A stretch of 64,000 bases of DNA, taken from contig JAETNR010000013.1 of the NCBI GenBank assembly GCA_021772055.1, positions 1 through 64,000 of the forward strand. Reading direction: 5' to 3'. The position numbers were made by a program, and so were the translations under genes. Under the pieces are notes generated by a model. It did not search any database. It saw only the letters and a list, made by a program, of their open reading frames with translations, and had not been told where the DNA came from. The DNA comes from Blautia sp. (GTDB lineage Bacteria > Bacillota > Clostridia > Lachnospirales > Lachnospiraceae). Positions 1 through 64,000 of the stretch are shown here, piece by piece; the first letter of the stretch is position 1; each line of letters starts with the position of its first letter.

Positions 1-21
1 TTGTTCCTTTGCAACTGCCAT
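1..21 (-). CDS. start of an unidentified protein, cut by the window edge
   Basis: Seven codons on the minus strand (MAVAKEQ) follow a good ribosome binding site, AAAGGAG, eight bases before the ATG. The rest lies left of the window, so the product cannot be named. It points away from the rlmD end copy at 287-337 and has an 8-bp inverted repeat just upstream, as expected for the first gene of an integrated element. A recombinase is one possibility, but that is only a guess from context. Confidence 0.55.
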
Positions 22-40
22 AAAAAATACTCCTTTTCGA

Positions 41-66
41 TAAGAATAGTCATATCTGTATTCTTA
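41..66. promoter_or_regulatory. 8-bp dyad upstream of the partial gene
   Basis: TAAGAATA (41-48) and TATTCTTA (59-66) form an exact inverted repeat with a 10-bp spacer, about 20 bases upstream of the minus-strand start at 21. The position suits an operator. No regulator is identified. Confidence 0.3.
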
Positions 67-115
67 CCAAAAAGGAGCCATTTTTTACCAGAAACACAAA
101 CTATTTTACACTACC

Positions 116-163
116 ACAAACCGCTGGTACATGGAAAATCCCCATGCTCCAGCGGTTTGTTTT
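116..163 (+). terminator. strong hairpin followed by a short T run
   Basis: A perfect 12-bp stem (ACAAACCGCTGG, 116-127, with 149-160) continues inward with CATGG/CCATG pairing and is followed by TTTT on the plus strand. No plus-strand gene ends here within the window, so the transcript it would stop is unknown. It may belong to the integrated element. Confidence 0.45.
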
Positions 164-286
164 ACAGTTCCATATTCTTACAATTTAGCATAACTCTGCT
201 ATTTAACCATTTCGCATAACCCCGTCCCCACTTCGGAAACATATCTACATTTCAAATTCCAATAAAACACACGACCCCAACTGGCA

Positions 287-337
287 GAAACCTTTGATTT
301 ACCGGGCTTTTCTCGACAGAAGGCAGACCGTTTCAAT
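287..337 (-). repeat. second, diverged copy of the rlmD 3' end (att-like)
   Basis: Read on the minus strand this encodes IETVCLLSRKAR and a stop. The resident rlmD ends VETVALLTKKAR and a stop, which includes the family's catalytic Glu. Bases 287-311 are identical to 1477-1501 (25 bp, covering the stop and sequence just after it), and the coding part then diverges mostly at tolerated positions. This is the pattern left when a mobile element integrates into a gene end and brings its own replacement end. The copy is about 1.19 kb from the resident end, with only the HEPN gene between. Confidence 0.7.
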
Positions 338-409
338 ATTCCCCTAAACTTTTATTTTATATTGCATAGCGAAAGTACGCCCTGCACATTTAGGGTGGGG
401 TAACGGTTT

Positions 410-1315
410 TTACTTTTCTCCAAACATAAACTCTATAACACTCAGTGCATTCAAAATCTGTATACATTCATATCTTTCAACGCTTCTGTTCATTCGACCA
501 TGCATTAACCAATTTCTATTCAAATACGGAGGTTCGATGCCATTTTCGAACTTGTATGAACCATCTATAAATATCCTATTCAAATATGCTATTAACGAAG
601 GATACATTTCCAAAAAGTATATTTTCTTTGACATGAACCCTCGTTTTTCGCTAAGCTGTCTAAAATCCTCCGCCTTTTGATTTGCAAAACCCTCATTAGA
701 ATATTTAACTTTGTAACTCATACGTTGGTTTGGAAAATCAACTAATTTATTCACCCTATTATCAAGTAATGCAAGCAAGTACATAGCTGCAGTCATATAA
801 TCTTCATTTTCAAAAGCCCGCATACCATTCTTAAAATATAACTGTATCTCGTTCGAAACGTACTTTTCCTGCAACCCCTCTATAATCATATCAAGAATTA
901 CAATATCTTCTCCGTCAAAAAACTCTGCTACCTTTGCTTCCCCTTCACATAATAATTGTTCCCAATTCTTAATATCGGCAGGATTTGAATGCTCAGAAAT
1001 AACCCATCCATTTTTCCCGAACTTTTCACTCCACTCAATCTCAGCCCTATATTTTTCTTCAAATTCAGATTCAGTTAAACCTTCATTTTCTCTGACCTCT
1101 TGCTCATAATTTTTAAGCATTTCTGCCAGCTTTAAAAGCCCCGGCATATTGTTAAGCGACTTTTTCCATTCATTTAGTTTGTCACTGAGTTCTTGAAATT
1201 TTGCCAATGCTTCTGGAGATATCGCTTTTGTAACATTTTTATATAATTCCTCTTGCTTTTTAACTAGCTCAAGCGCTTTCTTGTACTCCTGTGAATTCTC
1301 ATAATTATTACTCAT
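410..1315 (-). CDS. HEPN-type protein, candidate defence ribonuclease
   Basis: A 301-residue soluble protein with no signal or membrane segment. The N-terminal ~90 residues are charged and helical, probably coiled coil. The C-terminal region is all-helical and carries RNWLMH at about residues 267-272. This fits the HEPN ribonuclease motif (Arg, a polar residue, three residues, His), and the adjoining HGR and helical tail also look like HEPN proteins of abortive infection and toxin systems. The gene is visibly richer in A+T than its neighbours, has a weak ribosome binding site, and lies alone between two copies of the rlmD 3' end, all signs of horizontal transfer. No antitoxin-like partner is visible in the 400 bases after it. 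A defence role is inferred from the motif and the location; I do not recognise the exact family. Confidence 0.6.
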   Translation of the reverse strand: MSNNYENSQEYKKALELVKKQEELYKNVTKAISPEALAKFQELSDKLNEWKKSLNNMPGLLKLAEMLKNYEQEVRENEGLTESEFEEKYRAEIEWSEKFGKNGWVISEHSNPADIKNWEQLLCEGEAKVAEFFDGEDIVILDMIIEGLQEKYVSNEIQLYFKNGMRAFENEDYMTAAMYLLALLDNRVNKLVDFPNQRMSYKVKYSNEGFANQKAEDFRQLSEKRGFMSKKIYFLEMYPSLIAYLNRIFIDGSYKFENGIEPPYLNRNWLMHGRMNRSVERYECIQILNALSVIEFMFGEK

Positions 1316-1413
1316 CTTCTCATACCCATAATATAAACTATCTTTTGCGAAAAAGTATCCCTTTTGCCAAAATGTATATCACTTGTCCCAAAATATATAT
1401 CCCCGGGGTAAAT

Positions 1414-1444
1414 CAGTTTCCGCATTGCCATTCTGCGGAAACTG
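1414..1444 (-). other. 11-bp hairpin downstream of rlmD
   Basis: CAGTTTCCGCA (1414-1424) pairs exactly with TGCGGAAACTG (1434-1444) across a 9-base loop. It lies 45 bases past the rlmD stop, between it and the HEPN start. It could terminate rlmD transcription, but no T run follows on the minus strand. Confidence 0.35.
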
Positions 1445-1476
1445 AAACACACATCCATTTTTGCCCCAAATCAGCG

Positions 1477-1527
1477 GAAACCTTTGATTTACCGGGCTTT
1501 TTTCGTCAGCAGAGCGACTGTTTCAAC
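1477..1527 (-). repeat. resident rlmD 3' end, partner of the copy at 287-337
   Basis: This contains the last 13 codons of rlmD, the stop and 12 bases beyond. It shares a 25-bp exact core (1477-1501) with 287-311. Together the two copies frame the HEPN gene like attachment sites of an integrated island. Confidence 0.65.
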
Positions 1528-2856
1528 ATGAACGGTATTCCCAAACTGATCCACAACGCAGACCTTCTTCAGTTCATATCCATTCCCGCACAGATATTTC
1601 AGATCCCTGGCCAGAGTTGCACTGTCACAGCTTACGTAGACCACCCGTTTGGGCTGCATTTTCAAAATAGTATCCAGAAGCACTCCATCGCAGCCTTTTC
1701 TTGGCGGGTCTACCACGATTACGTCTGCGTATACGCCGTTTTTCTCATACTCCCGGGGCAGGACTTCTTCGGCTTTTCCCACAAAAAACTCTGTATTCTG
1801 TATTTGATTCAATGCGGCGTTCCGCTGGGCATCCTCGATGGCGGCGGGGACGATCTCCACGCCTCTTACAAACTTCGCCTGCTGTGCCAGGAAAAGGGAA
1901 ATGGTTCCAATTCCGCAGTAAAGATCCCATACGGTTTCCGCTCCGTGAAGATCTGCGTATTCCAGAACTTTGGCGTATAGCTTTCCTGTTTGCCTGGGGT
2001 TTACCTGGTAAAAGGACAGCGGAGAAATCTGATAGGAAATCTCTCCGATTTTGTCCGTGATATATGGGCTGCCCCATAAAAGATGCAGTTCGTCACCGAG
2101 AATGACATTGCTTCTGCTGCGATTTATATTCAAAGTAATGCTGGTCATCCCCGGAATCTCCCGAAGGGTTTCCACCAGTTTTTCACAATTTGGCAGGCTT
2201 TTTCCATTGGCAATGATGCACACCATGACCTCTCCTGTAAAGAATCCGTACCGGATGAGTATATGCCGTACAAGTCCTTTTCCTGTTATTTCGTCATAAG
2301 GCTCCACGCCGTATGTCTCCATATAGGAAATCACCCGGTCCAGAACCTCTTTATTCTCCGGGACACCAAGTGCACACTCCCGATTTTCAATGATAGTATG
2401 GGTTCTTCCTGCGTAAAATCCGGTGATGATTCGTCCCTCTTTGTTTTTTCCTACCGGGAACTGGGCTTTGTTCCGGTAATGGTAGGGTTCTTCCATTCCA
2501 ATGACAGGCTCCATGGGAATTTCTTTAAATCCGCCGATACGCTCCAGGTGGCCGCGCACCTTTGCTTCTTTAAATACAAGCTGCTGCTCATAAGAAAGCT
2601 CCTGGATCTGGCAGCCGCCGCACTGGCGGGCATAAGCGCATTTCGGTTCTACACGGTAGGGGGATGGCTTCAAAACTTCCAGAAGCCTTGCATACCCATA
2701 ATTCTTCTTAGCTTTCATTATTTTGGCGCGCACAGTGTCGCCGATCACTGCGTCTTTCACAAAGACGGTGAAGCCATCCGCTTTACCGATGCCTTCACCG
2801 TCAATTCCGCAGTCTTCTATTTCCAACGTGATTACGTCATTTTTACGAAATTCCAT
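1489..2856 (-). CDS. rlmD: 23S rRNA (uracil-5)-methyltransferase, RlmD/RumA type
   Basis: Makes 5-methyluridine in 23S rRNA using S-adenosylmethionine. Residues 1-60 form a TRAM RNA-binding domain. Cys73, Cys79 and Cys82 plus a later Cys near 162 fit the iron-sulfur cluster of this family. The SAM-binding loop DLYCGIGT lies near 306, the VDPPRKG motif follows, the nucleophile is Cys410 in YVSCDS, and the general base is Glu about 445 in HVET. Length 455 is normal. TrmA-like tRNA enzymes are related, but the Cys cluster and TRAM domain favour a RumA-type rRNA enzyme. It is the last gene of a minus-strand run after yhaM (5-base gap). Its 3' end appears to be an integration target. Confidence 0.88.
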   Translation of the reverse strand: MEFRKNDVITLEIEDCGIDGEGIGKADGFTVFVKDAVIGDTVRAKIMKAKKNYGYARLLEVLKPSPYRVEPKCAYARQCGGCQIQELSYEQQLVFKEAKVRGHLERIGGFKEIPMEPVIGMEEPYHYRNKAQFPVGKNKEGRIITGFYAGRTHTIIENRECALGVPENKEVLDRVISYMETYGVEPYDEITGKGLVRHILIRYGFFTGEVMVCIIANGKSLPNCEKLVETLREIPGMTSITLNINRSRSNVILGDELHLLWGSPYITDKIGEISYQISPLSFYQVNPRQTGKLYAKVLEYADLHGAETVWDLYCGIGTISLFLAQQAKFVRGVEIVPAAIEDAQRNAALNQIQNTEFFVGKAEEVLPREYEKNGVYADVIVVDPPRKGCDGVLLDTILKMQPKRVVYVSCDSATLARDLKYLCGNGYELKKVCVVDQFGNTVHVETVALLTKKAR

Positions 2857-2861
2857 AGAAA

Positions 2862-3809
2862 TTAAAAGTCTCCTGTTCTTCTTAAATTGGATTCAAACAG
2901 CCGGTTGTACCCAAGCCATTCCTTCTTTCCCTTGTCTGCGGCAAAAATTTCTGTCAGGGTTTCCATTCTGGCATCTGTATTATCTGCCAGATTCAGGGCA
3001 ACTGCCTCTGCAAGGGCAGGTTTCTTCGGAGAACCGTACTCCAGCTCACCATGATGTGCCAGGATACAGTGCACAAGCTGATTCTCCAGATCCTGGGGAA
3101 AATCCGGGATTTCCTTTGCCAGATCGTGAATCATCTGCGCGCCGATGATAATGTGCCCCAGGAGCTGTCCTTCATCTGTATAATCATTCTGGGGGAAAGA
3201 GGAAAGTTCTTTTGTTTTTCCCACATCGTGAAGCAGTGCTGCTGTGATAAGCAGATCTCTTTTTAACAGAGGATATGCCCCTGCCATATAGTCACAAAGC
3301 CTTGTAACGCTTAAAGTATGCTCCATCAGGCCTCCAATAAAGCCATGATGCACTGTCTTGGCTGCAGAATGGCCTTCAAAGGATTTGAGAAATTCCTCAT
3401 CCTCCACAAACAGTTTCTTTAAAAGTGCCAGAAGGTATGGATTTTTCACACTGTCAATGATTCCTCTCAGCTGGCTGTACATATCATCCGTACTGTTTTC
3501 GCTCACAGGAAGATAATCTGCAGGGTTATATTCTCCCTCCCCTGCTTTGCGGACTCTTTTTACATTCAGCTGCATAGCCCCTGCAAAGCTGGTTACATCT
3601 CCCACAACCTCTATGTAGTCCAGCGCATCGAAGTCATCAATCCCCAAAGAATTGGGATCCCATATCTTCCCGTCCAGCATACCGGTCTTATCCTGAAGGA
3701 TAATACTGTCATAAGGTTTCCCGTTTTTCGTCACAGCAGATTGTCTCTGCTTGCATAAATAAATTCCGTTAATTCTGTCGCCTTCATGCAATTCGTTAAT
3801 AAAACGCAT
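2862..3809 (-). CDS. yhaM: 3'-5' exoribonuclease YhaM
   Basis: A 315-residue cytoplasmic RNase of the Firmicute YhaM family, which trims RNA 3' ends. Residues 10-90 form an OB-fold nucleic-acid-binding domain. The metal-dependent HD domain follows, with His164 in LMEHTLS, His194-Asp195 in LLHDVGK, and later His residues in LGHI and AHHGELEYG. The start follows AAAGG. It lies between the HtrA-like gene (15-base gap) and rlmD (5-base gap), so it is probably cotranscribed with both. Confidence 0.9.
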   Translation of the reverse strand: MRFINELHEGDRINGIYLCKQRQSAVTKNGKPYDSIILQDKTGMLDGKIWDPNSLGIDDFDALDYIEVVGDVTSFAGAMQLNVKRVRKAGEGEYNPADYLPVSENSTDDMYSQLRGIIDSVKNPYLLALLKKLFVEDEEFLKSFEGHSAAKTVHHGFIGGLMEHTLSVTRLCDYMAGAYPLLKRDLLITAALLHDVGKTKELSSFPQNDYTDEGQLLGHIIIGAQMIHDLAKEIPDFPQDLENQLVHCILAHHGELEYGSPKKPALAEAVALNLADNTDARMETLTEIFAADKGKKEWLGYNRLFESNLRRTGDF

Positions 3810-3824
3810 CTTTATTCTGCCTTT

Positions 3825-5168
3825 CTATTTCTGTTCTACTGTTAATGTATATTCTATTTCTACAAATTCCCCTTCCGCACCGCGCCTGCAGAGCTTCAGC
3901 TTCTGACTGGAGCCAATGGGAAGCTTCTGCAGCTCCGTCATATAAGACTGCATATCCTTCATTTCTTTTCCGTTCAGCTCCGTAATGATGTCGCCGCTCT
4001 GAACACCTGTGATCATTGCCGGGGAATCCGTTTCCACACTATTGACATAGATTCCCTCCGGAATGCCCATATTCCTGACCTGAGCCTCGGAAATACTGCT
4101 TCCACGGATACCGAAATAACGCAGTGCATCCTCATTGGAAAGGCTCTCTATCAGCGGGCGAAGCTGTGCAATGGAAACCGCTTTGAGAATGTTTTCATCT
4201 TCCTTTGTCCGGACGATCATTCCCACGATTTCCCCCTCCATATTAATGAGTACGCCGCTGCTCTCCTGGCTTCCCATGATATTGGTTCCAAGAAGCGTAT
4301 ATTCGCAATCCGCAGCGGTCATCTTGCCTAATACAGATGTGACCAGGCCGTAGATAACAGAGCCAAAATCGCCGGACGGGCTTCCGATAGCCACCACCGG
4401 CTTTTCATTGTGCAGGCTATAGCTGTCACTTAGAGAAGCTACATAAATATCCTCACGATCCTCTTCTGAAAGATAAGACACAGGTACACGCACCACAGCC
4501 ACTCCGGTTCTGGAATCTGCTTTGCAGAGGATCCCGTCCACAGCAGTTCCGTTACAAAACGTAACCCGGATCACTTCCGCACTTTCCAGTCCTTTATAAT
4601 TGGTCAAAATGTAAAGGTCCGTCCCGCTGTTTAAGAATACCACGCCCTCCTCAACCCCATAGGAAAAAAAAGAATCATCCAAAAGATCCGAATCGTCACT
4701 AAGGCCGGATACTCTTACCATGGCTTTCATGGGTTCCTGGGAAATCTCAAGAGCCTCCTGATAAGCGCCCTCATAAATCGCTATATAAGAGCCTGCTGCC
4801 GTTGTCTCTTCTTCACCGGAAGCATCTTCCGGCACAAAATCCTGACCGGCTTCATCTTCAGATATCTCTGCCTGACTCTTTTCCTGCGTCTCCTCATCGG
4901 ATACTACACCGTTCCCGACAGGGCCCGGTTTCGCACCGGAAAGAGAAACATCCTCTTTTTCCACAAATCTATTTTCAGCAACAGGAGTCAGTAAGGTAAA
5001 AGCCACTGCAGCACAGCATCCAAAAATCAGCCCTGCTGCTGCTGCCGCCGCTCCCCGCTTTACATAATATCTCAGATTCAGCGGTTTTCTCTTGATCGTC
5101 TCCCTCATAAATAAATAGTCATCCGGTTTTTGTTCATTTTCTGTTGTGTGAGGATCTTTTTCTGCCAT
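3825..5168 (-). CDS. membrane-anchored HtrA-like protein with PDZ domain, probably not a protease
   Basis: The 447 residues read as a cytoplasmic N-terminus, one membrane segment (about 38-61), an acidic Ser/Glu-rich linker (about 70-125), a trypsin-like S1C domain (about 140-340) and a PDZ domain (about 365-445, GIYVNSVETDSPA). In the HtrA fold the catalytic His should follow VTNN; here the stretch reads ILTNYKG, with Lys192. The Asp of DxxSDxA is replaced by Gly222 in DSRTGVAVV. Only the Ser is kept (Ser303, QESSGVL). The frame is continuous, so this is not a frameshift. I infer a pseudoprotease that may bind envelope proteins through the PDZ domain. The ATG has a good AGGAG site. First gene of the run with yhaM and rlmD. 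Confidence 0.75.
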   Translation of the reverse strand: MAEKDPHTTENEQKPDDYLFMRETIKRKPLNLRYYVKRGAAAAAAGLIFGCCAAVAFTLLTPVAENRFVEKEDVSLSGAKPGPVGNGVVSDEETQEKSQAEISEDEAGQDFVPEDASGEEETTAAGSYIAIYEGAYQEALEISQEPMKAMVRVSGLSDDSDLLDDSFFSYGVEEGVVFLNSGTDLYILTNYKGLESAEVIRVTFCNGTAVDGILCKADSRTGVAVVRVPVSYLSEEDREDIYVASLSDSYSLHNEKPVVAIGSPSGDFGSVIYGLVTSVLGKMTAADCEYTLLGTNIMGSQESSGVLINMEGEIVGMIVRTKEDENILKAVSIAQLRPLIESLSNEDALRYFGIRGSSISEAQVRNMGIPEGIYVNSVETDSPAMITGVQSGDIITELNGKEMKDMQSYMTELQKLPIGSSQKLKLCRRGAEGEFVEIEYTLTVEQK

Positions 5169-5317
5169 ATGTATTTCTCCTGATAAAACTGATAATCTGA
5201 AGTCTAGTTTAACAAATACTTATGAACTTTCTATGAATGTTTCTTTATTTTTTCCCTTTTATTTTACAAGTATCTCATACTTTCTCAAATCCCCTCATTT
5301 TTTCCGGCAGATTTCTC

Positions 5318-5417
5318 GCTACATTTCATGGGGTGGTGAAGGGAGGAACGTACGCCTGTCTATGTGGGCTGCATTTGCAGGAGCCCGTTCCTCCCTTCCA
5401 CCCACATAAAATGTAAC
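5318..5417. mobile_element. short MITE-like element, copy A, with 8-bp target duplication
   Basis: A 100-bp non-coding element whose ends are inverted repeats (GCTACATTTCATGGGGTGG on the left; GTTACATTTTATGTGGGTGG as complement of the right end), continuing with a GAAGGGAGGAACG arm. It is flanked by a perfect 8-bp direct repeat, GATTTCTC, at 5310-5317 and 5418-5425. Compared with copy B it lacks the centre and part of the right arm, so it is a deletion derivative. It fills much of the 356-base divergent gap between the HtrA-like gene and mutS2, together with the mutS2 promoter. No ORF is inside. Confidence 0.75.
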
Positions 5418-5444
5418 GATTTCTCCTTTCCAACAATTTTTTCC

Positions 5445-5473
5445 TTTTCAATATACTCCAAATCATGTAAAAT
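5445..5473 (+). promoter_or_regulatory. mutS2 promoter candidate
   Basis: TTTTCA (5445-5450), a 17-bp spacer and TAAAAT (5468-5473) lie about 50 bases upstream of the mutS2 start. The adjacent MITE-like element ends about 28 bases upstream of the -35 box. Confidence 0.5.
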
Positions 5474-5524
5474 GAATAGTAGAAAAAAACAAAACAGCAT
5501 TTTTTTTATCAATCAGGAGAAATC

Positions 5525-7903
5525 ATGAACACAAAAGCATTAAACGCATTAGAATATTACAAAATTATTCAGAAGCTTACGGATAAAGCCTCCTCCTCCA
5601 TGGGCAAGGAGCTTTGCAGGAAGCTCACCCCATACACAGACCTTGATCAGATTCGTTCCATGCAGACACAGACCAGGGATGCTTTAAGCCGTCTCTTTAA
5701 AAAAGGCAATCTCTCTTTCGGAAGCGTAAAGGACGTCCGGGGTTCCTTGAAACGTCTGGAGATCGGCAGTTCTCTTGGAATCGTGGAAATCCTTTCTATC
5801 TGCAGCCTGCTGGAGAATGTCAGCCGGGTAAAGGCTTACTCACGAAGTGACCGAAGCGATATGCCGGGGGATTCCTTGGACAGCCTGTTTGACTGCCTGG
5901 AGCCCCTTACGCCTCTCACAATGGAAATCCGCCGCTGCATCCTTTCGGAGGAGGAGCTGAGTGATGATGCAAGTCCCACCCTTCGCCAGATTCGAAGGGG
6001 AATGAAGCAGATCAATGACCGGATCCACACCCAGCTTTCCGGTATGCTGAACGGGGGCGCACGTACTTATCTGCAGGATTCTGTCATTACTATGCGCAAC
6101 GGCCGCTACTGTATTCCTGTAAAAGCAGAATACAAAGGTCAGGTTCCCGGCATGATCCATGACCAGTCTTCCACAGGCTCCACTCTTTTCATCGAGCCCA
6201 TGGCCATTGTAAAATTAAATAATGATATGCGCCAGTTAGAACTTGAGGAACAGAAAGAGATCGAAGTTATCCTTGCTTCCTTAAGTGAACAGATTGCCCT
6301 TGACAGGGAGGCTGTGGCACTTGACCTGGAAACCATGGTAGATCTGGACTTTATTTTTGCCCGCGCTTCTCTTGCCATGGAAATGAACGCCAGTGAACCC
6401 CTCTTTAATGAAGAAGGGCGCATTCATCTGAAAAAGGCCCGCCATCCTCTTATTGATAAGAAAAAAGCGGTTCCTATTGATGTACGCCTTGGGGAAGACT
6501 TCGACCTCCTTGTAGTAACAGGTCCCAATACCGGCGGCAAAACCGTTTCCCTGAAAACTGTGGGACTGCTTACCCTCATGGGACAGTCCGGGCTCCATAT
6601 TCCTGCAAATGACCGCTCCGATCTTGCTATTTTCCATGAAGTTTACGCGGATATCGGGGACGAACAGAGTATCGAGCAATCCTTAAGTACCTTCTCCTCT
6701 CATATGACCAATGTGGTGTCCTTTTTAAATAAGGCAGATGACCGTTCTCTGGTATTGTTTGACGAGCTTGGCGCAGGTACAGATCCCACGGAGGGCGCTG
6801 CCCTTGCCATTGCCATTCTCTCAAGCCTTCACGACCAGGGAATCCGCACAATGGCTACCACCCATTACAGCGAGCTGAAGGTTTACGCTCTTTCCACCCC
6901 CGGCGTGGAAAATGCCTGCTGTGAATTTGACGTGGAAACCCTTCGTCCCACTTACCGTCTGCTCATCGGCGTTCCCGGCAAGAGCAACGCATTTGCCATT
7001 TCCTCAAAACTTGGACTTCCGGATACGATCATCCAAAAGGCAAAGGAACAGATAAGCGAACAGGATGAGTCCTTTGAAGATGTACTTTCCTCCCTGGAAA
7101 ACAGCCGGGTCACCATTGAAAATGAGCGCAGGGAAGTGGAACGCTACAAAGAAGAAATCAAGCAGCTCAAAGAACAATTGGAAACCCAACAGGCAAAACT
7201 GGAAGAGCGCAAAGAACGCATGATCCGCCAGGCCAGCGAGGAAGCACACGCCATTCTGCGGGAAACCAAGGAATATGCAGACCAGACCATGAAGCTTTTC
7301 CACAAATTCCAGAAGGACCACGTAGACACTGCCGCAGTAGAAAAAGAGCGCCAGAATCTCCGTCAGCGCATGTCCAATGCAGAAAAAAATATCGTCCTGA
7401 AGCCTGAAACTAAAAAGCCCAAAAAAGAACTCACCCCCAAAGACCTGCGCCTTGGCGAGTCCGTGAAGGTTCTCAGCATGAACCTGAAAGGAACCGTCAG
7501 CAGTCATCCTGATTCCAAAGGGTATCTTTTCGTACAAATGGGAATTATCCGTTCCAAGGTCCATATTTCTGACCTGGAGCTTGCCGAAGAACCGTCAGTA
7601 ACCAGCCCGGCTCTTTCCCGTACAGGGGCAGGCAAAATACGCATGTCCAAATCATCCAGCATTTCCACAGAGATCAATCTTCTTGGGAAGACAGTGGATG
7701 AGGCTGTTGCAGAGCTGGACAAGTATCTGGATGACGCATACCTGGCGCATCTGAAATCCGTCCGGATCGTTCACGGCAAAGGCACCGGCGCCCTCAGAAA
7801 AGGGATCCACAATTACCTGCGCCATCAGAAGCATGTGGATTCCTTCCATCTTGCAGAGTTTGGCGAGGGAGACGCAGGCGTAACGATCGTGGACTTTAAA
7901 TAA
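5525..7903 (+). CDS. mutS2: MutS2 family ATPase/nuclease
   Basis: A MutS-family ATPase without the mismatch-recognition domain. MutS2 acts on recombination intermediates in some bacteria and on collided ribosomes in Bacillus; which applies here is unknown. Walker A is TGPNTGGKT (about 331-340), Walker B is LVLFDELGAGTDP, and a long charged coiled coil spans roughly 520-640. The C-terminal Smr nuclease domain (about 715-792) has HGKGTGALR; its usual DLRG/DLHG start reads INLLG. Length 792 is typical. The ATG follows AGGAGAAATC. It leads a plus-strand run with the two-component genes, which start 12 bases after its stop. Confidence 0.93.
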   Translation: MNTKALNALEYYKIIQKLTDKASSSMGKELCRKLTPYTDLDQIRSMQTQTRDALSRLFKKGNLSFGSVKDVRGSLKRLEIGSSLGIVEILSICSLLENVSRVKAYSRSDRSDMPGDSLDSLFDCLEPLTPLTMEIRRCILSEEELSDDASPTLRQIRRGMKQINDRIHTQLSGMLNGGARTYLQDSVITMRNGRYCIPVKAEYKGQVPGMIHDQSSTGSTLFIEPMAIVKLNNDMRQLELEEQKEIEVILASLSEQIALDREAVALDLETMVDLDFIFARASLAMEMNASEPLFNEEGRIHLKKARHPLIDKKKAVPIDVRLGEDFDLLVVTGPNTGGKTVSLKTVGLLTLMGQSGLHIPANDRSDLAIFHEVYADIGDEQSIEQSLSTFSSHMTNVVSFLNKADDRSLVLFDELGAGTDPTEGAALAIAILSSLHDQGIRTMATTHYSELKVYALSTPGVENACCEFDVETLRPTYRLLIGVPGKSNAFAISSKLGLPDTIIQKAKEQISEQDESFEDVLSSLENSRVTIENERREVERYKEEIKQLKEQLETQQAKLEERKERMIRQASEEAHAILRETKEYADQTMKLFHKFQKDHVDTAAVEKERQNLRQRMSNAEKNIVLKPETKKPKKELTPKDLRLGESVKVLSMNLKGTVSSHPDSKGYLFVQMGIIRSKVHISDLELAEEPSVTSPALSRTGAGKIRMSKSSSISTEINLLGKTVDEAVAELDKYLDDAYLAHLKSVRIVHGKGTGALRKGIHNYLRHQKHVDSFHLAEFGEGDAGVTIVDFK

Positions 7904-7915
7904 CAGGAGAATCAT

Positions 7916-8617
7916 ATGATTTCAAAACAGAAAATATTAATTGTAGATGATGATAATAATATTGCGGAACTGATTGCTCTGTACCTCACAAAAGAATGCT
8001 TTGAAACCAGGATCGTCAATGACGGGGAACAGGCACTTAAGGAATTTCAGATTTTTCAGCCCAATCTCATCCTTTTGGATCTGATGCTGCCGGGAATCGA
8101 CGGCTATCAGGTCTGCCGGGAGATCCGCCACGTCTCTGAAGTTCCCATTATCATGCTTTCCGCCAAAAGCGAAACCTTCGACAAAGTTCTCGGACTGGAA
8201 CTTGGAGCTGATGACTATATCATCAAGCCTTTCGATTCCAAAGAACTTGTGGCAAGAGTACGGGCTGTTCTGCGCCGTTTTAAAGTCAAACAGCCTGCAG
8301 CCGCATCCAACGAAAAAGCAGTCAGCTATCCGGATCTGACCATCAACCTGACCAATTATTCTGTAACTTATATGGGAAAAAGGGTAGATATGCCCCCCAA
8401 GGAGCTGGAGCTGCTTTATTTCCTTGCCGCCTCTCCCAACCAGGTCTTTACAAGGGAACAGCTTCTGGATCATATCTGGGGCTATGAATACATCGGAGAT
8501 ACCAGGACGGTGGACGTACATATTAAGCGCCTTCGCGAGAAGATCAAAGATCATCCCCGATGGAGCATTGCCACCGTGTGGGGCATCGGTTATAAATTCG
8601 AGGTGAAACGGGAATGA
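7916..8617 (+). CDS. OmpR/PhoB-family response regulator
   Basis: Cytoplasmic transcription regulator of 233 residues. The receiver domain (1-120) has the acidic pair at Asp11-Asp13, the phosphorylated Asp55 in LLDLMLPG and Lys104 in IIKPFD. A winged-helix domain (about 135-230) binds DNA, with the typical TRTVDVHIKRLREKI recognition region. The ATG has an AGGAG site. Its stop overlaps the kinase start by four bases (ATGA), so the two are translationally coupled and form a pair. The stimulus cannot be read from sequence. Confidence 0.93.
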   Translation: MISKQKILIVDDDNNIAELIALYLTKECFETRIVNDGEQALKEFQIFQPNLILLDLMLPGIDGYQVCREIRHVSEVPIIMLSAKSETFDKVLGLELGADDYIIKPFDSKELVARVRAVLRRFKVKQPAAASNEKAVSYPDLTINLTNYSVTYMGKRVDMPPKELELLYFLAASPNQVFTREQLLDHIWGYEYIGDTRTVDVHIKRLREKIKDHPRWSIATVWGIGYKFEVKRE

Positions 8618-10023
8618 AACAAAGCCTGTACAGAAAATTTCTTTTTCTCTATCTGTTGATCGGGCTGCTGGGATTTTTCAGCATTATCACTGCAGGTTCT
8701 TATCTCATAGAGAAACGGCTGGAAAAGACAGTCAGTGAAGGTCTTTACCGGGAAGCATGTCTTCTTGCTTCCGACAATACGATCCGAAGCGGAATTTCCT
8801 CTTCCAATCTGGAAAATATCCGCGAAACCCTGTCTGTCATTGCCGAATTCCAGAATTCCTTTATCTGGATCCTGAACAACAGCGGAGAAATCGTAACCAG
8901 CACCAGGAAAGATATTTCCCCCGATTCCCCTATTGATTTTACTACCTTTGACCCTGCACAGTGGGGAGGCAATTATTATCAGATTGGCAGTTTTTACGGG
9001 TACTTTTCCCAGGAATGCATGAGCGTTATTGCACCGATCACGGAAAATATGAGCACGAAAGGATATATCTGCATCCATTATCTTATGAGCAATCTTTATC
9101 ATGAGCGCAGCAATATCCTGACCGCCGTTTATCTTCTCTTTACTGTCTTTTATCTGATATCCGGCCTCATGGTGCTTTTTTACCGTTTTTATATTCACCG
9201 GCCGCTCTGGAAGATCATCAAAGGAGCGGGGGAATATGCAGGCGGAAATCTTTCCTACCGGATTTCACACAAATCGGAGGATGAACTTGGATACCTTGCC
9301 AATACTCTGAATTACATGACGGAAAAACTGAACCGGAACGGAGAATACCAGCGGAAATTCATTTCCAATGTCTCCCATGACTTCCGCTCTCCTCTCACTT
9401 CCATTAAGGGGTATGTGGAAGCCATGCTGGACGGTACCATTCCTCCTGAGATGCAGGAACGGTATCTGAAAATCATTGCTTATGAGGCAGGGCGGCTGGA
9501 AAAACTGACGAACAGTCTTCTGACATTAAATGACCTGGATATAAAAAAGAGAATGATGCATATCCGGAAATTTGACATTAATGAAGTGATCAAAACCACG
9601 GCAGCCACCTTCGAGGGCATCTGCACAGAGCGAAAGATTCTGCTGGAACTGGTTCTTTCCGGCAAAGAATTATATGCCAAAGCTGATATGGAACAGATTC
9701 AGCAGGTACTGTACAATTTGCTGGACAATGCCATCAAATTCAGCTATGACGGCTCTTCGATCATTCTGGAAACCACAGAAAAGAATGAGAAAATTTTTGT
9801 CTCTGTAAAAGACCGTGGGGAAGGCATCCCCAAAGAGTCCCTCTCCAAAATATGGGACCGTTTTTACAAAAGTGACGCCTCCCGGGGCAAAGACAGGAAA
9901 GGAACCGGCCTGGGCTTATCCATCGTACATGAAATTATCCATGCACATGGCCAGAATATCAATGTCATCAGCACGGAAGGCGTTGGAACGGAGTTCATTT
10001 TTACCCTGGATAAAGCCAAATGA
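8614..10023 (+). CDS. membrane sensor histidine kinase
   Basis: A 469-residue kinase partner of the upstream regulator. Two membrane segments (about 9-31 and 168-190) enclose a ~135-residue extracellular sensor region. A HAMP linker follows (about 190-245), then the phosphoacceptor domain with His255 in SNVSHDFRSP and an ATP-binding domain with N, G1 (DRGEGIP) and G2 (GTGLGLS) boxes. Its architecture resembles VanS/PhoR-type kinases of Firmicutes. It ends 13 bases from the convergent trmL stop, with no clear terminator between. Confidence 0.92.
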   Translation: MKQSLYRKFLFLYLLIGLLGFFSIITAGSYLIEKRLEKTVSEGLYREACLLASDNTIRSGISSSNLENIRETLSVIAEFQNSFIWILNNSGEIVTSTRKDISPDSPIDFTTFDPAQWGGNYYQIGSFYGYFSQECMSVIAPITENMSTKGYICIHYLMSNLYHERSNILTAVYLLFTVFYLISGLMVLFYRFYIHRPLWKIIKGAGEYAGGNLSYRISHKSEDELGYLANTLNYMTEKLNRNGEYQRKFISNVSHDFRSPLTSIKGYVEAMLDGTIPPEMQERYLKIIAYEAGRLEKLTNSLLTLNDLDIKKRMMHIRKFDINEVIKTTAATFEGICTERKILLELVLSGKELYAKADMEQIQQVLYNLLDNAIKFSYDGSSIILETTEKNEKIFVSVKDRGEGIPKESLSKIWDRFYKSDASRGKDRKGTGLGLSIVHEIIHAHGQNINVISTEGVGTEFIFTLDKAK

Positions 10024-10036
10024 TTTCCCGGATGCT

Positions 10037-10537
10037 TTATTTCCAGTCATACTTTGTCAAATGCCCCTCCAGGCGCATATGGTCAAAGTTATGCTGGCGC
10101 AGTGCCTCATAGAGAACAATTGCAACAGAGTTGCTTAAGTTTAAAGAACGGATATCTCCGATCATAGGGATCCGGATGCAGGTTGCCTGATTATTAAGAA
10201 GGATTTCCTCCGGGATCCCTGCACTTTCTTTCCCGAACATAATGTAGCAGTCATCCTCAAACTGCACATCCGTGTAGGCCTTTGGCGCCTTTGTGGTCGC
10301 ATAATAGATTTTCGCCCCTGGATTGTTTGCCAGAAAATCCTCATAATTCAGGTAATCTGTCACATCCAGATCTTTCCAGTAGTCCATGCCTGCCCTTTTA
10401 ATGGCTTTTTCATTCAGCTTAAACCCAAGGGGTTCGATAAGATGCAGTCTGGTGCCTGTGGCCACGCAGGTTCTGCCGATATTTCCCGTATTTGCCGGAA
10501 TCTCCGGCTCATGTAACACCACATTCAGTCTTGCCAT
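10037..10537 (-). CDS. trmL: tRNA (cytidine/uridine-34 2'-O) methyltransferase TrmL
   Basis: A compact 166-residue SPOUT-class methyltransferase that methylates the wobble ribose of certain leucine tRNAs. Family features: HEPEIPANTGNIGRTC at the N-terminus, FGKESAGIPEEIL in the middle, and the knot-forming RSLNLSNSVAIVLYEALRQ near the end. The length matches minimal TrmL (CspR). It follows the HypE-like gene on the minus strand with a 25-base gap and converges on the kinase gene. Confidence 0.92.
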   Translation of the reverse strand: MARLNVVLHEPEIPANTGNIGRTCVATGTRLHLIEPLGFKLNEKAIKRAGMDYWKDLDVTDYLNYEDFLANNPGAKIYYATTKAPKAYTDVQFEDDCYIMFGKESAGIPEEILLNNQATCIRIPMIGDIRSLNLSNSVAIVLYEALRQHNFDHMRLEGHLTKYDWK

Positions 10538-10562
10538 AATTCCTCCATTTTTCCGGCAGCCC

Positions 10563-11213
10563 TCAGACCTGCCGGATTTTTGTATACCATTTCATTTTAC
10601 AGATTTCATCGGCCTGGGGGCGATCCAGATATCTTAAGTTTTCGCCGCTGTACAGAATACGGTCGTTTCCATGGGTTGTCCGGCCAATGACTGCTGACGG
10701 AACACCCATTTTCTGAAATTCCTGTAAAAGGGCTTCCCCTCTTGGAATGCCGATCAGCACTGCCCCCTCTGACAGCAGATAATAGGGGTTCAGATCAAAA
10801 TGCTCACATATCTCAATCGTCTCCTGGCGGATGGGAATCCGGCGCAGATCCGCTGTAAGTCCGGTCTGAGAAGCCTCTGCCATTTTCCAGAGAGCACTTA
10901 AAATACCGCCCTCTCCCATGGCATAAAGGGCACTGGCGCCTGCGCTCCCGGCCATTTCCCGGATATCTTCCATATGTGCCTTCCCGGTGCTTTTGGCAGT
11001 TCTTTCTGTAATTCCGTATTCCTCCTCCAGCCGGACACAATGATAGAGAAACCCTTCCGAAAAATAGTTCCGAAGGAGTTCTGATTCCTTCTGCGCAATC
11101 AGCACCGTTCCTCTTAGAGCCACAGCTCCTGCCACCACCAGCTCATCTCCTGCGGAGAGCCTCCCGGTAATTTCCGCCTGAAGCTTCTCCATTGCCTCTT
11201 TTCCCAGCTTCAT
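10563..11213 (-). CDS. HypE/PurM C-terminal domain-like protein, half-length
   Basis: This 216-residue protein resembles the C-terminal half of the AIR synthase/HypE/ThiL superfamily: GDELVVAGAVALRG, the glycine-rich MGEGGILSALWKMAE, then LLSEGAVLIGIPRG. The N-terminal ATP-binding half is missing, so it should not be a full AIR synthase or HypE. Such half-proteins occur widely in Clostridia, and I know of no assigned function. The start follows AAAGGAG. The upstream neighbour is a 34-residue membrane protein gene 12 bases away, which is probably cotranscribed. Confidence 0.6.
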   Translation of the reverse strand: MKLGKEAMEKLQAEITGRLSAGDELVVAGAVALRGTVLIAQKESELLRNYFSEGFLYHCVRLEEEYGITERTAKSTGKAHMEDIREMAGSAGASALYAMGEGGILSALWKMAEASQTGLTADLRRIPIRQETIEICEHFDLNPYYLLSEGAVLIGIPRGEALLQEFQKMGVPSAVIGRTTHGNDRILYSGENLRYLDRPQADEICKMKWYTKIRQV

Positions 11214-11225
11214 GATCTGTCTCCT

Positions 11226-11330
11226 TTATAAGATCAAAGACAGTACGGCAGGCACTACCATCGCCAAAACCAGAACCACTGCAATCACAGCTGTTACAAC
11301 TTTACGCTTTTTTGGATCAAACATTCCCAT
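11226..11330 (-). CDS. 34-residue single-span membrane protein
   Basis: A short ORF with a GAGGTG ribosome binding site, starting MGMFDPKKRK. A basic cytoplasmic tip is followed by an unbroken hydrophobic helix (about residues 12-34, Val/Ala/Leu-rich with one Pro) that ends the protein. Its stop lies in the leader of the HypE-like gene, and it sits 36 bases downstream of the radical SAM gene. The clear start signal, the pattern and the operon position argue it is real. I do not recognise a named family. Confidence 0.6.
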   Translation of the reverse strand: MGMFDPKKRKVVTAVIAVVLVLAMVVPAVLSLIL

Positions 11331-11366
11331 TTTTTTCACCTCGTCTTATATTCTCTTATCTATTTC

Positions 11367-13079
11367 TCATCCGGCAAATTCAGGATTTCTTTTGTCAGTT
11401 TCGTCATATTTCAGTTCCACTTCTTCCACATAGGCATTCTTAAACAGCGGATCACGCCTTTGATAATCAAAAAGCATGGTTCTTCCGTCTCTGAATACTT
11501 CTATATGAGACGTTTTCGGTATCTGATGAACACGCCGGTATTCCCAGATCTCCTTTTCCCACTTTTTCTGTGAAGGAGCAAAGGACGGGCGGCTCTTTAA
11601 ATTTTCTCTTAAATACAGATCATAGAGCATTTTGTCTCTTATATCTGCCTTGGATATTTGGGGATACTCTTCCAGGAATTCCAGAAGAATCTCATATCTT
11701 TGCATTCTGGAATGGGAAATTTCTCCGTAGCCTTTTTTTTCATAGAAAGCGCCCAGAGACTCATAAAATCCAAAGGCATCCGGAAAATAATCCTCCAGAC
11801 AGCGAAGTGTATTCTGGAACTGTCCACTATTATAATACACTTCCACCATACTTTCCACCATTTTCAGCTTCAAAATCTCTTCATAAGTAAGCCATTTGGT
11901 ACAAAGCACCTCATAAGGTTCTCTCTTTTTGTAGATAATTCCATATTTCTCCGCAGCCTCCATCATGTAAGAGCCTTTCAAAACCTTCAGAAATCCAAGC
12001 TGAAGCTGCTGGGGCCTCATGGCATAAACCTCATTAAAAGAACGGCGGAAGGAATGGTAATCCTCATAGGGAAGTCCTGCGATCAGATCCAGGTGCTGGT
12101 GGATATTGCCGAAGCTATGTATCCTTTCTACGATTGAGGACAATTTATCCAGATTCATGGTCCTGTGAATCTCCTGAATGGTCTGGGGATTGGTGGACTG
12201 CACTCCAATCTCCAGCTGAATCAGACCGGGACGCATCGTCTCCATCAGGGCAAGTTCCTCCTCTCGCAGCAGATCTGCAGAGATTTCAAAATGAAAATTG
12301 GTCACTCCATTATCATGTTCCGCAATATATTTCCAAATGGCCATGGCATGATCGTGCTTACAATTAAAGGTGCGATCCACAAATTTCACCAGGGGCACGT
12401 TGTGGTCAATAAAAAACTGCAGTTCCTTTTTTACCAGATCAAGAGAGCGGAAACGCAGCTTTTTATCCACAGAAGACAGGCAATAACTGCAGGAAAAGGG
12501 GCATCCGCGGCTGCTTTCATAATAAATGATCCTGTTGGAAAAATCCTCCAGGTTCTCATAGGCAAAGGGAACTTTGCTCAGATCCAATGTGTCACGCAGG
12601 CCATTGTGGTGAATTCCCGTTTCATCCCTGTATACAATCCCCCGGATATCTTTTAAAGATTTATGCTGTCCGCTGCCTGCAGGAGCAAAGCCCTCTGCAT
12701 AATACTCCACAAGTTCGAGAAATGTTTCCTCCCCTTCTCCTGCCATAACCCCTTCCACAAAGGGATTTCCTTCCAGAAATGTATGAGCATCAAAGGATAC
12801 CTCAGGTCCTCCTGCCCAGAACTTTGTATCCGGCATGATCTGTGCCAGATCTTCCAGGAGTTCCTTTACAAAGGAAATATTCCAGATGTAGCAGGAAAAA
12901 CATATCACATCCGCGCCGCTTCTGTACAGATCTTTCAGGATATCGTCCTTCTGCTGGTTGATGGTGTATTCCCGTAAAAGAAGATACTCCTGGTACTTTT
13001 CTGCATATGCTTTCAAATTATAAACTGCCAGATTGGAATGTATGTATTTCGCATTACATGCTGCCAATAGAATTTTCAT
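11367..13079 (-). CDS. B12-binding-type radical SAM protein, DUF4080 family
   Basis: The 570-residue enzyme has an N-terminal cobalamin-binding-like Rossmann domain (about 1-130, with WAGGPEVSFD), a radical SAM core with CPFSCSYC (Cys193, Cys197, Cys200) ligating a 4Fe-4S cluster, and a DUF4080-type C-terminal region. Cobalamin radical SAM enzymes often methylate or rearrange unactivated carbons, but the substrate of this family is unknown to me. The start follows GAGGAGG. A strong hairpin (13101-13140) separates it from trxA upstream, so it probably has its own transcription. Confidence 0.8.
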   Translation of the reverse strand: MKILLAACNAKYIHSNLAVYNLKAYAEKYQEYLLLREYTINQQKDDILKDLYRSGADVICFSCYIWNISFVKELLEDLAQIMPDTKFWAGGPEVSFDAHTFLEGNPFVEGVMAGEGEETFLELVEYYAEGFAPAGSGQHKSLKDIRGIVYRDETGIHHNGLRDTLDLSKVPFAYENLEDFSNRIIYYESSRGCPFSCSYCLSSVDKKLRFRSLDLVKKELQFFIDHNVPLVKFVDRTFNCKHDHAMAIWKYIAEHDNGVTNFHFEISADLLREEELALMETMRPGLIQLEIGVQSTNPQTIQEIHRTMNLDKLSSIVERIHSFGNIHQHLDLIAGLPYEDYHSFRRSFNEVYAMRPQQLQLGFLKVLKGSYMMEAAEKYGIIYKKREPYEVLCTKWLTYEEILKLKMVESMVEVYYNSGQFQNTLRCLEDYFPDAFGFYESLGAFYEKKGYGEISHSRMQRYEILLEFLEEYPQISKADIRDKMLYDLYLRENLKSRPSFAPSQKKWEKEIWEYRRVHQIPKTSHIEVFRDGRTMLFDYQRRDPLFKNAYVEEVELKYDETDKRNPEFAG

Positions 13080-13100
13080 CTGCTCTTGTCTTCCTCCTCA

Positions 13101-13143
13101 AATAAGCTCTCTATGGCAGCGTTACCATAAAGAGCTTATTTTT
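13101..13143. terminator. 16-bp hairpin between trxA and the radical SAM gene
   Basis: AATAAGCTCTCTATGG (13101-13116) pairs with 13125-13140 with one G-T wobble and an 8-base loop. A T run follows on the plus strand, and only a short AT flank on the minus strand. It most likely ends the trxB-trxA transcript. Confidence 0.7.
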
Positions 13144-13159
13144 GTAATACAGCCGGATC

Positions 13160-13465
13160 TCAAATCTGATCCATCATATTCTTTAACTTTTCTTTCGGGG
13201 TAAGTCCTACCAAGCGTTCTGCTTCTTTCCCATTTTTGAATATAATCAATGTGGGAATATTCATAACTCCGTACTTCTGTGCAAGTGCGGTTTCTTTATC
13301 CACATCCACTTTTCCCACTGCATAGCCCTCCTCTGCAAGAGCCTCCACAATAGGACCCTGACGCATACACGGGCCGCACCAGGTTGCCCAGAAGTCCACC
13401 AGAACCGGTTTGTCGGATTTTAATACCTCTTCTTCAAAATTCTGTACTGTAATTGTTTTTGCCAT
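13160..13465 (-). CDS. trxA: thioredoxin
   Basis: A 101-residue cytoplasmic disulfide reductant with the standard WCGPC active site (Cys30, Cys33), preceded by VDFWATW, and the cis-Pro loop NIPTLIIFKNG. It lies 33 bases downstream of an atypical thioredoxin reductase on the same strand, which should be its electron donor. The ATG has AGGAG about eight bases upstream. Confidence 0.96.
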   Translation of the reverse strand: MAKTITVQNFEEEVLKSDKPVLVDFWATWCGPCMRQGPIVEALAEEGYAVGKVDVDKETALAQKYGVMNIPTLIIFKNGKEAERLVGLTPKEKLKNMMDQI

Positions 13466-13498
13466 GTTTATTCTCCTTTTCTATTTTTACGTTATTTA

Positions 13499-14404
13499 TC
13501 AGGATGCCTGGTTTCGTTTCCGTACATACTGTATCGCACTGATTCCGGCCTGGCAGCCCTCATACACTGCTTTTGCCACCTGAAGGAGTCCGCCTGTGCA
13601 GTCTCCTGCTGCAAACAGGCCGGGAATGGTGGATTCCATCTTTTCATTCACTTTGATATGTCCCTTTTCGTTCAGTTCTGCTCCCATCTGTCTGGCAATT
13701 TCTGAACTTCCGGCAGTTCCCAGTGCTACAAAAACACCGTCTGCAGGCATAAAGGATGCCTGCTCCTGCCCGTCTTCCTGGATCATCATATCACTTTGGA
13801 GGCGAATGCCCTCCACATGGCTTTCCCCTTCAATGGCCTGGATCTTCATCGTATTGACAGCAATGGGATGCTCCCTGGAAAATTCCGGTTCCATGCCGTC
13901 AGTATAAATGGTCACACCGGAAGCAAGATTCACCAGTTCCTCTGCCTCATGAAGGGCAAAATCACTATGGCCCAGGACTGCCACTTCTTTCCCTTTGTAA
14001 AAGAAAGCATCACAGACTGCACAATAGCTTACGCCTCTTCCTTCCAGTTCCCGGATTCCCGGAATGGGAGGCGTGCTGCGCTTCCCTCCTGTTGCCAGGA
14101 TCACACTTTCTGCTTCAAAGTTCCCTTCGGTTGTCTGAACTTCAAAGGTATCGAAGCCTCCTACGCCCAGAACCTGTGCATGAAGGATCCTGACTCCCAG
14201 GTTTCTGGCCTGCTTAAGCCCCCTTTCATACAGTTCCCGGCCGGAAAGAGGACTTTCCAGACCATAATAATTTTCTATCTTTTCCGCCTTTTCCAAAGCG
14301 CCGATCCCATAATCGATCACCAACGGATTCATATTTCCTCTGGCAGCATAAAGGGCTGCGGAAATTCCTGCCGGACCGGCACCTACAATGACTATCTTTT
14401 CCAT
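13499..14404 (-). CDS. trxB: thioredoxin reductase-like flavoprotein lacking the NADPH signature
   Basis: About 301 residues. The FAD site is GAGPAGISAA near residue 8 and the redox pair is CAVC (Cys128, Cys131). The region that should bind NADPH is altered: the GxGxxA loop reads LGHSDFAL, and the HRRxxxR motif that grips the NADPH phosphate is absent (TIYTDGMEPEFS there). Ferredoxin-dependent flavin thioredoxin reductases described in Clostridia lack the same motifs, so ferredoxin may be the donor here. That is inference. I chose the ATG at 14404; a GTG at 14413 lies only two bases after GGGAG. It precedes trxA, its likely substrate. Confidence 0.8.
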   Translation of the reverse strand: MEKIVIVGAGPAGISAALYAARGNMNPLVIDYGIGALEKAEKIENYYGLESPLSGRELYERGLKQARNLGVRILHAQVLGVGGFDTFEVQTTEGNFEAESVILATGGKRSTPPIPGIRELEGRGVSYCAVCDAFFYKGKEVAVLGHSDFALHEAEELVNLASGVTIYTDGMEPEFSREHPIAVNTMKIQAIEGESHVEGIRLQSDMMIQEDGQEQASFMPADGVFVALGTAGSSEIARQMGAELNEKGHIKVNEKMESTIPGLFAAGDCTGGLLQVAKAVYEGCQAGISAIQYVRKRNQAS

Positions 14405-14499
14405 TTTTATCACTGCTCCCTTATTATTATACCGATTTTATCAGGCTATATCCATACTTTTCTTTACTATAGTATGATTTTTCTCTTTCATAGTAACAG

Positions 14500-14532
14500 A
14501 AAAGGACTGCATGTTCAACATACAATCCTTTT
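14500..14532 (-). terminator. glyA terminator
   Basis: AAAAGGACTGCATGTT (14500-14515) pairs with 14517-14532 through mostly Watson-Crick pairs with two wobbles; the tip opens to form the loop. On the minus strand the stem ends in TTTTC. It lies about 30 bases after the glyA stop. Confidence 0.55.
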
Positions 14533-14564
14533 TTCATGGAATTACTTTTTTTATCCGTTACATT

Positions 14565-15803
14565 TCATCCTACCAGAGGATATTTATCTGTCAGGGATTT
14601 TACCAGTGCCCTGGCATGTTCTTTGTTGTCGCGGCTCTTAAGCATTAAAGAGATTGCCTCTGCAATGATATCCATATCTTCCGGCTGCATGCCTCTGGAA
14701 GATACAGCTGCAGTTCCAAGGCGCACACCGCTTGTGATAAACGGTGACTGAGGGTCATTGGGAATGGCATTTTTGTTACAGGTAATATTTACTTCGTCCA
14801 GAAGATTTTCCATTTCTTTTCCTGTGACTCCAATGCTTCTTAAATCTACCAACATCAGATGATTATCCGTACCGCCGGATACGATATCCACACCTCTCTT
14901 TTTCAGGCCTTCGCAAAGTGCCTGGGCGTTGTCAATGATCAGTTTGGCATATGCTTTAAATTGCGGCTGCAGTGCTTCCTTCAGACATACGGCTTTTGCA
15001 GCAATCACATGCATCAGCGGACCGCCCTGGGTTCCCGGGAAAACTGCTTTGTTAAAATTAAATTTCTTCGCATTCTCCGCACTGGAAAGGATCATTCCTC
15101 CGCGGGGACCGCGAAGCGTCTTATGGGTGGTAGTAGTTACCACATCTGCATACGGGAAGGGGCTTGGATGCTGTCCTCCTGCCACAAGACCTGCAATATG
15201 GGCAATGTCCACCATAAGATATGCACCAACCTCGTCTGCAATCTCACGGAATTTCTTAAAGTCGATGATTCGCGCATAGGCACTGGCACCTGCCACGATC
15301 AGCTTCGGCCTGCATTCTCCGGCAATCCTGCGTACTTCCTCATAGTCGATCACGCCATCATCATTTACCCCATAGGATACTGCGTTAAAGTAAGCACCTG
15401 AAAAGTTTGCAGCACTTCCATGTGATAAGTGACCGCCATGGGCCAGATTCATGCCAAGAACAGTATCGCCCGGTTTCAGCATTGCAAAAAATACTGCCAT
15501 ATTGGCCTGTGCACCGGAATGGGGCTGTACATTGGCATACTCACAGCCAAACAGTTCCTTCGCGCGCTCAATTGCCAGCTTCTCCACTTCATCCACGCAG
15601 GCACATCCGCCGTAAAATCTCTTTCCAGGATATCCTTCTGCATATTTATTTGTAAGAGGGCTTCCCATCGCTGCCATTACTGCCTTGCTCACCCAGTTCT
15701 CAGAAGCAATCAGCTCAATGTGGGAATTCTGACGTTCTACCTCTGCCTCGATCAGTTTTGCAATTTCGGAATCAACCTGTCCGATTTCCTCTAATGAATA
15801 CAT
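14565..15803 (-). CDS. glyA: serine hydroxymethyltransferase
   Basis: PLP enzyme that converts serine and tetrahydrofolate to glycine and methylene-tetrahydrofolate, supplying one-carbon units for purines and thymidylate (thyA and folA are in this window). The 412-residue length is standard. Hallmarks: [16 protein letters not shown] near the N-terminus, [13 protein letters not shown], and the PLP lysine in [14 protein letters not shown] (about residue 228). It has its own consensus promoter and a terminator, so it is probably monocistronic. The stop is followed directly by a sequence resembling a MITE end. Confidence 0.96.
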
Positions 15804-15844
15804 GATTCATCCTCCTGTTATCCTTATATATAATCGCAAAGTCG

Positions 15845-15873
15845 ATTATACTCGATTTCCTCTTCCGTGTCAA
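15845..15873 (-). promoter_or_regulatory. glyA promoter
   Basis: On the minus strand, TTGACA (15868-15873), a 17-bp spacer and TATAAT (15845-15850) are a perfect consensus pair 42 bases upstream of the glyA ATG. Confidence 0.8.
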
Positions 15874-15877
15874 CCTC

Positions 15878-15914
15878 AAAAAGACATTTGTCCGCACTGG
15901 GAAAATGTCTTTTT
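15878..15914. other. 12-bp hairpin abutting MITE copy B
   Basis: AAAAAGACATTT (15878-15889) pairs exactly with 15903-15914 across a 13-base loop. It looks like a terminator but lies just upstream of the glyA -35 box and touches the palindromic element. It may be the remnant of a terminator or part of the insertion site. Confidence 0.4.
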
Positions 15915-16173
15915 GGATATTTCACTGGGTGGGGAAGGGAGGAACGGACGCCTGTCTATGTGGGCTGCATTTGCAGGAGCCTTAGAAACAGTTTGTTTCC
16001 TGTGCTTCTGCGTTGTTCAGAAAATCCGTGCTGTCTGAGCCGTCAGGTGAGTTCACGGATTTTCTGGACGTTTTTAGCAGAAGTACAGGAAATTTACTGT
16101 TTCTTGTGCTCCGAAACCGCAGCCCACATAGACAGGCGTCCGTTCCTCCCTTCCCCACCCAGTGAAATATCCC
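15914..16173. mobile_element. full-length palindromic MITE-like element, copy B
   Basis: Nearly the whole element is one imperfect palindrome. The outer arms, 15916-15968 and 16119-16171, are a perfect 53-bp inverted repeat. Inside lie a second imperfect pair (around GAAACAG...CTTCTGC) and a perfect inner pair (CAGAAAATCCGTG, 16018-16030, with 16054-16066), all centred near 16043. Transcribed, it would fold into one long hairpin. The flanks (TCTTTTTG and CCTTTTTT) match at 6 of 8 positions, a possible decayed target duplication. No ORF or transposase is inside. It occupies most of the 471-base divergent gap between glyA and the alcohol dehydrogenase gene. Confidence 0.75.
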
Positions 16174-16201
16174 CCTTTTTTGAACTTTTTATGAATTCTT
16201 T

Positions 16202-16230
16202 TTGACTATTTCCTTAATTTCTGTTTTAAT
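16202..16230 (+). promoter_or_regulatory. alcohol dehydrogenase promoter
   Basis: TTGACT (16202-16207), 17 bp, TTTAAT (16225-16230), 45 bases before the ATG and about 28 bases beyond the end of MITE copy B. Confidence 0.6.
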
Positions 16231-16274
16231 AGAAGAAAGGGATACTGTGAAATATTATTTAAGGAGCAGCTATT

Positions 16275-17459
16275 ATGAGAAATTTTGAATATTATACTCC
16301 CACACGGGTTATTTTCGGTAAAGATACCCATTTACAGGTGGGAACACTTTTAAAAGAACAGGGATGTCAGAAAGTTCTTATCCACTATGGCGGAAACAGC
16401 GCAGTTCGTTCCGGACTTCTGGACGAGATCAAGGCAAGCCTTACGGATGCCGGAGTGGATTTTGTGACACTTGGAGGCGTAGTGCCCAATCCAAGACTTT
16501 CCAAAGTTCGTGAAGGAATGGAGCTTTGCCAAAAGGAAGGGGTGGATTTTCTCCTTGCTGTCGGAGGCGGCAGCGTGATCGATTCCTGTAAGGCCATCGG
16601 TTACGGCATTGCCAATCCATGGACAGATGTATGGAATTTCTTTTTGAAAACGGAGACGCCGAAAGACTGTCTCCCTATTGGAGCGGTTCTTACGATTGCC
16701 GCATCCGGAAGTGAAATGAGTAATTCCTGTGTGATTACCAATGAGGATGGCTGGCTGAAACGGGGCAGTATCAAGAGTGATCTCTGCAGGCCGAAGTTTG
16801 CCATCTTAAATCCCAAACTCACGTATACGCTTCCTCAATATCAGACGGAAAGCGGATGTGTGGATATTTTGATGCATACCATGGAAAGGTACTTTGTAAA
16901 TTTTGAAACAATGGAGATTACAGACAGTATCAGTGAGACGCTGATGCAGACCGTGATCTATAATGCGCGGATCCTGATGACAGAGCCACGCAATTATAAT
17001 GCAAGGGCTGAGATCATGTGGGCCGGCAGCCTCTCTCATAACGGACTTACCGGCTGCGGAACTGCAGGCGGCGACTGGGCATGTCATCAGCTGGAGCATG
17101 AGCTTGGCGGGATGTTCGATGTAGCTCATGGGGCCGGGCTTGCGGCGCTCTGGGGCAGCTGGGCACGGTATGTTTATCAGGAAAATCCGGAGCGGTTTGC
17201 TCAGTTTGCGGCGAATGTGTTTGATATTCCCTGCGGAACAGACTATGAGAAGACGGCACTGGCGGGGATCGAGGCTATGGAGGACTTTTTCAGGTCTGTG
17301 GAAATGCCTACGAATCTTGGGGAACTGGGGCTTAACCTTAGTGATGAGGTGATTCATGAGCTGGCTTTTAAGTGCAGCTTTGAGGATACCAGGACCATTG
17401 GGGGGATAAGGCAGTTGAATAGGAAAGACATGGAGAAGATTTATCTGATGGCTCGGTAG
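16275..17459 (+). CDS. iron-containing alcohol dehydrogenase, butanol dehydrogenase-like
   Basis: A 394-residue NAD(P)-dependent group III alcohol dehydrogenase, probably reducing fermentation aldehydes. The cofactor domain has GGGSVIDSCKAIGYG (about residues 97-111), and the metal site is formed by Asp/His residues including HTMERYF, CHQLEHELGG and FDVAHGAGLA. The N-terminus FEYYTPTRVIFGKD is typical of the YqdH/BDH branch. It has its own promoter and ends before a perfect 31-bp hairpin, so it appears monocistronic. Substrate and NADH versus NADPH preference cannot be settled by eye. Confidence 0.88.
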   Translation: MRNFEYYTPTRVIFGKDTHLQVGTLLKEQGCQKVLIHYGGNSAVRSGLLDEIKASLTDAGVDFVTLGGVVPNPRLSKVREGMELCQKEGVDFLLAVGGGSVIDSCKAIGYGIANPWTDVWNFFLKTETPKDCLPIGAVLTIAASGSEMSNSCVITNEDGWLKRGSIKSDLCRPKFAILNPKLTYTLPQYQTESGCVDILMHTMERYFVNFETMEITDSISETLMQTVIYNARILMTEPRNYNARAEIMWAGSLSHNGLTGCGTAGGDWACHQLEHELGGMFDVAHGAGLAALWGSWARYVYQENPERFAQFAANVFDIPCGTDYEKTALAGIEAMEDFFRSVEMPTNLGELGLNLSDEVIHELAFKCSFEDTRTIGGIRQLNRKDMEKIYLMAR

Positions 17460-17479
17460 GGAAGATTGGAGGAGGGGAC

Positions 17480-17556
17480 GCCGAAAGCGTATGGGGGATG
17501 GAGGAGGGGCACCTGGGTGTATGGGGCCCCTCCTCCATCCCCCATACGCTTTCGGC
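17480..17556 (+). terminator. perfect 31-bp hairpin after the alcohol dehydrogenase gene
   Basis: Bases 17480-17510 are the exact reverse complement of 17526-17556, with a 15-base loop. The arms start GCCGAAAGCGTATGGGGG. The hairpin begins 21 bases after the stop and lacks a T run. It is far longer than a normal terminator, and its sequence is unrelated to the MITE family. Confidence 0.55.
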
Positions 17557-17629
17557 TGTTGATTGGTGGGCGGTAAGGTGTGGTGGGGTAACCCTACTTG
17601 TGGTAAGTTTGCAATAATACCGTTTGCAC

Positions 17630-18046
17630 TTACGAGCGTTCTGTAAGCATGTAGGTTACGTAATCGTTGCAGGCGATTGGTGCTCCTAAGGCTGCTTTGT
17701 TCTCCGGGTTGTTCAGGTTGTAGAAGTAGACGGGGAGGCGGGCGATTTGAGTGCCTTGGGAGTTATAGATGCTGCATAGTATTTTGTTGTATTCGTTTTT
17801 GGGGTTGTTCTCGCCATAATAGGATTCCAGGAGGTCGATTTCCGGTTGTAGTTCGTCGGGGATCTGGTGGATTTCGCCCAAGATCATTTGGGGTCCCGGG
17901 ATTAGGGCGGGATATTTTTTTTCTTTCAGGGTGTGGAGGGAGCCTTTTACATAGCCGTAGCTTTGGAAGGTATGATGGGGCTTTAAGTATTTGTCGTAGT
18001 TGTACATTCCGGTTCGGAGGGTTCCGTATACAAATATTTGCTTCAT
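17630..18046 (-). CDS. gamma-glutamylcyclotransferase-like (AIG2/GGCT fold) protein
   Basis: A 138-residue protein starting [17 protein letters not shown] at residues 7-10 is the substrate-loop signature, and Glu74 (LLESYYG) is in the position of the catalytic acid. Enzymes of this fold release 5-oxoproline (pyroglutamate) from gamma-glutamyl compounds. I placed the start at 18046, where its ATG overlaps the pcp stop (TGATG); a longer upstream frame only reads antisense-like residues within pcp. It is the last gene of the DUF969-DUF979-pcp operon, so a pyroglutamate-related job is likely. The exact substrate is unknown. Confidence 0.78.
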   Translation of the reverse strand: MKQIFVYGTLRTGMYNYDKYLKPHHTFQSYGYVKGSLHTLKEKKYPALIPGPQMILGEIHQIPDELQPEIDLLESYYGENNPKNEYNKILCSIYNSQGTQIARLPVYFYNLNNPENKAALGAPIACNDYVTYMLTERS

Positions 18047-18687
18047 CAGTGGGTCGCTCCGCCTGTTACTTTGATGTCCTGTTTCGTCTCCACGATGGCT
18101 TCTATGGCTGCTGTAATTCCTTCCACTAAAAGATCCTGGGACATGGAGGGCATGTTGCTTTTGTTTGTTACCTGCTGGGGCAGATAGGGGATGTGGATGA
18201 AGCCGCTGCGTTTTCCGAGATATTTTGTTGCAACCAGGTGGCATACGCCGTAGGTTACATGGTTGCATACAAAGGTGCCTGCGGTGTTGGATATGGAGGC
18301 AGGGATTCCTTTGCTCTGGATTTTCTGTACCATTGCTTTGATGGGAATGGTTACAAAGTATGCTGCAGGGCCGTCCGGGTATACCGGTTCATCGATTTTC
18401 TGGTTTCCTTCATTATCGGGGATTCTGCAGTCATCTACATTGATTCCGACGCGTTCTACTGTGATGTCCGGTCTTCCTCCTGCCTGGCCGATGGAAAGAA
18501 TCACATCCGGGTCATATTTTTTAATTGCTTCATCAATTACCTGAAGGGATTTGTGGCATACGGTAGGCACTTCCAGTTTCAGGATCTCGGCTCCCGCGAT
18601 TACGTCTGGGAGCCTTTTTACTGTTTCGATTGCGGGATTGATGGGTTCGCCACCAAAGGGGTCGAAGCCGGTTACTAAGATTTTCAT
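18046..18687 (-). CDS. pcp: pyrrolidone-carboxylate (pyroglutamyl) peptidase
   Basis: Cytoplasmic cysteine peptidase that removes N-terminal pyroglutamate from peptides. The N-terminus [18 protein letters not shown] is diagnostic. The catalytic triad is visible: Glu79 (VERVG), Cys141 (GTFVCNHV) and His165 (GFIHIPY). Length 213 is standard. The start at 18687 has AAAGGAGAAG; a start 11 codons upstream would overlap DUF979. It lies in an operon behind two membrane proteins that often accompany pcp. Confidence 0.95.
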
Positions 18688-18703
18688 ATTTTCTTCTCCT
18701 TTA

Positions 18704-19663
18704 TCAGAATCCAAGTACAAGCATCAGGATGATATGTACCACGATCATGGTAAGTGCCATCGGGAGCTGTGCTTTGATTACTGCCCATTTTGTGTCTTTT
18801 GTTTCCAGTACTGCACAGGGTACAATATTAAAGTTTGCAGCCATTGGGGTCATCAGGGTTCCGCAGTAGCCTGCAGTCATGCCAAGTGCACCGATAATAG
18901 CCGGATCTCCGCCCTGCATGATGACAAAGGGAACACCGATCCCGGCAGTGATTACGGTAAATGCGGCAAATGCATTTCCCATGATCATGGTGAAGATCAC
19001 CATGCCAAGTACATAAATAATGACTCCGATCACCACATTTCCTTTTGGTACCACAGAGGAAATCATGCCGGAGATCACCTCTCCCACGCCCGCTTCCGAA
19101 AAAACACTTCCCAAAGCGCCAAGAAGCTGAGGAAGCAGACATGCAGCCCCTACCTGCATCAGCAGACGGGAAGTATCCTCTCTCGTTTCGGATACCTTAG
19201 GTTTGCAGATGACAAAAGCAAGTACCAGGGCAATCACACAGGCTACCCCTGTCATAATAGCGCCATTTAACGCGGTTTTCGTGATCACCCCGTCTTTTTC
19301 CACATTATATTTTACAAAAGATAATACCAGGGCGATCACGCCTACGGTAACTGCAGGAAGGAAAATCTTCGTTCCGATCCTCTCGCTTGCGGCTTGTCTG
19401 GATTCCGGGGTGGATTCCGTAAATTTACCAATCTTTACCTGCTTTGCTGCAGTCAGGCATCCCATGACCACAAGCATCCCCCCTACCACAATGGAGGGAA
19501 GCACTTTGCCTAGCATGAAGATCAGGCCTGTCAGTGTCCAGAACAAGATGGTCCCTGTCTTCGCTTCTGTATTCTTTCTGGCTCTGAATGCAGTGTCAAG
19601 GCAGACAAGCCCGCAAAGTACATAGAAAAATTCCGGGAAATAAAGGCCTAAAAAGTCTGTCAT
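18704..19663 (-). CDS. DUF979 family membrane protein, putative transporter subunit
   Basis: A 319-residue polytopic protein with about nine to ten hydrophobic segments, including [24 protein letters not shown] and [14 protein letters not shown]. It belongs to DUF979, which is regularly paired with DUF969 next to pcp or 5-oxoproline genes. I infer a two-part carrier for 5-oxoproline or pyroglutamyl peptides. Its start overlaps the DUF969 stop by four bases and has AAGGAGG. Confidence 0.78.
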
Positions 19664-20334
19664 TTTTTCTTTCCTCCTTTTATTTTTCTGTCAAACAGAA
19701 GAACCTGCAGGATAGTCAGGATGATGGATATGATCATCACATAAATTGCAGAGGATGCAATATCGGATAACGAAACCTCGTATCCTGCAAGTGCAAGGCC
19801 GGACTGAATCAGCACTACGCTGGCTGCTGCGGGAAAACAGTTCTGTGCAAAAAAGTTTCCATAGTTTTCTGTTGCAGCGGAGAGTCCTTTTACCTCCTCT
19901 TCTTCCTTCTCTGTCAGGGGACGGCCTTTCGACTTCTCAGCAGCTGCCGAAGTCATGGGCAGAATCAGCGGACGGATGAACTGTACATGTCCTCCGATCC
20001 GAATGTTCAATGCAGAGGCAATAGACCGAATCACCACCCAGATCGTCAGCACTTTTCCGGCTGACGCATTTTTAATCTTGCCGATCAGATAAGCGGCCCG
20101 TTCTTTCATTCCGTATCTCTCAATAATCGCAATTACCGGAAACATAATCAGGAAAATAGACATTAACCTGTTATTAACAAAGGATTCACCGATAATCTCC
20201 AAAATATGCACGAAATCCAGTCCGGATACAAGACCGGTTATGATTCCTGCCACCAGCACAGTTGCCAGTACATCCAGCTTTAATGTAAAGCCCAGTACAA
20301 TAATGAGGATACCTATTAATTTAATGTATTCCAC
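19660..20334 (-). CDS. DUF969 family membrane protein, putative transporter subunit
   Basis: About 224 residues with five or six membrane segments (LIGILIIVLGFTLKLDVLATVLVAGIITGLVSG at the start is hydrophobic apart from one Lys-Leu-Asp). I chose the GTG at 20334, which follows AAAGGAGAG by six bases; an in-frame upstream GTG has no such site. It opens the operon DUF969-DUF979-pcp-GGCT, which has a consensus promoter and an inverted repeat between promoter and start. Function as half of a transporter is inferred from pairing and context. Confidence 0.78.
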   Translation of the reverse strand: MEYIKLIGILIIVLGFTLKLDVLATVLVAGIITGLVSGLDFVHILEIIGESFVNNRLMSIFLIMFPVIAIIERYGMKERAAYLIGKIKNASAGKVLTIWVVIRSIASALNIRIGGHVQFIRPLILPMTSAAAEKSKGRPLTEKEEEEVKGLSAATENYGNFFAQNCFPAAASVVLIQSGLALAGYEVSLSDIASSAIYVMIISIILTILQVLLFDRKIKGGKKK

Positions 20335-20351
20335 GTCCTCTCTCCTTTCCT

Positions 20352-20380
20352 GATGTAAAATATGCACAATAATTTACATC
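20352..20380 (-). promoter_or_regulatory. possible operator upstream of the DUF969 operon
   Basis: GATGTAAA (20352-20359) and TTTACATC (20373-20380) form an 8-bp inverted repeat with a 13-bp centre, between the -10 box and the start codon. A repressor bound here would block transcription. No regulator gene is adjacent. Confidence 0.4.
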
Positions 20381-20391
20381 GTTTTCAAATT

Positions 20392-20420
20392 ATTATACTA
20401 AATAAGTACAAAATATGCAA
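20392..20420 (-). promoter_or_regulatory. promoter of the DUF969-DUF979-pcp-GGCT operon
   Basis: On the minus strand TTGCAT (20415-20420), a 17-bp spacer and TATAAT (20392-20397), 58 bases upstream of the chosen GTG. Confidence 0.7.
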
Positions 20421-20478
20421 TTCCTTTTCCAAACAAAGTGATAAAATTATTGTTCTCATGGGCCTTTCTTTCTATTCA

Positions 20479-20523
20479 TCAGGCAGACGCCCTTTCCTCT
20501 CTCCCCTCCCATGAGATGGAACG
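20479..20523. repeat. possible decayed single arm of the MITE-like family, copy D
   Basis: AGGCAGACGCCCTTTCCTCT, followed by CTCCCCTCCCATGAGATGG and AACG, resembles the right arm of copy C (AGACAGGTGCCCTTGCCTCC, then a C-rich run, then CATGAAATGTAACG). There is no opposite arm. It lies in the divergent gap between the DUF969 operon and metY, like the intact copies. Confidence 0.35.
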
Positions 20524-20562
20524 CCACACCCCGCGAAATGGAATCTGCCTGAAATTAGAACA

Positions 20563-20591
20563 TTGTTTCGGCGGAAATTTTGTGGTATGAT
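20563..20591 (+). promoter_or_regulatory. metY promoter
   Basis: TTGTTT (20563-20568), 17 bp, TATGAT (20586-20591), 34 bases before the ATG. I saw no SAM riboswitch or T-box in the short leader. Confidence 0.6.
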
Positions 20592-20625
20592 TCTATATCA
20601 TAACTTTTAGAAAGGACACAAGGAA

Positions 20626-21906
20626 ATGAGTGATTTTAAATTAGAAACCAATTGCCTTCATGCAGGCTATACCCCTTCCAAGGGGGAACCGTGTGCACTT
20701 CCCATTTATCAGAGTACCACCTTTAAATATGACACCACAGACGAAATGGGTGCGCTTTTTGATCTGAAGGCTGATGGATATTTTTATACCCGTCTGCAGA
20801 ATCCTACCAATGATGCCGTTGCTGCCAAAATTGCAGCCCTGGAAGGAGGCGTTGCCGCAATCCTGACCTCTTCCGGACAGGCAGCGAATTTCTATGCAGT
20901 ATTTAATATCTGTGAGGCAGGGGATCATGTGGTTGCTGCTTCCACTATTTACGGGGGAACCTTTAATCTTCTTGGTGTTACGCTAAAGAAACTTGGCATT
21001 GACTGCACCTTCGTGGACACAGATGCAAGCGCCGAGGAGATTGCCAAAGCTTTCCGCCCCAATACCAAGGTTCTTTTTGCGGAAACCATTGCCAATCCTG
21101 CACTGGTTGTTCTGGATATCGAAAAATTCGCCAAAGTGGCTCATGAACATGGCGTTCCTCTCATCGTTGACAACACCTTTGCAACTCCGGTAAACTGCCG
21201 TCCTATAGAATGGGGAGCTGATATTGTAACCCATTCTACCACCAAATATATGGATGGCCACGGGCTTCAGGTAGGCGGCGCCATTGTTGACAGCGGCAAT
21301 TTTGACTGGGATGCTTACGGACATAAATACCACGGTCTTACAGAGCCGGATGAATCTTATCACGGCGTTATTTATACAAAGCAGTTCGGCAAAAAGTCCT
21401 ATATCATGAAGGCCACTTCCCAGCTCATGCGTGACCTTGGCTCCATCCCGTCTCCCATGAACTGTTTCCTGCTGAATATCGGCCTTGAAACCCTTCCTCT
21501 TCGTGTAGAGCGTCATTGCTATAATGCGCAGAAGGCAGCAGAATTTCTGAGCGCTCACGAAAAGGTGGCTTCCGTAATCTACGCAGGGCTCCCCGGAGAT
21601 AAATACCACGCATTAGCACAGAAATATCTGCCAAACGGTACCTGCGGAGTCATCTCCTTTGAATTAAAAGGCGGCCGTGATGCTGCAGTTCGTTTTATGG
21701 ACAGCCTGGAAATGGCCAACATCTGCACCCACGTGGCTGCATCCAAGACCATGGTGCTACACCCTGCAAGCCACACCCATCGCCAGATGAACGACGAACA
21801 GCTTGCAGAAGCAGGCGTTTCTCCGGGAATGATCCGTCTTTCTGTTGGCATTGAACATGTGGACGATATTATTGCAGATCTTTCCAAAGCACTGGAAAAT
21901 GCATAA
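20626..21906 (+). CDS. metY: O-acetylhomoserine sulfhydrylase-type PLP enzyme
   Basis: A 426-residue Cys/Met-metabolism PLP enzyme. The N-terminus ([20 protein letters not shown]), the long inserted loop around residue 230-260 ([21 protein letters not shown]) and the length fit O-acetylhomoserine (thiol)-lyases, which make homocysteine from O-acetylhomoserine and sulfide. The PLP lysine is Lys207 in [12 protein letters not shown]. Cystathionine gamma-synthase and methionine gamma-lyase are shorter relatives and remain less likely alternatives. Monocistronic: own promoter and a strong terminator. Confidence 0.85.
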
Positions 21907-21914
21907 CTCTACAT

Positions 21915-21946
21915 AAAAAATCTCCGGTTTCTGCCGGAGATTTTTT
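21915..21946. terminator. bidirectional terminator between metY and the 3D-domain gene
   Basis: AAAAAATCTCCGG (21915-21927) and its exact complement (21934-21946) form a 13-bp stem with a 6-base loop and A/T tracts on both sides, serving the two convergent genes. Confidence 0.88.
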
Positions 21947-21951
21947 ATTGC

Positions 21952-23091
21952 TTACTGAATCAGATAAACTTCCGTATAATACACGCCCTTTGCCTCGCCT
22001 TCTGCGTGGCTGGCTACATAGATGTCTATGCAGTCCTTTTTGATGGCACCGCCGCAGTCCTCTGCCACATATACCTGGCCGTTAATGACTACCTGGGAGC
22101 CGTAGGGAATCTGTGCAGGGTCCACGGCAATGGTATGGTTCGTCACCGCCGTATTTCCGGTGGAGGTGATGCCGTCCGCCCAGGGACCGCAGCAAAGGCT
22201 GCAGGGACAGTAATGGGTAATGCGGAAATATCCCAGAGATTTCAGGGAGGCCTCCGAAGATACGGAAACAGGTTCCCCGATTCTCACTCCCACGGCGGCA
22301 ACGGTTGCCTCTTCATCCGAGACTTCCTTCACGCCATCTACCGCATCCGCAAACACTCCCTCTCCTTCACTTTTGGAAAGAGTTCCTGCCCTCTCAGCTT
22401 CTTCCTTTGCATCTGCCATGGCTACCACCGTGATCTCATCGCTCTGTCCTTTTAAGGAGCTGGTGGGAAGGTATCCGATCTGCTCCCCGCCTTTTTCGTC
22501 TTCATAAACGATCCTGCTCCATACGCCGTTTACAGTGGCTGTTCTTGCATATTCATCGTATTCCAGTGCTTCTCCTACGACCTCTCCGTCTTTTTTGCCC
22601 GGATAGTCCAAAATATCGGTGTCCTTGTCCACCACGACCCTGTCGTCCATCTTCGTCATCAAAGAACGGTCACTGAGCACTTCTGTCTCAAGGTATCCGA
22701 TCACTGTCTCCGCGTCCTCCTGATATACCACTTTGCTCCAGCCATTGCTGCAGACAGATTCCTGGGTAAGCTTCGTTCCCAAAAAGATAGTCTTCAGTGC
22801 CTTTCCCGTCTCTTCAGGAACAGTACGGATCACCGCCTCCCTGGAGGTCACATAAAGGACATCCTGGTAGTCCAGCACCCGGACTGCCTCTCCTTTTCCA
22901 TTTCCGATTTCATAATATTGGGGTGTTTCTTCTGCTTCTTTATAATAAGATTCCACTCCCGCGTAGTCCAGTACCTCTCCATACACCGTCTGAAGGCCCG
23001 GTACCTGTCCCCACAGGAAAGCCCGGCAGCAAACAAATACCGCACATCCTATGGCTGCGCAGCATAATCCTTTCCTGATCTTTGTTATCAT
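21952..23091 (-). CDS. exported SH3 and 3D-domain protein (cell-wall hydrolase-like)
   Basis: About 379 residues from the ATG at 23091, which has AAAGGA six bases upstream; an ATG 13 codons earlier lacks a good site. A hydrophobic N-terminal anchor (GLCCAAIGCAVFVCCRAFLWG) is followed by two SH3-like repeats (about 60-120 and 130-205), a spacer, and a C-terminal 3D domain (about 290-375). In that domain Asp residues in TNHTIAVDPAQIPYGS, VAEDCGGAIK and DCIDIYV form the family's DDD site, as in YabE/MltA-type muralytic folds. It likely acts on peptidoglycan outside the membrane. Cysteine-rich YCPCSLCCGPW precedes the domain. Confidence 0.85.
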   Translation of the reverse strand: MITKIRKGLCCAAIGCAVFVCCRAFLWGQVPGLQTVYGEVLDYAGVESYYKEAEETPQYYEIGNGKGEAVRVLDYQDVLYVTSREAVIRTVPEETGKALKTIFLGTKLTQESVCSNGWSKVVYQEDAETVIGYLETEVLSDRSLMTKMDDRVVVDKDTDILDYPGKKDGEVVGEALEYDEYARTATVNGVWSRIVYEDEKGGEQIGYLPTSSLKGQSDEITVVAMADAKEEAERAGTLSKSEGEGVFADAVDGVKEVSDEEATVAAVGVRIGEPVSVSSEASLKSLGYFRITHYCPCSLCCGPWADGITSTGNTAVTNHTIAVDPAQIPYGSQVVINGQVYVAEDCGGAIKKDCIDIYVASHAEGEAKGVYYTEVYLIQ

Positions 23092-23218
23092 GTGATTCCT
23101 TTCTGCTCTTGCGTAAAGTTTCACCTGCATGTTTTCCCTATCATAACATACCCTTTTTTGTTTTGCAATTTTACAGGTTGTGTTTATGCTTTTTTAAGAA
23201 ATGTAACCGACCTTTTGC

Positions 23219-23247
23219 TTTTCAAACGCTTCATTTTCCAGTACAAT
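23219..23247 (+). promoter_or_regulatory. promoter placing the start site at the ATG of the lysozyme-like gene
   Basis: TTTTCA (23219-23224), a 17-bp spacer, TACAAT (23242-23247). Only six bases lie between the -10 box and the ATG at 23254, so transcription should start at or beside the start codon. No Shine-Dalgarno sequence is visible. Confidence 0.45.
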
Positions 23248-23253
23248 GGAACT

Positions 23254-23940
23254 ATGAAAAAGTCAAAGGATCTTTATCAAAAATACACAACAGAACAAAA
23301 GAAAGCCATCCGGGCTGCCCAGGTACGCAGGCAGAAGACCGTTATTGCTGTCTGCATCATTGCTCTTGCAGCTTTCTTCCTCCTTCATCTGCCCAAAAAC
23401 AGCCGGAATCCGGTCCTTCAGATAAATTCTGCATGCGAAGCCTACAGAGGGGATATGGAACGAATTGCGGCGAAATACGGGATGTCTGACTATGTAGATC
23501 TTCTGCTTGCGCTGATGATGCAGGAGAGCTCCGGAAACGGACAGGATGTGATGCAGTCCTCAGAGGGTGCCTTTAATACCATGTATCCGCAGGAGCCCAA
23601 CGGGATCACCGATGTGGAGTATTCCATAGAATGTGGGGTACAGGAATTAAAATATGCTCTGGAAAAAGCCAATGTCCAGGGACCTCTGGATCTGGAGCAT
23701 ATCCGTCTTGCACTCCAGGCGTATAATTTTGGTGCGGATGTATACTTTTCTTATATGGAAGAACATGACCAGGACATCTGGACCCAGGAAAGTGCGGAAG
23801 CTTTTGCCCAGATGGCCAGCGGCGGCAGAGAGCGGTCTGAAGACAATCCTTTCCGAAATACGGCAGGTCCCTGGGACTACGGTGACCAGCGGTATCCGGA
23901 GCATGTACTCCGCTATTATCATCCTAAAAAAACGTCATAA
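23254..23940 (+). CDS. membrane-anchored lysozyme-like (CwlT/Slt-type) protein
   Basis: About 228 residues starting MKKSKDLYQK, with a basic N-terminus, one membrane segment (about 29-45) and an extracellular lysozyme-like domain (about 55-220). Glu91 in LMMQESSG is in the position of the catalytic acid, and LALQAYNFGADVY matches the family. Similar domains occur in CwlT and Tn916 Orf14 proteins, which cut the glycan strand. The chosen ATG has no ribosome binding site but fits the promoter as a leaderless start; upstream codons in the frame encode no family sequence. It is divergent from the 3D-domain wall protein. Confidence 0.78.
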   Translation: MKKSKDLYQKYTTEQKKAIRAAQVRRQKTVIAVCIIALAAFFLLHLPKNSRNPVLQINSACEAYRGDMERIAAKYGMSDYVDLLLALMMQESSGNGQDVMQSSEGAFNTMYPQEPNGITDVEYSIECGVQELKYALEKANVQGPLDLEHIRLALQAYNFGADVYFSYMEEHDQDIWTQESAEAFAQMASGGRERSEDNPFRNTAGPWDYGDQRYPEHVLRYYHPKKTS

Positions 23941-23969
23941 AAAAATGTCATAAAAAGAAAAAAAAGTAT

Positions 23970-23998
23970 TTGACAAATCCATCTGCATGTAGTAGAAT
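23970..23998 (+). promoter_or_regulatory. tRNA-Gly promoter
   Basis: TTGACA (23970-23975), a 17-bp spacer and TAGAAT (23993-23998), 38 bases upstream of the tRNA. Confidence 0.8.
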
Positions 23999-24036
23999 AT
24001 ATCTTGTCGCTGAGGTACACACCTCCGATTACAGAT

Positions 24037-24109
24037 GCGATAGTGGCGTAGTTGGTAACGCGCGACCTTGCCAAGGTCGAGACCGCGGGTTCGAGCCCCG
24101 TCTATCGCT
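24037..24109 (+). tRNA. tRNA-Gly (anticodon GCC)
   Basis: A 73-base cloverleaf. The acceptor arm GCGATAG pairs with CTATCGC, the anticodon arm CGACC/GGTCG carries TTGCCAA with anticodon GCC, and the T arm holds GGTTCGAGCCCC. The CCA end is not encoded. It has its own promoter upstream and a terminator five bases downstream. Confidence 0.95.
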
Positions 24110-24113
24110 TTTC

Positions 24114-24291
24114 ACTCTCTTGTTAAGTCAAGGGAGTTTTTTTATGGCCCTGCTTTGCAGAACTTTTTCTAGCAAAGCAGGGCCATAATTCCCTTCCGGC
24201 CAGATGTATTCCTGTCCGGAAGGCGTTACTGTTCACTCCGTTCCCAGTAACGAGGTCAAAATTCATTCCAGATTGCCTTCGGCAATGGAAT
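24114..24291. repeat. five consecutive hairpins after tRNA-Gly
   Basis: Stems: 24114-24122/24129-24137 followed by seven T (tRNA terminator); 24144-24158/24172-24186 (15 bp, perfect, ATGGCCCTGCTTTGC); 24192-24199/24216-24223 (CCTTCCGG); 24224-24231/24245-24252 (CGTTACTG); and 24265-24291 (ATTGCC/GGCAAT with outer ATTCC/GGAAT). The last may end the AAA+ gene on the minus strand. The middle three have no T tails, so their role is unknown. Confidence 0.6.
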
Positions 24292-24307
24292 CTATTTATT
24301 TTTCGTA

Positions 24308-25792
24308 CTATGAAAGAAGGTTTCTCACCATTTCTCCATCAAAAACTACCCGTTCCACATGATGAACCTCTATTTGATACAGCGCATTGGCAACCATATG
24401 CTCTGCTGCCTGCTCAAGGTCACGGATTCCTGTGGTGTCAGCGTACTTTTCAATCACCGCGTCCAAAGCCTCAGGCGTCACAATACATTCTTCCTTCCGG
24501 AGACGAATGCGCTTTAAAACCTTGGGAAGCACATATTGTGAAAAAATGATCTTCTTTTCCTCGGGTGTGTAATCTGGAATATCGATCACTGCAAAACGGG
24601 ACATCAAAGGTGCACTGATCTGTTCCTTGTCATTGGCAGTTGCAATCGGGTAAACTCCCACTGTAGGAATCATGCACTCCATATAATTGTCCGTAAAACC
24701 AAGATTATCCAAAAGCGTCAGAAGAACATCCGCCGGGTTTCCGTTTCCTTTTCCGGAAGAAGCCTTGTCCAGTTCATTAATGATAAAGACCAAATTGGAT
24801 TCTCCGGCCATGGAAAAAGCTTCCATAATAATCCCTGGCTTTGCATTTGCATAAATACGGGAGCTTCCGGTGAGTTGTTCCGGATCGTTGATGGAGCTCA
24901 TATCCAGCGTAGTCCAGGGAAGCTTCAAAATCCTGGCCACCGCATAAGCAATCTGGGACTTTCCGGTTCCGGCAGGGCCTGCCAGCAAAATCCCATAGGC
25001 CGGAAGGGTATGGGTCCTGTTGATCTGTATGATGGTTTCCATGATCCGCTGCTTCACCCGCTCCATGCCATATAATTCTTCGTCCAGGATCCTTCGGGCT
25101 TCCTTCGGATCAATGGATTCAAAATAGTTGTTTTTCCACTGCACATTCATCATGATAGAAAGAGCTCTTTGGGCATGGCGCCTTTCCTCCGTTGTCACTT
25201 CATGGGAGCGGGCCACTGCAAGATTTCTCCTCGCCCACAGGCGGATATTATCCGGCAAAGTCCTGCCTGCGCAGGTGATAAAATCCGTAATGCTCTGCAG
25301 GCTGGTAAGCTTCATATGATCCCCGATTTCATCCGCTTCTTCATCCTCCGGCTCTTCCGAAGGAGCACTGCTGGAAAGCAGCCTTTCTATCATATACTGC
25401 AGAAATCCATCCTCTGCAGATAACTTCGTACCGCCGCCGAAAGCAATCTCACGAATCCTGTAAACCCCATAGCCGTCCTCTTTGTTCACCCCGGACAGAC
25501 GCACATGAATGTGGTTTTCTCCAAGCCACCGCAGAAGGCTTACAAATCGCGCATCGATCTTCAGAATATCTGCGCTGACTGTTCCGTCTTCTTCCTCAAA
25601 TTCAAAAGCAGTCCGCTGATTCTGATTGGTAAAAACACCGCAGGAGTGGTGCTTCCACTCCCGCAGGTGATTTGCCAGAACCAGGATGGGCTTTTCCGGC
25701 GTAGCCTCCGGCTCGCTGGATTGAAATGCCGTATAGGTACACTGGCATGGACTTTTTTCATCTGGTATATTTCGAAAATCAAAAACTGGCAT
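24308..25792 (-). CDS. Lon-like AAA+ ATPase without a protease domain
   Basis: A 494-residue protein. The N-terminal ~190 residues are unfamiliar. A helical region is followed by an AAA+ module resembling the Lon ATPase: Walker A GPAGTGKS at about 269-276, sensor and lid regions, and TTGIRDLEQAAEHMVANAL near the end (about 455). Walker B reads VFIINELDK, so the usual Asp-Glu is Asn-Glu. There is no Ser-Lys peptidase domain after the lid. It may act as an unfoldase or chaperone. It lies 12 bases upstream of neither a partner nor an operon mate, but follows purH on the same strand. Function not assigned. Confidence 0.65.
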   Translation of the reverse strand: MPVFDFRNIPDEKSPCQCTYTAFQSSEPEATPEKPILVLANHLREWKHHSCGVFTNQNQRTAFEFEEEDGTVSADILKIDARFVSLLRWLGENHIHVRLSGVNKEDGYGVYRIREIAFGGGTKLSAEDGFLQYMIERLLSSSAPSEEPEDEEADEIGDHMKLTSLQSITDFITCAGRTLPDNIRLWARRNLAVARSHEVTTEERRHAQRALSIMMNVQWKNNYFESIDPKEARRILDEELYGMERVKQRIMETIIQINRTHTLPAYGILLAGPAGTGKSQIAYAVARILKLPWTTLDMSSINDPEQLTGSSRIYANAKPGIIMEAFSMAGESNLVFIINELDKASSGKGNGNPADVLLTLLDNLGFTDNYMECMIPTVGVYPIATANDKEQISAPLMSRFAVIDIPDYTPEEKKIIFSQYVLPKVLKRIRLRKEECIVTPEALDAVIEKYADTTGIRDLEQAAEHMVANALYQIEVHHVERVVFDGEMVRNLLS

Positions 25793-25803
25793 AACCGATC
25801 CCC

Positions 25804-26988
25804 TTAATGATGGAACAGACGGATTCCTGTAAATGCCATTGCCATTCCGTATTTATTGCAGGTCTCGATCACTGCATCGTCTCTTACGGAGCCGCCTGGC
25901 TGTGCAATATAATTTACGCCGCTCTTATGGGCACGTTCAATGTTATCGCTGAATGGGAAGAACGCATCTGAGCCCAGAGTCACACCGGTAAGCTGGTCAA
26001 GCCATGCACGTTTCTCTTCCCGGGTAAATACCTCCGGTTTTTCTGTGAAGATATTTTCCCATGCGCCATCTGCCAGAACATCCATATACTCCTCTCCAAT
26101 GTATACGTCAATGGCATTGTCACGTTCTGCACGGCTGATGCTTTCTTTGAAAGGAAGATTCAGAACCTTCGGGCTCTGACGCAGGAACCAGTTATCAGCC
26201 TTCTGTCCTGCCAGTCTGGTGCAGTGTACACGGGACTGCTGTCCTGCCCCCACACCAATGGCCTGTCCGTCTTTCACAAAACATACGGAATTAGACTGGG
26301 TGTATTTCAGAATAATCAGGGATACCTTCAGGTCACGTTTTGCTTCCTCCGAAAGCTCCTTGTTTTCGGTTACAATATTGGAAATCAGGGCATCATCGAT
26401 CAGAAGCTCCTGGCGTCCCTGCTCAAAGGTGATACCGAACACTTCTTTATGCTCCAGAGGAGCAGGAACATAATCCGGATCGATCTCGATCACATTGTAA
26501 TTGCCTTTTTTCTTCTGTTTCAGGATTTCCAGAGCCTCCTCCGTATATCCCGGTGCGATCACTCCGTCAGACACTTCTCTTTTGATCAATAGTGCAGTAT
26601 CTTTGTCACAGACATCGGATAAGGAAATGAAATCTCCGAAAGAGGACATTCTGTCCGCACCTCTTGCTCTTGCATAAGCGCAGGCAATCGGGGAAAAGTT
26701 CTGCCAGTCCATATCATCTACCCAGTAGATCTTTGCCAGGGTTTCTGTCAGCGGAAGGCCTACGGAAGCACCTGCCGGGGATACATGCTTGAAGGAAGTT
26801 GCTGCAGGAAGCCCTGTTGCCTTTTTCAGGTCACGTACAAGCTGCCAGCCGTTAAATGCGTCCAGGAAGTTGATATAGCCCGGTTTTCCGCTTAAAACCT
26901 TAATGGGAAGATCATTTCCGTCTGCAAGATAAATTTTAGATGGTTTCTGGTTGGGGTTACATCCGTATTTCAGTTCCAGTTCTTTCAT
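25804..26988 (-). CDS. purH: stand-alone AICAR transformylase (PurH C-terminal type)
   Basis: Catalyses the penultimate purine step, formylating AICAR with 10-formyl-tetrahydrofolate to FAICAR. About 394 residues, covering only the transformylase part of bifunctional PurH; the IMP cyclohydrolase (MGS-like) domain is missing. The active-site Lys67-His68 lies in SFKHVSPAGA, and the C-terminus YIAQPGGSVRDD is typical. The ring-closing step is supplied by purO, whose stop lies 17 bases upstream. The start at 26988 follows AGGAGG. Both genes lie behind a ZTP riboswitch. Confidence 0.9.
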   Translation of the reverse strand: MKELELKYGCNPNQKPSKIYLADGNDLPIKVLSGKPGYINFLDAFNGWQLVRDLKKATGLPAATSFKHVSPAGASVGLPLTETLAKIYWVDDMDWQNFSPIACAYARARGADRMSSFGDFISLSDVCDKDTALLIKREVSDGVIAPGYTEEALEILKQKKKGNYNVIEIDPDYVPAPLEHKEVFGITFEQGRQELLIDDALISNIVTENKELSEEAKRDLKVSLIILKYTQSNSVCFVKDGQAIGVGAGQQSRVHCTRLAGQKADNWFLRQSPKVLNLPFKESISRAERDNAIDVYIGEEYMDVLADGAWENIFTEKPEVFTREEKRAWLDQLTGVTLGSDAFFPFSDNIERAHKSGVNYIAQPGGSVRDDAVIETCNKYGMAMAFTGIRLFHH

Positions 26989-27005
26989 AAAAAAATTCCT
27001 CCTCA

Positions 27006-27719
27006 TTAGTGATTTTTATTTACAATTCTGGTTTCATAGGTTCCTGTTGCAATATCAATATATCTTACAAACAGGGAAACTTTATTATCTTCGTTAAGGC
27101 TGTTCCACAGCATTTCTGTAAAAGCATCCATATCATCCGGAATCGCTACCAGCTTCGGCTCACCTTCGAAGCTTGGAAGAGGATTTCCGTCGCATTTATA
27201 GGTGTGGATAAAATGTCCTTCTCCTGCTGCTGCATTTCCGTATGCAAATGTATAGCGGTTACAGGAGTCCGGATTTCCGTTATTGCTCTTTAAGATGGAC
27301 ATAGCATAGCTGTATTTGCCGTCTACCACATGCATGATACCGGAAATTCGAGGTGTATAGTTAGGTGCATCCGGCTCAAATTCTCTGCATCTTAAAGACT
27401 GCTCAAAGGTAAGCTGCTTATCCATTCCTTCATAAATGGTGTCGGTCTGGTCGCCGTTAGTTACAATGGTCTTATTTCCCAGTACACGTACCGGCGCATA
27501 AATAATAAGACTTGGATCCGTCAGCTTGGACGGGTCAAAGGCCTGGGTGCGGATTCCCTCGCCATCCTCCACAAATACACGGTTTCTGCTGTTTTCACTT
27601 CTGCCCATGATGAAATAAGCTGCCACTGCTTTGGTTCCGTCAGCAGAGCGTCCGATCACGATCCCTCTGCCGGGATAAGAATTTTGTTTTAATTCATTTT
27701 CCAGTGATAACATTTCCAT
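27006..27719 (-). CDS. purO: IMP cyclohydrolase, PurO family
   Basis: Closes the second purine ring: FAICAR to IMP. The 237-residue sequence has the PurO pattern (YPGRGIVIGRSADG, AAYFIMGRSENSRNR, APNYTPRISG), unrelated to the PurH cyclohydrolase domain. PurO was first described in archaea, and relatives occur in Clostridia. The start at 27719 follows AAAGGAG; a start seven codons earlier has no site. It is the first gene after a ZTP riboswitch and is paired with the transformylase-only purH. Confidence 0.88.
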   Translation of the reverse strand: MEMLSLENELKQNSYPGRGIVIGRSADGTKAVAAYFIMGRSENSRNRVFVEDGEGIRTQAFDPSKLTDPSLIIYAPVRVLGNKTIVTNGDQTDTIYEGMDKQLTFEQSLRCREFEPDAPNYTPRISGIMHVVDGKYSYAMSILKSNNGNPDSCNRYTFAYGNAAAGEGHFIHTYKCDGNPLPSFEGEPKLVAIPDDMDAFTEMLWNSLNEDNKVSLFVRYIDIATGTYETRIVNKNH

Positions 27720-27796
27720 AATCTGATCTCCTTTTCTCATATGATTCTTTCATGATACAGGGCTTGCCGCCATCCGTTTCTTTTGTATATTGCGTC

Positions 27797-27832
27797 AAAA
27801 AAAACCTGGGCAGCCCGGTCAGGCTGCCCAGG
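27797..27832 (-). terminator. riboswitch-controlled terminator upstream of purO
   Basis: CCTGGGCAGCC (27822-27832 on the minus strand) pairs exactly with 27805-27815 and is followed by eight T. The 5' arm is the conserved 3' segment of the ZTP aptamer, so ligand binding should prevent the terminator from forming and switch the genes on. Confidence 0.9.
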
Positions 27833-27903
27833 CGGTCGGCACAATACTTCACTGCACTCCCTGTAGGTACTCCTACTTCCGCCAGTCATGCAGTTGCTGT
27901 GTT
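27826..27903 (-). ncRNA. ZTP riboswitch (pfl motif)
   Basis: The leader has the conserved pieces of the pfl motif: CATGACTGGCGG near the 5' end, a GTAGG/CCTAC helix, GGGAGTGCA, and the 3' signature GCCGACCGCCTGGGCA. The pfl RNA senses ZMP/ZTP, which accumulates when one-carbon units limit AICAR formylation. That fits control of the formylation and cyclisation genes right after it. Confidence 0.9.
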
Positions 27904-27904
27904 T

Positions 27905-27933
27905 ATAGTACAATAATTTCAAAAAACTTGCAA
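27905..27933 (-). promoter_or_regulatory. purO-purH promoter
   Basis: On the minus strand TTGCAA (27928-27933), a 17-bp spacer and TACTAT (27905-27910), placing the transcript start at the beginning of the riboswitch. Confidence 0.65.
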
Positions 27934-27952
27934 GGGTATGATGTAAAAAATT

Positions 27953-28789
27953 TTAAATATTCTCCTGCAGAATATGATCCTCCTGAATCTGTGCGGCAAT
28001 ATCCGCTTTCATTTGTTCCCATGCATCCGGATGATCCACATAATATTTGGGGCAGCTTTTCCCTGTTACGTCATAGTGGCGGATCACATTCTCCTCCGTC
28101 AGTCCAAAGCGGGTACAAAGCCATGCAGTCAGCTTCACCACAGACTGATAGGTAGCAGTCTCAAAAGCGCCTGTTTCATCCATATGGCAGCATTCTATGG
28201 ATACACTGTCCACATTTCTGGAATTGGTGGCATAAGAGATCTCTGATGTAGGAATACACTGGATCACCTCGCCCTCCAGCCCCACCACAAAGTGGCTGCT
28301 TACCTTCGTCTCATGGGTATTCGCCAGATTCTCGAAATAATTCCGGTTGGCCTGTGCGGTCGCTCCGGGATTGGCCGTATAATGAATTGCAATGTAATTC
28401 ACCTGTCCCATAGAAATCTGGGGTCTGGAATATTCATTGGGTGTCAAAAGCTGTACGTCTATGTAGGGTGCTCCTTCCAACTCCCATCCTGCAGGACCGG
28501 TGCCGCTGTTTTGCTGTTCATTTATGATCAGTGCCTCTCTCCGGGCATTTTCCTGCTCACGGGCAAATTTCACAGCAGAAATCCCTGCACGAATCATAAC
28601 AAATAATACTGCCATGCTGACTACAAAAATCAGGACATTTAAATTTCTTTTCTGCCTTCGGGTAAGTTTTTTCTTTTTTACAGCAGATCTTCCGGATCGC
28701 TTTACCGTTTGTTTAGAAACGACAGAAGACCTGCGCGTATTGTCAGGTCTTGCCGATTTTACTCTATTGCGGGTCTTCTTCTGTGCCAT
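27953..28789 (-). CDS. membrane-anchored N-acetylmuramoyl-L-alanine amidase (Amidase_2)
   Basis: A 278-residue wall hydrolase. A very basic N-terminal tail (1-50) is followed by a membrane segment (about 50-70) and an extracellular PGRP-like amidase domain (about 128-268). Zinc ligands are visible: His136 in YIAIHYTAN, a second His in VIRHYDVTGKSCP and the adjacent Cys in the ligand position. It cuts the bond between muramic acid and the stem peptide. The ribosome binding site is weak. It lies 25 bases after guaB on the same strand. Confidence 0.85.
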   Translation of the reverse strand: MAQKKTRNRVKSARPDNTRRSSVVSKQTVKRSGRSAVKKKKLTRRQKRNLNVLIFVVSMAVLFVMIRAGISAVKFAREQENARREALIINEQQNSGTGPAGWELEGAPYIDVQLLTPNEYSRPQISMGQVNYIAIHYTANPGATAQANRNYFENLANTHETKVSSHFVVGLEGEVIQCIPTSEISYATNSRNVDSVSIECCHMDETGAFETATYQSVVKLTAWLCTRFGLTEENVIRHYDVTGKSCPKYYVDHPDAWEQMKADIAAQIQEDHILQENI

Positions 28790-28814
28790 TTTTTATCACT
28801 TATTTTCTTAGTGT

Positions 28815-30287
<1,473 letters not shown>

Positions 30288-30321
30288 CTATATATGATTT
30301 TTTATTTTGATTTTGTTCCCT

Positions 30322-30350
30322 AGTGTAACAAAAATCAGCAGGAGTGTCAA
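30322..30350 (-). promoter_or_regulatory. guaB promoter
   Basis: On the minus strand TTGACA (30345-30350), a 17-bp spacer and TACACT (30322-30327). The -35 box overlaps the last codons of the upstream gene. Confidence 0.7.
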
Positions 30351-30850
30351 TCCAAAAATACCTTGCTGGGAGCACAATTTTTTATGGATTGTGCCATTTT
30401 TTCGTCCGGCTCAATGATGATCCTTACGGATTCCGTCCCATCTCTCGTGATCACGGCAAAACGCTTGTGATCCGGATTTCCGGAGGAATAATCCAGTGTC
30501 TTCATCTTCTGGTTTCCGTTATAGTAATCCATTCTGTGAGAATTCACCGGAGCAATCATATCTGCCTGGGAAAGGTCTATGGATTTTGCTTTTTTTCTCT
30601 TGGACTTGGACATTACCATGTCAATATCCAATTCTCCGTTTACATAGAGATACTCATACTCCAGATCCGTCTTTGGGATAATGAAATAACATGCAACTCC
30701 CAGGGCAATGGCTGCAATGAGCAGCACCGGGTTGATCAAAAGACCTGCCAATACGCTCAGTACCGTGAGAAAGATCAGACCGAATTTGGTAATCCGGTCT
30801 TTTGCTGTGGTTTCTTTTTTCACCAGCAATTCATAATACAAATCACTCAT
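30347..30850 (-). CDS. DUF6106-like two-span membrane protein
   Basis: A 167-residue protein starting MSDLYYELLVKK at 30850, where GAGGAG precedes the ATG; the in-frame codons upstream have no signal. A short N-terminal domain is followed by two adjacent membrane segments (about 24-58) and a cytoplasmic C-terminal domain with EYEYLYVNGELDIDMV. It resembles a Lachnospiraceae family I recall as DUF6106, with no known function. Confidence 0.65.
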   Translation of the reverse strand: MSDLYYELLVKKETTAKDRITKFGLIFLTVLSVLAGLLINPVLLIAAIALGVACYFIIPKTDLEYEYLYVNGELDIDMVMSKSKRKKAKSIDLSQADMIAPVNSHRMDYYNGNQKMKTLDYSSGNPDHKRFAVITRDGTESVRIIIEPDEKMAQSIKNCAPSKVFLD

Positions 30851-30968
30851 TTTTCTTCTCCTCATATGTTTAGTTTGTTCGTTAAAAGTGATTATGCCGC
30901 AAGGGCATATATTCTCACTAAATTCGCCCTGCGCTTCACTTGGGTTCATTGTTCACATTATACCATAA

Positions 30969-31002
30969 AACGGAACCTGCGTCTATGACGCAGATCCCGT
31001 TA
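30969..31002 (-). terminator. groESL terminator
   Basis: On the minus strand a stem of about 13 bp (ACGGGATCTGCGTC with ACGCAGGTTCCGT, one mismatch region) and a 4-base loop are followed by TTTTATGG, about 20 bases past the groEL stop. Confidence 0.7.
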
Positions 31003-31022
31003 TTTTATGAAAAGCTGTTTTT

Positions 31023-32672
<1,650 letters not shown>

Positions 32673-32681
32673 CTATTAAGA

Positions 32682-32969
<288 letters not shown>

Positions 32970-33004
32970 CTATTTCCTCCTTTAAAGCTCTGTTTTCTAT
33001 ATTA

Positions 33005-33031
33005 CTAGCACTCTTTTTGGTTGAGTGCTAA
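33005..33031. promoter_or_regulatory. CIRCE element (HrcA operator)
   Basis: CTAGCACTC, nine bases, GAGTGCTAA matches the CIRCE consensus TTAGCACTC-N9-GAGTGCTAA in all but one base. It lies between the groES promoter and its start codon, so HrcA should repress the operon until heat stress. hrcA is not in the window. Confidence 0.95.
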
Positions 33032-33042
33032 TCACTGTCCTT

Positions 33043-33071
33043 ATATTATTGAATTACTCCGTTTTCTGCAA
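33043..33071 (-). promoter_or_regulatory. groESL promoter
   Basis: On the minus strand TTGCAG (33066-33071), a 17-bp spacer and TAATAT (33043-33048), with the CIRCE element starting 12 bases downstream. Confidence 0.6.
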
Positions 33072-33161
33072 CTCTTCAGAAGAATGTCAATTAGATTATA
33101 TTCTTTTATTTACTTATCTATTCTCTTATTTTCTTTGTTTTTCTCACTTTCATAAAAAAAG

Positions 33162-33202
33162 AAAAAAAACTGCCTTCTGCAGGATCCCTCACAGAAGACA
33201 GT
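33162..33202 (-). terminator. codY terminator
   Basis: On the minus strand ACTGTCTTCTG (33192-33202) pairs with 33169-33179 (one wobble) and is followed by eight T, just after the codY stop. Confidence 0.88.
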
Positions 33203-33213
33203 CTATGTCTTAT

Positions 33214-33999
33214 TTATGCTTTTTTATTCCTCTGAGCCTTAATTTCCTCCAACTCATCAAAAATCACTTCATTCAGAACCTTAATATAGGTTCCCTTCAT
33301 TCCGGAAGAGCGGGACTCGATGACACCTGCACTCTCAAATTTGCGGAGCGCATTGACAATGACGGAACGGGTAATGCCAACTCTGTCTGCAATCTTACTT
33401 GCAACAAGAATGCCTTCTTCACCATCCAGTTCGTCAAATATGTGAATAATTGCTTCCAATTCTGAAAAAGACAACGTATTAAATGCAGACTTCACAACCT
33501 GTTGTTTCCTGTCTTCTTCCGCATTCTCCTCATGCACAGCACGCATCATTTCAAGACCTACAACCGTAGTTCCGTATTCACTGACAATAATGTCTTCAAT
33601 ATCATACGGCTTATCCTTACGGTACATAAAAACAGTTCCAAGTCTCTCACCTGCAATATCAATGGGATTAATAATACCCTGATAGTTCGCAGCCACATGT
33701 TCAAATCCAAGTGTCTGAAGATTCACGTTTTCTTTTGTTGACAGAACACCAAGAAATCTCTCGTTCAGCAACGCATCCACAAAACCGCCGACCTTATCCT
33801 CGATCAGCTCTGTGATTTCTTCTACACCAGGACATAAACTCACGCCCAAAACTTTACCCTTTTTACTCAAAACCAGAATATTGGAACTCAACGTTTCCAT
33901 TAATACTTGACAGATATCATTAAACACTACTTTGCTGGAACTGCTGTTGTGTAAAAGCTTGTTGATTTTTCTTGTTTTGTCTAGCAACTGAACGCTCAT
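33214..33999 (-). CDS. codY: global nutrient regulator CodY
   Basis: GTP- and branched-chain amino acid-sensing repressor of Firmicutes. About 261 residues starting MSVQLLDKTRKINKLL, with the AAAGGAGG site. An N-terminal GAF ligand domain (about 1-155) is followed by a winged helix; SKIADRVGITRSVIVNALRKFE is the DNA-binding helix-turn-helix (about 205-225). ilvE in this window is a possible target, but I saw no convincing CodY box there. Own promoter and terminator. Confidence 0.96.
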   Translation of the reverse strand: MSVQLLDKTRKINKLLHNSSSSKVVFNDICQVLMETLSSNILVLSKKGKVLGVSLCPGVEEITELIEDKVGGFVDALLNERFLGVLSTKENVNLQTLGFEHVAANYQGIINPIDIAGERLGTVFMYRKDKPYDIEDIIVSEYGTTVVGLEMMRAVHEENAEEDRKQQVVKSAFNTLSFSELEAIIHIFDELDGEEGILVASKIADRVGITRSVIVNALRKFESAGVIESRSSGMKGTYIKVLNEVIFDELEEIKAQRNKKA

Positions 34000-34083
34000 T
34001 TTGTCCTCCTTTCGCATTTGTTAAAAAGTTCTTATGACTCCCAAACTAACCTGCTTCATTCCTGCATATTGTTTGATAAACTA

Positions 34084-34112
34084 ATACTACATGTTTTAAA
34101 AAGGAATTTCAA
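34084..34112 (-). promoter_or_regulatory. codY promoter
   Basis: On the minus strand TTGAAA (34107-34112), a 17-bp spacer and TAGTAT (34084-34089), about 85 bases before the codY ATG. Confidence 0.6.
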
Positions 34113-34164
34113 GACATTTTTGCCAATTTTATAGCTATCTTAATTTTTCTAAATAATTAAAGAG

Positions 34165-34214
34165 CATATAAAAACACAGGACAGTCAATTATTGTAATAA
34201 TTGCCCTGTGTTTT
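34165..34214 (-). terminator. topA terminator
   Basis: On the minus strand AAAACACAGG (34205-34214) pairs with CCTGTGTTTT (34171-34180), the interior adds partial AATTATT pairing, and TTTTTATA follows. Confidence 0.75.
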
Positions 34215-34241
34215 TAATAATATTTATGGAATTGTCTGATT

Positions 34242-36311
34242 TTAATCCTGTTTTGGCTTCTGCTCTACATAGCCGCAGGTGGCTTCACTGCATACCAGTT
34301 TGCTGCCCTTTTCTACCATATAGCTTCCACAGGCAGGACATTTCTTTTCGGAAGGCTTCTGCCAGGACATAAAATCACATTCCGGATTATTTTCACATCC
34401 GTAATATTTCCGTCCCTTCTGGGTTTTCTTAAGCACCACATCCGCCCCGCACTTCGGGCAGGCAACGCCGATCTTTTCATAATAGGGCTTGGTATTGCGG
34501 CATTCCGGAAATCCCGGGCAGGCAAGAAATCTTCCATGGGGGCCGTACTTGATCACCATATTTCTTCCGCAGACATCACAGAGCACATCCGTGACCTCGT
34601 CCTGGATATCCACCTTTTCCAGTTCTTCCTGTGCGGCATCCACATCCTTTTTCAGATCCGGATAGAAATTACGGACAACCGTTTTCCACTGTACGGTTCC
34701 GGCCTCCACACAGTCCAGAAGCCCTTCCATCATAGCCGTAAAATTCACATCCACGATACTTGGAAACGCCTGCTTCATAATATGGTTTACCACTTCCCCA
34801 AGCTCTGTGACATAAAGATTCTTCTGCTCCTTGGAAACATAGCGCCTGCTGATGATGGTGGTAATGGTAGGCGCATAGGTACTGGGACGTCCGATTCCCA
34901 GCTCCTCCAGAGTCTTTACAAGAGAGGCCTCCGTATAGTGGGCTGGCGGCTGGGTAAAATGCTGCTCCGGCTTCAGAGAGAGAAGGGACAGTTTCATTCC
35001 TTTCTCCAGGCTCTGGCTCAGAAGATTGTCCTTCTTCACATCTTCTTCCTGAGTGTACACAGACATGAATCCATCAAATGCCACCTTAGATGCTGCAACC
35101 GTAAAAAAATATTCCCCTGCACTTATTTTCACGGAAGTGGTCTCATAGCGCGCCGGAGACATGCGGCTTGCAGTAAAGCGCCTCCAAATCAGCTGATAAA
35201 GGCGGAACTGGTCTCTGGAAAGAGAATCTTTCAGCATCGCCGGCGTCCTTTGGATATCTGTGGGACGGATCGCCTCGTGGGCATCCTGGATCTTCTGATT
35301 CTTCTTTGCCGCTTTTTCCACTGTGGAAATATAGAATTCTCCATAATTGTGTGCAATATATTCCCTTGCAGCCTGATCTGCTTCCTCAGAAATTCTGGTG
35401 GAATCCGTTCTCAGGTAAGTGATCACACCCACAGTGCCGTTTCCTTTAATGTCAATGCCTTCATAAAGCTGCTGTGCCAGACGCATGGTCTTCTGTGTGG
35501 AAAAATTCAAAGTTTTCGCAGCTTCCTGCTGCAGCGTACTGGTAGTAAAGGGCATGGGGGCATTTTTGATGCGCTCTCCTTTTTTGACCTCCGTAACTTC
35601 ATATTCCTGATTCTCTAAATTCTTCAGAATCTCATCCATTTCTGCCTTATTGGCAATCGGAAGCTTTTTATCCGTTCCGAAGAATTTCGCCTGGATCGTC
35701 TTCTTTTCGCCTTCTGCCTTAAATTCCCCTTCCAAGCTCCAGTATTCCTCCGGAATAAAAGAATTGATTTCTTCCTCCCTGTCGCAAATGATCCGGAGGG
35801 CTACGGACTGTACACGGCCGGCACTTAAGCCTCTCTTCACCTTCGCCCAAAGCAGGGGGCTGATACTATAGCCAACCATACGGTCCAGCATTCTCCTTGC
35901 CTGCTGTGCGTCTACCAGATCCATGTTCAGGCCTCTGGCCTGCTTAATGGAATCCTTTACTGCTGTCTTTGTAATCTCATTAAAGGTAATTCTGTGCATC
36001 TTTTCTGCAGGTTCCTTCAACGCCTGCATCAAATGCCAGGAAATTGCCTCCCCCTCGCGGTCAGGGTCCGTTGCAAGATAGATTTTATCTGCCTTTTTGG
36101 CAGCCTTGCGAAGTCCTGCAAGCAGCTCTCCTTTTCCCCGGATCGTAATATATTTGGGCTCAAAATCATTTTCCACATCAATTCCAAACTGACTTTTGGG
36201 AAAATCCCGGACGTGTCCATTGGATGCCTGCACGTCATAATTGGAACCCAGAAATTTTTTTATTGTTTTCACCTTCGCGGGTGATTCCACGATTACCAAA
36301 TATTTTGCCAT
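34242..36311 (-). CDS. topA: DNA topoisomerase I
   Basis: Relaxes negative supercoils through a transient tyrosine-DNA bond. About 689 residues from MAKYLVIVESPAKVKTI at 36311, which has GGGAG upstream; an earlier start would overlap dprA. The TOPRIM domain is at the N-terminus (TDPDREGEAISWH), the active Tyr is about residue 298 in VGVITYLRTDSTR, and three zinc-ribbon Cys4 motifs lie near the C-terminus (CDVCGRNM, CPKCGADV, CPACGSYM). It follows dprA by 52 bases. Confidence 0.96.
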   Translation of the reverse strand: MAKYLVIVESPAKVKTIKKFLGSNYDVQASNGHVRDFPKSQFGIDVENDFEPKYITIRGKGELLAGLRKAAKKADKIYLATDPDREGEAISWHLMQALKEPAEKMHRITFNEITKTAVKDSIKQARGLNMDLVDAQQARRMLDRMVGYSISPLLWAKVKRGLSAGRVQSVALRIICDREEEINSFIPEEYWSLEGEFKAEGEKKTIQAKFFGTDKKLPIANKAEMDEILKNLENQEYEVTEVKKGERIKNAPMPFTTSTLQQEAAKTLNFSTQKTMRLAQQLYEGIDIKGNGTVGVITYLRTDSTRISEEADQAAREYIAHNYGEFYISTVEKAAKKNQKIQDAHEAIRPTDIQRTPAMLKDSLSRDQFRLYQLIWRRFTASRMSPARYETTSVKISAGEYFFTVAASKVAFDGFMSVYTQEEDVKKDNLLSQSLEKGMKLSLLSLKPEQHFTQPPAHYTEASLVKTLEELGIGRPSTYAPTITTIISRRYVSKEQKNLYVTELGEVVNHIMKQAFPSIVDVNFTAMMEGLLDCVEAGTVQWKTVVRNFYPDLKKDVDAAQEELEKVDIQDEVTDVLCDVCGRNMVIKYGPHGRFLACPGFPECRNTKPYYEKIGVACPKCGADVVLKKTQKGRKYYGCENNPECDFMSWQKPSEKKCPACGSYMVEKGSKLVCSEATCGYVEQKPKQD

Positions 36312-36363
36312 GTTGCCACTCCCAATTTCAAAATCCTCTAAAGGCAGCACCTGTTTTTCTGCA

Positions 36364-37260
36364 TCACTGTGCACAATCCTGCCTTACATAATGGTGTCTG
36401 CCCGCTTCCCGGGCAAGTCCCATAACCTCCAGTTCCAGTAAAAGACAATTCACTTTTTCCAGAGGAAGACCGGTTTCCCGGATAAGATCCTCCGGGATTT
36501 TTGGTCGTAAATCGAGACAACTATACACCAAATTCAGGTCGCTTGCAAGTCCTAACTTTTCTTTTTCTCCTGATTTCTTTTGCTTTCCCGGTGAAATCCC
36601 CCACTCAGACAGCAGGATCTCCGGAGAATAGGCAATTCCTGCGCCGTCATAGATCAGCATATGGCAGCCTTTGCTCAGACTTTCCGTCACAGGCCCGGGC
36701 AATGCATAAACAGATTTTCCCTGTTCCAGCCCAAAACGTGCTGTGATCAAAGAGCCGCTTTTCTCTTTTGCCTCCACCACCAGGATCACGTCGGAAAGAG
36801 CGCTGATGATCCGATTCCTGGCAGGAAAAAAGTAATTTCTGGCCCTGGTTCCCGGAGGATATTCACTGATAATTCCTCCCTTTTCCCGCAGAATCCTCTG
36901 ATACAGGGAACTGTTTCCCGAAGGATAGCAGATATCCACTCCATTTCCCATCACCGCATAGGTAGGCATGTTTCCCTCGAGGGCACCCTTATGCCCCTCC
37001 GAGTCGATTCCAAGAGCAAGCCCGCTGATCACCTGTACCCCTGCACGGCTTAATTCCCTGGCAAAACGAAAGGCCTGTATTCTTCCGTATGTGCTGCACA
37101 TTCTTGCGCCTACAATGGCAATGGACGGTTTTTCTCCATCGGGAAGCTGCCCTTTTACATAAAGCTTCTTTGGCATATCCGGATAATTCCGCAGCTTTTG
37201 GGGATATTCCGGACTGCTTTTCTCAATACAGCGAATCTGGATCGCATCTGTTCCTTCCAT
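36364..37260 (-). CDS. dprA: DNA processing protein DprA (Smf)
   Basis: Binds incoming single-stranded DNA and loads RecA in transformable bacteria. 298 residues with the Rossmann-type core: SIAIVGARMCSTYGR, QVISGLALGIDSEGHKGALEG, and YPPGTRARNYFFPARNRIISALSD. A C-terminal winged-helix tail follows (about 240-298). The start follows AGGAGG. It lies between yifB and topA, the usual Firmicute order. Natural competence cannot be concluded, because dprA is widespread in non-competent relatives. Confidence 0.95.
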   Translation of the reverse strand: MEGTDAIQIRCIEKSSPEYPQKLRNYPDMPKKLYVKGQLPDGEKPSIAIVGARMCSTYGRIQAFRFARELSRAGVQVISGLALGIDSEGHKGALEGNMPTYAVMGNGVDICYPSGNSSLYQRILREKGGIISEYPPGTRARNYFFPARNRIISALSDVILVVEAKEKSGSLITARFGLEQGKSVYALPGPVTESLSKGCHMLIYDGAGIAYSPEILLSEWGISPGKQKKSGEKEKLGLASDLNLVYSCLDLRPKIPEDLIRETGLPLEKVNCLLLELEVMGLAREAGRHHYVRQDCAQ

Positions 37261-37304
37261 ATAAAATACCTCCTGAATCCAAAATTTATAACCAAAGTAC
37301 TGTA

Positions 37305-38825
37305 CTAATTCCAGTATTTTTTATCAAACGGGCGATAGGTCAGCGCTTCTCCGATGTGTCGGCTTCCTATGATTTCACATTCCTCCATATCCGCTATAGT
37401 TCTGGCCACTTTAAGAATCCTGTGATAAGTTCTGGCACTTAAGGAAATTTTTTGAAAGGCACATTCTAAAAGCCGTTTCCCTGATTCATCCATTTTACAA
37501 AAGCGCTGAATCTGGCTGCTTTTCATTTCTCCGTTAAACCGGATGCCTTCTTTCCTATAGCGCTGCCGCTGAATCTCATGCACTTTTTCCACACGCTTTC
37601 GTATGTCCACCGATTTTTCACCTGGTTCTCCGCTGCTAAGGTTCGAAAAGCTTACCTGGGGCACATCTGCACACAGATCGATCCGCTCCAGAAGAGGCTG
37701 GCTGATCTTTCCCAGATAATGGGAAACCTCTCCCGCTGTGCAATGGCAAAGATTCATATCCGGATAATGACCGCAGGGACAGGGGTTCATGGCAGCACAC
37801 AGAATAAAACTGGCCGGAAAGTGATAAGTTCCGCAGACTCTGGATATCTGAATGAATTTATCCTCCAGCGGCTGCCGCAAGATTTCCAGGCTCCTTCTGG
37901 AAAACTCCGGCATTTCATCCAGAAACAGCACTCCCCTGTGTGCAAGGGTCACCTCCCCGGGTTTTGGGTTCTTCCCGCCTCCTGCCAGAGCCTGAGGCGA
38001 ACAGGTATGGTGAGGACTTCGAAAAGGGCGCCTGCTGATAAAGGGATGCTCCGGAGGCAAAAACCCTGCAATACTGTAAATCTTCGTCAGCTCCAGTCCT
38101 TCTTCAAAGTCCAGCCTGGGCATGATGGTGGGAATTCTCCTGGCAATCATCGTCTTTCCTGTCCCGGGAGGTCCGATGAGAAGAATGTTGTGAAAGCCGC
38201 TCACTGCGATCTCTACGGCACGGCGCACCCCTTCCTGTCCCCGGATATCGCCAAAATCCACGTCCTGACATTCTTCCGTCACAGGCAGTTCCCCTTTGAT
38301 ATCCTGAAATCTCTGTGGATTTTCCAGATATTCCATCATCTCTTTCAGGTTTTTTACCCCGATTACGGAAATATCTTTCACAAGGCTTCCCTCCCTCAGA
38401 TTTCCAAAGGGAACCATGCAGAACTTGCAGCCCTCCTCCCTGGCTTTGATCACCATAGGCAAAATCCCGGAAATGGGGTAAATCTCTCCGTTTAGGCTGA
38501 CCTCCCCTGCCATCATAATTCCTTTCAGCAGTTCCGGCCGCAGAATTCCTCCCGCAGCCAGAAGCGCTGCGGCAACAGGCATGTCAAATCCCGCCCCTTC
38601 CTTCTTAATATCCGCAGGGACAAAATTTACGGTAATCCGTTTCGGCGGAAGTGCGATGCCGTTATTTTTCAATGCGGTTCTCACCCTGTCCTGCGCCTCC
38701 TTCACCTGCGCTGACGGAAATCCAACCATTGTGAAGGACGGCAGCCCGTCACTTACATCTGCTTCCACCTGAATGGGACATGCATTGATTCCCTGAATTG
38801 TTGCGGTTAATACACTGGCAAACAT
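37305..38825 (-). CDS. yifB: YifB/ComM family Mg-chelatase-like AAA+ ATPase
   Basis: 506 residues from MFASVLTATIQGINA at 38825, with AAAGGAG upstream. An N-terminal Lon-protease-like fold (about 1-165) precedes the AAA+ core: Walker A GPPGTGKTM (about 222), Walker B VLFLDEMPEF, and the chelatase-type CPCGHYPD cysteine cluster near 365-385. ComM, its homologue, is a helicase that helps integrate transforming DNA. It opens the minus-strand run yifB-dprA-topA, and the genes may work together in DNA uptake or repair. Confidence 0.93.
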   Translation of the reverse strand: MFASVLTATIQGINACPIQVEADVSDGLPSFTMVGFPSAQVKEAQDRVRTALKNNGIALPPKRITVNFVPADIKKEGAGFDMPVAAALLAAGGILRPELLKGIMMAGEVSLNGEIYPISGILPMVIKAREEGCKFCMVPFGNLREGSLVKDISVIGVKNLKEMMEYLENPQRFQDIKGELPVTEECQDVDFGDIRGQEGVRRAVEIAVSGFHNILLIGPPGTGKTMIARRIPTIMPRLDFEEGLELTKIYSIAGFLPPEHPFISRRPFRSPHHTCSPQALAGGGKNPKPGEVTLAHRGVLFLDEMPEFSRRSLEILRQPLEDKFIQISRVCGTYHFPASFILCAAMNPCPCGHYPDMNLCHCTAGEVSHYLGKISQPLLERIDLCADVPQVSFSNLSSGEPGEKSVDIRKRVEKVHEIQRQRYRKEGIRFNGEMKSSQIQRFCKMDESGKRLLECAFQKISLSARTYHRILKVARTIADMEECEIIGSRHIGEALTYRPFDKKYWN

Positions 38826-39076
38826 CTCTGCTCCTTTCTGCAGAAATGCCGTACCCCGATTATCCGGCATCCTGTCTTTTCATGAAATTTTGACTTGTTT
38901 TCAAGGGAAAAAATTAAGAAATTTATTACAAAAATCAAGGAAATAAGAGAAATTATCAAACATCTCAGATCAAAAAGGCTCTCTTTCTAGTATAGTCCAT
39001 TATGCTCCAGTTTTCAATAGCAGATTTATGCCTGCCCTATACTTTTTGAAAAATTCAGGAGGATCAAGGAAAAATT

Positions 39077-39292
39077 ATGAAATTTCAAAGAATTCAGGAT
39101 CTGCGTGTAGATTCTGATCTCTCTCAGCGTGAGATCAGTGAGTTCCTGCACATCAGCCAGCGTTCCTATTCCCATTATGAAACAGGGACCAGAGGCATTC
39201 CTGCAGAAATGCTGATTCGCATTGCAGATTATTATCAAATCAGCATTGATTATCTGGTGGGAAGAACAGATCATAAAGAAATGCTGAAATAG
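39077..39292 (+). CDS. small Xre-family HTH regulator
   Basis: 71 residues, essentially one Cro/C1-type helix-turn-helix (LSQREISEFLHISQRSYSHYETGTR, about residues 15-38) with a short tail. The usual Gln of the turn is His in LHISQ. The ATG follows an AGGAGGATCAAGG stretch. It stands alone, divergent from yifB (251-base gap with no other gene seen) and convergent with the YARHG gene. Targets unknown. Confidence 0.88.
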   Translation: MKFQRIQDLRVDSDLSQREISEFLHISQRSYSHYETGTRGIPAEMLIRIADYYQISIDYLVGRTDHKEMLK

Positions 39293-39342
39293 AGGCTTAA
39301 ATAAAAGGCAGCCCCGCCGGGCCGCCTTTTATTTAAGCCTCT
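39291..39342. terminator. 19-bp bidirectional terminator overlapping the HTH stop codon
   Basis: AGAGGCTTAAATAAAAGGC (39291-39309) and its exact complement (39324-39342) enclose a GC-rich loop. The stem begins within the TAG stop of the HTH gene and ends eight bases from the convergent YARHG stop. Confidence 0.88.
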
Positions 39343-39350
39343 ATTTCATT

Positions 39351-40280
39351 TTAATTGCCTTCACTGCGTTTTTTCGTTTCCCACTGAACGATCTTGTCAA
39401 TATTGGCCACCTCGTACTCATTAAAAGTCAATGCCTCCTTCTGGTCAAAATACTCCGGAGCAATGGTCCCATGATACCAGGATTTGCTGTTAAAATAGTC
39501 TGCAATGCGCTTTGTCACAAACTGCCTGCCATGTCTTGCATAAATCTCGTTCTTGGCAAGCTCCAGATCGGCAGAAGAATATCCGGAAAGTTCCTCATCC
39601 GTCAGATACCGGCTGTCGCTGTCCGGGAAAAAATAATCTTCCGGATTCCCTGCTGCAGGGACCTTCGTGGGAGCTGCCTCCGCTGCAGGCTCTTTATACA
39701 CAAATCTGCATTCTCTGCTCATCATGCAGTTCACTGCCGGATATACAGAGGAATTCCCTGCCTTCCCCGTAGTTTCAATCTTTACAAAAAGCCCCCGGTC
39801 ATCAAATATCATACTTCCCTTTGCCTGGTTCCCAAGGGTATCCGTAAACATAAACTGTGCAGCATTCCCTGACACTTCCCCAAGGACATCTGCTTCGCTT
39901 GCCACTGCCCCCTCAGAATCTGTCTGGGAAAATGTAAAAGAAACTGATTTTTCACTCAGGTCATAAACCATAATCGTCACATATTCATTGGTTCCATACC
40001 ATTCTCCCATATAATCCTTTGGATGGAAGGCCGGTATTACTGTTGGAACCGGCGTGGGCGTGGGTGTTGCCGCAGGTTTTAAAGTCGGTGTGGGAGTAAC
40101 CGTAAGAGCCGGCGATGACGTAGGGATCTTTTCCAGCTTTTCGATCACAATCTGCTTCTGTTTTTCTTTTAATTCTCTTTTACGATACCCCGCAAGGAGC
40201 AGTGCCCCGATTCCCACCAGCAGAAAAATAGTAATCAAAACTGCCAGGATGATTCTCAGTATATCTTTCTTCCCGTTCAA
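39351..40280 (-). CDS. membrane-anchored YARHG-domain protein
   Basis: About 309 residues. A membrane segment (about 10-30) is followed by a charged stretch, a Pro/Thr-rich spacer (about 52-85, TPTPTLKPAATPTPTP), a beta-rich middle domain (about 90-210) and a C-terminal YARHG domain (AKNEIYARHGRQFVTK, about 255-290). Such proteins are extracellular in Firmicutes, with no known function. I chose a TTG start at 40280 because GAGGTG lies six bases before it; a GTG three codons earlier is part of that site. Confidence 0.8.
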   Translation of the reverse strand: MNGKKDILRIILAVLITIFLLVGIGALLLAGYRKRELKEKQKQIVIEKLEKIPTSSPALTVTPTPTLKPAATPTPTPVPTVIPAFHPKDYMGEWYGTNEYVTIMVYDLSEKSVSFTFSQTDSEGAVASEADVLGEVSGNAAQFMFTDTLGNQAKGSMIFDDRGLFVKIETTGKAGNSSVYPAVNCMMSRECRFVYKEPAAEAAPTKVPAAGNPEDYFFPDSDSRYLTDEELSGYSSADLELAKNEIYARHGRQFVTKRIADYFNSKSWYHGTIAPEYFDQKEALTFNEYEVANIDKIVQWETKKRSEGN

Positions 40281-40352
40281 ATACGTCACCTCAGTCTATC
40301 AAGCACCCCTCCTGTTTGATCATACCCGCGAATGCAGCCAAAAAGCGCGCCC

Positions 40353-41768
40353 TTACTCTTTTCCGTTCCAGCAGTAGGTACAGAGTTTACAGGGCTTAAT
40401 GCCGATGGATGCTTTCAGATCATCCAGACGATGGTATTTTAAAGTGGTAAAATTCAATTCCTTTCGGATATCCTCCAGCATTTCTTTGTAATTTGTGGAA
40501 TCCGGATTTGCATAATCTGCAAGCACCTCATCGGATACCTGCTCTCCCTCTCTCCTGGCGATAACCCGTCTGGTGATCAGATCCATTTCGGATTTGGAAC
40601 GGGAGAAATTCAAATACTTGCAGCCAAACAGCAACGGCGGGCATGCCGGACGAATATGAACCTCTTTTGCACCATTATGGTACAGAAATTCCGTTGTCTC
40701 ACGAAGCTGTGTTCCCCGCACAATAGAGTCATCGATCATCAGAAGGCTCTTATCCTTGATCAGCTTATGCACAGGAATCAGTTTCATTCTGGCAATCAGG
40801 TTACGCTGACTCTGCTGGGTTGGCATAAAGGAGCGAGGCCAGGTAGGCGTATATTTAATAAACGGCCGTGCAAAAGGAACGCCGGACCGGTTAGCATACC
40901 CGATGGCATGGGCAATGCCGGAATCCGGAACTCCTGCCACAATATCCGGTTTGACCTCCCCAAAGTCACGCTCTGCCAGCATATCTCCGCATTTGTAGCG
41001 CATCTCCTCCACATTCACGCCTTCATAGGTGGATGTTGGATACCCGTAGTATACCCACAGGAAGGAGCAAATACGCATATCCTCCCCCGGTTTCTGAAGA
41101 GTCTCTGCTCCCTCAGGAGTCACAAACACGATCTCTCCCGGCCCTAATTCCTTATAATCCTCATATCCCAGGTTGATATATGCATGGCTTTCAAAAGAAA
41201 CGCAGCATGCATCCTCCTTCTTGCCTACGATCAGAGGGGTTCTGCCCAAACGGTCACGGGCAGCAAAAAGTCCCTTCGGTGTCAAAAGCAGCATGGACAT
41301 GGAGCCCTCGATCATCTCCTGCGCATAGCGGATTCCTTCCGGAATCGAAGCTTTCTGATTGATCAGCGAAGCCACCATTTCCGTGGGATTGACGCTTCCG
41401 CCGCTCATCTCCAGGAAGTGTGTACATCCGTTGTGGAAGGAATGGTCAATCAGCTCGTCCATATTATTTATTTTTCCAACTGTTGTAATTGCAAAATTTC
41501 CCAGGTGTGAGCGTACCAGAAGGGGCTGCGGTTCATTGTCCGAAATGCAGCCGATCCCAAGGCTTCCCACAAGTTCTGCAACATCTCTGTCAAACTTCGT
41601 CCGAAACGGCGAATTTTCAATATTATGAATAGCACGGTCAAAGCCTTTCTCTTTATCATATACGGCCATGCCGCCTCTACGTGTTCCCAGATGGGAATGA
41701 TAATCAATCCCGAAAAATAAGTCTAAAACGCAACTGGACTTTGATGCTACTCCAAAAATTCCACCCAT
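40353..41768 (-). CDS. PurF-like amidophosphoribosyltransferase lacking the glutaminase Cys
   Basis: About 471 residues. The phosphoribosyltransferase half is well kept: the PRPP loop LLMIDDSIVRGTQLRE (about 345-360) and RPFIKYTPTWPRSF. The glutaminase half is degraded. PurF enzymes begin, after processing, with Cys in CGIFG; here the protein begins MGGIFG, so the nucleophile is Gly. HRGQ reads TRRG and the oxyanion-hole HNGN reads TVGK. It cannot use glutamine normally. It may use free ammonia, pair with another subunit, or have a different job. A CKLCTYC motif ends the protein. The start at 41768 has AAGGAG. Its own promoter follows fbp. Confidence 0.82.
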   Translation of the reverse strand: MGGIFGVASKSSCVLDLFFGIDYHSHLGTRRGGMAVYDKEKGFDRAIHNIENSPFRTKFDRDVAELVGSLGIGCISDNEPQPLLVRSHLGNFAITTVGKINNMDELIDHSFHNGCTHFLEMSGGSVNPTEMVASLINQKASIPEGIRYAQEMIEGSMSMLLLTPKGLFAARDRLGRTPLIVGKKEDACCVSFESHAYINLGYEDYKELGPGEIVFVTPEGAETLQKPGEDMRICSFLWVYYGYPTSTYEGVNVEEMRYKCGDMLAERDFGEVKPDIVAGVPDSGIAHAIGYANRSGVPFARPFIKYTPTWPRSFMPTQQSQRNLIARMKLIPVHKLIKDKSLLMIDDSIVRGTQLRETTEFLYHNGAKEVHIRPACPPLLFGCKYLNFSRSKSEMDLITRRVIARREGEQVSDEVLADYANPDSTNYKEMLEDIRKELNFTTLKYHRLDDLKASIGIKPCKLCTYCWNGKE

Positions 41769-41815
41769 ATCCTTTATCTCCTTGTCATTCCTAAAAGTGT
41801 TTATGGTACGCACCC

Positions 41816-41844
41816 ATTATATATAACCAAAAAAAGTCTGTAAA
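41816..41844 (-). promoter_or_regulatory. promoter of the PurF-like gene
   Basis: On the minus strand TTTACA (41839-41844), a 17-bp spacer and TATAAT (41816-41821), in the 85-base gap after fbp. Confidence 0.7.
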
Positions 41845-41853
41845 GTCGTTTTT

Positions 41854-43809
41854 TTATTTTTTCTCTTTGATTATGCCTTTGCGGTATGCGTCAAGAAGCA
41901 GACGCAGTTCCCCAATCCTCTCTTTTAATGCCTTCCCATTGTCCGTATCTCCTACCAGACGGCGCTTAAGCGTATAGCGCACTGCCACACGGTTTGACAC
42001 AATATCGGTTTCTTCAGATACTGCAGCCTCCGCTGAAGTAAATGGCTGATGGGCAGACAGGGTCAGGCCGTAGGAATTATAGATCAGCGTATATCCCGCA
42101 ATGCCGGTTACCTTACGATAGGCCTTGGAAAAGCCGCCGTCAATCACCAGGACCTTGCCGCCGCATTTCACAGGGCTTTCTCCTTCGCTCTGATGGACAG
42201 GTACATGCCCGTTGATAATGTGTCCCTCTTCCGGATCAAGCCCAAACTCCAAAAGCATGGAATTTACCACCTCTTCATTTTCCAGAAGACGGTAATAAGA
42301 ATTCTTCTTTTCTTTATGAGTCTCTTTATCCGCGATGAAATACCGCTCAAAAGTGGTCATTTTGTCTTTTCCAAACAGAGGAGAATTGGGACCTGCCCAG
42401 ATATACCAGAGAATATCCCGGCCCTTCTCCTGCTCCTCATGATCCACCGCGTAAAATGCACGCCGGACATAGGCTTCCAGTGCGTCATAAAGTGCCTTTC
42501 CCTTGTAGGTTTCCCCGTAAATCTGTACTTCCTTGAAACTTCCGTCTTCATTCAGAGGAATGCTTCCGTGAAACAGAAGGTTCCCGTTATAAGTCTTATA
42601 AAGACCGCCTTTATCCAGAAGAAGCCGCATGTGATTCTGCAGTTTTTTACAGTTGCGGAATGCAGAGGACAGACGTTCCATTACGTCCTTCTCTCCCTCT
42701 GTCAACTCATAGGGATTTTTCCAGTCAATGGTGGGGAAACTCTTATCCAGAAGGGGATATTCCCTGCCGTCAGGAAGCGTAACGGTTCCCTTTTCCGGGT
42801 TGATCCTATGGAGAAGACAGCGGTCCTCCAAAAGGAATTCCTTATGCTTCAAAAGAAGAGCCCCTTCCAGCTTAAACTGGATCACGGCAATGGCTTTGTG
42901 CATTTTGCGCCCAAGCTCCTCCTCCATGACATTGTAATAAACCGCCCCTTTCTGCTCAAAGACTTTGCAGGGATCACTTTGATAAGCCTCCATGGCAAAA
43001 GCAGCCAGAGGAAGCATATTGATGCCGTATCCATCCTCCAGAATGTCCAGATTATCATAGCGGATACTGTTTCGGATCACCGTAGCAATGCAGGCAAGCT
43101 GCCCTGCTGCCGCCCCCATCCACACCACATCGTGGTTGCCCCACTGAATATCCAGGGAATGATATTCCATAAGACGATCCATAATAAAATGAGGACCTGG
43201 GCCTCTGTCGTAAATATCCCCAAGAATATGCAGATGATCTACTACCAGCCTCTGAATCAGCTCTGCCAGGGCAATGATGAAATTCTCCGCCCTGCCGATC
43301 TCAATGATCGTATTCACAATGGCATCATAGTAGGCTTCCTTATCCAGAACCTCTGCCTTTTCTGTGATCAGTTCCTCGATCACATAGGCATAATCCGCAG
43401 GCAGTGCCTTACGAACCTTGGACCTTGTGTATTTGGAAGCAGTTGTTTTGCACACTTCGATCAAACGATATAAGGTAATCTTATACCAGTTCTCCATATC
43501 CTCCTCTGTTTTTTTCACCAGCTCCGTTTTTTCCCGGGGATAGTAAATCAAAGTGGCAAGAGAACGTTTGTCGCTGTTGCTTAAGGTGTGGCCGAATACA
43601 TCATCAATTTTCTTCCGCACTGCTCCGGAGCCATTGCGCAGAACGTGGGAAAACGCCTCGTATTCGCCGTGAAGGTCTGACATAAAATGTTCCGTCCCTT
43701 TGGGCAGGTTCAAAATGGACTGAAGATTGATGATTTCCGTAGATGCCTTTCCAATGGTTGGATACAATTCCCCCAGACGCTGTAAATACCGCAGATCCTC
43801 TTTTTTCAT
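41854..43809 (-). CDS. fbp: fructose-1,6-bisphosphatase, class III
   Basis: Gluconeogenic enzyme that removes the C1 phosphate of fructose-1,6-bisphosphate. The 651-residue metallophosphatase-type class found in Firmicutes is unrelated to the short class I enzymes. Motifs: MSDLHGEYEAFSH (about 43-55), LGDIYDRGPGPHFIMDRL and QWGNHDVVWMGAA, the metal-binding Asp/His/Asn set, and NGHVPVHQSEGESP toward the C-terminus. Start with GAGGG upstream. Confidence 0.95.
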   Translation of the reverse strand: MKKEDLRYLQRLGELYPTIGKASTEIINLQSILNLPKGTEHFMSDLHGEYEAFSHVLRNGSGAVRKKIDDVFGHTLSNSDKRSLATLIYYPREKTELVKKTEEDMENWYKITLYRLIEVCKTTASKYTRSKVRKALPADYAYVIEELITEKAEVLDKEAYYDAIVNTIIEIGRAENFIIALAELIQRLVVDHLHILGDIYDRGPGPHFIMDRLMEYHSLDIQWGNHDVVWMGAAAGQLACIATVIRNSIRYDNLDILEDGYGINMLPLAAFAMEAYQSDPCKVFEQKGAVYYNVMEEELGRKMHKAIAVIQFKLEGALLLKHKEFLLEDRCLLHRINPEKGTVTLPDGREYPLLDKSFPTIDWKNPYELTEGEKDVMERLSSAFRNCKKLQNHMRLLLDKGGLYKTYNGNLLFHGSIPLNEDGSFKEVQIYGETYKGKALYDALEAYVRRAFYAVDHEEQEKGRDILWYIWAGPNSPLFGKDKMTTFERYFIADKETHKEKKNSYYRLLENEEVVNSMLLEFGLDPEEGHIINGHVPVHQSEGESPVKCGGKVLVIDGGFSKAYRKVTGIAGYTLIYNSYGLTLSAHQPFTSAEAAVSEETDIVSNRVAVRYTLKRRLVGDTDNGKALKERIGELRLLLDAYRKGIIKEKK

Positions 43810-43877
43810 TGATTTCCCTCTCTCTAAAAAATTCTTACCTATATAATAACATACTTTCCCCGATATTTATGTAAAAT

Positions 43878-43932
43878 CGTAACTATTCAGTAGGTAATAT
43901 CCCGCGAACTGTGAAGGTACTGAACAGTTACG
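43878..43932 (-). terminator. polC terminator overlapping its stop codon
   Basis: CGTAACTATTCAGTA (43878-43892) pairs with 43918-43932 with one mismatch. The TAA stop of polC (43928-43930) lies in the upstream arm. Confidence 0.55.
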
Positions 43933-46900
43933 TAAAATCAAACAAAGACATCTGATTCGACTGGGGAATATCTCCGAACAGGTTCAGGTCGTCCATCAGG
44001 TCAATGACTGTTTTACTTACCTTGGTTCTGTCCCGGAAATCATCCTTTGACAGGAACTTACCCTTTGCCGCTGCCTCCACCACTGCATCTGCAGCTTTCT
44101 CCCCCAGTCCCTCAATGCTGTCAAGGGAAGGCATCAGCTTTCCGTCAATGATCTGGAAGCGGTGTGCTTTGGCTTTGTAAAGATCAATGGGCATAAATTC
44201 CAGTCCCCTTGCATACATTTCCTGCACGATACGCATGTCACGGATGGAATCCTGCTCCTTTTTTGTGGCGGAATCCCCTTTTTTCCGGATCTCCGCAAGG
44301 TAAAACTCCAGGCGTTCACGTCCCATACACATGGTTTCATAAGAAAATGCCGTAGCGCGGATGCTGAAAAATGCCGCATAATACGCAAGGGGCTTAAAGA
44401 CCTTAAACCAGGCAATGCGGTATGCCATCATAACATAAGCAGCCGCATGAGCTTTTGGGAACATGTATTTGATCTTTTTGCAGGACCAGATATACCAGTC
44501 GGGAACATTGTGCTCCACCATAGTGGCCTCCCATTCAGGGCGAAGTCCTTTTCCCTTGCGGACACTTTCCATGATGGTAAATGCAAGGCTGCTTTCCACC
44601 CCCATATGGATGAGATAGATCATAATATCATCTCGTGTACAAATGGCAGTGGAAATGGTAGCCTTTCCTTCCTGGATCAGTGTCTGAGCATTTCCAAGCC
44701 ATACATCCGTACCATGAGCCAGACCGGCGATCCGAACCAGATCCGAGAAATATTTGGGCTTTGTATCAATAAGCATCTGCATGGCAAAGTCCGTTCCGAA
44801 CTCCGGCACGCCAAGGCATCCCAGCTTACAGCCTCCAATATCCTCCGGCCTGATTCCAAGGGCGTCCGTGCTGGCAAAGAGGGACATGACGTCCTTCTGA
44901 TCCAGCGGTACTTCCTTGGCATCCAGCCCTGTCAGATCCTCCAGCATACGGATCATGGTAGGATCATCGTGTCCCAGAATATCCAGTTTGAGAAGGTTTC
45001 CGTCAATGGAATGGTAGTCAAAATGGGTGGTGGTAATATCGCTTGTCTCATCATTTGCAGGGTGCTGCACAGGAGTGAATTTCTCGATCTCCTCACCTTT
45101 GGGGAGTACGATGATTCCTCCTGGGTGCTGCCCTGTGGTACGCCGGACGCCGGTACATCCGGCCACAATGCGGTTGATCTCGCAATAGCGCTTGTGCTGC
45201 CCCCGCTCCTCAAAATAATTTTTCACATAGCCGAAAGCCGTTTTTTCTGCCAGAGTACCGATGGTTCCCGCCTTGAAAGTCTGCCCTTTTCCAAAGATGA
45301 CCTCCGTATACTTATGGGCATTTGCCTGATACTCACCGGAAAAATTCAGGTCAATATCCGGCTCCTTATCTCCTTTAAATCCCAGGAATGTTTCAAAAGG
45401 AATGTCAAATCCTGCCTTGGTCATCTTGGTGCCGCATTTGGGACATATGGCATCCGGCATGTCACAGCCTGCCATTCCGCTGTATTTCTTCACTTCCGGA
45501 GAATCAAAGTCACTGTACTTGCAGTTATCGCAAATATAATGGGGCGGCAGAGGATTTACCTCGGTGATTCCCGCCATAGTAGCTGCCAGGGAAGACCCTA
45601 CGGATCCACGGCTTCCTACCAGATAGCCGTCGTCATTGGATTTCCATACCAGTTTCTGAGCAATAATATACATTACCGCATATCCGTTGGAGATAATGGA
45701 ATGCAGTTCTTTTTCCAGACGTTCCTCCACAATTTTAGGAAGAACCTCCCCATACATCTCATGGGCCTTCCGAAAACAGATATCCTTTAAATCCTGGTCA
45801 GAATTTTCAATGATGGGAGGGTATTTATCCGGATGGATGGGGGATATTTTCTCGATCATATCCGCAATCTTGTTGGTGTTTGTGATCACCACTTCCTCTG
45901 CCTTCTCGCTTCCCAGGTAAGAAAACTCCTCCAGCATCTCCTCTGTTGTGCGAAGATAAAGAGGTGCCTGGTCATCTGCATCGGAAAATCCGTTTCCTGC
46001 CATAATGATCCGCCTGTAAACTTCATCCTGCGGATCCATAAAATGAACGTCACAGGTAGCAACCACCGGTTTTTTAAACTGTTCTCCCAACTTTACGATG
46101 CGTTTATTCAGTGCGATCAGATCCTCATCCGAATTGACCATATCGTTTTTTTCATCCGCGATCATAAAACGGTTGTTCCCAAGAGGCTGGATTTCCAGAT
46201 AATCATAAAAATTCACCAGTCTGGCAATCTCCGTATCCGGTGCATTCCGAAGCAGCGCCTGATAAAGTTCTCCTGCCTCGCAGGCACTTCCGATGATCAG
46301 CCCGTCCTTGTATTTTTCAAACAGGCTTTTGGGCACACGAGGCCTTCTGTGATAGTAGGTCAGGTGAGACTGGCTTACCAGCTTGTAAAGGTTAATTCGC
46401 CCCGTTTCATTTTTTACAAGAATAATGGCATGATAGGTGGGCAGCTTTTTGATGGTGTTTACGGATACGGCTCCCTGGCGATTTAATTCATCCACATCCA
46501 GGATATCCCGCTCAGCAAGCATACTGACAAATTTCACAAAAATGTCCGCCGTACATTCCGCATCGTCCACAGCACGGTGATGATGCTGAAGCCCTACACC
46601 TACTGCCTTTGCCACAGTATCCAGCTTAAAACGATTCAATGCAGGCAGAAGAAATCTTGCCATGCCCACAGTATCCACGTAAGTAAAATCATTGGGAATG
46701 TGAAGGCGGTTACAGTTTTCTATAATGAAGCTCATGTCAAAATCCGCATTATGGGCCACCATCACAGCGCCCTCGCAGAATTTCAAAAACGCAGGCAGCA
46801 CCTCCTCAATAGGCGGCGCATCCATCACCATACTGTCATTAATGCTGGTAAGCTGCTCGATCCGAAAGGGAATCGGCACCTTAGGATTCACAAATGTGGA

Positions 46901-48436
46901 AAAACGGTCTGTAATCGTCCCGTTTTCCACACGTACAGCCCCGATCTCAATAATTTTGCAGGTGAGAGGGGAAAAGCCGGTGGTCTCGATATCAAATACC
47001 ACGAAACTTCCGTCCAGGCTCTGTCCCTTGCTGTTGGTCACCATTCCCTTTAAATCATCTACCAGATAAGCCTCCATGCCATAGAGCACCTTAAAATCCG
47101 ATTCCTTTGGCACACATCCTCCCCAGGCATCAAAACAGTGATTGGCCTCCGGAAATGACTGGACAACCCCGTGGTCCGTAATGGCAATGGCCTTATGGCC
47201 CCATTCATAAGCACGCTTTACCAGCGCTTTGGCATCTGTCACACCGTCCATATCGCTCATTTTGGTGTGGCAGTGAAGCTCTACACGCTTCTGGGGGCTG
47301 GTATCTGTCCTGGTGCTTAAAAAGCTTGCAATCTTTTTTATTCCGTTTAAGGAGCCAATGGTCAGCTCGCTGTCAAAACGGTCGATGGTAGTGACGCCTT
47401 TCAGTTTCAGGAAGGCTCCTTTTTTGATGTGCTCCTTGATCTCCGGAACCTGCTCATTGCGCAGGAACATTTTTACAGTGATGCTGTCTGTAAAGTCCGT
47501 GACAGGAAAAATCAGGATGGTCTTTTCGTTTCTGATTTCTCTTGCCTCCACATCCATTACCTGGCAGCGGATGATCACCTCGCCCATTTCTCCTGTAATC
47601 GATTCCAGAGGAATGGCATCTCCTTCAAAATCCCTTCCATAGATCACATCCGGATTGGGATCTTTGTGGTAGCCGCGGAGTTCCCCTCTCTGCCCCTTCT
47701 TCTCAAAGGGCTTCTGGTCCTTCTTCGGTTCCTGGCTCTTCTCTGCCTTCGTTTCCTTAGAGGCTGCACCTTTCGTTTGCTTTTGAGCATCTTTCGTGCC
47801 TTCCGTTGCAGCATCCCCGCTTTGTTCCTCTGCCTGTCCCGCTGCCTCCGGACGGATCCTGGCATTTTTCAGAACATTTGCAACCTCCTGGCGGATCTGG
47901 AGCACCGCGTTTTTCCGGTACTGGCTTTCCTCTGTTTCCTCAAAATGCAGGTCTATCTTCAGATTCATGCCGCAGCGCTGGCAAAAAACCTTCTGGAGAT
48001 ATTCCACCAGGACCTGGCTCTTTTCCCTGGCAATCACAGAATCAGGCAGCACCAGAGTCATGACCTCCTCACTTGGAAAAGAAATCCTGGCACGTTTAAA
48101 CAGATTGTATTCCAACATATTATAATTCCGCAGCTCCACCTCCATACTGGAACGGTAGATCTCCAGAAAGTTGGCAGGGGTATACTGTTTGGAAAGATGG
48201 AAACGCTCGATCACCGTCACGCGCACATTCAGCCCGGGGAAACATTGTCGTTCAATCTGCTCCTCCAGAGCCAGAATATGCTTCTTGTGGATCCAGCGGT
48301 CACTTTTTAAATATACCCAGATCCTGGTTTTAGCAGGATTGCAGGAAACTCTTGTCACCTGGACCATGTCCAGCAATTCGGAAAGTTCTGTTTTCACTTT
48401 TATATTTGGAAATACATCAAAAAATTCCTTTTCCAT
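43928..48436 (-). CDS. polC: DNA polymerase III alpha subunit, Gram-positive PolC
   Basis: The replicative polymerase of Firmicutes with built-in proofreading. 1502 residues: an N-terminal domain (1-190), a Lys/Glu/Ala-rich linker (about 198-270), an OB-fold, a PHP domain (HCHTKMSDMDG, about 384), a DEDDh exonuclease (VFDIETTGFSP, about 478), and the polymerase core with a zinc knuckle (CDNCKYSD...CPKCGTKM, about 966-1000) and the catalytic PDIDLNFSGEYQ (about 1025). The linker is the least conserved part. The ATG begins one base after the ispG stop, with GGGAG, so the two are coupled. Confidence 0.98.
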   Translation of the reverse strand: MEKEFFDVFPNIKVKTELSELLDMVQVTRVSCNPAKTRIWVYLKSDRWIHKKHILALEEQIERQCFPGLNVRVTVIERFHLSKQYTPANFLEIYRSSMEVELRNYNMLEYNLFKRARISFPSEEVMTLVLPDSVIAREKSQVLVEYLQKVFCQRCGMNLKIDLHFEETEESQYRKNAVLQIRQEVANVLKNARIRPEAAGQAEEQSGDAATEGTKDAQKQTKGAASKETKAEKSQEPKKDQKPFEKKGQRGELRGYHKDPNPDVIYGRDFEGDAIPLESITGEMGEVIIRCQVMDVEAREIRNEKTILIFPVTDFTDSITVKMFLRNEQVPEIKEHIKKGAFLKLKGVTTIDRFDSELTIGSLNGIKKIASFLSTRTDTSPQKRVELHCHTKMSDMDGVTDAKALVKRAYEWGHKAIAITDHGVVQSFPEANHCFDAWGGCVPKESDFKVLYGMEAYLVDDLKGMVTNSKGQSLDGSFVVFDIETTGFSPLTCKIIEIGAVRVENGTITDRFSTFVNPKVPIPFRIEQLTSINDSMVMDAPPIEEVLPAFLKFCEGAVMVAHNADFDMSFIIENCNRLHIPNDFTYVDTVGMARFLLPALNRFKLDTVAKAVGVGLQHHHRAVDDAECTADIFVKFVSMLAERDILDVDELNRQGAVSVNTIKKLPTYHAIILVKNETGRINLYKLVSQSHLTYYHRRPRVPKSLFEKYKDGLIIGSACEAGELYQALLRNAPDTEIARLVNFYDYLEIQPLGNNRFMIADEKNDMVNSDEDLIALNKRIVKLGEQFKKPVVATCDVHFMDPQDEVYRRIIMAGNGFSDADDQAPLYLRTTEEMLEEFSYLGSEKAEEVVITNTNKIADMIEKISPIHPDKYPPIIENSDQDLKDICFRKAHEMYGEVLPKIVEERLEKELHSIISNGYAVMYIIAQKLVWKSNDDGYLVGSRGSVGSSLAATMAGITEVNPLPPHYICDNCKYSDFDSPEVKKYSGMAGCDMPDAICPKCGTKMTKAGFDIPFETFLGFKGDKEPDIDLNFSGEYQANAHKYTEVIFGKGQTFKAGTIGTLAEKTAFGYVKNYFEERGQHKRYCEINRIVAGCTGVRRTTGQHPGGIIVLPKGEEIEKFTPVQHPANDETSDITTTHFDYHSIDGNLLKLDILGHDDPTMIRMLEDLTGLDAKEVPLDQKDVMSLFASTDALGIRPEDIGGCKLGCLGVPEFGTDFAMQMLIDTKPKYFSDLVRIAGLAHGTDVWLGNAQTLIQEGKATISTAICTRDDIMIYLIHMGVESSLAFTIMESVRKGKGLRPEWEATMVEHNVPDWYIWSCKKIKYMFPKAHAAAYVMMAYRIAWFKVFKPLAYYAAFFSIRATAFSYETMCMGRERLEFYLAEIRKKGDSATKKEQDSIRDMRIVQEMYARGLEFMPIDLYKAKAHRFQIIDGKLMPSLDSIEGLGEKAADAVVEAAAKGKFLSKDDFRDRTKVSKTVIDLMDDLNLFGDIPQSNQMSLFDFT

Positions 48437-48437
48437 T

Positions 48438-49493
48438 CTAGTTCTCCCAATGAAGAAGTTCCTCTCGCAGAGTATCCAGAAGCTGCCCTTCCGGTACCTT
48501 TTTTACGATCTCTCCGCCTTTGATCAGAAGACCCACTCCAACGCCTCCGGCAATTCCGATGTCTGCTTCCTTCGCCTCTCCCGGTCCATTGACAACGCAT
48601 CCCATCACTGCTACTTTTATATCCAGCGGGATATCCTGTACCATGTCTTCTACTTTATTGGCAAGTCCAATGAGGTCAATCTGCGTACGTCCGCAGGTGG
48701 GGCAGGAAACGACTTCCACACCGCCCTTACGGAGTCCCAGGGTTTTCAGGATTCGTTTTGCTGATTTTATTTCTTCCAACGGAGCACCTGTCAAAGACAC
48801 CCGGATGGTATCCCCGATTCCCTGATTTAAGATAATGCCAAGTCCAATCGCAGATTTGATGTTGCCGGAATAAAGGGTTCCCGCCTCTGTGATCCCTACA
48901 TGCAGAGGATAAGCTGTTTTCTCCGCAATGATCTGATGGGCCCTGGCGCACATCAGGACATCGGAAGATTTGATGCTGATCACCAGATTATCGTAGCCTA
49001 AATCTTCAATGATCTTTACTTTGTCAAGAGCACTCTCCACAATGCCTTCTGCGGTAACGCCATGGTATTTTTCCACCAGTTCCTTCTCCAGAGAGCCACT
49101 GTTGACACCTACGCGAATGGGAATGTTACGCTCCTTTGCCACATCGACCACTGCCTTGATCCGCTCATGGCTTCCGATATTTCCCGGATTGATCCGGATT
49201 TTATCTGCACCGTTTTCCATGGCCGCAATGGCAAGACGGTAATCAAAATGAATGTCTGCAACCAGCGGGATATGAATCTGCTTTTTAATTTCCCCCAGTG
49301 CCCTGGCAGCTTCCATGGTGGGAACTGCGCAGCGGATGATCTCACAGCCTGCATGTTCCAGCGCCAGGATCTGTTCTGTCGTTGCCTGCACGTCCTCTGT
49401 TTTGGTATTGGTCATAGACTGGATCAGAATAGGGTTTCCTCCCCCGATCTTCCGGTCTCCGATCCGGATTACTTTTGTATGGTCTCTGTACAT
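48438..49493 (-). CDS. ispG: 4-hydroxy-3-methylbut-2-enyl-diphosphate synthase IspG (GcpE)
   Basis: Penultimate step of the MEP isoprenoid pathway, an Fe-S enzyme. About 351 residues with the TIM barrel start (NPILIQSMTNTKTEDV) and the cluster Cys residues in VSCPTCGRTQ and MGCVVNGPGEA. Of two ATGs two codons apart, the second (49493) has correct spacing to AGGAGGG. In many Clostridia dxr and rseP precede ispG; here the neighbour upstream is the telA gene, so that part of the cluster has moved or been lost from this spot. Cotranscribed with polC. Confidence 0.95.
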   Translation of the reverse strand: MYRDHTKVIRIGDRKIGGGNPILIQSMTNTKTEDVQATTEQILALEHAGCEIIRCAVPTMEAARALGEIKKQIHIPLVADIHFDYRLAIAAMENGADKIRINPGNIGSHERIKAVVDVAKERNIPIRVGVNSGSLEKELVEKYHGVTAEGIVESALDKVKIIEDLGYDNLVISIKSSDVLMCARAHQIIAEKTAYPLHVGITEAGTLYSGNIKSAIGLGIILNQGIGDTIRVSLTGAPLEEIKSAKRILKTLGLRKGGVEVVSCPTCGRTQIDLIGLANKVEDMVQDIPLDIKVAVMGCVVNGPGEAKEADIGIAGGVGVGLLIKGGEIVKKVPEGQLLDTLREELLHWEN

Positions 49494-49575
49494 TTCCATC
49501 CCTCCTGTTTTTCTATATATGGCCGAATGACAGCCAATTGCTCTGCGCTCTGGCTGCCGTCCGGGACTTTCCTAG

Positions 49576-49609
49576 TAAAAACGGGGCTGTTTTTTCTGTG
49601 CAGCCCCGT
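49576..49609 (-). terminator. telA terminator
   Basis: On the minus strand ACGGGGCTG (49601-49609) pairs with CAGCCCCGT (49581-49589) and is followed by TTTTACT, 14 bases past the telA stop. Confidence 0.8.
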
Positions 49610-49622
49610 GTAATCTCATATA

Positions 49623-50780
49623 TCAATGCTGGATCTCCAGCAGTTTATTCTTAAGGTCACTTTCCATCCGCGCCATTTCGGCTTCGGCTGCCTGACGTTT
49701 CTGTCTGCCCTCTCTCTGAATCTTCAGCACATCATCCAGGGTTGCGATCAGATCTGCATTGGTCTTTTTCAGGGTATCCATGTCGACAATTCCCCGCTCG
49801 GACTCTCTCGCTGTTTCTACGGATGCCATATGAAGGGCTTCCGCATTCTTACGTAAAAGCTCATTGGTCACATCTGTTACCTGGCGCTGTGCCTGGGCAG
49901 CTTCTGTGGAATGTGCGATTCCAAGAGCCAGTACCATCTGGCTTTTCCACAATGGAATGGTGTTTACAATGGTAGTCTGGATTTTTTCCACCATCATGGT
50001 GTCATTGTTCTGCACAAGGCGAATCTGGGGTGCTGTCTGCAGAGAAATCATTCTGGTCAGCTCCAGATCATGGATCTTTTTCTCAAAACGGTTGCATTTC
50101 TCATCCAGATCCTTGGCCGCCTGGGCATCCTCAGGAAGACCGCTCATTCTCGCCCGGTTCTCCAGCTCCATGAGTTTTCCTTTCCTGACTTCGGAGAGTT
50201 TCTTCTTCCCGGCCAGGATATACATGGAAAGTTCTTTAAAATAGCTGAGATTCTGCTGATACATCCTGTCCATCATGGCAGAATCCTTCATCAGACGGAC
50301 CTGATGCTTCTGCAGGGAATCCGTGATTTTTTCCACATTGGACTCTGCCTTGTCATAGCGAAGCTTCATAGCCTCAATCTTATTTGACTGTTTCTTAAAG
50401 AAACCGAACAGTCCCTTTTCTTCTTCTGCGTCAAAGCCTTTCAGCTCTACCACCACATTGGTGATCAGGTCGCCAACCTCCCCAAGGTCCTGGGAGCGGA
50501 CGCTGTTCAGCGCCTCATCTGAAAAGTCTGCCATTTTTTTCTGAGTTCCTGCGCCATACTGAAGAATCTGAGTGGTATTCTCAATGTCGATTTTTCCGGC
50601 GAAATCGTTTACCATCTGCTGCTCCTTTGGAGTGAGCACCATCTGTGCCATTTCCTTCTGAATAGGATCCATCTCCGGCTCCTCTTTCATTACAGGGGCG
50701 ATTTCCTCTTTGGGCTCATCAAGCTCCGGCTCCAGGGTCAGAACAGGGGCTGCTTCGAAATCCTTGAATTCTTCTGTCAT
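49623..50780 (-). CDS. telA: TelA-family (toxic anion resistance) protein
   Basis: A 385-residue soluble, mostly helical protein. An acidic N-terminus (1-50, ELDEPKEEIAP) precedes the TelA domain (about 60-380), with long coiled-coil stretches. Relatives are linked to tellurite resistance and to membrane or stress functions, but the mechanism is unknown. It follows an XpaC-like gene by 42 bases, a pairing common in Firmicutes. Confidence 0.88.
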   Translation of the reverse strand: MTEEFKDFEAAPVLTLEPELDEPKEEIAPVMKEEPEMDPIQKEMAQMVLTPKEQQMVNDFAGKIDIENTTQILQYGAGTQKKMADFSDEALNSVRSQDLGEVGDLITNVVVELKGFDAEEEKGLFGFFKKQSNKIEAMKLRYDKAESNVEKITDSLQKHQVRLMKDSAMMDRMYQQNLSYFKELSMYILAGKKKLSEVRKGKLMELENRARMSGLPEDAQAAKDLDEKCNRFEKKIHDLELTRMISLQTAPQIRLVQNNDTMMVEKIQTTIVNTIPLWKSQMVLALGIAHSTEAAQAQRQVTDVTNELLRKNAEALHMASVETARESERGIVDMDTLKKTNADLIATLDDVLKIQREGRQKRQAAEAEMARMESDLKNKLLEIQH

Positions 50781-50822
50781 AATCGTTCTCCTTCTTTACT
50801 TCAGTCCTCTTATTGTTTTCTC

Positions 50823-52052
50823 TTAACTTTTCAGATCAAAATCGCTGCCTGTCAGGCCCTCCTGGGCAAGCATGGTATGCAGCACCGAAATATCACTGGA
50901 AACATCCCACGCGGTATCCTGGAATATGGAATCCAGAAGTCTTGCAAAGGCATCGTTCAGGGTATCCAGGGTTTTCTCTATCTCCGCCTTGGAGCTTCGG
51001 ATATTTTCTCCCTGCACAGGCTGGCAGTCCATGTCCCCGTAGGCGTCCAGAAGCTTCACTGTCATGGGCAGATAATAATCCATCAGGCGCTTCAGATCCG
51101 GTATGATTTCCGGGTGGGACTCCGCACGATCAAAGATCCGCTCCACAATCTGCTCCATCCTGGATATTTTCGCAGAAATTTCTACCCCCGGAATGGCAGC
51201 ATTGCTCTCCCGGATCTTTTTCAGATAGCCGCTGCCTTTCTCAAGAACCTCCTGTACCTGGGGATCCCGTTTACTCTGCATCGTTTTTCGTTCTTCTTCC
51301 TGGACCTTTTTCATTTCCAGCTGTTTCTGGGATTCCTCATAAAGGCGAAAGGTCTCATTGGCTGTAATCAGACAGGTTTCCTGCTGATCTACATGACCTT
51401 CCAGGAACCATCCTTTCCTGATCATGCCTTTGATATCTTTACGGATATATTTTACAGACTTTCCCGTAATCCTGGACATCTGGTCAAAATTACAGTAGGT
51501 GTTGGTACCGAGGGCTTTTACATATTTGCGGAATCTGCCGATTCTGGCAAGACCTTTGCATCCGGATGCCAGCATGCTGCCGCCTGTCCCTGCCCCCAAA
51601 AGCATAATGGCGGATGGTATCAGATTGCTGCTTCCTAATAAAAGCTGAAATACCGTCAGCGTCAAAAATCCTACGACCATTCCTCCTGTGAGGATACCGC
51701 CAAATACCGTGCAGAGAATATGTTTTACTTTCTGTCCGGTGAGACTTTTGTACAGCTCCGGTCTGGCTTCCCAGGGCTCCAGTACCCGACCGCTGCTCCC
51801 TGCCGGTACACGGTCCGTACGTTCCGATGCGCTCCGGCTCCCGGGCGTACAGGCTGTTCTCCGGGAAGCGTATCTCTTTGGTTCTTCCCGCTCTTTCCTG
51901 GAATCCTGGTATTGGTTGATCGTGTTATTTACCGCCTGGGTGATGGTCTGATTCAGTTTCTGGTAGTTCTTGGTGTCTATTGCTGCTTCTATGATATCCT
52001 GGATCTTGTCCCCGATCTTTTCCAGATCATCCAGGCTGCGCCAATCGTCCAT
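50823..52052 (-). CDS. xpaC: XpaC-like membrane protein (5-bromo-4-chloroindolyl phosphate hydrolysis family)
   Basis: About 409 residues from MDDWRSLDDLEK at 52052, which follows GGAGGAAATC. A charged N-terminal region is followed by two close membrane segments (about 117-165, GGILTGGMVVGFLTLTVFQLL and the next stretch) and a helical C-terminal domain (about 190-400). The family name comes from a phenotype, not a proven enzyme activity. It is paired with telA, and the two probably act together at the membrane. Confidence 0.82.
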   Translation of the reverse strand: MDDWRSLDDLEKIGDKIQDIIEAAIDTKNYQKLNQTITQAVNNTINQYQDSRKEREEPKRYASRRTACTPGSRSASERTDRVPAGSSGRVLEPWEARPELYKSLTGQKVKHILCTVFGGILTGGMVVGFLTLTVFQLLLGSSNLIPSAIMLLGAGTGGSMLASGCKGLARIGRFRKYVKALGTNTYCNFDQMSRITGKSVKYIRKDIKGMIRKGWFLEGHVDQQETCLITANETFRLYEESQKQLEMKKVQEEERKTMQSKRDPQVQEVLEKGSGYLKKIRESNAAIPGVEISAKISRMEQIVERIFDRAESHPEIIPDLKRLMDYYLPMTVKLLDAYGDMDCQPVQGENIRSSKAEIEKTLDTLNDAFARLLDSIFQDTAWDVSSDISVLHTMLAQEGLTGSDFDLKS

Positions 52053-52159
52053 TGATTTCCTCCAATGTATTATCCTGATGTCAGTTTTTCTCAATTTCTT
52101 CTATTATAACGGAGGCCGGAAGAAAATACAAGAGATGGGATGCAGTAGAGGGTAAATTT

Positions 52160-52333
52160 ATTACATTTCTGCTAAAACCGTTCAGAAAATCCGTGAACTC
52201 GCCTGGAGGCTCAGACAGCACGGATTTTCTGAACAACGCAGAGATACAGGGAACAAACTGTTTCTAAGGCTCCTGCAAATGCAGCCCGTATAGACAGGTG
52301 CCCTTGCCTCCCGCCCCTCTCATGAAATGTAAC
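52160..52333. mobile_element. MITE-like element copy C, left arm deleted, with 8-bp target duplication
   Basis: A 174-bp element that matches the complement of copy B from its centre outward (AACAACGCAGAG, CTGTTTCTAAGGCTCCTGCA, CAGCCCGTATAGACAGG) and ends CATGAAATGTAAC. The left arm outside CTGCTAAAA is missing, but the end still reads TACATTT, giving TACATTT/AAATGTA termini. A perfect 8-bp direct repeat, GTAAATTT, flanks it at 52152-52159 and 52334-52341. It fills much of the 406-base divergent gap between xpaC and ilvE. No ORF is inside. Confidence 0.75.
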
Positions 52334-52365
52334 GTAAATTTTTTTATGAAAAAAGTAAGTTTTGA

Positions 52366-52394
52366 TTGCAGTTACTTAGCAAAAGTCTTAAAAT
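52366..52394 (+). promoter_or_regulatory. ilvE promoter candidate
   Basis: TTGCAG (52366-52371), a 17-bp spacer and TAAAAT (52389-52394), 64 bases before the ATG and 32 bases beyond MITE copy C. Confidence 0.55.
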
Positions 52395-52458
52395 GGAAAA
52401 AAGGCTGGTAGCGGCAGTGCTGTTGCCAGGGATCAATTGCGATAGGAGGAAATTTATT

Positions 52459-53484
52459 ATGGAAAAAAAGAACATTGACTGGGGCAGCCTTGGCTTTGGT
52501 TATCTGAAAACAGATTATCGCTATGTCTCCAATTTTAAGAATGGCGCATGGGATAACGGTACATTGACTACGGATGAAACAGTAATCCTCAATGAATGTG
52601 CCGGTGTCCTTCAGTATGCACAGACTGTTTTTGAAGGCATGAAGGCATATACTACGGAAGACGGCCGTATCGTTACTTTCCGTCCTGACTTAAATGCAGA
52701 ACGTATGGAGAATTCTGCCAGGAGACTGGAAATGCCTGTTTTCCCCCAGGAGCGTTTTGTAGATGCTGTTATTCAGACAGTGAAAGCGAATGCTGCCTAT
52801 GTACCGCCCTTCGGCTCCGGTGCAACCTTATACATCCGTCCCTACATGTTCGGTTCTAACCCGGTGATCGGTGTAAAACCTGCTGACGAATATCAGTTCC
52901 GGGTATTTTCCACTCCGGTAGGCCCGTACTTCAAAGGCGGCGTAAAGCCCATCACCATTCGTGTCTGCGACTATGACCGTGCAGCACCTCACGGAACCGG
53001 CCACATCAAAGCAGGCCTCAATTATGCCATGAGCTTATATGCCATCACAGATGCCCACAAACAGGGGTATGATGAGAACATGTACCTGGATGCTGCCACC
53101 CGCACAAAGGTAGAAGAAACCGGCGGCGCCAACTTCCTGTTTGTCACGAAGGACAATAAGGTGGTTACACCGAAGTCCAACACCATTCTTCCGTCCATTA
53201 CCAGACGTTCCCTGCTCTATGTTGCACAGCATTATCTTGGACTGGAAGCAGAAGAAAGAGAGATTTCTCTTGAGGAAGTAAAAGATTTTGCTGAGTGCGG
53301 TCTTTGCGGAACTGCTGCCGTCATCTCCCCTGTTGGCAAGATTGTTGACCACGGCAAGGAGATCTGCTTCCCAAGCGGCATGGCCGAAATGGGACCAATC
53401 ACGAAGAAACTGTACGATACCCTCACCGGAATTCAGATGGGCCGCATCGAAGCCCCGGAAGGCTGGCTGAAAGTAATCGAGTAA
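52459..53484 (+). CDS. ilvE: branched-chain amino acid aminotransferase
   Basis: PLP enzyme for the last step of valine, leucine and isoleucine synthesis. 341 residues starting MEKKNIDWGSLGFGY, with AGGAGG upstream; an in-frame start 31 codons earlier lacks a site. Family features are VFEGMKAYTTEDG, the PLP lysine in HIKAGLNYA (about 184) and EETGGANFLFV. Length fits the BCAT class. A strong hairpin follows its stop. Confidence 0.95.
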   Translation: MEKKNIDWGSLGFGYLKTDYRYVSNFKNGAWDNGTLTTDETVILNECAGVLQYAQTVFEGMKAYTTEDGRIVTFRPDLNAERMENSARRLEMPVFPQERFVDAVIQTVKANAAYVPPFGSGATLYIRPYMFGSNPVIGVKPADEYQFRVFSTPVGPYFKGGVKPITIRVCDYDRAAPHGTGHIKAGLNYAMSLYAITDAHKQGYDENMYLDAATRTKVEETGGANFLFVTKDNKVVTPKSNTILPSITRRSLLYVAQHYLGLEAEEREISLEEVKDFAECGLCGTAAVISPVGKIVDHGKEICFPSGMAEMGPITKKLYDTLTGIQMGRIEAPEGWLKVIE

Positions 53485-53508
53485 TTTATATCATCAAAAG
53501 GAAACCCT

Positions 53509-53556
53509 ATACTCCCCGGATCACCCGCGTCTTTGGCGTCTCTCTCCGGGGAGTAT
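53509..53556 (+). terminator. hairpin after ilvE
   Basis: ATACTCCCCGGA (53509-53520) pairs exactly with 53545-53556, with further pairing (GCGTC/GGCGTC) inside. There is no clean T run, so it may be an attenuating or processing hairpin between ilvE and thyA rather than a full stop. Confidence 0.5.
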
Positions 53557-53597
53557 ATTCATCACCGTACCGGCATTTTTCATATAAGGAGGAATTC

Positions 53598-54446
53598 ATG
53601 AGCTACGCAGACAACTTATTTATCGACATGTGCAAAGACATCATCGCCAATGGAACCAGCACAGAGGGAGAAAAAGTCCGCCCTGTATGGGAGGACGGCA
53701 CACCTGCCTACACCATCAAAAAATTCGGTGTGGTAAACCGCTACGATCTCCGGAAGGAATTTCCCGCGCTTACCTTACGAAGAACCGCTTTAAAAAGCGC
53801 TATGGACGAAATTCTCTGGATCTGGCAGCAGAAATCCAATAACATTCATGACCTTCACAGCCATATCTGGGACAGCTGGGCAGACGAAAACGGCTCCATC
53901 GGCAAGGCCTACGGCTACCAGATGAGCGTGAAGCACCGGTATAAGGAAGGCATGATGGACCAGGTGGACCGGGTGCTGTATGATTTGAAGAACAATCCCT
54001 ACAGCCGCCGCATTATGACCAACATTTATGTGCATCAGGATCTCCATGAAATGAATCTTTACCCCTGTGCCTATTCCATGACCTTTAATGTTACCAAAGA
54101 GCCCGGGAAGGACAAACTGACGCTGAATGCGATTCTGAACCAGCGCTCTCAGGATATTCTGGCCGCCAATAACTGGAATGTATGCCAGTATTCCATTCTT
54201 CTTATGATGTTTGCCCAGTCCTGCGGCATGGAGGCAGGAGAGCTTGTTCATGTGATCGCGGACTGCCATATTTATGACCGTCATATTCCGGTGGTTCAGG
54301 AGTTGATCTCCAGAACGCCTTATCCTGCACCTACCGTGAAGCTGAATCCGGAGATCACGAATTTTTATGATTTCACCAGAAATGACCTGATTGTAGAAAA
54401 TTACCAGACCTGGCCGCAGATTGAAAACATTCCCATTGCGATCTGA
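53598..54446 (+). CDS. thyA: thymidylate synthase (ThyA)
   Basis: Makes dTMP from dUMP with methylene-tetrahydrofolate. 282 residues, with the nucleophile at about Cys157 in YPCAYSMTF and the downstream NQRSQDILAANNWNVCQYS and HVIADCHIYDRH motifs. The product dihydrofolate is recycled by folA, which starts 38 bases later. The ATG follows AGGAGG. Confidence 0.93.
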   Translation: MSYADNLFIDMCKDIIANGTSTEGEKVRPVWEDGTPAYTIKKFGVVNRYDLRKEFPALTLRRTALKSAMDEILWIWQQKSNNIHDLHSHIWDSWADENGSIGKAYGYQMSVKHRYKEGMMDQVDRVLYDLKNNPYSRRIMTNIYVHQDLHEMNLYPCAYSMTFNVTKEPGKDKLTLNAILNQRSQDILAANNWNVCQYSILLMMFAQSCGMEAGELVHVIADCHIYDRHIPVVQELISRTPYPAPTVKLNPEITNFYDFTRNDLIVENYQTWPQIENIPIAI

Positions 54447-54484
54447 TTCTTTATGCAAATACAAGTTTTTAAGGAGAGAAAACT

Positions 54485-54973
54485 ATGAATATTATTGTAG
54501 CTGTTGATAAAAACTGGGCCATAGGCAAGGACAACCGCCTTCTGGTAAGCATCCCGGCAGATATGAAAATGTTCCGCCAGGAAACCACGGGAAAGGTAGT
54601 TGTCATGGGCCGTAAGACTCTGGAGAGCTTTCCCAACGGGCTCCCTCTGAAACAAAGAACCAATATCATTCTCACAGGAAATAAAGATTTCCAGGTAAAA
54701 GATGCCATTGTAGTCCATACCATAGACGAACTTCTGGAAGAAATTAAAAAATATCCTTCCAAGGATGTGTACTGCATCGGCGGAGACAGTGTTTATAAGC
54801 AGCTCCTGCCCTACTGCGACACTGCCCATATTACCAAGATTGATTTTGCATACGAAGCAGACCGCTATTTTCCCAACCTGGATGAAATGCCGGAGTGGAA
54901 GATTACCGCGACAAGCGAAGAACAGACCTATTTTGACCTGGAATATCAGTTTGTAAAATATGAAAGAATTTAG
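54485..54973 (+). CDS. folA: dihydrofolate reductase
   Basis: NADPH-dependent reduction of dihydrofolate to tetrahydrofolate. 162 residues, with MNIIVAVDKNWAIGKDNRLL at the start, the VVVMGRKTLESFP cofactor segment and the YCIGGDSVYKQLLP glycine pair. Directly behind thyA (38-base gap, AAGGAG site), so the operon couples dTMP synthesis to folate recycling. Confidence 0.95.
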   Translation: MNIIVAVDKNWAIGKDNRLLVSIPADMKMFRQETTGKVVVMGRKTLESFPNGLPLKQRTNIILTGNKDFQVKDAIVVHTIDELLEEIKKYPSKDVYCIGGDSVYKQLLPYCDTAHITKIDFAYEADRYFPNLDEMPEWKITATSEEQTYFDLEYQFVKYERI

Positions 54974-55000
54974 ATTAAAAATGTAAAATTTTTATAAAAG

Positions 55001-55035
55001 GCACGGGCTTTCTTTACATTTGAAAAAGCCCGTGC
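55001..55035 (+). other. 11-bp hairpin between folA and the VanZ gene
   Basis: GCACGGGCTTT (55001-55011) pairs with 55025-55035. It could end the thyA-folA transcript, but the loop also holds the -35 box of the next promoter. No T run follows. Confidence 0.55.
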
Positions 55036-55041
55036 TATATT
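55013..55041 (+). promoter_or_regulatory. promoter placing the start site at the ATG of the VanZ gene
   Basis: TTTACA (55013-55018), a 17-bp spacer and TATATT (55036-55041). Seven bases separate the -10 box from the ATG at 55049, and no Shine-Dalgarno sequence is present, so the transcript is probably leaderless. Confidence 0.55.
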
Positions 55042-55048
55042 AATACCC

Positions 55049-55552
55049 ATGAAAATATTAATTCACTTTTTAAAGCCTCTGTCTTTTCTTCCTGCAATTC
55101 TGATGATGTGCCTGATTTATCATTTTTCAGCCCAGACCGGGGAGGTGTCCGGGAATTTAAGCTATGAAGTCAGCTATCAGATCGTAGAAACAAAAAACGA
55201 GGTATTTGATCTTGGTCAAAGCTATGAACAGCTGAGCGAAGAGGCCTACGGCATCCAGTATTATGTAAGAAAAGCCGCCCATATGACGGAATACTTTCTT
55301 CTGGCCATTGCGATTTCCTTTCCGCTCTATGTATACAAAGTCCGCGGAATCTGGCTTATGCTTCTGGCAGGCATCGTCTGCGTAGGCTTCGCCGGCCTGG
55401 ACGAATATCACCAGTCCTTTGTCGCCAACCGTGGTCCCTCTGTCAGGGACGTAGGGATCGACAGCATCGGTGCCTTTGTCGGCATCCTCCTGGTGCAGGC
55501 CTTTTGCTGGTCCACTTTGCATAATCCTGCCAAAAAGAAGAAAAAGAAATGA
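55049..55552 (+). CDS. VanZ-family membrane protein
   Basis: 167 residues with about four membrane segments and the VanZ pattern: LIYHFSAQTGEVSG after the first helix, RKAAHMTEYFLLAI, and AGLDEYHQSFVANRGPSVRDVGID. VanZ of the teicoplanin cluster gave the family its name; most relatives are housekeeping proteins without a known role. The C-terminus is lysine-rich. The start fits a leaderless promoter. Confidence 0.85.
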   Translation: MKILIHFLKPLSFLPAILMMCLIYHFSAQTGEVSGNLSYEVSYQIVETKNEVFDLGQSYEQLSEEAYGIQYYVRKAAHMTEYFLLAIAISFPLYVYKVRGIWLMLLAGIVCVGFAGLDEYHQSFVANRGPSVRDVGIDSIGAFVGILLVQAFCWSTLHNPAKKKKKK

Positions 55553-55559
55553 CAGGACC

Positions 55560-55895
55560 TTATTCTTCCTCCTGCTTCACGGCCTCTCCGTCATTCTGCT
55601 CTGATTGCTCTATCTGTGCAGTTTCCTCGGCAGGCCCTTTTTCTTTTGTCCTGGCATGATAGCTTTTGATTCCCTGAAACAGCATCCCTGCACCAATGAT
55701 CACAAAAGCAACGCCTGCCACAAAAAATCCCCAACCAGCCCCTTCCTGTCCCTCCAGAACATTTTTGCAAAGAGTATATCCTGTGTAAATCAGGTAAGCA
55801 CCTGCAATGATCAGCAGCATCATGCTTCTTGCAGGCAGGCTCTGGGTATTTTCTTTCTTTTCCGGTATTTCCTGCTCTTTCTTCTGTTCTTCCAT
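55560..55895 (-). CDS. two-span membrane protein of unknown function
   Basis: 111 residues. A charged N-terminus (1-22) is followed by two membrane segments (about 25-41 and 53-72, GFFVAGVAFVIIGAGMLF) and an acidic Glu/Gln-rich tail. The ATG has GAGAGG upstream and lies 8 bases after malQ, so it is in the malQ transcript. I do not recognise the family. Confidence 0.65.
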   Translation of the reverse strand: MEEQKKEQEIPEKKENTQSLPARSMMLLIIAGAYLIYTGYTLCKNVLEGQEGAGWGFFVAGVAFVIIGAGMLFQGIKSYHARTKEKGPAEETAQIEQSEQNDGEAVKQEEE

Positions 55896-55903
55896 ATGCG
55901 TTC

Positions 55904-57478
55904 TTATCCTCTCTTTTCTTCAATGCCTTCTGTTTCTGCCGCTTCCGGCTCTGCTGCTTCCACTTCCGGCTCATCGTCTTCCTCTTTTGGCACAAGGGGA
56001 TTTCTTCCATAGATCCTGGTCAGTTCCCTGATATGATAAAGAGTAATCTCTGAAATCTGATTCTTCGTCAATCTCCATTTCCAGTTATCTCCAAGAGTAG
56101 ACGGTGCATTCATCCTGGCTTCGTTTCCAAGGCAGAGATAATCCTGAATAGGAATGATGGCAAGCTCCGCCACACTGGACATGGCAGTACGGATCAGGCT
56201 CCACACGCAGTCGTTTACCGGTTTCTCATAGCTGTTGGTATACTCCCGCACAAACCGGATATCATGTCCCTGAAGGTTTTCCAGCCACCCCTTGGTTGTT
56301 TCATTATCATGGGTTCCTGTATAGACCACACAGTTCTTTTCATATTTGTGCGGCAGATAGGAGCTGTCTTCTGTATGGTCAAAAGCAAACTGCAGTACCT
56401 TCATTCCCGGAAAACCGCTCTCTTCCAGCAGCTCGATCACACTGTCCGTCAGAATGCCGAGATCCTCTGCAATTACCTCCAGGTTTTTCACCTTTTCCTT
56501 CAGTACATGGAAGAGCTGGATTCCCGGTCCCTTTTCCCATTCTCCTTTTTCTGCGGTTTTACTGCCGTAGGGAATGGCATAATATTCATCAAAGCCCCGG
56601 AAATGATCGATCCGGGCCACATCATAGCGTTTCATGGAATGCTCCATACGCTGAATCCACCATGCATAGCCCGTACTCTTATGATATTCCCAATTGTACA
56701 GAGGATTTCCCCAAAGCTGCCCTGTGGCAGAAAAAGCGTCCGGCGGGCATCCTGCTACCGCAATGGGATTGTGCTCCTCATCAAATTGAAAGAGCTCCGG
56801 CTCAGCCCATGTATCTGCACTGTCAAAGGCTACATAAATAGGCACATCCCCAATGATCTTAATTCCTTTTTTATTGACATAGCTTTTCAGCTTTTCCCAC
56901 TGGACATCAAACCAGAACTGCTGAAAACGATAAAACTGGATTTCTTCCGCAAGACGTTCTCTCGCTTCTTCCAGAGCCTCAGGCTCACGATTTTTCAGTT
57001 CCTCAGGCCATTCCATCCAGCCCTTGCCCCCAAGGTCATTCTTAATGGCCATGTACAGGCAGTAATCTTCCAGCCAGTTCTTGTTTTCTTCGATAAAATC
57101 CACAAATCCTTCTTCTTTTTTGCTGTCCCAGCGCTCAAAGGCTTTACCGAGCAGCATAAACCTGGACTCGTACATTTTTGCATAATCTACATAACTCTCG
57201 CTTCCGCCCCAGTCACATCCGCGGCATTCCTGTTCTGTAAGAAGCCCTTCCTCAATCAATCCCTTGAGGTCAATAAAATAGGGATTTCCTGCAAATGTGG
57301 AAAAGGATTGATAGGGAGAATCCCCGTATCCCGTTGGTCCTAGCGGAAGGATCTGCCAATATCGCTGTCCTGCCTCCGCCAATTGATCTGCAAATTCATA
57401 AGCTTCTTTTGAAAAACAACCGATTCCGTATTCGGACGGAATACTGGAAATCGGCAGCAAAATACCGCTGGCTCTCAT
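55904..57478 (-). CDS. malQ: 4-alpha-glucanotransferase (amylomaltase, GH77)
   Basis: Moves maltodextrin segments between alpha-1,4-glucans. 524 residues from MRASGILLPISSIPSEYGIG at 57478, with GGAGGAG. Catalytic carboxylates are in VARIDHFRGF (nucleophile Asp, about 293), IAEDLGIL (acid/base Glu, about 340) and the Asp of GTHDNETTKGW (about 392). The final ~25 residues are an acidic Glu/Ala tail not needed for the fold. Consensus promoter upstream. Confidence 0.95.
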   Translation of the reverse strand: MRASGILLPISSIPSEYGIGCFSKEAYEFADQLAEAGQRYWQILPLGPTGYGDSPYQSFSTFAGNPYFIDLKGLIEEGLLTEQECRGCDWGGSESYVDYAKMYESRFMLLGKAFERWDSKKEEGFVDFIEENKNWLEDYCLYMAIKNDLGGKGWMEWPEELKNREPEALEEARERLAEEIQFYRFQQFWFDVQWEKLKSYVNKKGIKIIGDVPIYVAFDSADTWAEPELFQFDEEHNPIAVAGCPPDAFSATGQLWGNPLYNWEYHKSTGYAWWIQRMEHSMKRYDVARIDHFRGFDEYYAIPYGSKTAEKGEWEKGPGIQLFHVLKEKVKNLEVIAEDLGILTDSVIELLEESGFPGMKVLQFAFDHTEDSSYLPHKYEKNCVVYTGTHDNETTKGWLENLQGHDIRFVREYTNSYEKPVNDCVWSLIRTAMSSVAELAIIPIQDYLCLGNEARMNAPSTLGDNWKWRLTKNQISEITLYHIRELTRIYGRNPLVPKEEDDEPEVEAAEPEAAETEGIEEKRG

Positions 57479-57528
57479 TTTTTCTCCTCCGTGTCTCAAA
57501 TATTTCGTATGTATCAGCACCTTTTTTT

Positions 57529-57557
57529 ATTATACCAATCAGGTCTTCATCGGTCAA
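57529..57557 (-). promoter_or_regulatory. malQ promoter
   Basis: On the minus strand TTGACC (57552-57557), a 17-bp spacer and TATAAT (57529-57534). The -35 box overlaps the last codons of the small lipoprotein ORF. Confidence 0.75.
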
Positions 57558-57709
57558 CACCGGCAAAGAAAAGACTGAGGAATTTCTCCCTCAGTCTCTG
57601 TTCTTACCAGTTCCCCCTGTTTTTGATCTGCTGTTTCTCTCTTGCCGCAGCTTACCAGAAATGCCACGCATAGAAGAATCAGCAGCAGAATCACTCCGTT
57701 TTTCTGCAT
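57554..57709 (-). CDS. 51-residue putative lipoprotein
   Basis: A short ORF with AAAGGAG before the ATG. MQKNG and a hydrophobic stretch lead to LVSC at residues 18-21, a lipobox, followed by GKRETADQKQ. The rest reads through a terminator hairpin (57563-57597), so the last ~15 codons overlap the RNA stem. A lipid-anchored small protein is likely, but its function is unknown. Confidence 0.5.
   Translation of the reverse strand: MQKNGVILLLILLCVAFLVSCGKRETADQKQGELVRTETEGEIPQSFLCRC
57563..57597 (-). terminator. terminator inside the end of the small lipoprotein ORF
   Basis: On the minus strand AGACTGAGG (57589-57597) pairs exactly with CCTCAGTCT (57572-57580), followed by TTTTCTTT. It lies before the ORF's stop codon, so a transcript ending here would lack the stop. 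Confidence 0.8.
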
Positions 57710-57797
57710 ACGATTCACTCCTTTTCCGGGACTTTCCGGAATCCCTGCTAGTAGTATACAGCAAAAAGATGTTTTTTATTCACAATGAGAATACCGG

Positions 57798-58727
57798 TTA
57801 AAATCCCTTTTTCTTCAGGTAAACTGTAATATCACGGTAAACCTTATCTTTCTCCTTCTCATTCAGAATCTCGTGACGCATTCCGGGATAAAGCTTGCCC
57901 TTCACATCACGGTATCCGGCCTCTCTTACAGCACGAACTGCACCTGCAAATTTCCTTACACCGCCAATGCAGGGATCCTCTGCCCCTCCGATAAACAATA
58001 CGGGCATATCCGGCCTGGTACACTTCCATTTTTTCACATCATATGCCCGCTTCATCAATTCAAATAAAGCCAGATACCCATCGTCTGTAAAGGTAAAACC
58101 GCAGAGAGCTGACCTGGAGTATTCCTCATAGACCTTTTTATCAGAGCAGACCCAGGCATTCTTATTCTTCTCCCCGCGAAACGGCACAAGATAGCCCCCA
58201 AAGGAAAGGGTTTCCAACAAAATACTTTTGTGGCGCGGCCCAAAGAGTTTCTTCTCCGCCCTGGCAATCACCTCTCCCAGCACTCTGGCCGGGTTCTTGC
58301 TTGGAGAACCACAGACGATCAGCATATCCATGCAGTCATCATGCTCCCCTGCAAATGCACGTACTGCCAGGGAACCCATACTGTGACCCATCAGGATCAG
58401 TGGAATTTCCGGAAACACTTCACGGGTCTTTCTGTTCACCGTACCGATGTCCTTCAGCATGGCCTCTGCACCGCCGCCGTACATATAGCCCAGATCCTGT
58501 TTATTTTTCACGCTCTTCCCATGTCCTCTATGGTCATGGATCACAGTTACATACCCCTTTCCTGCCAGATACTCCATAAAGGGCAGATAACGTTCTTTGT
58601 GTTCACTCATTCCATGAACAAGCTGCACAACCGCCCTGTAGGGCTTTTCCTGAGGCATCATGGCCATAACGGAGATTTCCAGTCCGTCTGCTTCAGAAAC
58701 AAAATAACTTTCCAGTTTTTTATACAA
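57798..58727 (-). CDS. alpha/beta hydrolase, monoacylglycerol lipase-like
   Basis: A serine hydrolase of the Hydrolase_4 type (lysophospholipase or monoacylglycerol lipase-like). The nucleophile elbow is MGHSMGS, preceded by VHGMSEHKERY and HDHRGHGKS, with a late Asp (GGAEDPC) and His (MRHEIL) to complete the triad. About 309 residues from a TTG at 58727, which follows GGAGG; earlier in-frame TTG/GTG codons have no site. It is the third gene of an RND-TetR-hydrolase run, 26 bases after tetR. Confidence 0.82.
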   Translation of the reverse strand: MYKKLESYFVSEADGLEISVMAMMPQEKPYRAVVQLVHGMSEHKERYLPFMEYLAGKGYVTVIHDHRGHGKSVKNKQDLGYMYGGGAEAMLKDIGTVNRKTREVFPEIPLILMGHSMGSLAVRAFAGEHDDCMDMLIVCGSPSKNPARVLGEVIARAEKKLFGPRHKSILLETLSFGGYLVPFRGEKNKNAWVCSDKKVYEEYSRSALCGFTFTDDGYLALFELMKRAYDVKKWKCTRPDMPVLFIGGAEDPCIGGVRKFAGAVRAVREAGYRDVKGKLYPGMRHEILNEKEKDKVYRDITVYLKKKGF

Positions 58728-58753
58728 TTCTGCCACCTCCACATTTCTATTAT

Positions 58754-59362
58754 TCAACAAAGACTTTTTATTATATTATCACATAAAAATTCTTTTGTCT
58801 TTAAAAGATCTGCTTCCTCAGAAAAATCTGCAAGTTCCTGGCAGACAAAGAATCCCAAAAGCGGGGAAAGGATCTGCAGGATCACCAGATTGTCCGGTAT
58901 CTCTCTGCGCACAGTTCCCTCCTTCCTGCCAAGATCTGCAAGATCTTTCAGGATTTCCACAGCCATCATCATAAATGATTTTTTCTGCTCCTCATGTTCC
59001 CTGGAAAAGCAATCCGGTATCTGCAGGAAACCGTCTGCACGTCTCACAAACTGAATTAAAAGCAAACGTTTATCCCTGGACTGCAAAATCCAGTCAAAAC
59101 AAGCCTCAAGACCTCCCCGGAAATTCTCCTGCTCCTTGATGGCCTTGGAAAGCATCTGCACCTGAAGCAGCTTATGATACTGCAGCGCCTTGCTTACCAG
59201 TTCTTCCTTGCTGCGGAAATATTCATATGCCGTTCCCTTGCCGATCCCGGCACGTTCCGTAATGTCAGAGACTTTCATCTTATTGGCATCTTTTCCCTCT
59301 TCCAGCAAATGCCACACAGCATGGTACATGGCCAGAACTTTTTCATTTTTCTCCGTCTCCAT
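58754..59362 (-). CDS. TetR/AcrR-family repressor, probable regulator of the RND operon
   Basis: About 202 residues. An N-terminal helix-turn-helix (VSDITERAGIGKGTAYEYFRSKEEL, about 30-55) and an all-helical ligand domain. The start at 59362 (GGAGG nine bases before) overlaps the RND stop by 20 bases, so translation is coupled. A 12-bp dyad, GACC-N4-GGTC, lies at the transcript start of the operon and is the expected operator, giving autoregulation. Inducer unknown. Confidence 0.88.
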   Translation of the reverse strand: METEKNEKVLAMYHAVWHLLEEGKDANKMKVSDITERAGIGKGTAYEYFRSKEELVSKALQYHKLLQVQMLSKAIKEQENFRGGLEACFDWILQSRDKRLLLIQFVRRADGFLQIPDCFSREHEEQKKSFMMMAVEILKDLADLGRKEGTVRREIPDNLVILQILSPLLGFFVCQELADFSEEADLLKTKEFLCDNIIKSLC

Positions 59363-62300
59363 CCTCAACATCCTCCAGTCTCAGCTCATCTTTTTTATAG
59401 TTTTTCCGATTGAGCAGATCATAAATACAGGGAACCACAAACAATGTAAGAAGCGTTCCGTAGATCAGTCCTCCGATGGTTACCACAGCCATCGGCTGAA
59501 TCATGTCGCCGCCCATTCCCATTCCTGCTGCCATTGTGGACAGACCCAGGATCGTCGTCAGGGCTGTCATGATAATCGGACGGAAACGGTCCTTTCCTGC
59601 CTGGATCAGAGCTTCCCTCTTTTCCATTCCTCCCATGCGGAGCTGATTCGTATAATCCACCAGAACGATTCCATTATTTACGATAATACCGGAAAGCATG
59701 ATAAAGCCGATCATGGCGATCACGCTCACGTCCATATCTGCAATAAGCAGCCCGAAGAAACCTCCTGTAAATGCCAGGGGAATCGTAAACATAATGATAA
59801 AGGGGGACATGAGGGACTGGAACTGCGCAACCATGATCAAATACATGAACACCAGTGCCAGAATAAGCATCAGCATCAGCTGTCCCATGGCATCATTGAT
59901 TGATTCGTCTTCTCCTGTCATCTCCATCGTATAACCCTTCGGCAATTCATAATCTTTCAGTTTCTTCTCAAGTTCACCTGCAACAAGGCCAATATTATTT
60001 CCGCTTGCAATTTCCGCACTTACGGTCATATAACGAGACTGGGCATCGCGAAGGATCGTCCGGGGGCCTGCCGCATCTGTAAAATCCGCAATCTCCGAAA
60101 GCCTGATCTCTTCTGTTTCTCCATCCTGGTTGGTCACTTCAATAGTCAGGCTCTTCAGGTCTTCTCTGGTAAGTTTCTCATCCTTCTCATCACGCACAAA
60201 GACACTGTAATCCTTGTCCTGAGCAGAAAGAGTCGTTGCAGAGGATGCTTCCGCCAGCCGTTTCTGGATTGCCTGGTAAACCTGTGCCACAGTCAGCTTA
60301 TATTCCATCGCCTTTGTCTTATTCACCGCTATCCGGAATTCTTCATCCGCTTCTTCCTGTCCGTCGGAAACATTCCGGGTGCCTTCTGTCTCTTCCGCTA
60401 TGGCTGCCACATCCCTGGCAATGGCCGAAAGCTCATCCAGTTCTTTTCCTTTGATACGGACCTGGATACCGCTTCCCCCAAGGGCGCTCATGTCCATAGA
60501 CTGGGTAGACACAGACACTTCGCATGGAAGATCCTCTGTTCTTTTTAGGATTTCCTGCTCCAGTTCTTCACCGGAAAGCTTCTTTTGTTCTTTCAGAAGA
60601 AGATACATATTGACAGAATTCGTGCTGCCTGAGTCGCCCATCCCCATCATGCCGCCGCCACCGGCCATAGCGCCGATACTCTCAATATCCTCCAGCTCTT
60701 CGATCCGTGCGATCACCTCATCCGCACAGGCTGCAGTCTCTAAAAGAGGCGTCCCCCTCTCTGTTGTGACAGTCATGGAAACCTGTGTGCTTTCCATCGC
60801 TGGCATAAAGGAGGTTCCGTTTTTGATGGCAGCAGAAGCGCTTCCCACAAACAATCCCACTGCCAGAAGCAATACCAGGAATTTCACCCGAAGGGCACCC
60901 TTAAGGATCTTTCCGTAAATATTCCGGATTGCATCCAGCAGGCGGGTCCTTTTTGTTTTGGACTTTTTCAGAAGTCCGGCTGACATCATAGGCACCAGAG
61001 TCAGGGCTACCACAAGACTGGCAAGCAGCGAATAGGCAATAGTCAACCCCATATCCACAAACAGCTGCCTTGTAATTCCCTCCGTAAAAACAATGGGGGC
61101 AAATACACAGATTGTCGTCAATGTGGAAGCTGCAATCGCACCGGCCACCTGTCCGGCACCGTCAATCGCTGCCTTCCTTGCAGGAATTCCCTCCTGGCGC
61201 AGACGCTGGATATTTTCGATCACCACAATGGAGTTATCCACCAGCATGCCGATTCCAAGAGCAAGTCCGGACAGGGAAATCACATTTAAGGTGATCCCGC
61301 TGAAATACATCAGCACAAAAGCCGCCACCACACTGATGGGAATGGAAAACGCGATCACAATGGTAGGCTTTATATCCTTCAGGAACACAAGAAGGATCAA
61401 AACCGCCAGAATGGCACCGGAAAGCATATTCTGGATCACCGAATCCACTACCAGATCAATATATACCCCCTGATCCATCAGCACGGAAAAATGGACGTCC
61501 TCATGTTCCTCCTCAATTTCCGCGATCCGCTCCAGAAGACGGTCTGTTACCTCTCCGGTAGAATATCCCGTCTGCTTTTCAATGGTCAGCATGACACCGG
61601 GATTGCCGTTCAGGCGGGCATATATTTCATCACTGTCATCCTGCACTGTAATATCGGCAACATCCTTCAGGCGGATGGGGGCCAGTCCGTCTAATCCGAG
61701 ATCCAGAAGCACCAGATCCTCCAGATGTTCCACATTGGATATTTTATCCCCTACACGTACCAGATAATCCTCTCTGCCTTCCTGGATATACCCCGCAGGC
61801 ATGGAAAAGTTTTCCCCTGCAAGGATCCCCTTCACCAGGTCCGATGTAATCAGATTCTCAAGGCTCGTCTGATCCTTCGCCGCTTTCTTTGCTTCCTCCA
61901 GCTGGTCTTTTCCAGAATCAAGCTGTGCCTGAGCTTCCTCAAGCTTCGCCTCATTCGCCTCGATCTTGGAAGAACCGGACTCCATTTTGGATTCCGCCAC
62001 ACTCATGTCTATGGACGCAAGAAGTTTCTGGGTATCCATCTCCACTTTTCCGGAAGAAAGCTGTTTCTTGCCTGAGGCGATCTGTGCCTTGGCTGCATTA
62101 AGCTGCTCTCTGCCTGCATTAAGCTGGGCCTGGGCTTCCTCAAGAGCTTCCTCGTTCGAGGCGAGTTCTTCCAGGGTCATCCACAGATTGGATGCCTGCT
62201 CTGTGGTATAAGCATAGGCTTCCTCTGCCGAACTTTTCCCAAGGCTCTTCACGATCTGATTCAGCTGTCCTTCCAGCTCTGCTTTCTTTGCGGCAAGTTC

Positions 62301-63467
62301 CCCCATTGCGTTCTGAAGGTCTGCCTGGCTCTGTTCCAGTGCTGCTCTCTGCGCTTCCAGTTCCCCTTTCTGCTGTTCATAATCCAGTGCATCAGAGAAT
62401 TCCTCAAGCTGGGCAAGGGCCGCATCCACGCTGCTGATTCCCTCGGATACAGAGTTCAGGTTTTCCTGGAGAACAGCCTCCTGCTGGGCAATTGCGCTGA
62501 GTGCCTGCTGCAGATTCTGAATTCCCGTCTGTGCAGTTCCAAGCTGATCAAGGGCAGCTTCTGCCTGCGCTTTCCCTTCCGAAAGCTTCGTTCGTCCTGC
62601 ATCCAGTTCCGCCTGCTTCTCCTCCAGAAGCTTCTCCTTCTCCTGAAGCTCGGTCTCGCCAGCCTCAATCTTGCTCTCTGCCGCTGCCATCTGCTGCTGC
62701 CCCTGGGCAAGACCTGCCACAAGCTCCTCTTTCCCGCTTTTCAGCTGCTCTTTTCCTTCCTCAAGCTCGTCTTTTCCTTCTTTCAACTTCTGTTTGCCGT
62801 CATTCAGTTCTTCCTGGGCATCTTTCAGTTCATCCTCTTTTTCTCTGAACTGTTTTTCCAGGGCTTCCATAACTTTTTCGTTGGCCTTCTGAAGCTTTTC
62901 TTCCCGAATAAATACATCCACACTTTCCGTAACATTTCCCGTAGTGGAAACGCTGGCCACTCCGGCAATACTCTCCATTTCTGCCTGGATATTTCTCTCC
63001 ACATAGTCTGTGACTTCCGTGGGTTCCAGGTTGTCCACTTCCACCGCTGCGATCATGATGGGCATCATGTCCGGATTCAGCTTCATGATCATGGGCTTGC
63101 CGACGGAATCGTCCCAGTATCCGCTGATCTGGTCCAGTTTTTCCCGTATCTCGATCGTAGCAGAATCCATATCCGTAGACTCCTGAAATTCCAGAACCAC
63201 CATAGATACATTCTCCCGGGACTGTGAGCTTACATTTTCAATATCCGTAACGGTGGCCATAGACTGCTCCACAGGCCTGGTTACAACGGTCTCCACCGTC
63301 TCCGGGCTGGCCCCTGCATATGTAGTCATCACGATCGCATAGGGAAGATTCATACTGGGAAGCAGATCCGTATTCATCTTTCCAAAGGAAACAACTCCCA
63401 GGATCAAAACCAGTACGATGGCAACCACGACGGTATACGGTTTTTTAACACTATATCGTGAAATCAT
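59343..63467 (-). CDS. RND (HAE1-like) efflux transporter with a long coiled-coil insert
   Basis: About 1374 residues from MISRYSVKKP at 63467 (AGGAGG). AcrB-like fold: 12 membrane segments in two repeats, with the TM4 motif GMLVDNSIVVIEN. AcrB has two Asp there; the second is Asn here. Between residues ~200 and ~535 the extracellular domain holds a ~335-residue coiled coil of LxxGKxxL-type repeats, absent from AcrB. It may span the wall in place of the partners used in Gram-negatives. No outer-membrane or adaptor gene is present. Substrate unknown; the TetR neighbour suggests a toxic or lipid-like compound. Confidence 0.88.
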   Translation of the reverse strand: MISRYSVKKPYTVVVAIVLVLILGVVSFGKMNTDLLPSMNLPYAIVMTTYAGASPETVETVVTRPVEQSMATVTDIENVSSQSRENVSMVVLEFQESTDMDSATIEIREKLDQISGYWDDSVGKPMIMKLNPDMMPIMIAAVEVDNLEPTEVTDYVERNIQAEMESIAGVASVSTTGNVTESVDVFIREEKLQKANEKVMEALEKQFREKEDELKDAQEELNDGKQKLKEGKDELEEGKEQLKSGKEELVAGLAQGQQQMAAAESKIEAGETELQEKEKLLEEKQAELDAGRTKLSEGKAQAEAALDQLGTAQTGIQNLQQALSAIAQQEAVLQENLNSVSEGISSVDAALAQLEEFSDALDYEQQKGELEAQRAALEQSQADLQNAMGELAAKKAELEGQLNQIVKSLGKSSAEEAYAYTTEQASNLWMTLEELASNEEALEEAQAQLNAGREQLNAAKAQIASGKKQLSSGKVEMDTQKLLASIDMSVAESKMESGSSKIEANEAKLEEAQAQLDSGKDQLEEAKKAAKDQTSLENLITSDLVKGILAGENFSMPAGYIQEGREDYLVRVGDKISNVEHLEDLVLLDLGLDGLAPIRLKDVADITVQDDSDEIYARLNGNPGVMLTIEKQTGYSTGEVTDRLLERIAEIEEEHEDVHFSVLMDQGVYIDLVVDSVIQNMLSGAILAVLILLVFLKDIKPTIVIAFSIPISVVAAFVLMYFSGITLNVISLSGLALGIGMLVDNSIVVIENIQRLRQEGIPARKAAIDGAGQVAGAIAASTLTTICVFAPIVFTEGITRQLFVDMGLTIAYSLLASLVVALTLVPMMSAGLLKKSKTKRTRLLDAIRNIYGKILKGALRVKFLVLLLAVGLFVGSASAAIKNGTSFMPAMESTQVSMTVTTERGTPLLETAACADEVIARIEELEDIESIGAMAGGGGMMGMGDSGSTNSVNMYLLLKEQKKLSGEELEQEILKRTEDLPCEVSVSTQSMDMSALGGSGIQVRIKGKELDELSAIARDVAAIAEETEGTRNVSDGQEEADEEFRIAVNKTKAMEYKLTVAQVYQAIQKRLAEASSATTLSAQDKDYSVFVRDEKDEKLTREDLKSLTIEVTNQDGETEEIRLSEIADFTDAAGPRTILRDAQSRYMTVSAEIASGNNIGLVAGELEKKLKDYELPKGYTMEMTGEDESINDAMGQLMLMLILALVFMYLIMVAQFQSLMSPFIIMFTIPLAFTGGFFGLLIADMDVSVIAMIGFIMLSGIIVNNGIVLVDYTNQLRMGGMEKREALIQAGKDRFRPIIMTALTTILGLSTMAAGMGMGGDMIQPMAVVTIGGLIYGTLLTLFVVPCIYDLLNRKNYKKDELRLEDVEDGDGEK

Positions 63468-63500
63468 CTCTTTTTCCTCCTGTCCCATTCCTGTTGTCTT

Positions 63501-63520
63501 TTCCGACCGGCTGGTCAGTC
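63501..63520. promoter_or_regulatory. candidate TetR operator at the RND transcript start
   Basis: GACC (63505-63508), GGCT, GGTC (63513-63516) form a TetR-type dyad that starts about two bases downstream of the predicted transcription start of the RND operon. Confidence 0.6.
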
Positions 63521-63528
63521 ATATTTCC

Positions 63529-63557
63529 ATTATATGTCCGCAGATTGCCATTGTCAA
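63529..63557 (-). promoter_or_regulatory. RND operon promoter
   Basis: On the minus strand a perfect TTGACA (63552-63557), a 17-bp spacer and TATAAT (63529-63534), followed by the dyad operator. Confidence 0.85.
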
Positions 63558-63580
63558 TAAAATCTATTATATGTTATAAT
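63551..63580 (+). promoter_or_regulatory. promoter of the rightmost gene, sharing its -35 box
   Basis: On the plus strand TTGTCA (63551-63556), an 18-bp spacer and TATAAT (63575-63580). Its -35 box overlaps the opposite-strand -35 box of the RND operon by five bases. Confidence 0.65.
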
Positions 63581-63650
63581 GTTCTCACTGAATAAGAAAT
63601 TCATTTCATATGCACCTGCAGATGCAGGCTTGTATAAGTCAGGAGGTTTT

Positions 63651-64000
63651 ATGGAAACACAGGCACCACAACAGCAGGAGGCCAAAACTCCGAAGAAGAG
63701 AAAAACTGCTCTCGTCCTTTTCTTTCTCCTTGTAATTCTGGCGGTGGCAGGAACAGCCGTTTACTATTTTATGGCACGCCAAAAGCCGCAGAAAGCAGTA
63801 GAAACATTTTTGTCAAATATGCAGAAAATGGATTTTGAAGGTATGAGTGCCCAGCTTCAGAGCAGCGATCTTTCCGCTCTGGATGATGCTGATATCCGCG
63901 ATGATTCCTACAAAGATTTTTTCCAGGGCATCAATCAGAAAATGACTTATAAGATTTCAAAAAATAACTTCAATATCCAGAACGGAACAGCGAACATTAC
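63651..64000 (+). CDS. membrane-anchored protein, cut by the right edge
   Basis: At least 116 residues, with AGGAGG seven bases before the ATG. A Gln/Lys-rich cytoplasmic tail (METQAPQQQEAKTPKKRK) is followed by a membrane segment (about 19-40, ALVLFFLLVILAVAGTAVYYF) and an extracellular region rich in Gln, Ser and Asp (AVETFLSNMQKMDFEG). The segment after the membrane resembles small NTF2-like/DUF4878-type domains, but the end is missing. Promoter shared with the RND operon. Confidence 0.7.
   Translation, partial: METQAPQQQEAKTPKKRKTALVLFFLLVILAVAGTAVYYFMARQKPQKAVETFLSNMQKMDFEGMSAQLQSSDLSALDDADIRDDSYKDFFQGINQKMTYKISKNNFNIQNGTANI

Follow-up and report, generated by a model that had tools for sequence, protein, structure and literature searches.

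Palindromic elements with 8-bp target duplications in a Blautia genome and a wider hairpin family whose apex occurs across bacterial phyla

We analysed a window of 64,000 nucleotides of Blautia sp. (assembly GCA_021772055.1, contig JAETNR010000013.1, positions 1 to 64,000), in which three related non-coding elements, here called A, B and C, lie between genes. An earlier note on this DNA had described them. Their positions were borne out, the 8-bp duplications beside A and C are exact, and the strands of the ORFs confirmed that each of the three lies in a gap between divergent genes. All three elements are real, and a fourth related hairpin at 17480-17556 had been missed. At the gathering score, Rfam gave in the window only a tRNA gene at 24037-24109 (+) and a ZMP/ZTP riboswitch at 27819-27899 (-), and no family for the hairpin. 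The features of the elements are the following.

5310..5317, no strand: left target duplication of copy A, GATTTCTC; exact match to 5418-5425, single at the empty site of the relative G083
5318..5417, minus strand: copy A, a 100-bp MITE with ends GCTACATTTCATG / CATAAAATGTAAC and most of the core deleted; from direct reading and comparison with G083
5418..5425, no strand: right 8-bp target duplication of copy A, GATTTCTC; exact
15908..15915, no strand: left imperfect target duplication of copy B, TCTTTTTG; against the G083 empty site TGTCTTTTTAAAC
15915..15968, plus strand: left arm of copy B, 54 nt; 100% complementary to 16119-16172
15964..16123, minus strand: imperfect conserved hairpin core of copy B, orientation a on the minus strand; model R1, 183.4 bits, E 6.1e-37
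16119..16172, minus strand: right arm of copy B, 54 nt; perfect complement of the left arm
16175..16182, no strand: right imperfect target duplication of copy B, CTTTTTTG; against the G083 site
17480..17556, plus strand: fourth hairpin with a perfect 31-bp stem and ends GGGGAC/GCC...GGC/TGTTGATTGG, conserved core absent; hairpin scan against shuffles
52152..52159, no strand: left 8-bp target duplication of copy C, GTAAATTT; exact
52160..52333, plus strand: copy C, a 174-bp MITE; exact duplications and a core match of 110 bits
52334..52341, no strand: right 8-bp target duplication of copy C, GTAAATTT; exact

Copy B is the most complete of the three. It had been read as nearly one palindrome with perfect outer arms of 53 bp; the palindrome stands, and the arms measure 54 nt with 100% complementarity. 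Its folding energy is -202.7 kcal/mol, compared with -79.4 +/- 5.1 kcal/mol for 200 shuffles, none of which folded as well. The termini of B have drifted and read GATATTTCAC in place of GTTACATTTCAC. B was one of the 21 rows from which model R1 was built. The proposal that A and C are internal-deletion derivatives also held: A has lost most of the core, and in C the left half of the hairpin is deleted while the right arm and part of the core remain. The fourth hairpin lies 20 nt past the stop codon of ORF 16275-17459, and its ends are those of a second, long-armed sort of copy described below, of which it is a coreless member. When the window was put through simple dinucleotide shuffling 20 times, no hairpin like it arose. 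Its sequence was absent behind the orthologous gene in all ten relatives examined; G083 and G080 carry different hairpins behind that gene, and the one in G080 starts with GGGGAC.

A search of 64 genus genomes (our own included) with the region of B led to G083 as the closest relative found, with 88% identity on one side of B and 84% on the other; the flanks of B are contiguous there. At the site of A in G083, the two flank matches overlap by exactly 8 bases and a single GATTTCTC is present. The site of B is empty and reads TGTCTTTTTAAAC. The element C is absent from G083, where its site is too diverged to be read as a clean empty site. These elements are genuine mobile elements that duplicate 8 target bases, imperfectly in the case of B. 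Since the genome holds 26 core loci and about 50 terminal-repeat sites above control, their likeness is not due to chance.

The terminal repeat GTTACATTTCAYG, with at most one mismatch, occurs at 60 sites in the genome against 11 for a reversed control. The same count in five relatives gave 7, 7, 6, 1 and 7 sites against controls of 9, 11, 5, 5 and 10, so that GTTACATTT ends stay close to the control in these genomes. The MITE is young and lineage-specific, and its spread in this lineage is recent. The fetched terminal-repeat sites represent elements of 24 to 280 bp, many of them coreless; among them are mini-elements of about 75 bp (C179:85117-85192, locus L223) and about 60 bp (C12:138384, locus L234), which share these ends and have exact duplications of 8 bp. 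When offsets of 1-2 bases were permitted, exact 8-bp duplications were tabulated at six sites (C, L223, L224, L227:3496, L234 and L012), 7 of 8 bases matched at L009, L230, L232 and L011, and 5 of 8 at L008; no convincing target duplication appeared in this table at L002 and L227:337. L033:2437 and a second reading of C were omitted from the table as chance, and copy A, whose exact duplication was read directly, stands outside it.

The earlier note had proposed that a transposase moves these elements in trans. Two of the checks it had set turned out positive: the genome has other copies, and G083 lacks the elements. The third, the search for an IS that shares the end, found none. The ten ORFs beside terminal-repeat sites contain no transposase, eight belonging to ordinary Pfam families and two to none; the search for an IS is limited by the draft state of the assembly, which has 192 contigs. 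Movement in trans is therefore inferred. We know of no IS with the terminal repeat GTTACATTTCAYGGGG. The elements resemble the MITEs of IS families with 8-bp duplications in that they are short, gene-less, bounded by terminal inverted repeats, multi-copy and polymorphic. They differ from those MITEs in that some copies hold a conserved structured hairpin core. The pattern GTTACATTTCAYGGGGYRGGG was absent from viral contigs.

The earlier note had treated B as a MITE palindrome. B is a MITE, but its palindrome is not merely a by-product of this, and its core belongs to an older and much wider hairpin family, which in relatives ends in ACGGAC...TG. Using a covariance model, we found 26 core loci in the genome on the best strand and one more cut by a contig end. 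In the alignment of 21 own-genome cores, 22 of 56 pairs are doubly changed; with 33 cores from 13 genomes, 43 of 44 pairs are. The invariant columns are mainly unpaired and lie around TTTCG, GCTAA, GAACTC, GCTCARACAG and AACGC. The first model, made from own-genome cores, matched in 14 of 61 sampled genomes (our own included), 13 of them within the genus. The second model matched in at least 49 of 397 genomes and at least 43 of 334 genera sampled from the family. Of 398 genomes of the phylum, at least 12 matched, counting our own, and 10 of the 12 lie outside the family; the same apex was seen in 9 of these 10, L288 among them. Searches of more than 40 genomes used stricter filters and scored few candidates, and these counts are therefore lower bounds.

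In relatives the hairpin commonly runs ACGGAC/G...C/TG and measures about 200-330 bp. The copies of our genome fall into two main sorts, one with GTTACATTT ends and one with longer arms and GGGGAC/GCC...GGC/TGG, and a few fit neither. The arms of the first sort contain ...GGAC/GCC... on the left and ...GGC/GTCC... on the right. One copy (L243, 2620-2840) has its core inverted relative to the ACGGAC...TG ends, which recombination of the arms could have produced. Core flipping was considered as a general feature and rejected, because only L243 remains when the strand of each hit is taken into account. A clean empty site was not obtained for a core hairpin lacking MITE ends, so the mobility of this layer rests on its patchy, gene-independent placement. 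For a Ralstonia copy as well, no empty site was obtained, the flanks lying on different contigs or in different places.

The exact 21-nt apex AAACTCGCTTCGCTCAGACAG was found at 120 loci or more. By record title, the apex occurs in hairpins of eight phyla: Bacillota, Bacteroidota, Pseudomonadota, Desulfobacterota with related groups, Nitrospirota and, with one metagenome-assembled record each and possible contamination, Acidobacteriota, Campylobacterota and Patescibacteria, where the tip stems have 8 or 9 bp. It is also carried by a Fusobacteriota plasmid. Enough flank was available for 125 instances; 103 of these form stems of at least 5 bp directly beside the 21-mer, and 85 form stems of at least 8 bp. 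When flanks were swapped, stems of at least 5 bp numbered 8.0 on average and 16 at most. There are 90 distinct left flanks, and stems were found in each of the seven groups tallied, with uneven misses (Bacteroidota 20/21, Nitrospirota 4/4, Desulfobacterota-like set 9/13). By its design, a scan with this 21-mer picks out GAA tips. By a simple pattern, the second internal loop GCTAA / TTAACGC was recognised in 21 of the 120 listed instances. Among the 5,426 genomes of an E. coli collection, a 45-base query had no match.

The repeat is very abundant in eight Ralstonia genomes, with 70-101 partial matches per genome to one query on either strand, and Noviherbaspirillum has it in inverted pairs with a fixed spacing of about 463 bp. 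The repeats at L374 5440-5790 and L312 6380-7000 and those of the Ralstonia and Noviherbaspirillum genomes are very abundant and dispersed, have an extra upstream hairpin of the AAAGAAAGT type and often form inverted pairs; the pair in L312 overlaps no ORF of more than 107 aa. In G877, one copy has its two flanks about 460 kb from each other, which recombination between repeats could have brought about.

In terms of genomic placement, we considered 50 hairpins from 24 other genomes, 49 of which have an upstream ORF. In 36 of these 49, the upstream ORF is on the same strand and the hairpin follows its stop codon, within 84 nt in 29 of the 36; in Clostridia the hairpin usually lies just past a stop codon. 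The same placement is weaker in the pan-bacterial set, at 65 of 110 (from 120 listed instances). Among the neighbouring ORFs clustered from the family and pan-bacterial sets, no transposase-like family and no integrase is recurrent, and the copies are dispersed rather than arrayed. ABC ATPases neighbour the hairpin at 9 pan-bacterial loci, the next two clusters are ORFs over the repeat itself, and each remaining cluster covers at most 3 loci; the family set shows few pairwise similarities.

We compared the two strands of the hairpin by their wobble pairs. On the gene strand, the consensus pairs have G-U in 1.4% and A-C in 2.4% of cells, compared with 6.3% and 2.8% in 6S RNA of the same genus (28 of 30 fetched sequences, two cut ones being dropped), which was the sole control family. 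On the reverse strand, with its own consensus structure, the hairpin has 7.1% G-U and 1.6% A-C (6.0% and 1.3% in the own-genome set); 6S RNA read backwards has 1.6% of each. These figures disfavour an RNA function of the gene strand and favour the bottom strand, where they do not separate DNA from RNA. Once matches with stems of less than 5 bp had been set aside (6 from relatives, 2 own), the bottom-strand tip had the form cGNAg or cGNNAg in 52 of the 66 copies left from relatives and in 16 of the 18 from our genome; the tips of relatives come from models trained on GAA-type tips. All four bases occur as N, and several of the GNNA loops are not GNRA (GTCA, GACA, GCCA, GCTA and GTTA). Where apices in the named loci deviate from the exact 21-mer, 27 of 29 still fit such a tip. 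For comparison, 24 other perfect hairpins with a closing C-G pair and loops of 3 or 4 nt were taken from the window and from 11 stretches of relatives in the genus, and none has it. Loops of the cGNAg and cGNNAg types are unusually stable in DNA. Of the two observations, the tip class is the stronger indication and points to folded DNA; a bottom-strand transcript fits the G-U test as well. A similar case is that of the GCGAAGC-type mini-hairpins, which are very stable as DNA, in that the bottom-strand tip is GC-GNA-GC in many copies; the papers found on those deal mostly with aptamers and tools, whereas here the tip belongs to a dispersed genomic repeat.

Taking these results together, we consider it probable that two layers are superimposed in this locus: A, B and C are recent MITEs, and the interior of B is an old dispersed hairpin that would act as folded single-stranded DNA. 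The outer layer is demonstrated by its ends, its duplications, its copy number, the empty sites and the near-control counts in five relatives. Its terminal repeats GTTACATTTCAYGGGG would be cut and joined in trans by a transposase, presumably of the DDE type, leaving the 8-bp duplications. The inner layer exists across the family and, judged by the apex, across many phyla; the stems vary freely and keep their complementarity, the internal loops and the tip hardly vary, and no gene is linked to it. The interior of B is one copy of this repeat, which in this genome also occurs without MITE ends. The recognised form may be a single folded DNA strand, the bottom one, with a very stable cGNAg or cGNNAg loop at its tip, and an enzyme encoded elsewhere may propagate or maintain it. 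For neither layer did we find a transposase or another enzyme that would mobilise it. In this lineage, one hairpin would have gained GTTACATTT ends on both arms and then spread as a MITE. Because ...GGAC/GCC...GGC/GTCC... lies inside the first-sort arms, the ends on both arms may have come from fold-back copying, in which the left flank of a second-sort hairpin was copied, inverted, onto the right.

Several points stand against the two-layer reading, among them the enzymes looked for and not found, the diverged site of C and the failure to obtain a clean empty site for the core. The wobble figures of the reverse strand speak against a pure DNA reading, templated correction from arm to arm could also keep the stems paired, and the same-strand placement after stop codons fits a role at the 3' end of an RNA. 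Alternatively, the core might be a structured RNA or a giant terminator near gene 3' ends, on either strand, that has been copied around and on which the MITE copies hitch-hike. This would explain the position of 36 of 49 hairpins, the T-runs that follow the hairpin in some relatives (TGTTTTTTGG), the many compensatory changes (43 of 44 pairs) and the 6S-like 7.1% G-U and 1.6% A-C of the bottom-strand structure. Of the traits of an intrinsic terminator, which would have a G+C-rich stem and then a run of T, a T-run is seen in several relatives and absent in others. However, gene-strand G-U pairs are rarer than in 6S RNA and not above A-C, the loop class fits DNA of the opposite strand with several GNNA loops that are not GNRA, the core of L243 is inverted against its ends, and Rfam has no family for the hairpin in the window at the gathering score; at permissive E-values, 15 loci gave only sub-threshold miRNA-type matches at the hairpins. 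We therefore regard an RNA or terminator as rather unlikely. The attC sites of integrons act as a folded bottom strand with sequence-free stems and fixed unpaired bases. The hairpins share with them stems that are free but paired, fixed unpaired bases and a favoured bottom strand, and they might be recombined in the same way; but the copies are scattered and form no arrays, the conserved part seems to be the tip rather than the ends, and no recurrent integrase neighbour was seen among the ORFs clustered. That they are attC-like sites is, in our view, very improbable. Still further from credible is the notion that the first-sort ends and their 8-mers are chance or ancestral repeats. The imperfect duplication of B and the lack of one at L002 and L227:337 would suit it, but the single 8-mer at the empty site in G083 refutes it for A, and the six tabulated exact duplications in addition to A, together with 60 sites against 11, contradict it elsewhere.

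The hairpin could also be a giant REP or BIME moved by a REP-associated Y1 tyrosine transposase, considering its extragenic placement, the GGAC tag at its 5' foot (ACGGAC/G...C/TG) and its inverted pairs, including those of Noviherbaspirillum at about 463 bp. Y1_Tnp is present in 11 of 14 core carriers and 14 of 20 named carriers, and the distance between an exact apex and a Y1 gene is 200 bp in L421 and about 1 kb in L429. On the other hand, Y1_Tnp is absent from 3 of the 14 core carriers (G014, G018 and G028, the last 99% complete with 20 core matches) and from 6 of the 20 named carriers, including Noviherbaspirillum with 12 aligned copies. In a first set of Y1 loci the hairpin was in the fetched flank of 1 of 30, and in a second set the exact apex was near 2 of 30, with a two-mismatch match in L425, some loci being cut by contig ends; the background was 2 pattern matches in 174 kb. 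We thus rejected the Y1 transposase as a general mobiliser, since carriers of both sets (3/14 and 6/20) lack it and it is mostly unlinked to the hairpins. A search of the literature by words or motif strings, in a scope mostly outside subscription journals and preprints and with part of PMC2267715, gave no description of the hairpin. The nearest published class is that of REP palindromes, from which it differs in tags, sizes and the RAYT link as described in PMC3733652. There, the tags are GTAG and CGTC, against GGAC here, the palindromes measure 20-40 bp and are linked to RAYTs, and GT pairs are frequent in GTAG repeats (PMC3733652). The hairpin resembles REPs, BIMEs and REPINs (PMC3733652) in being extragenic, in its foot tetranucleotide, in its inverted pairs, in having no gene of its own and in occurring in several phyla; it differs in measuring about 200-330 bp rather than 20-40 bp, in its GGAC foot, in that its conserved part is the tip with the internal loops, and in not being generally linked to Y1 genes. 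The CGTC-tagged REPs likewise have no dedicated transposase known, and their CCA tail is similar to the TGG/CCA foot here, but tag and tail are on other sides and the stems reach about 9 bp (PMC3733652). Overall, we judge a Y1-moved REP or BIME to be decidedly unlikely.

Returning to the two-layer reading, the MITE family by itself adds a new member to a known kind, and the hairpin that it contains is less expected. Records from Lachnospiraceae, Ralstonia, Bacteroides, Nitrospirae and a Fusobacteriota plasmid share an identical tip of 21 nt, with varied stems and no linked gene. Either an enzyme recognises the shape of the hairpin throughout bacteria, or such palindromes arise and persist through a host process that bacteria have in common; each option bears on the origin of REP-like repeats and of non-autonomous transposon ends. 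As a tentative and rather doubtful extension, these repeats might be a pan-bacterial class of DNA elements without genes, spreading and persisting in the form of one folded strand. Their fixed, very stable GNA tip (GCGNAGC, flanked by G.A pairs) and fixed internal loops would be recognised through their structure by a widely distributed host or mobile enzyme, and transposon ends might be born by fold-back copying of one flank.

We also looked at plasmids and viruses. B had no match among plasmids, and a Ralstonia copy had three partial matches there. The Acinetobacter baumannii plasmid pMAC (L471, 247-390) and similar plasmids carry short CGCTTCGCTC repeats that resemble part of the tip; as only this part is common to them, they were not counted as apex carriers. 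Two viral matches of the apex pattern (L125 and L133) were weak and were excluded. The exact sequence AACTCGCTNCGCTCARACAG occurs in 14 viral contigs, which represent phage or flanking host DNA. Among phages, B matched one record, MT837089.1, a 12.9-kb faecal phage with a core stretch of 72% identity at 3451-3604.
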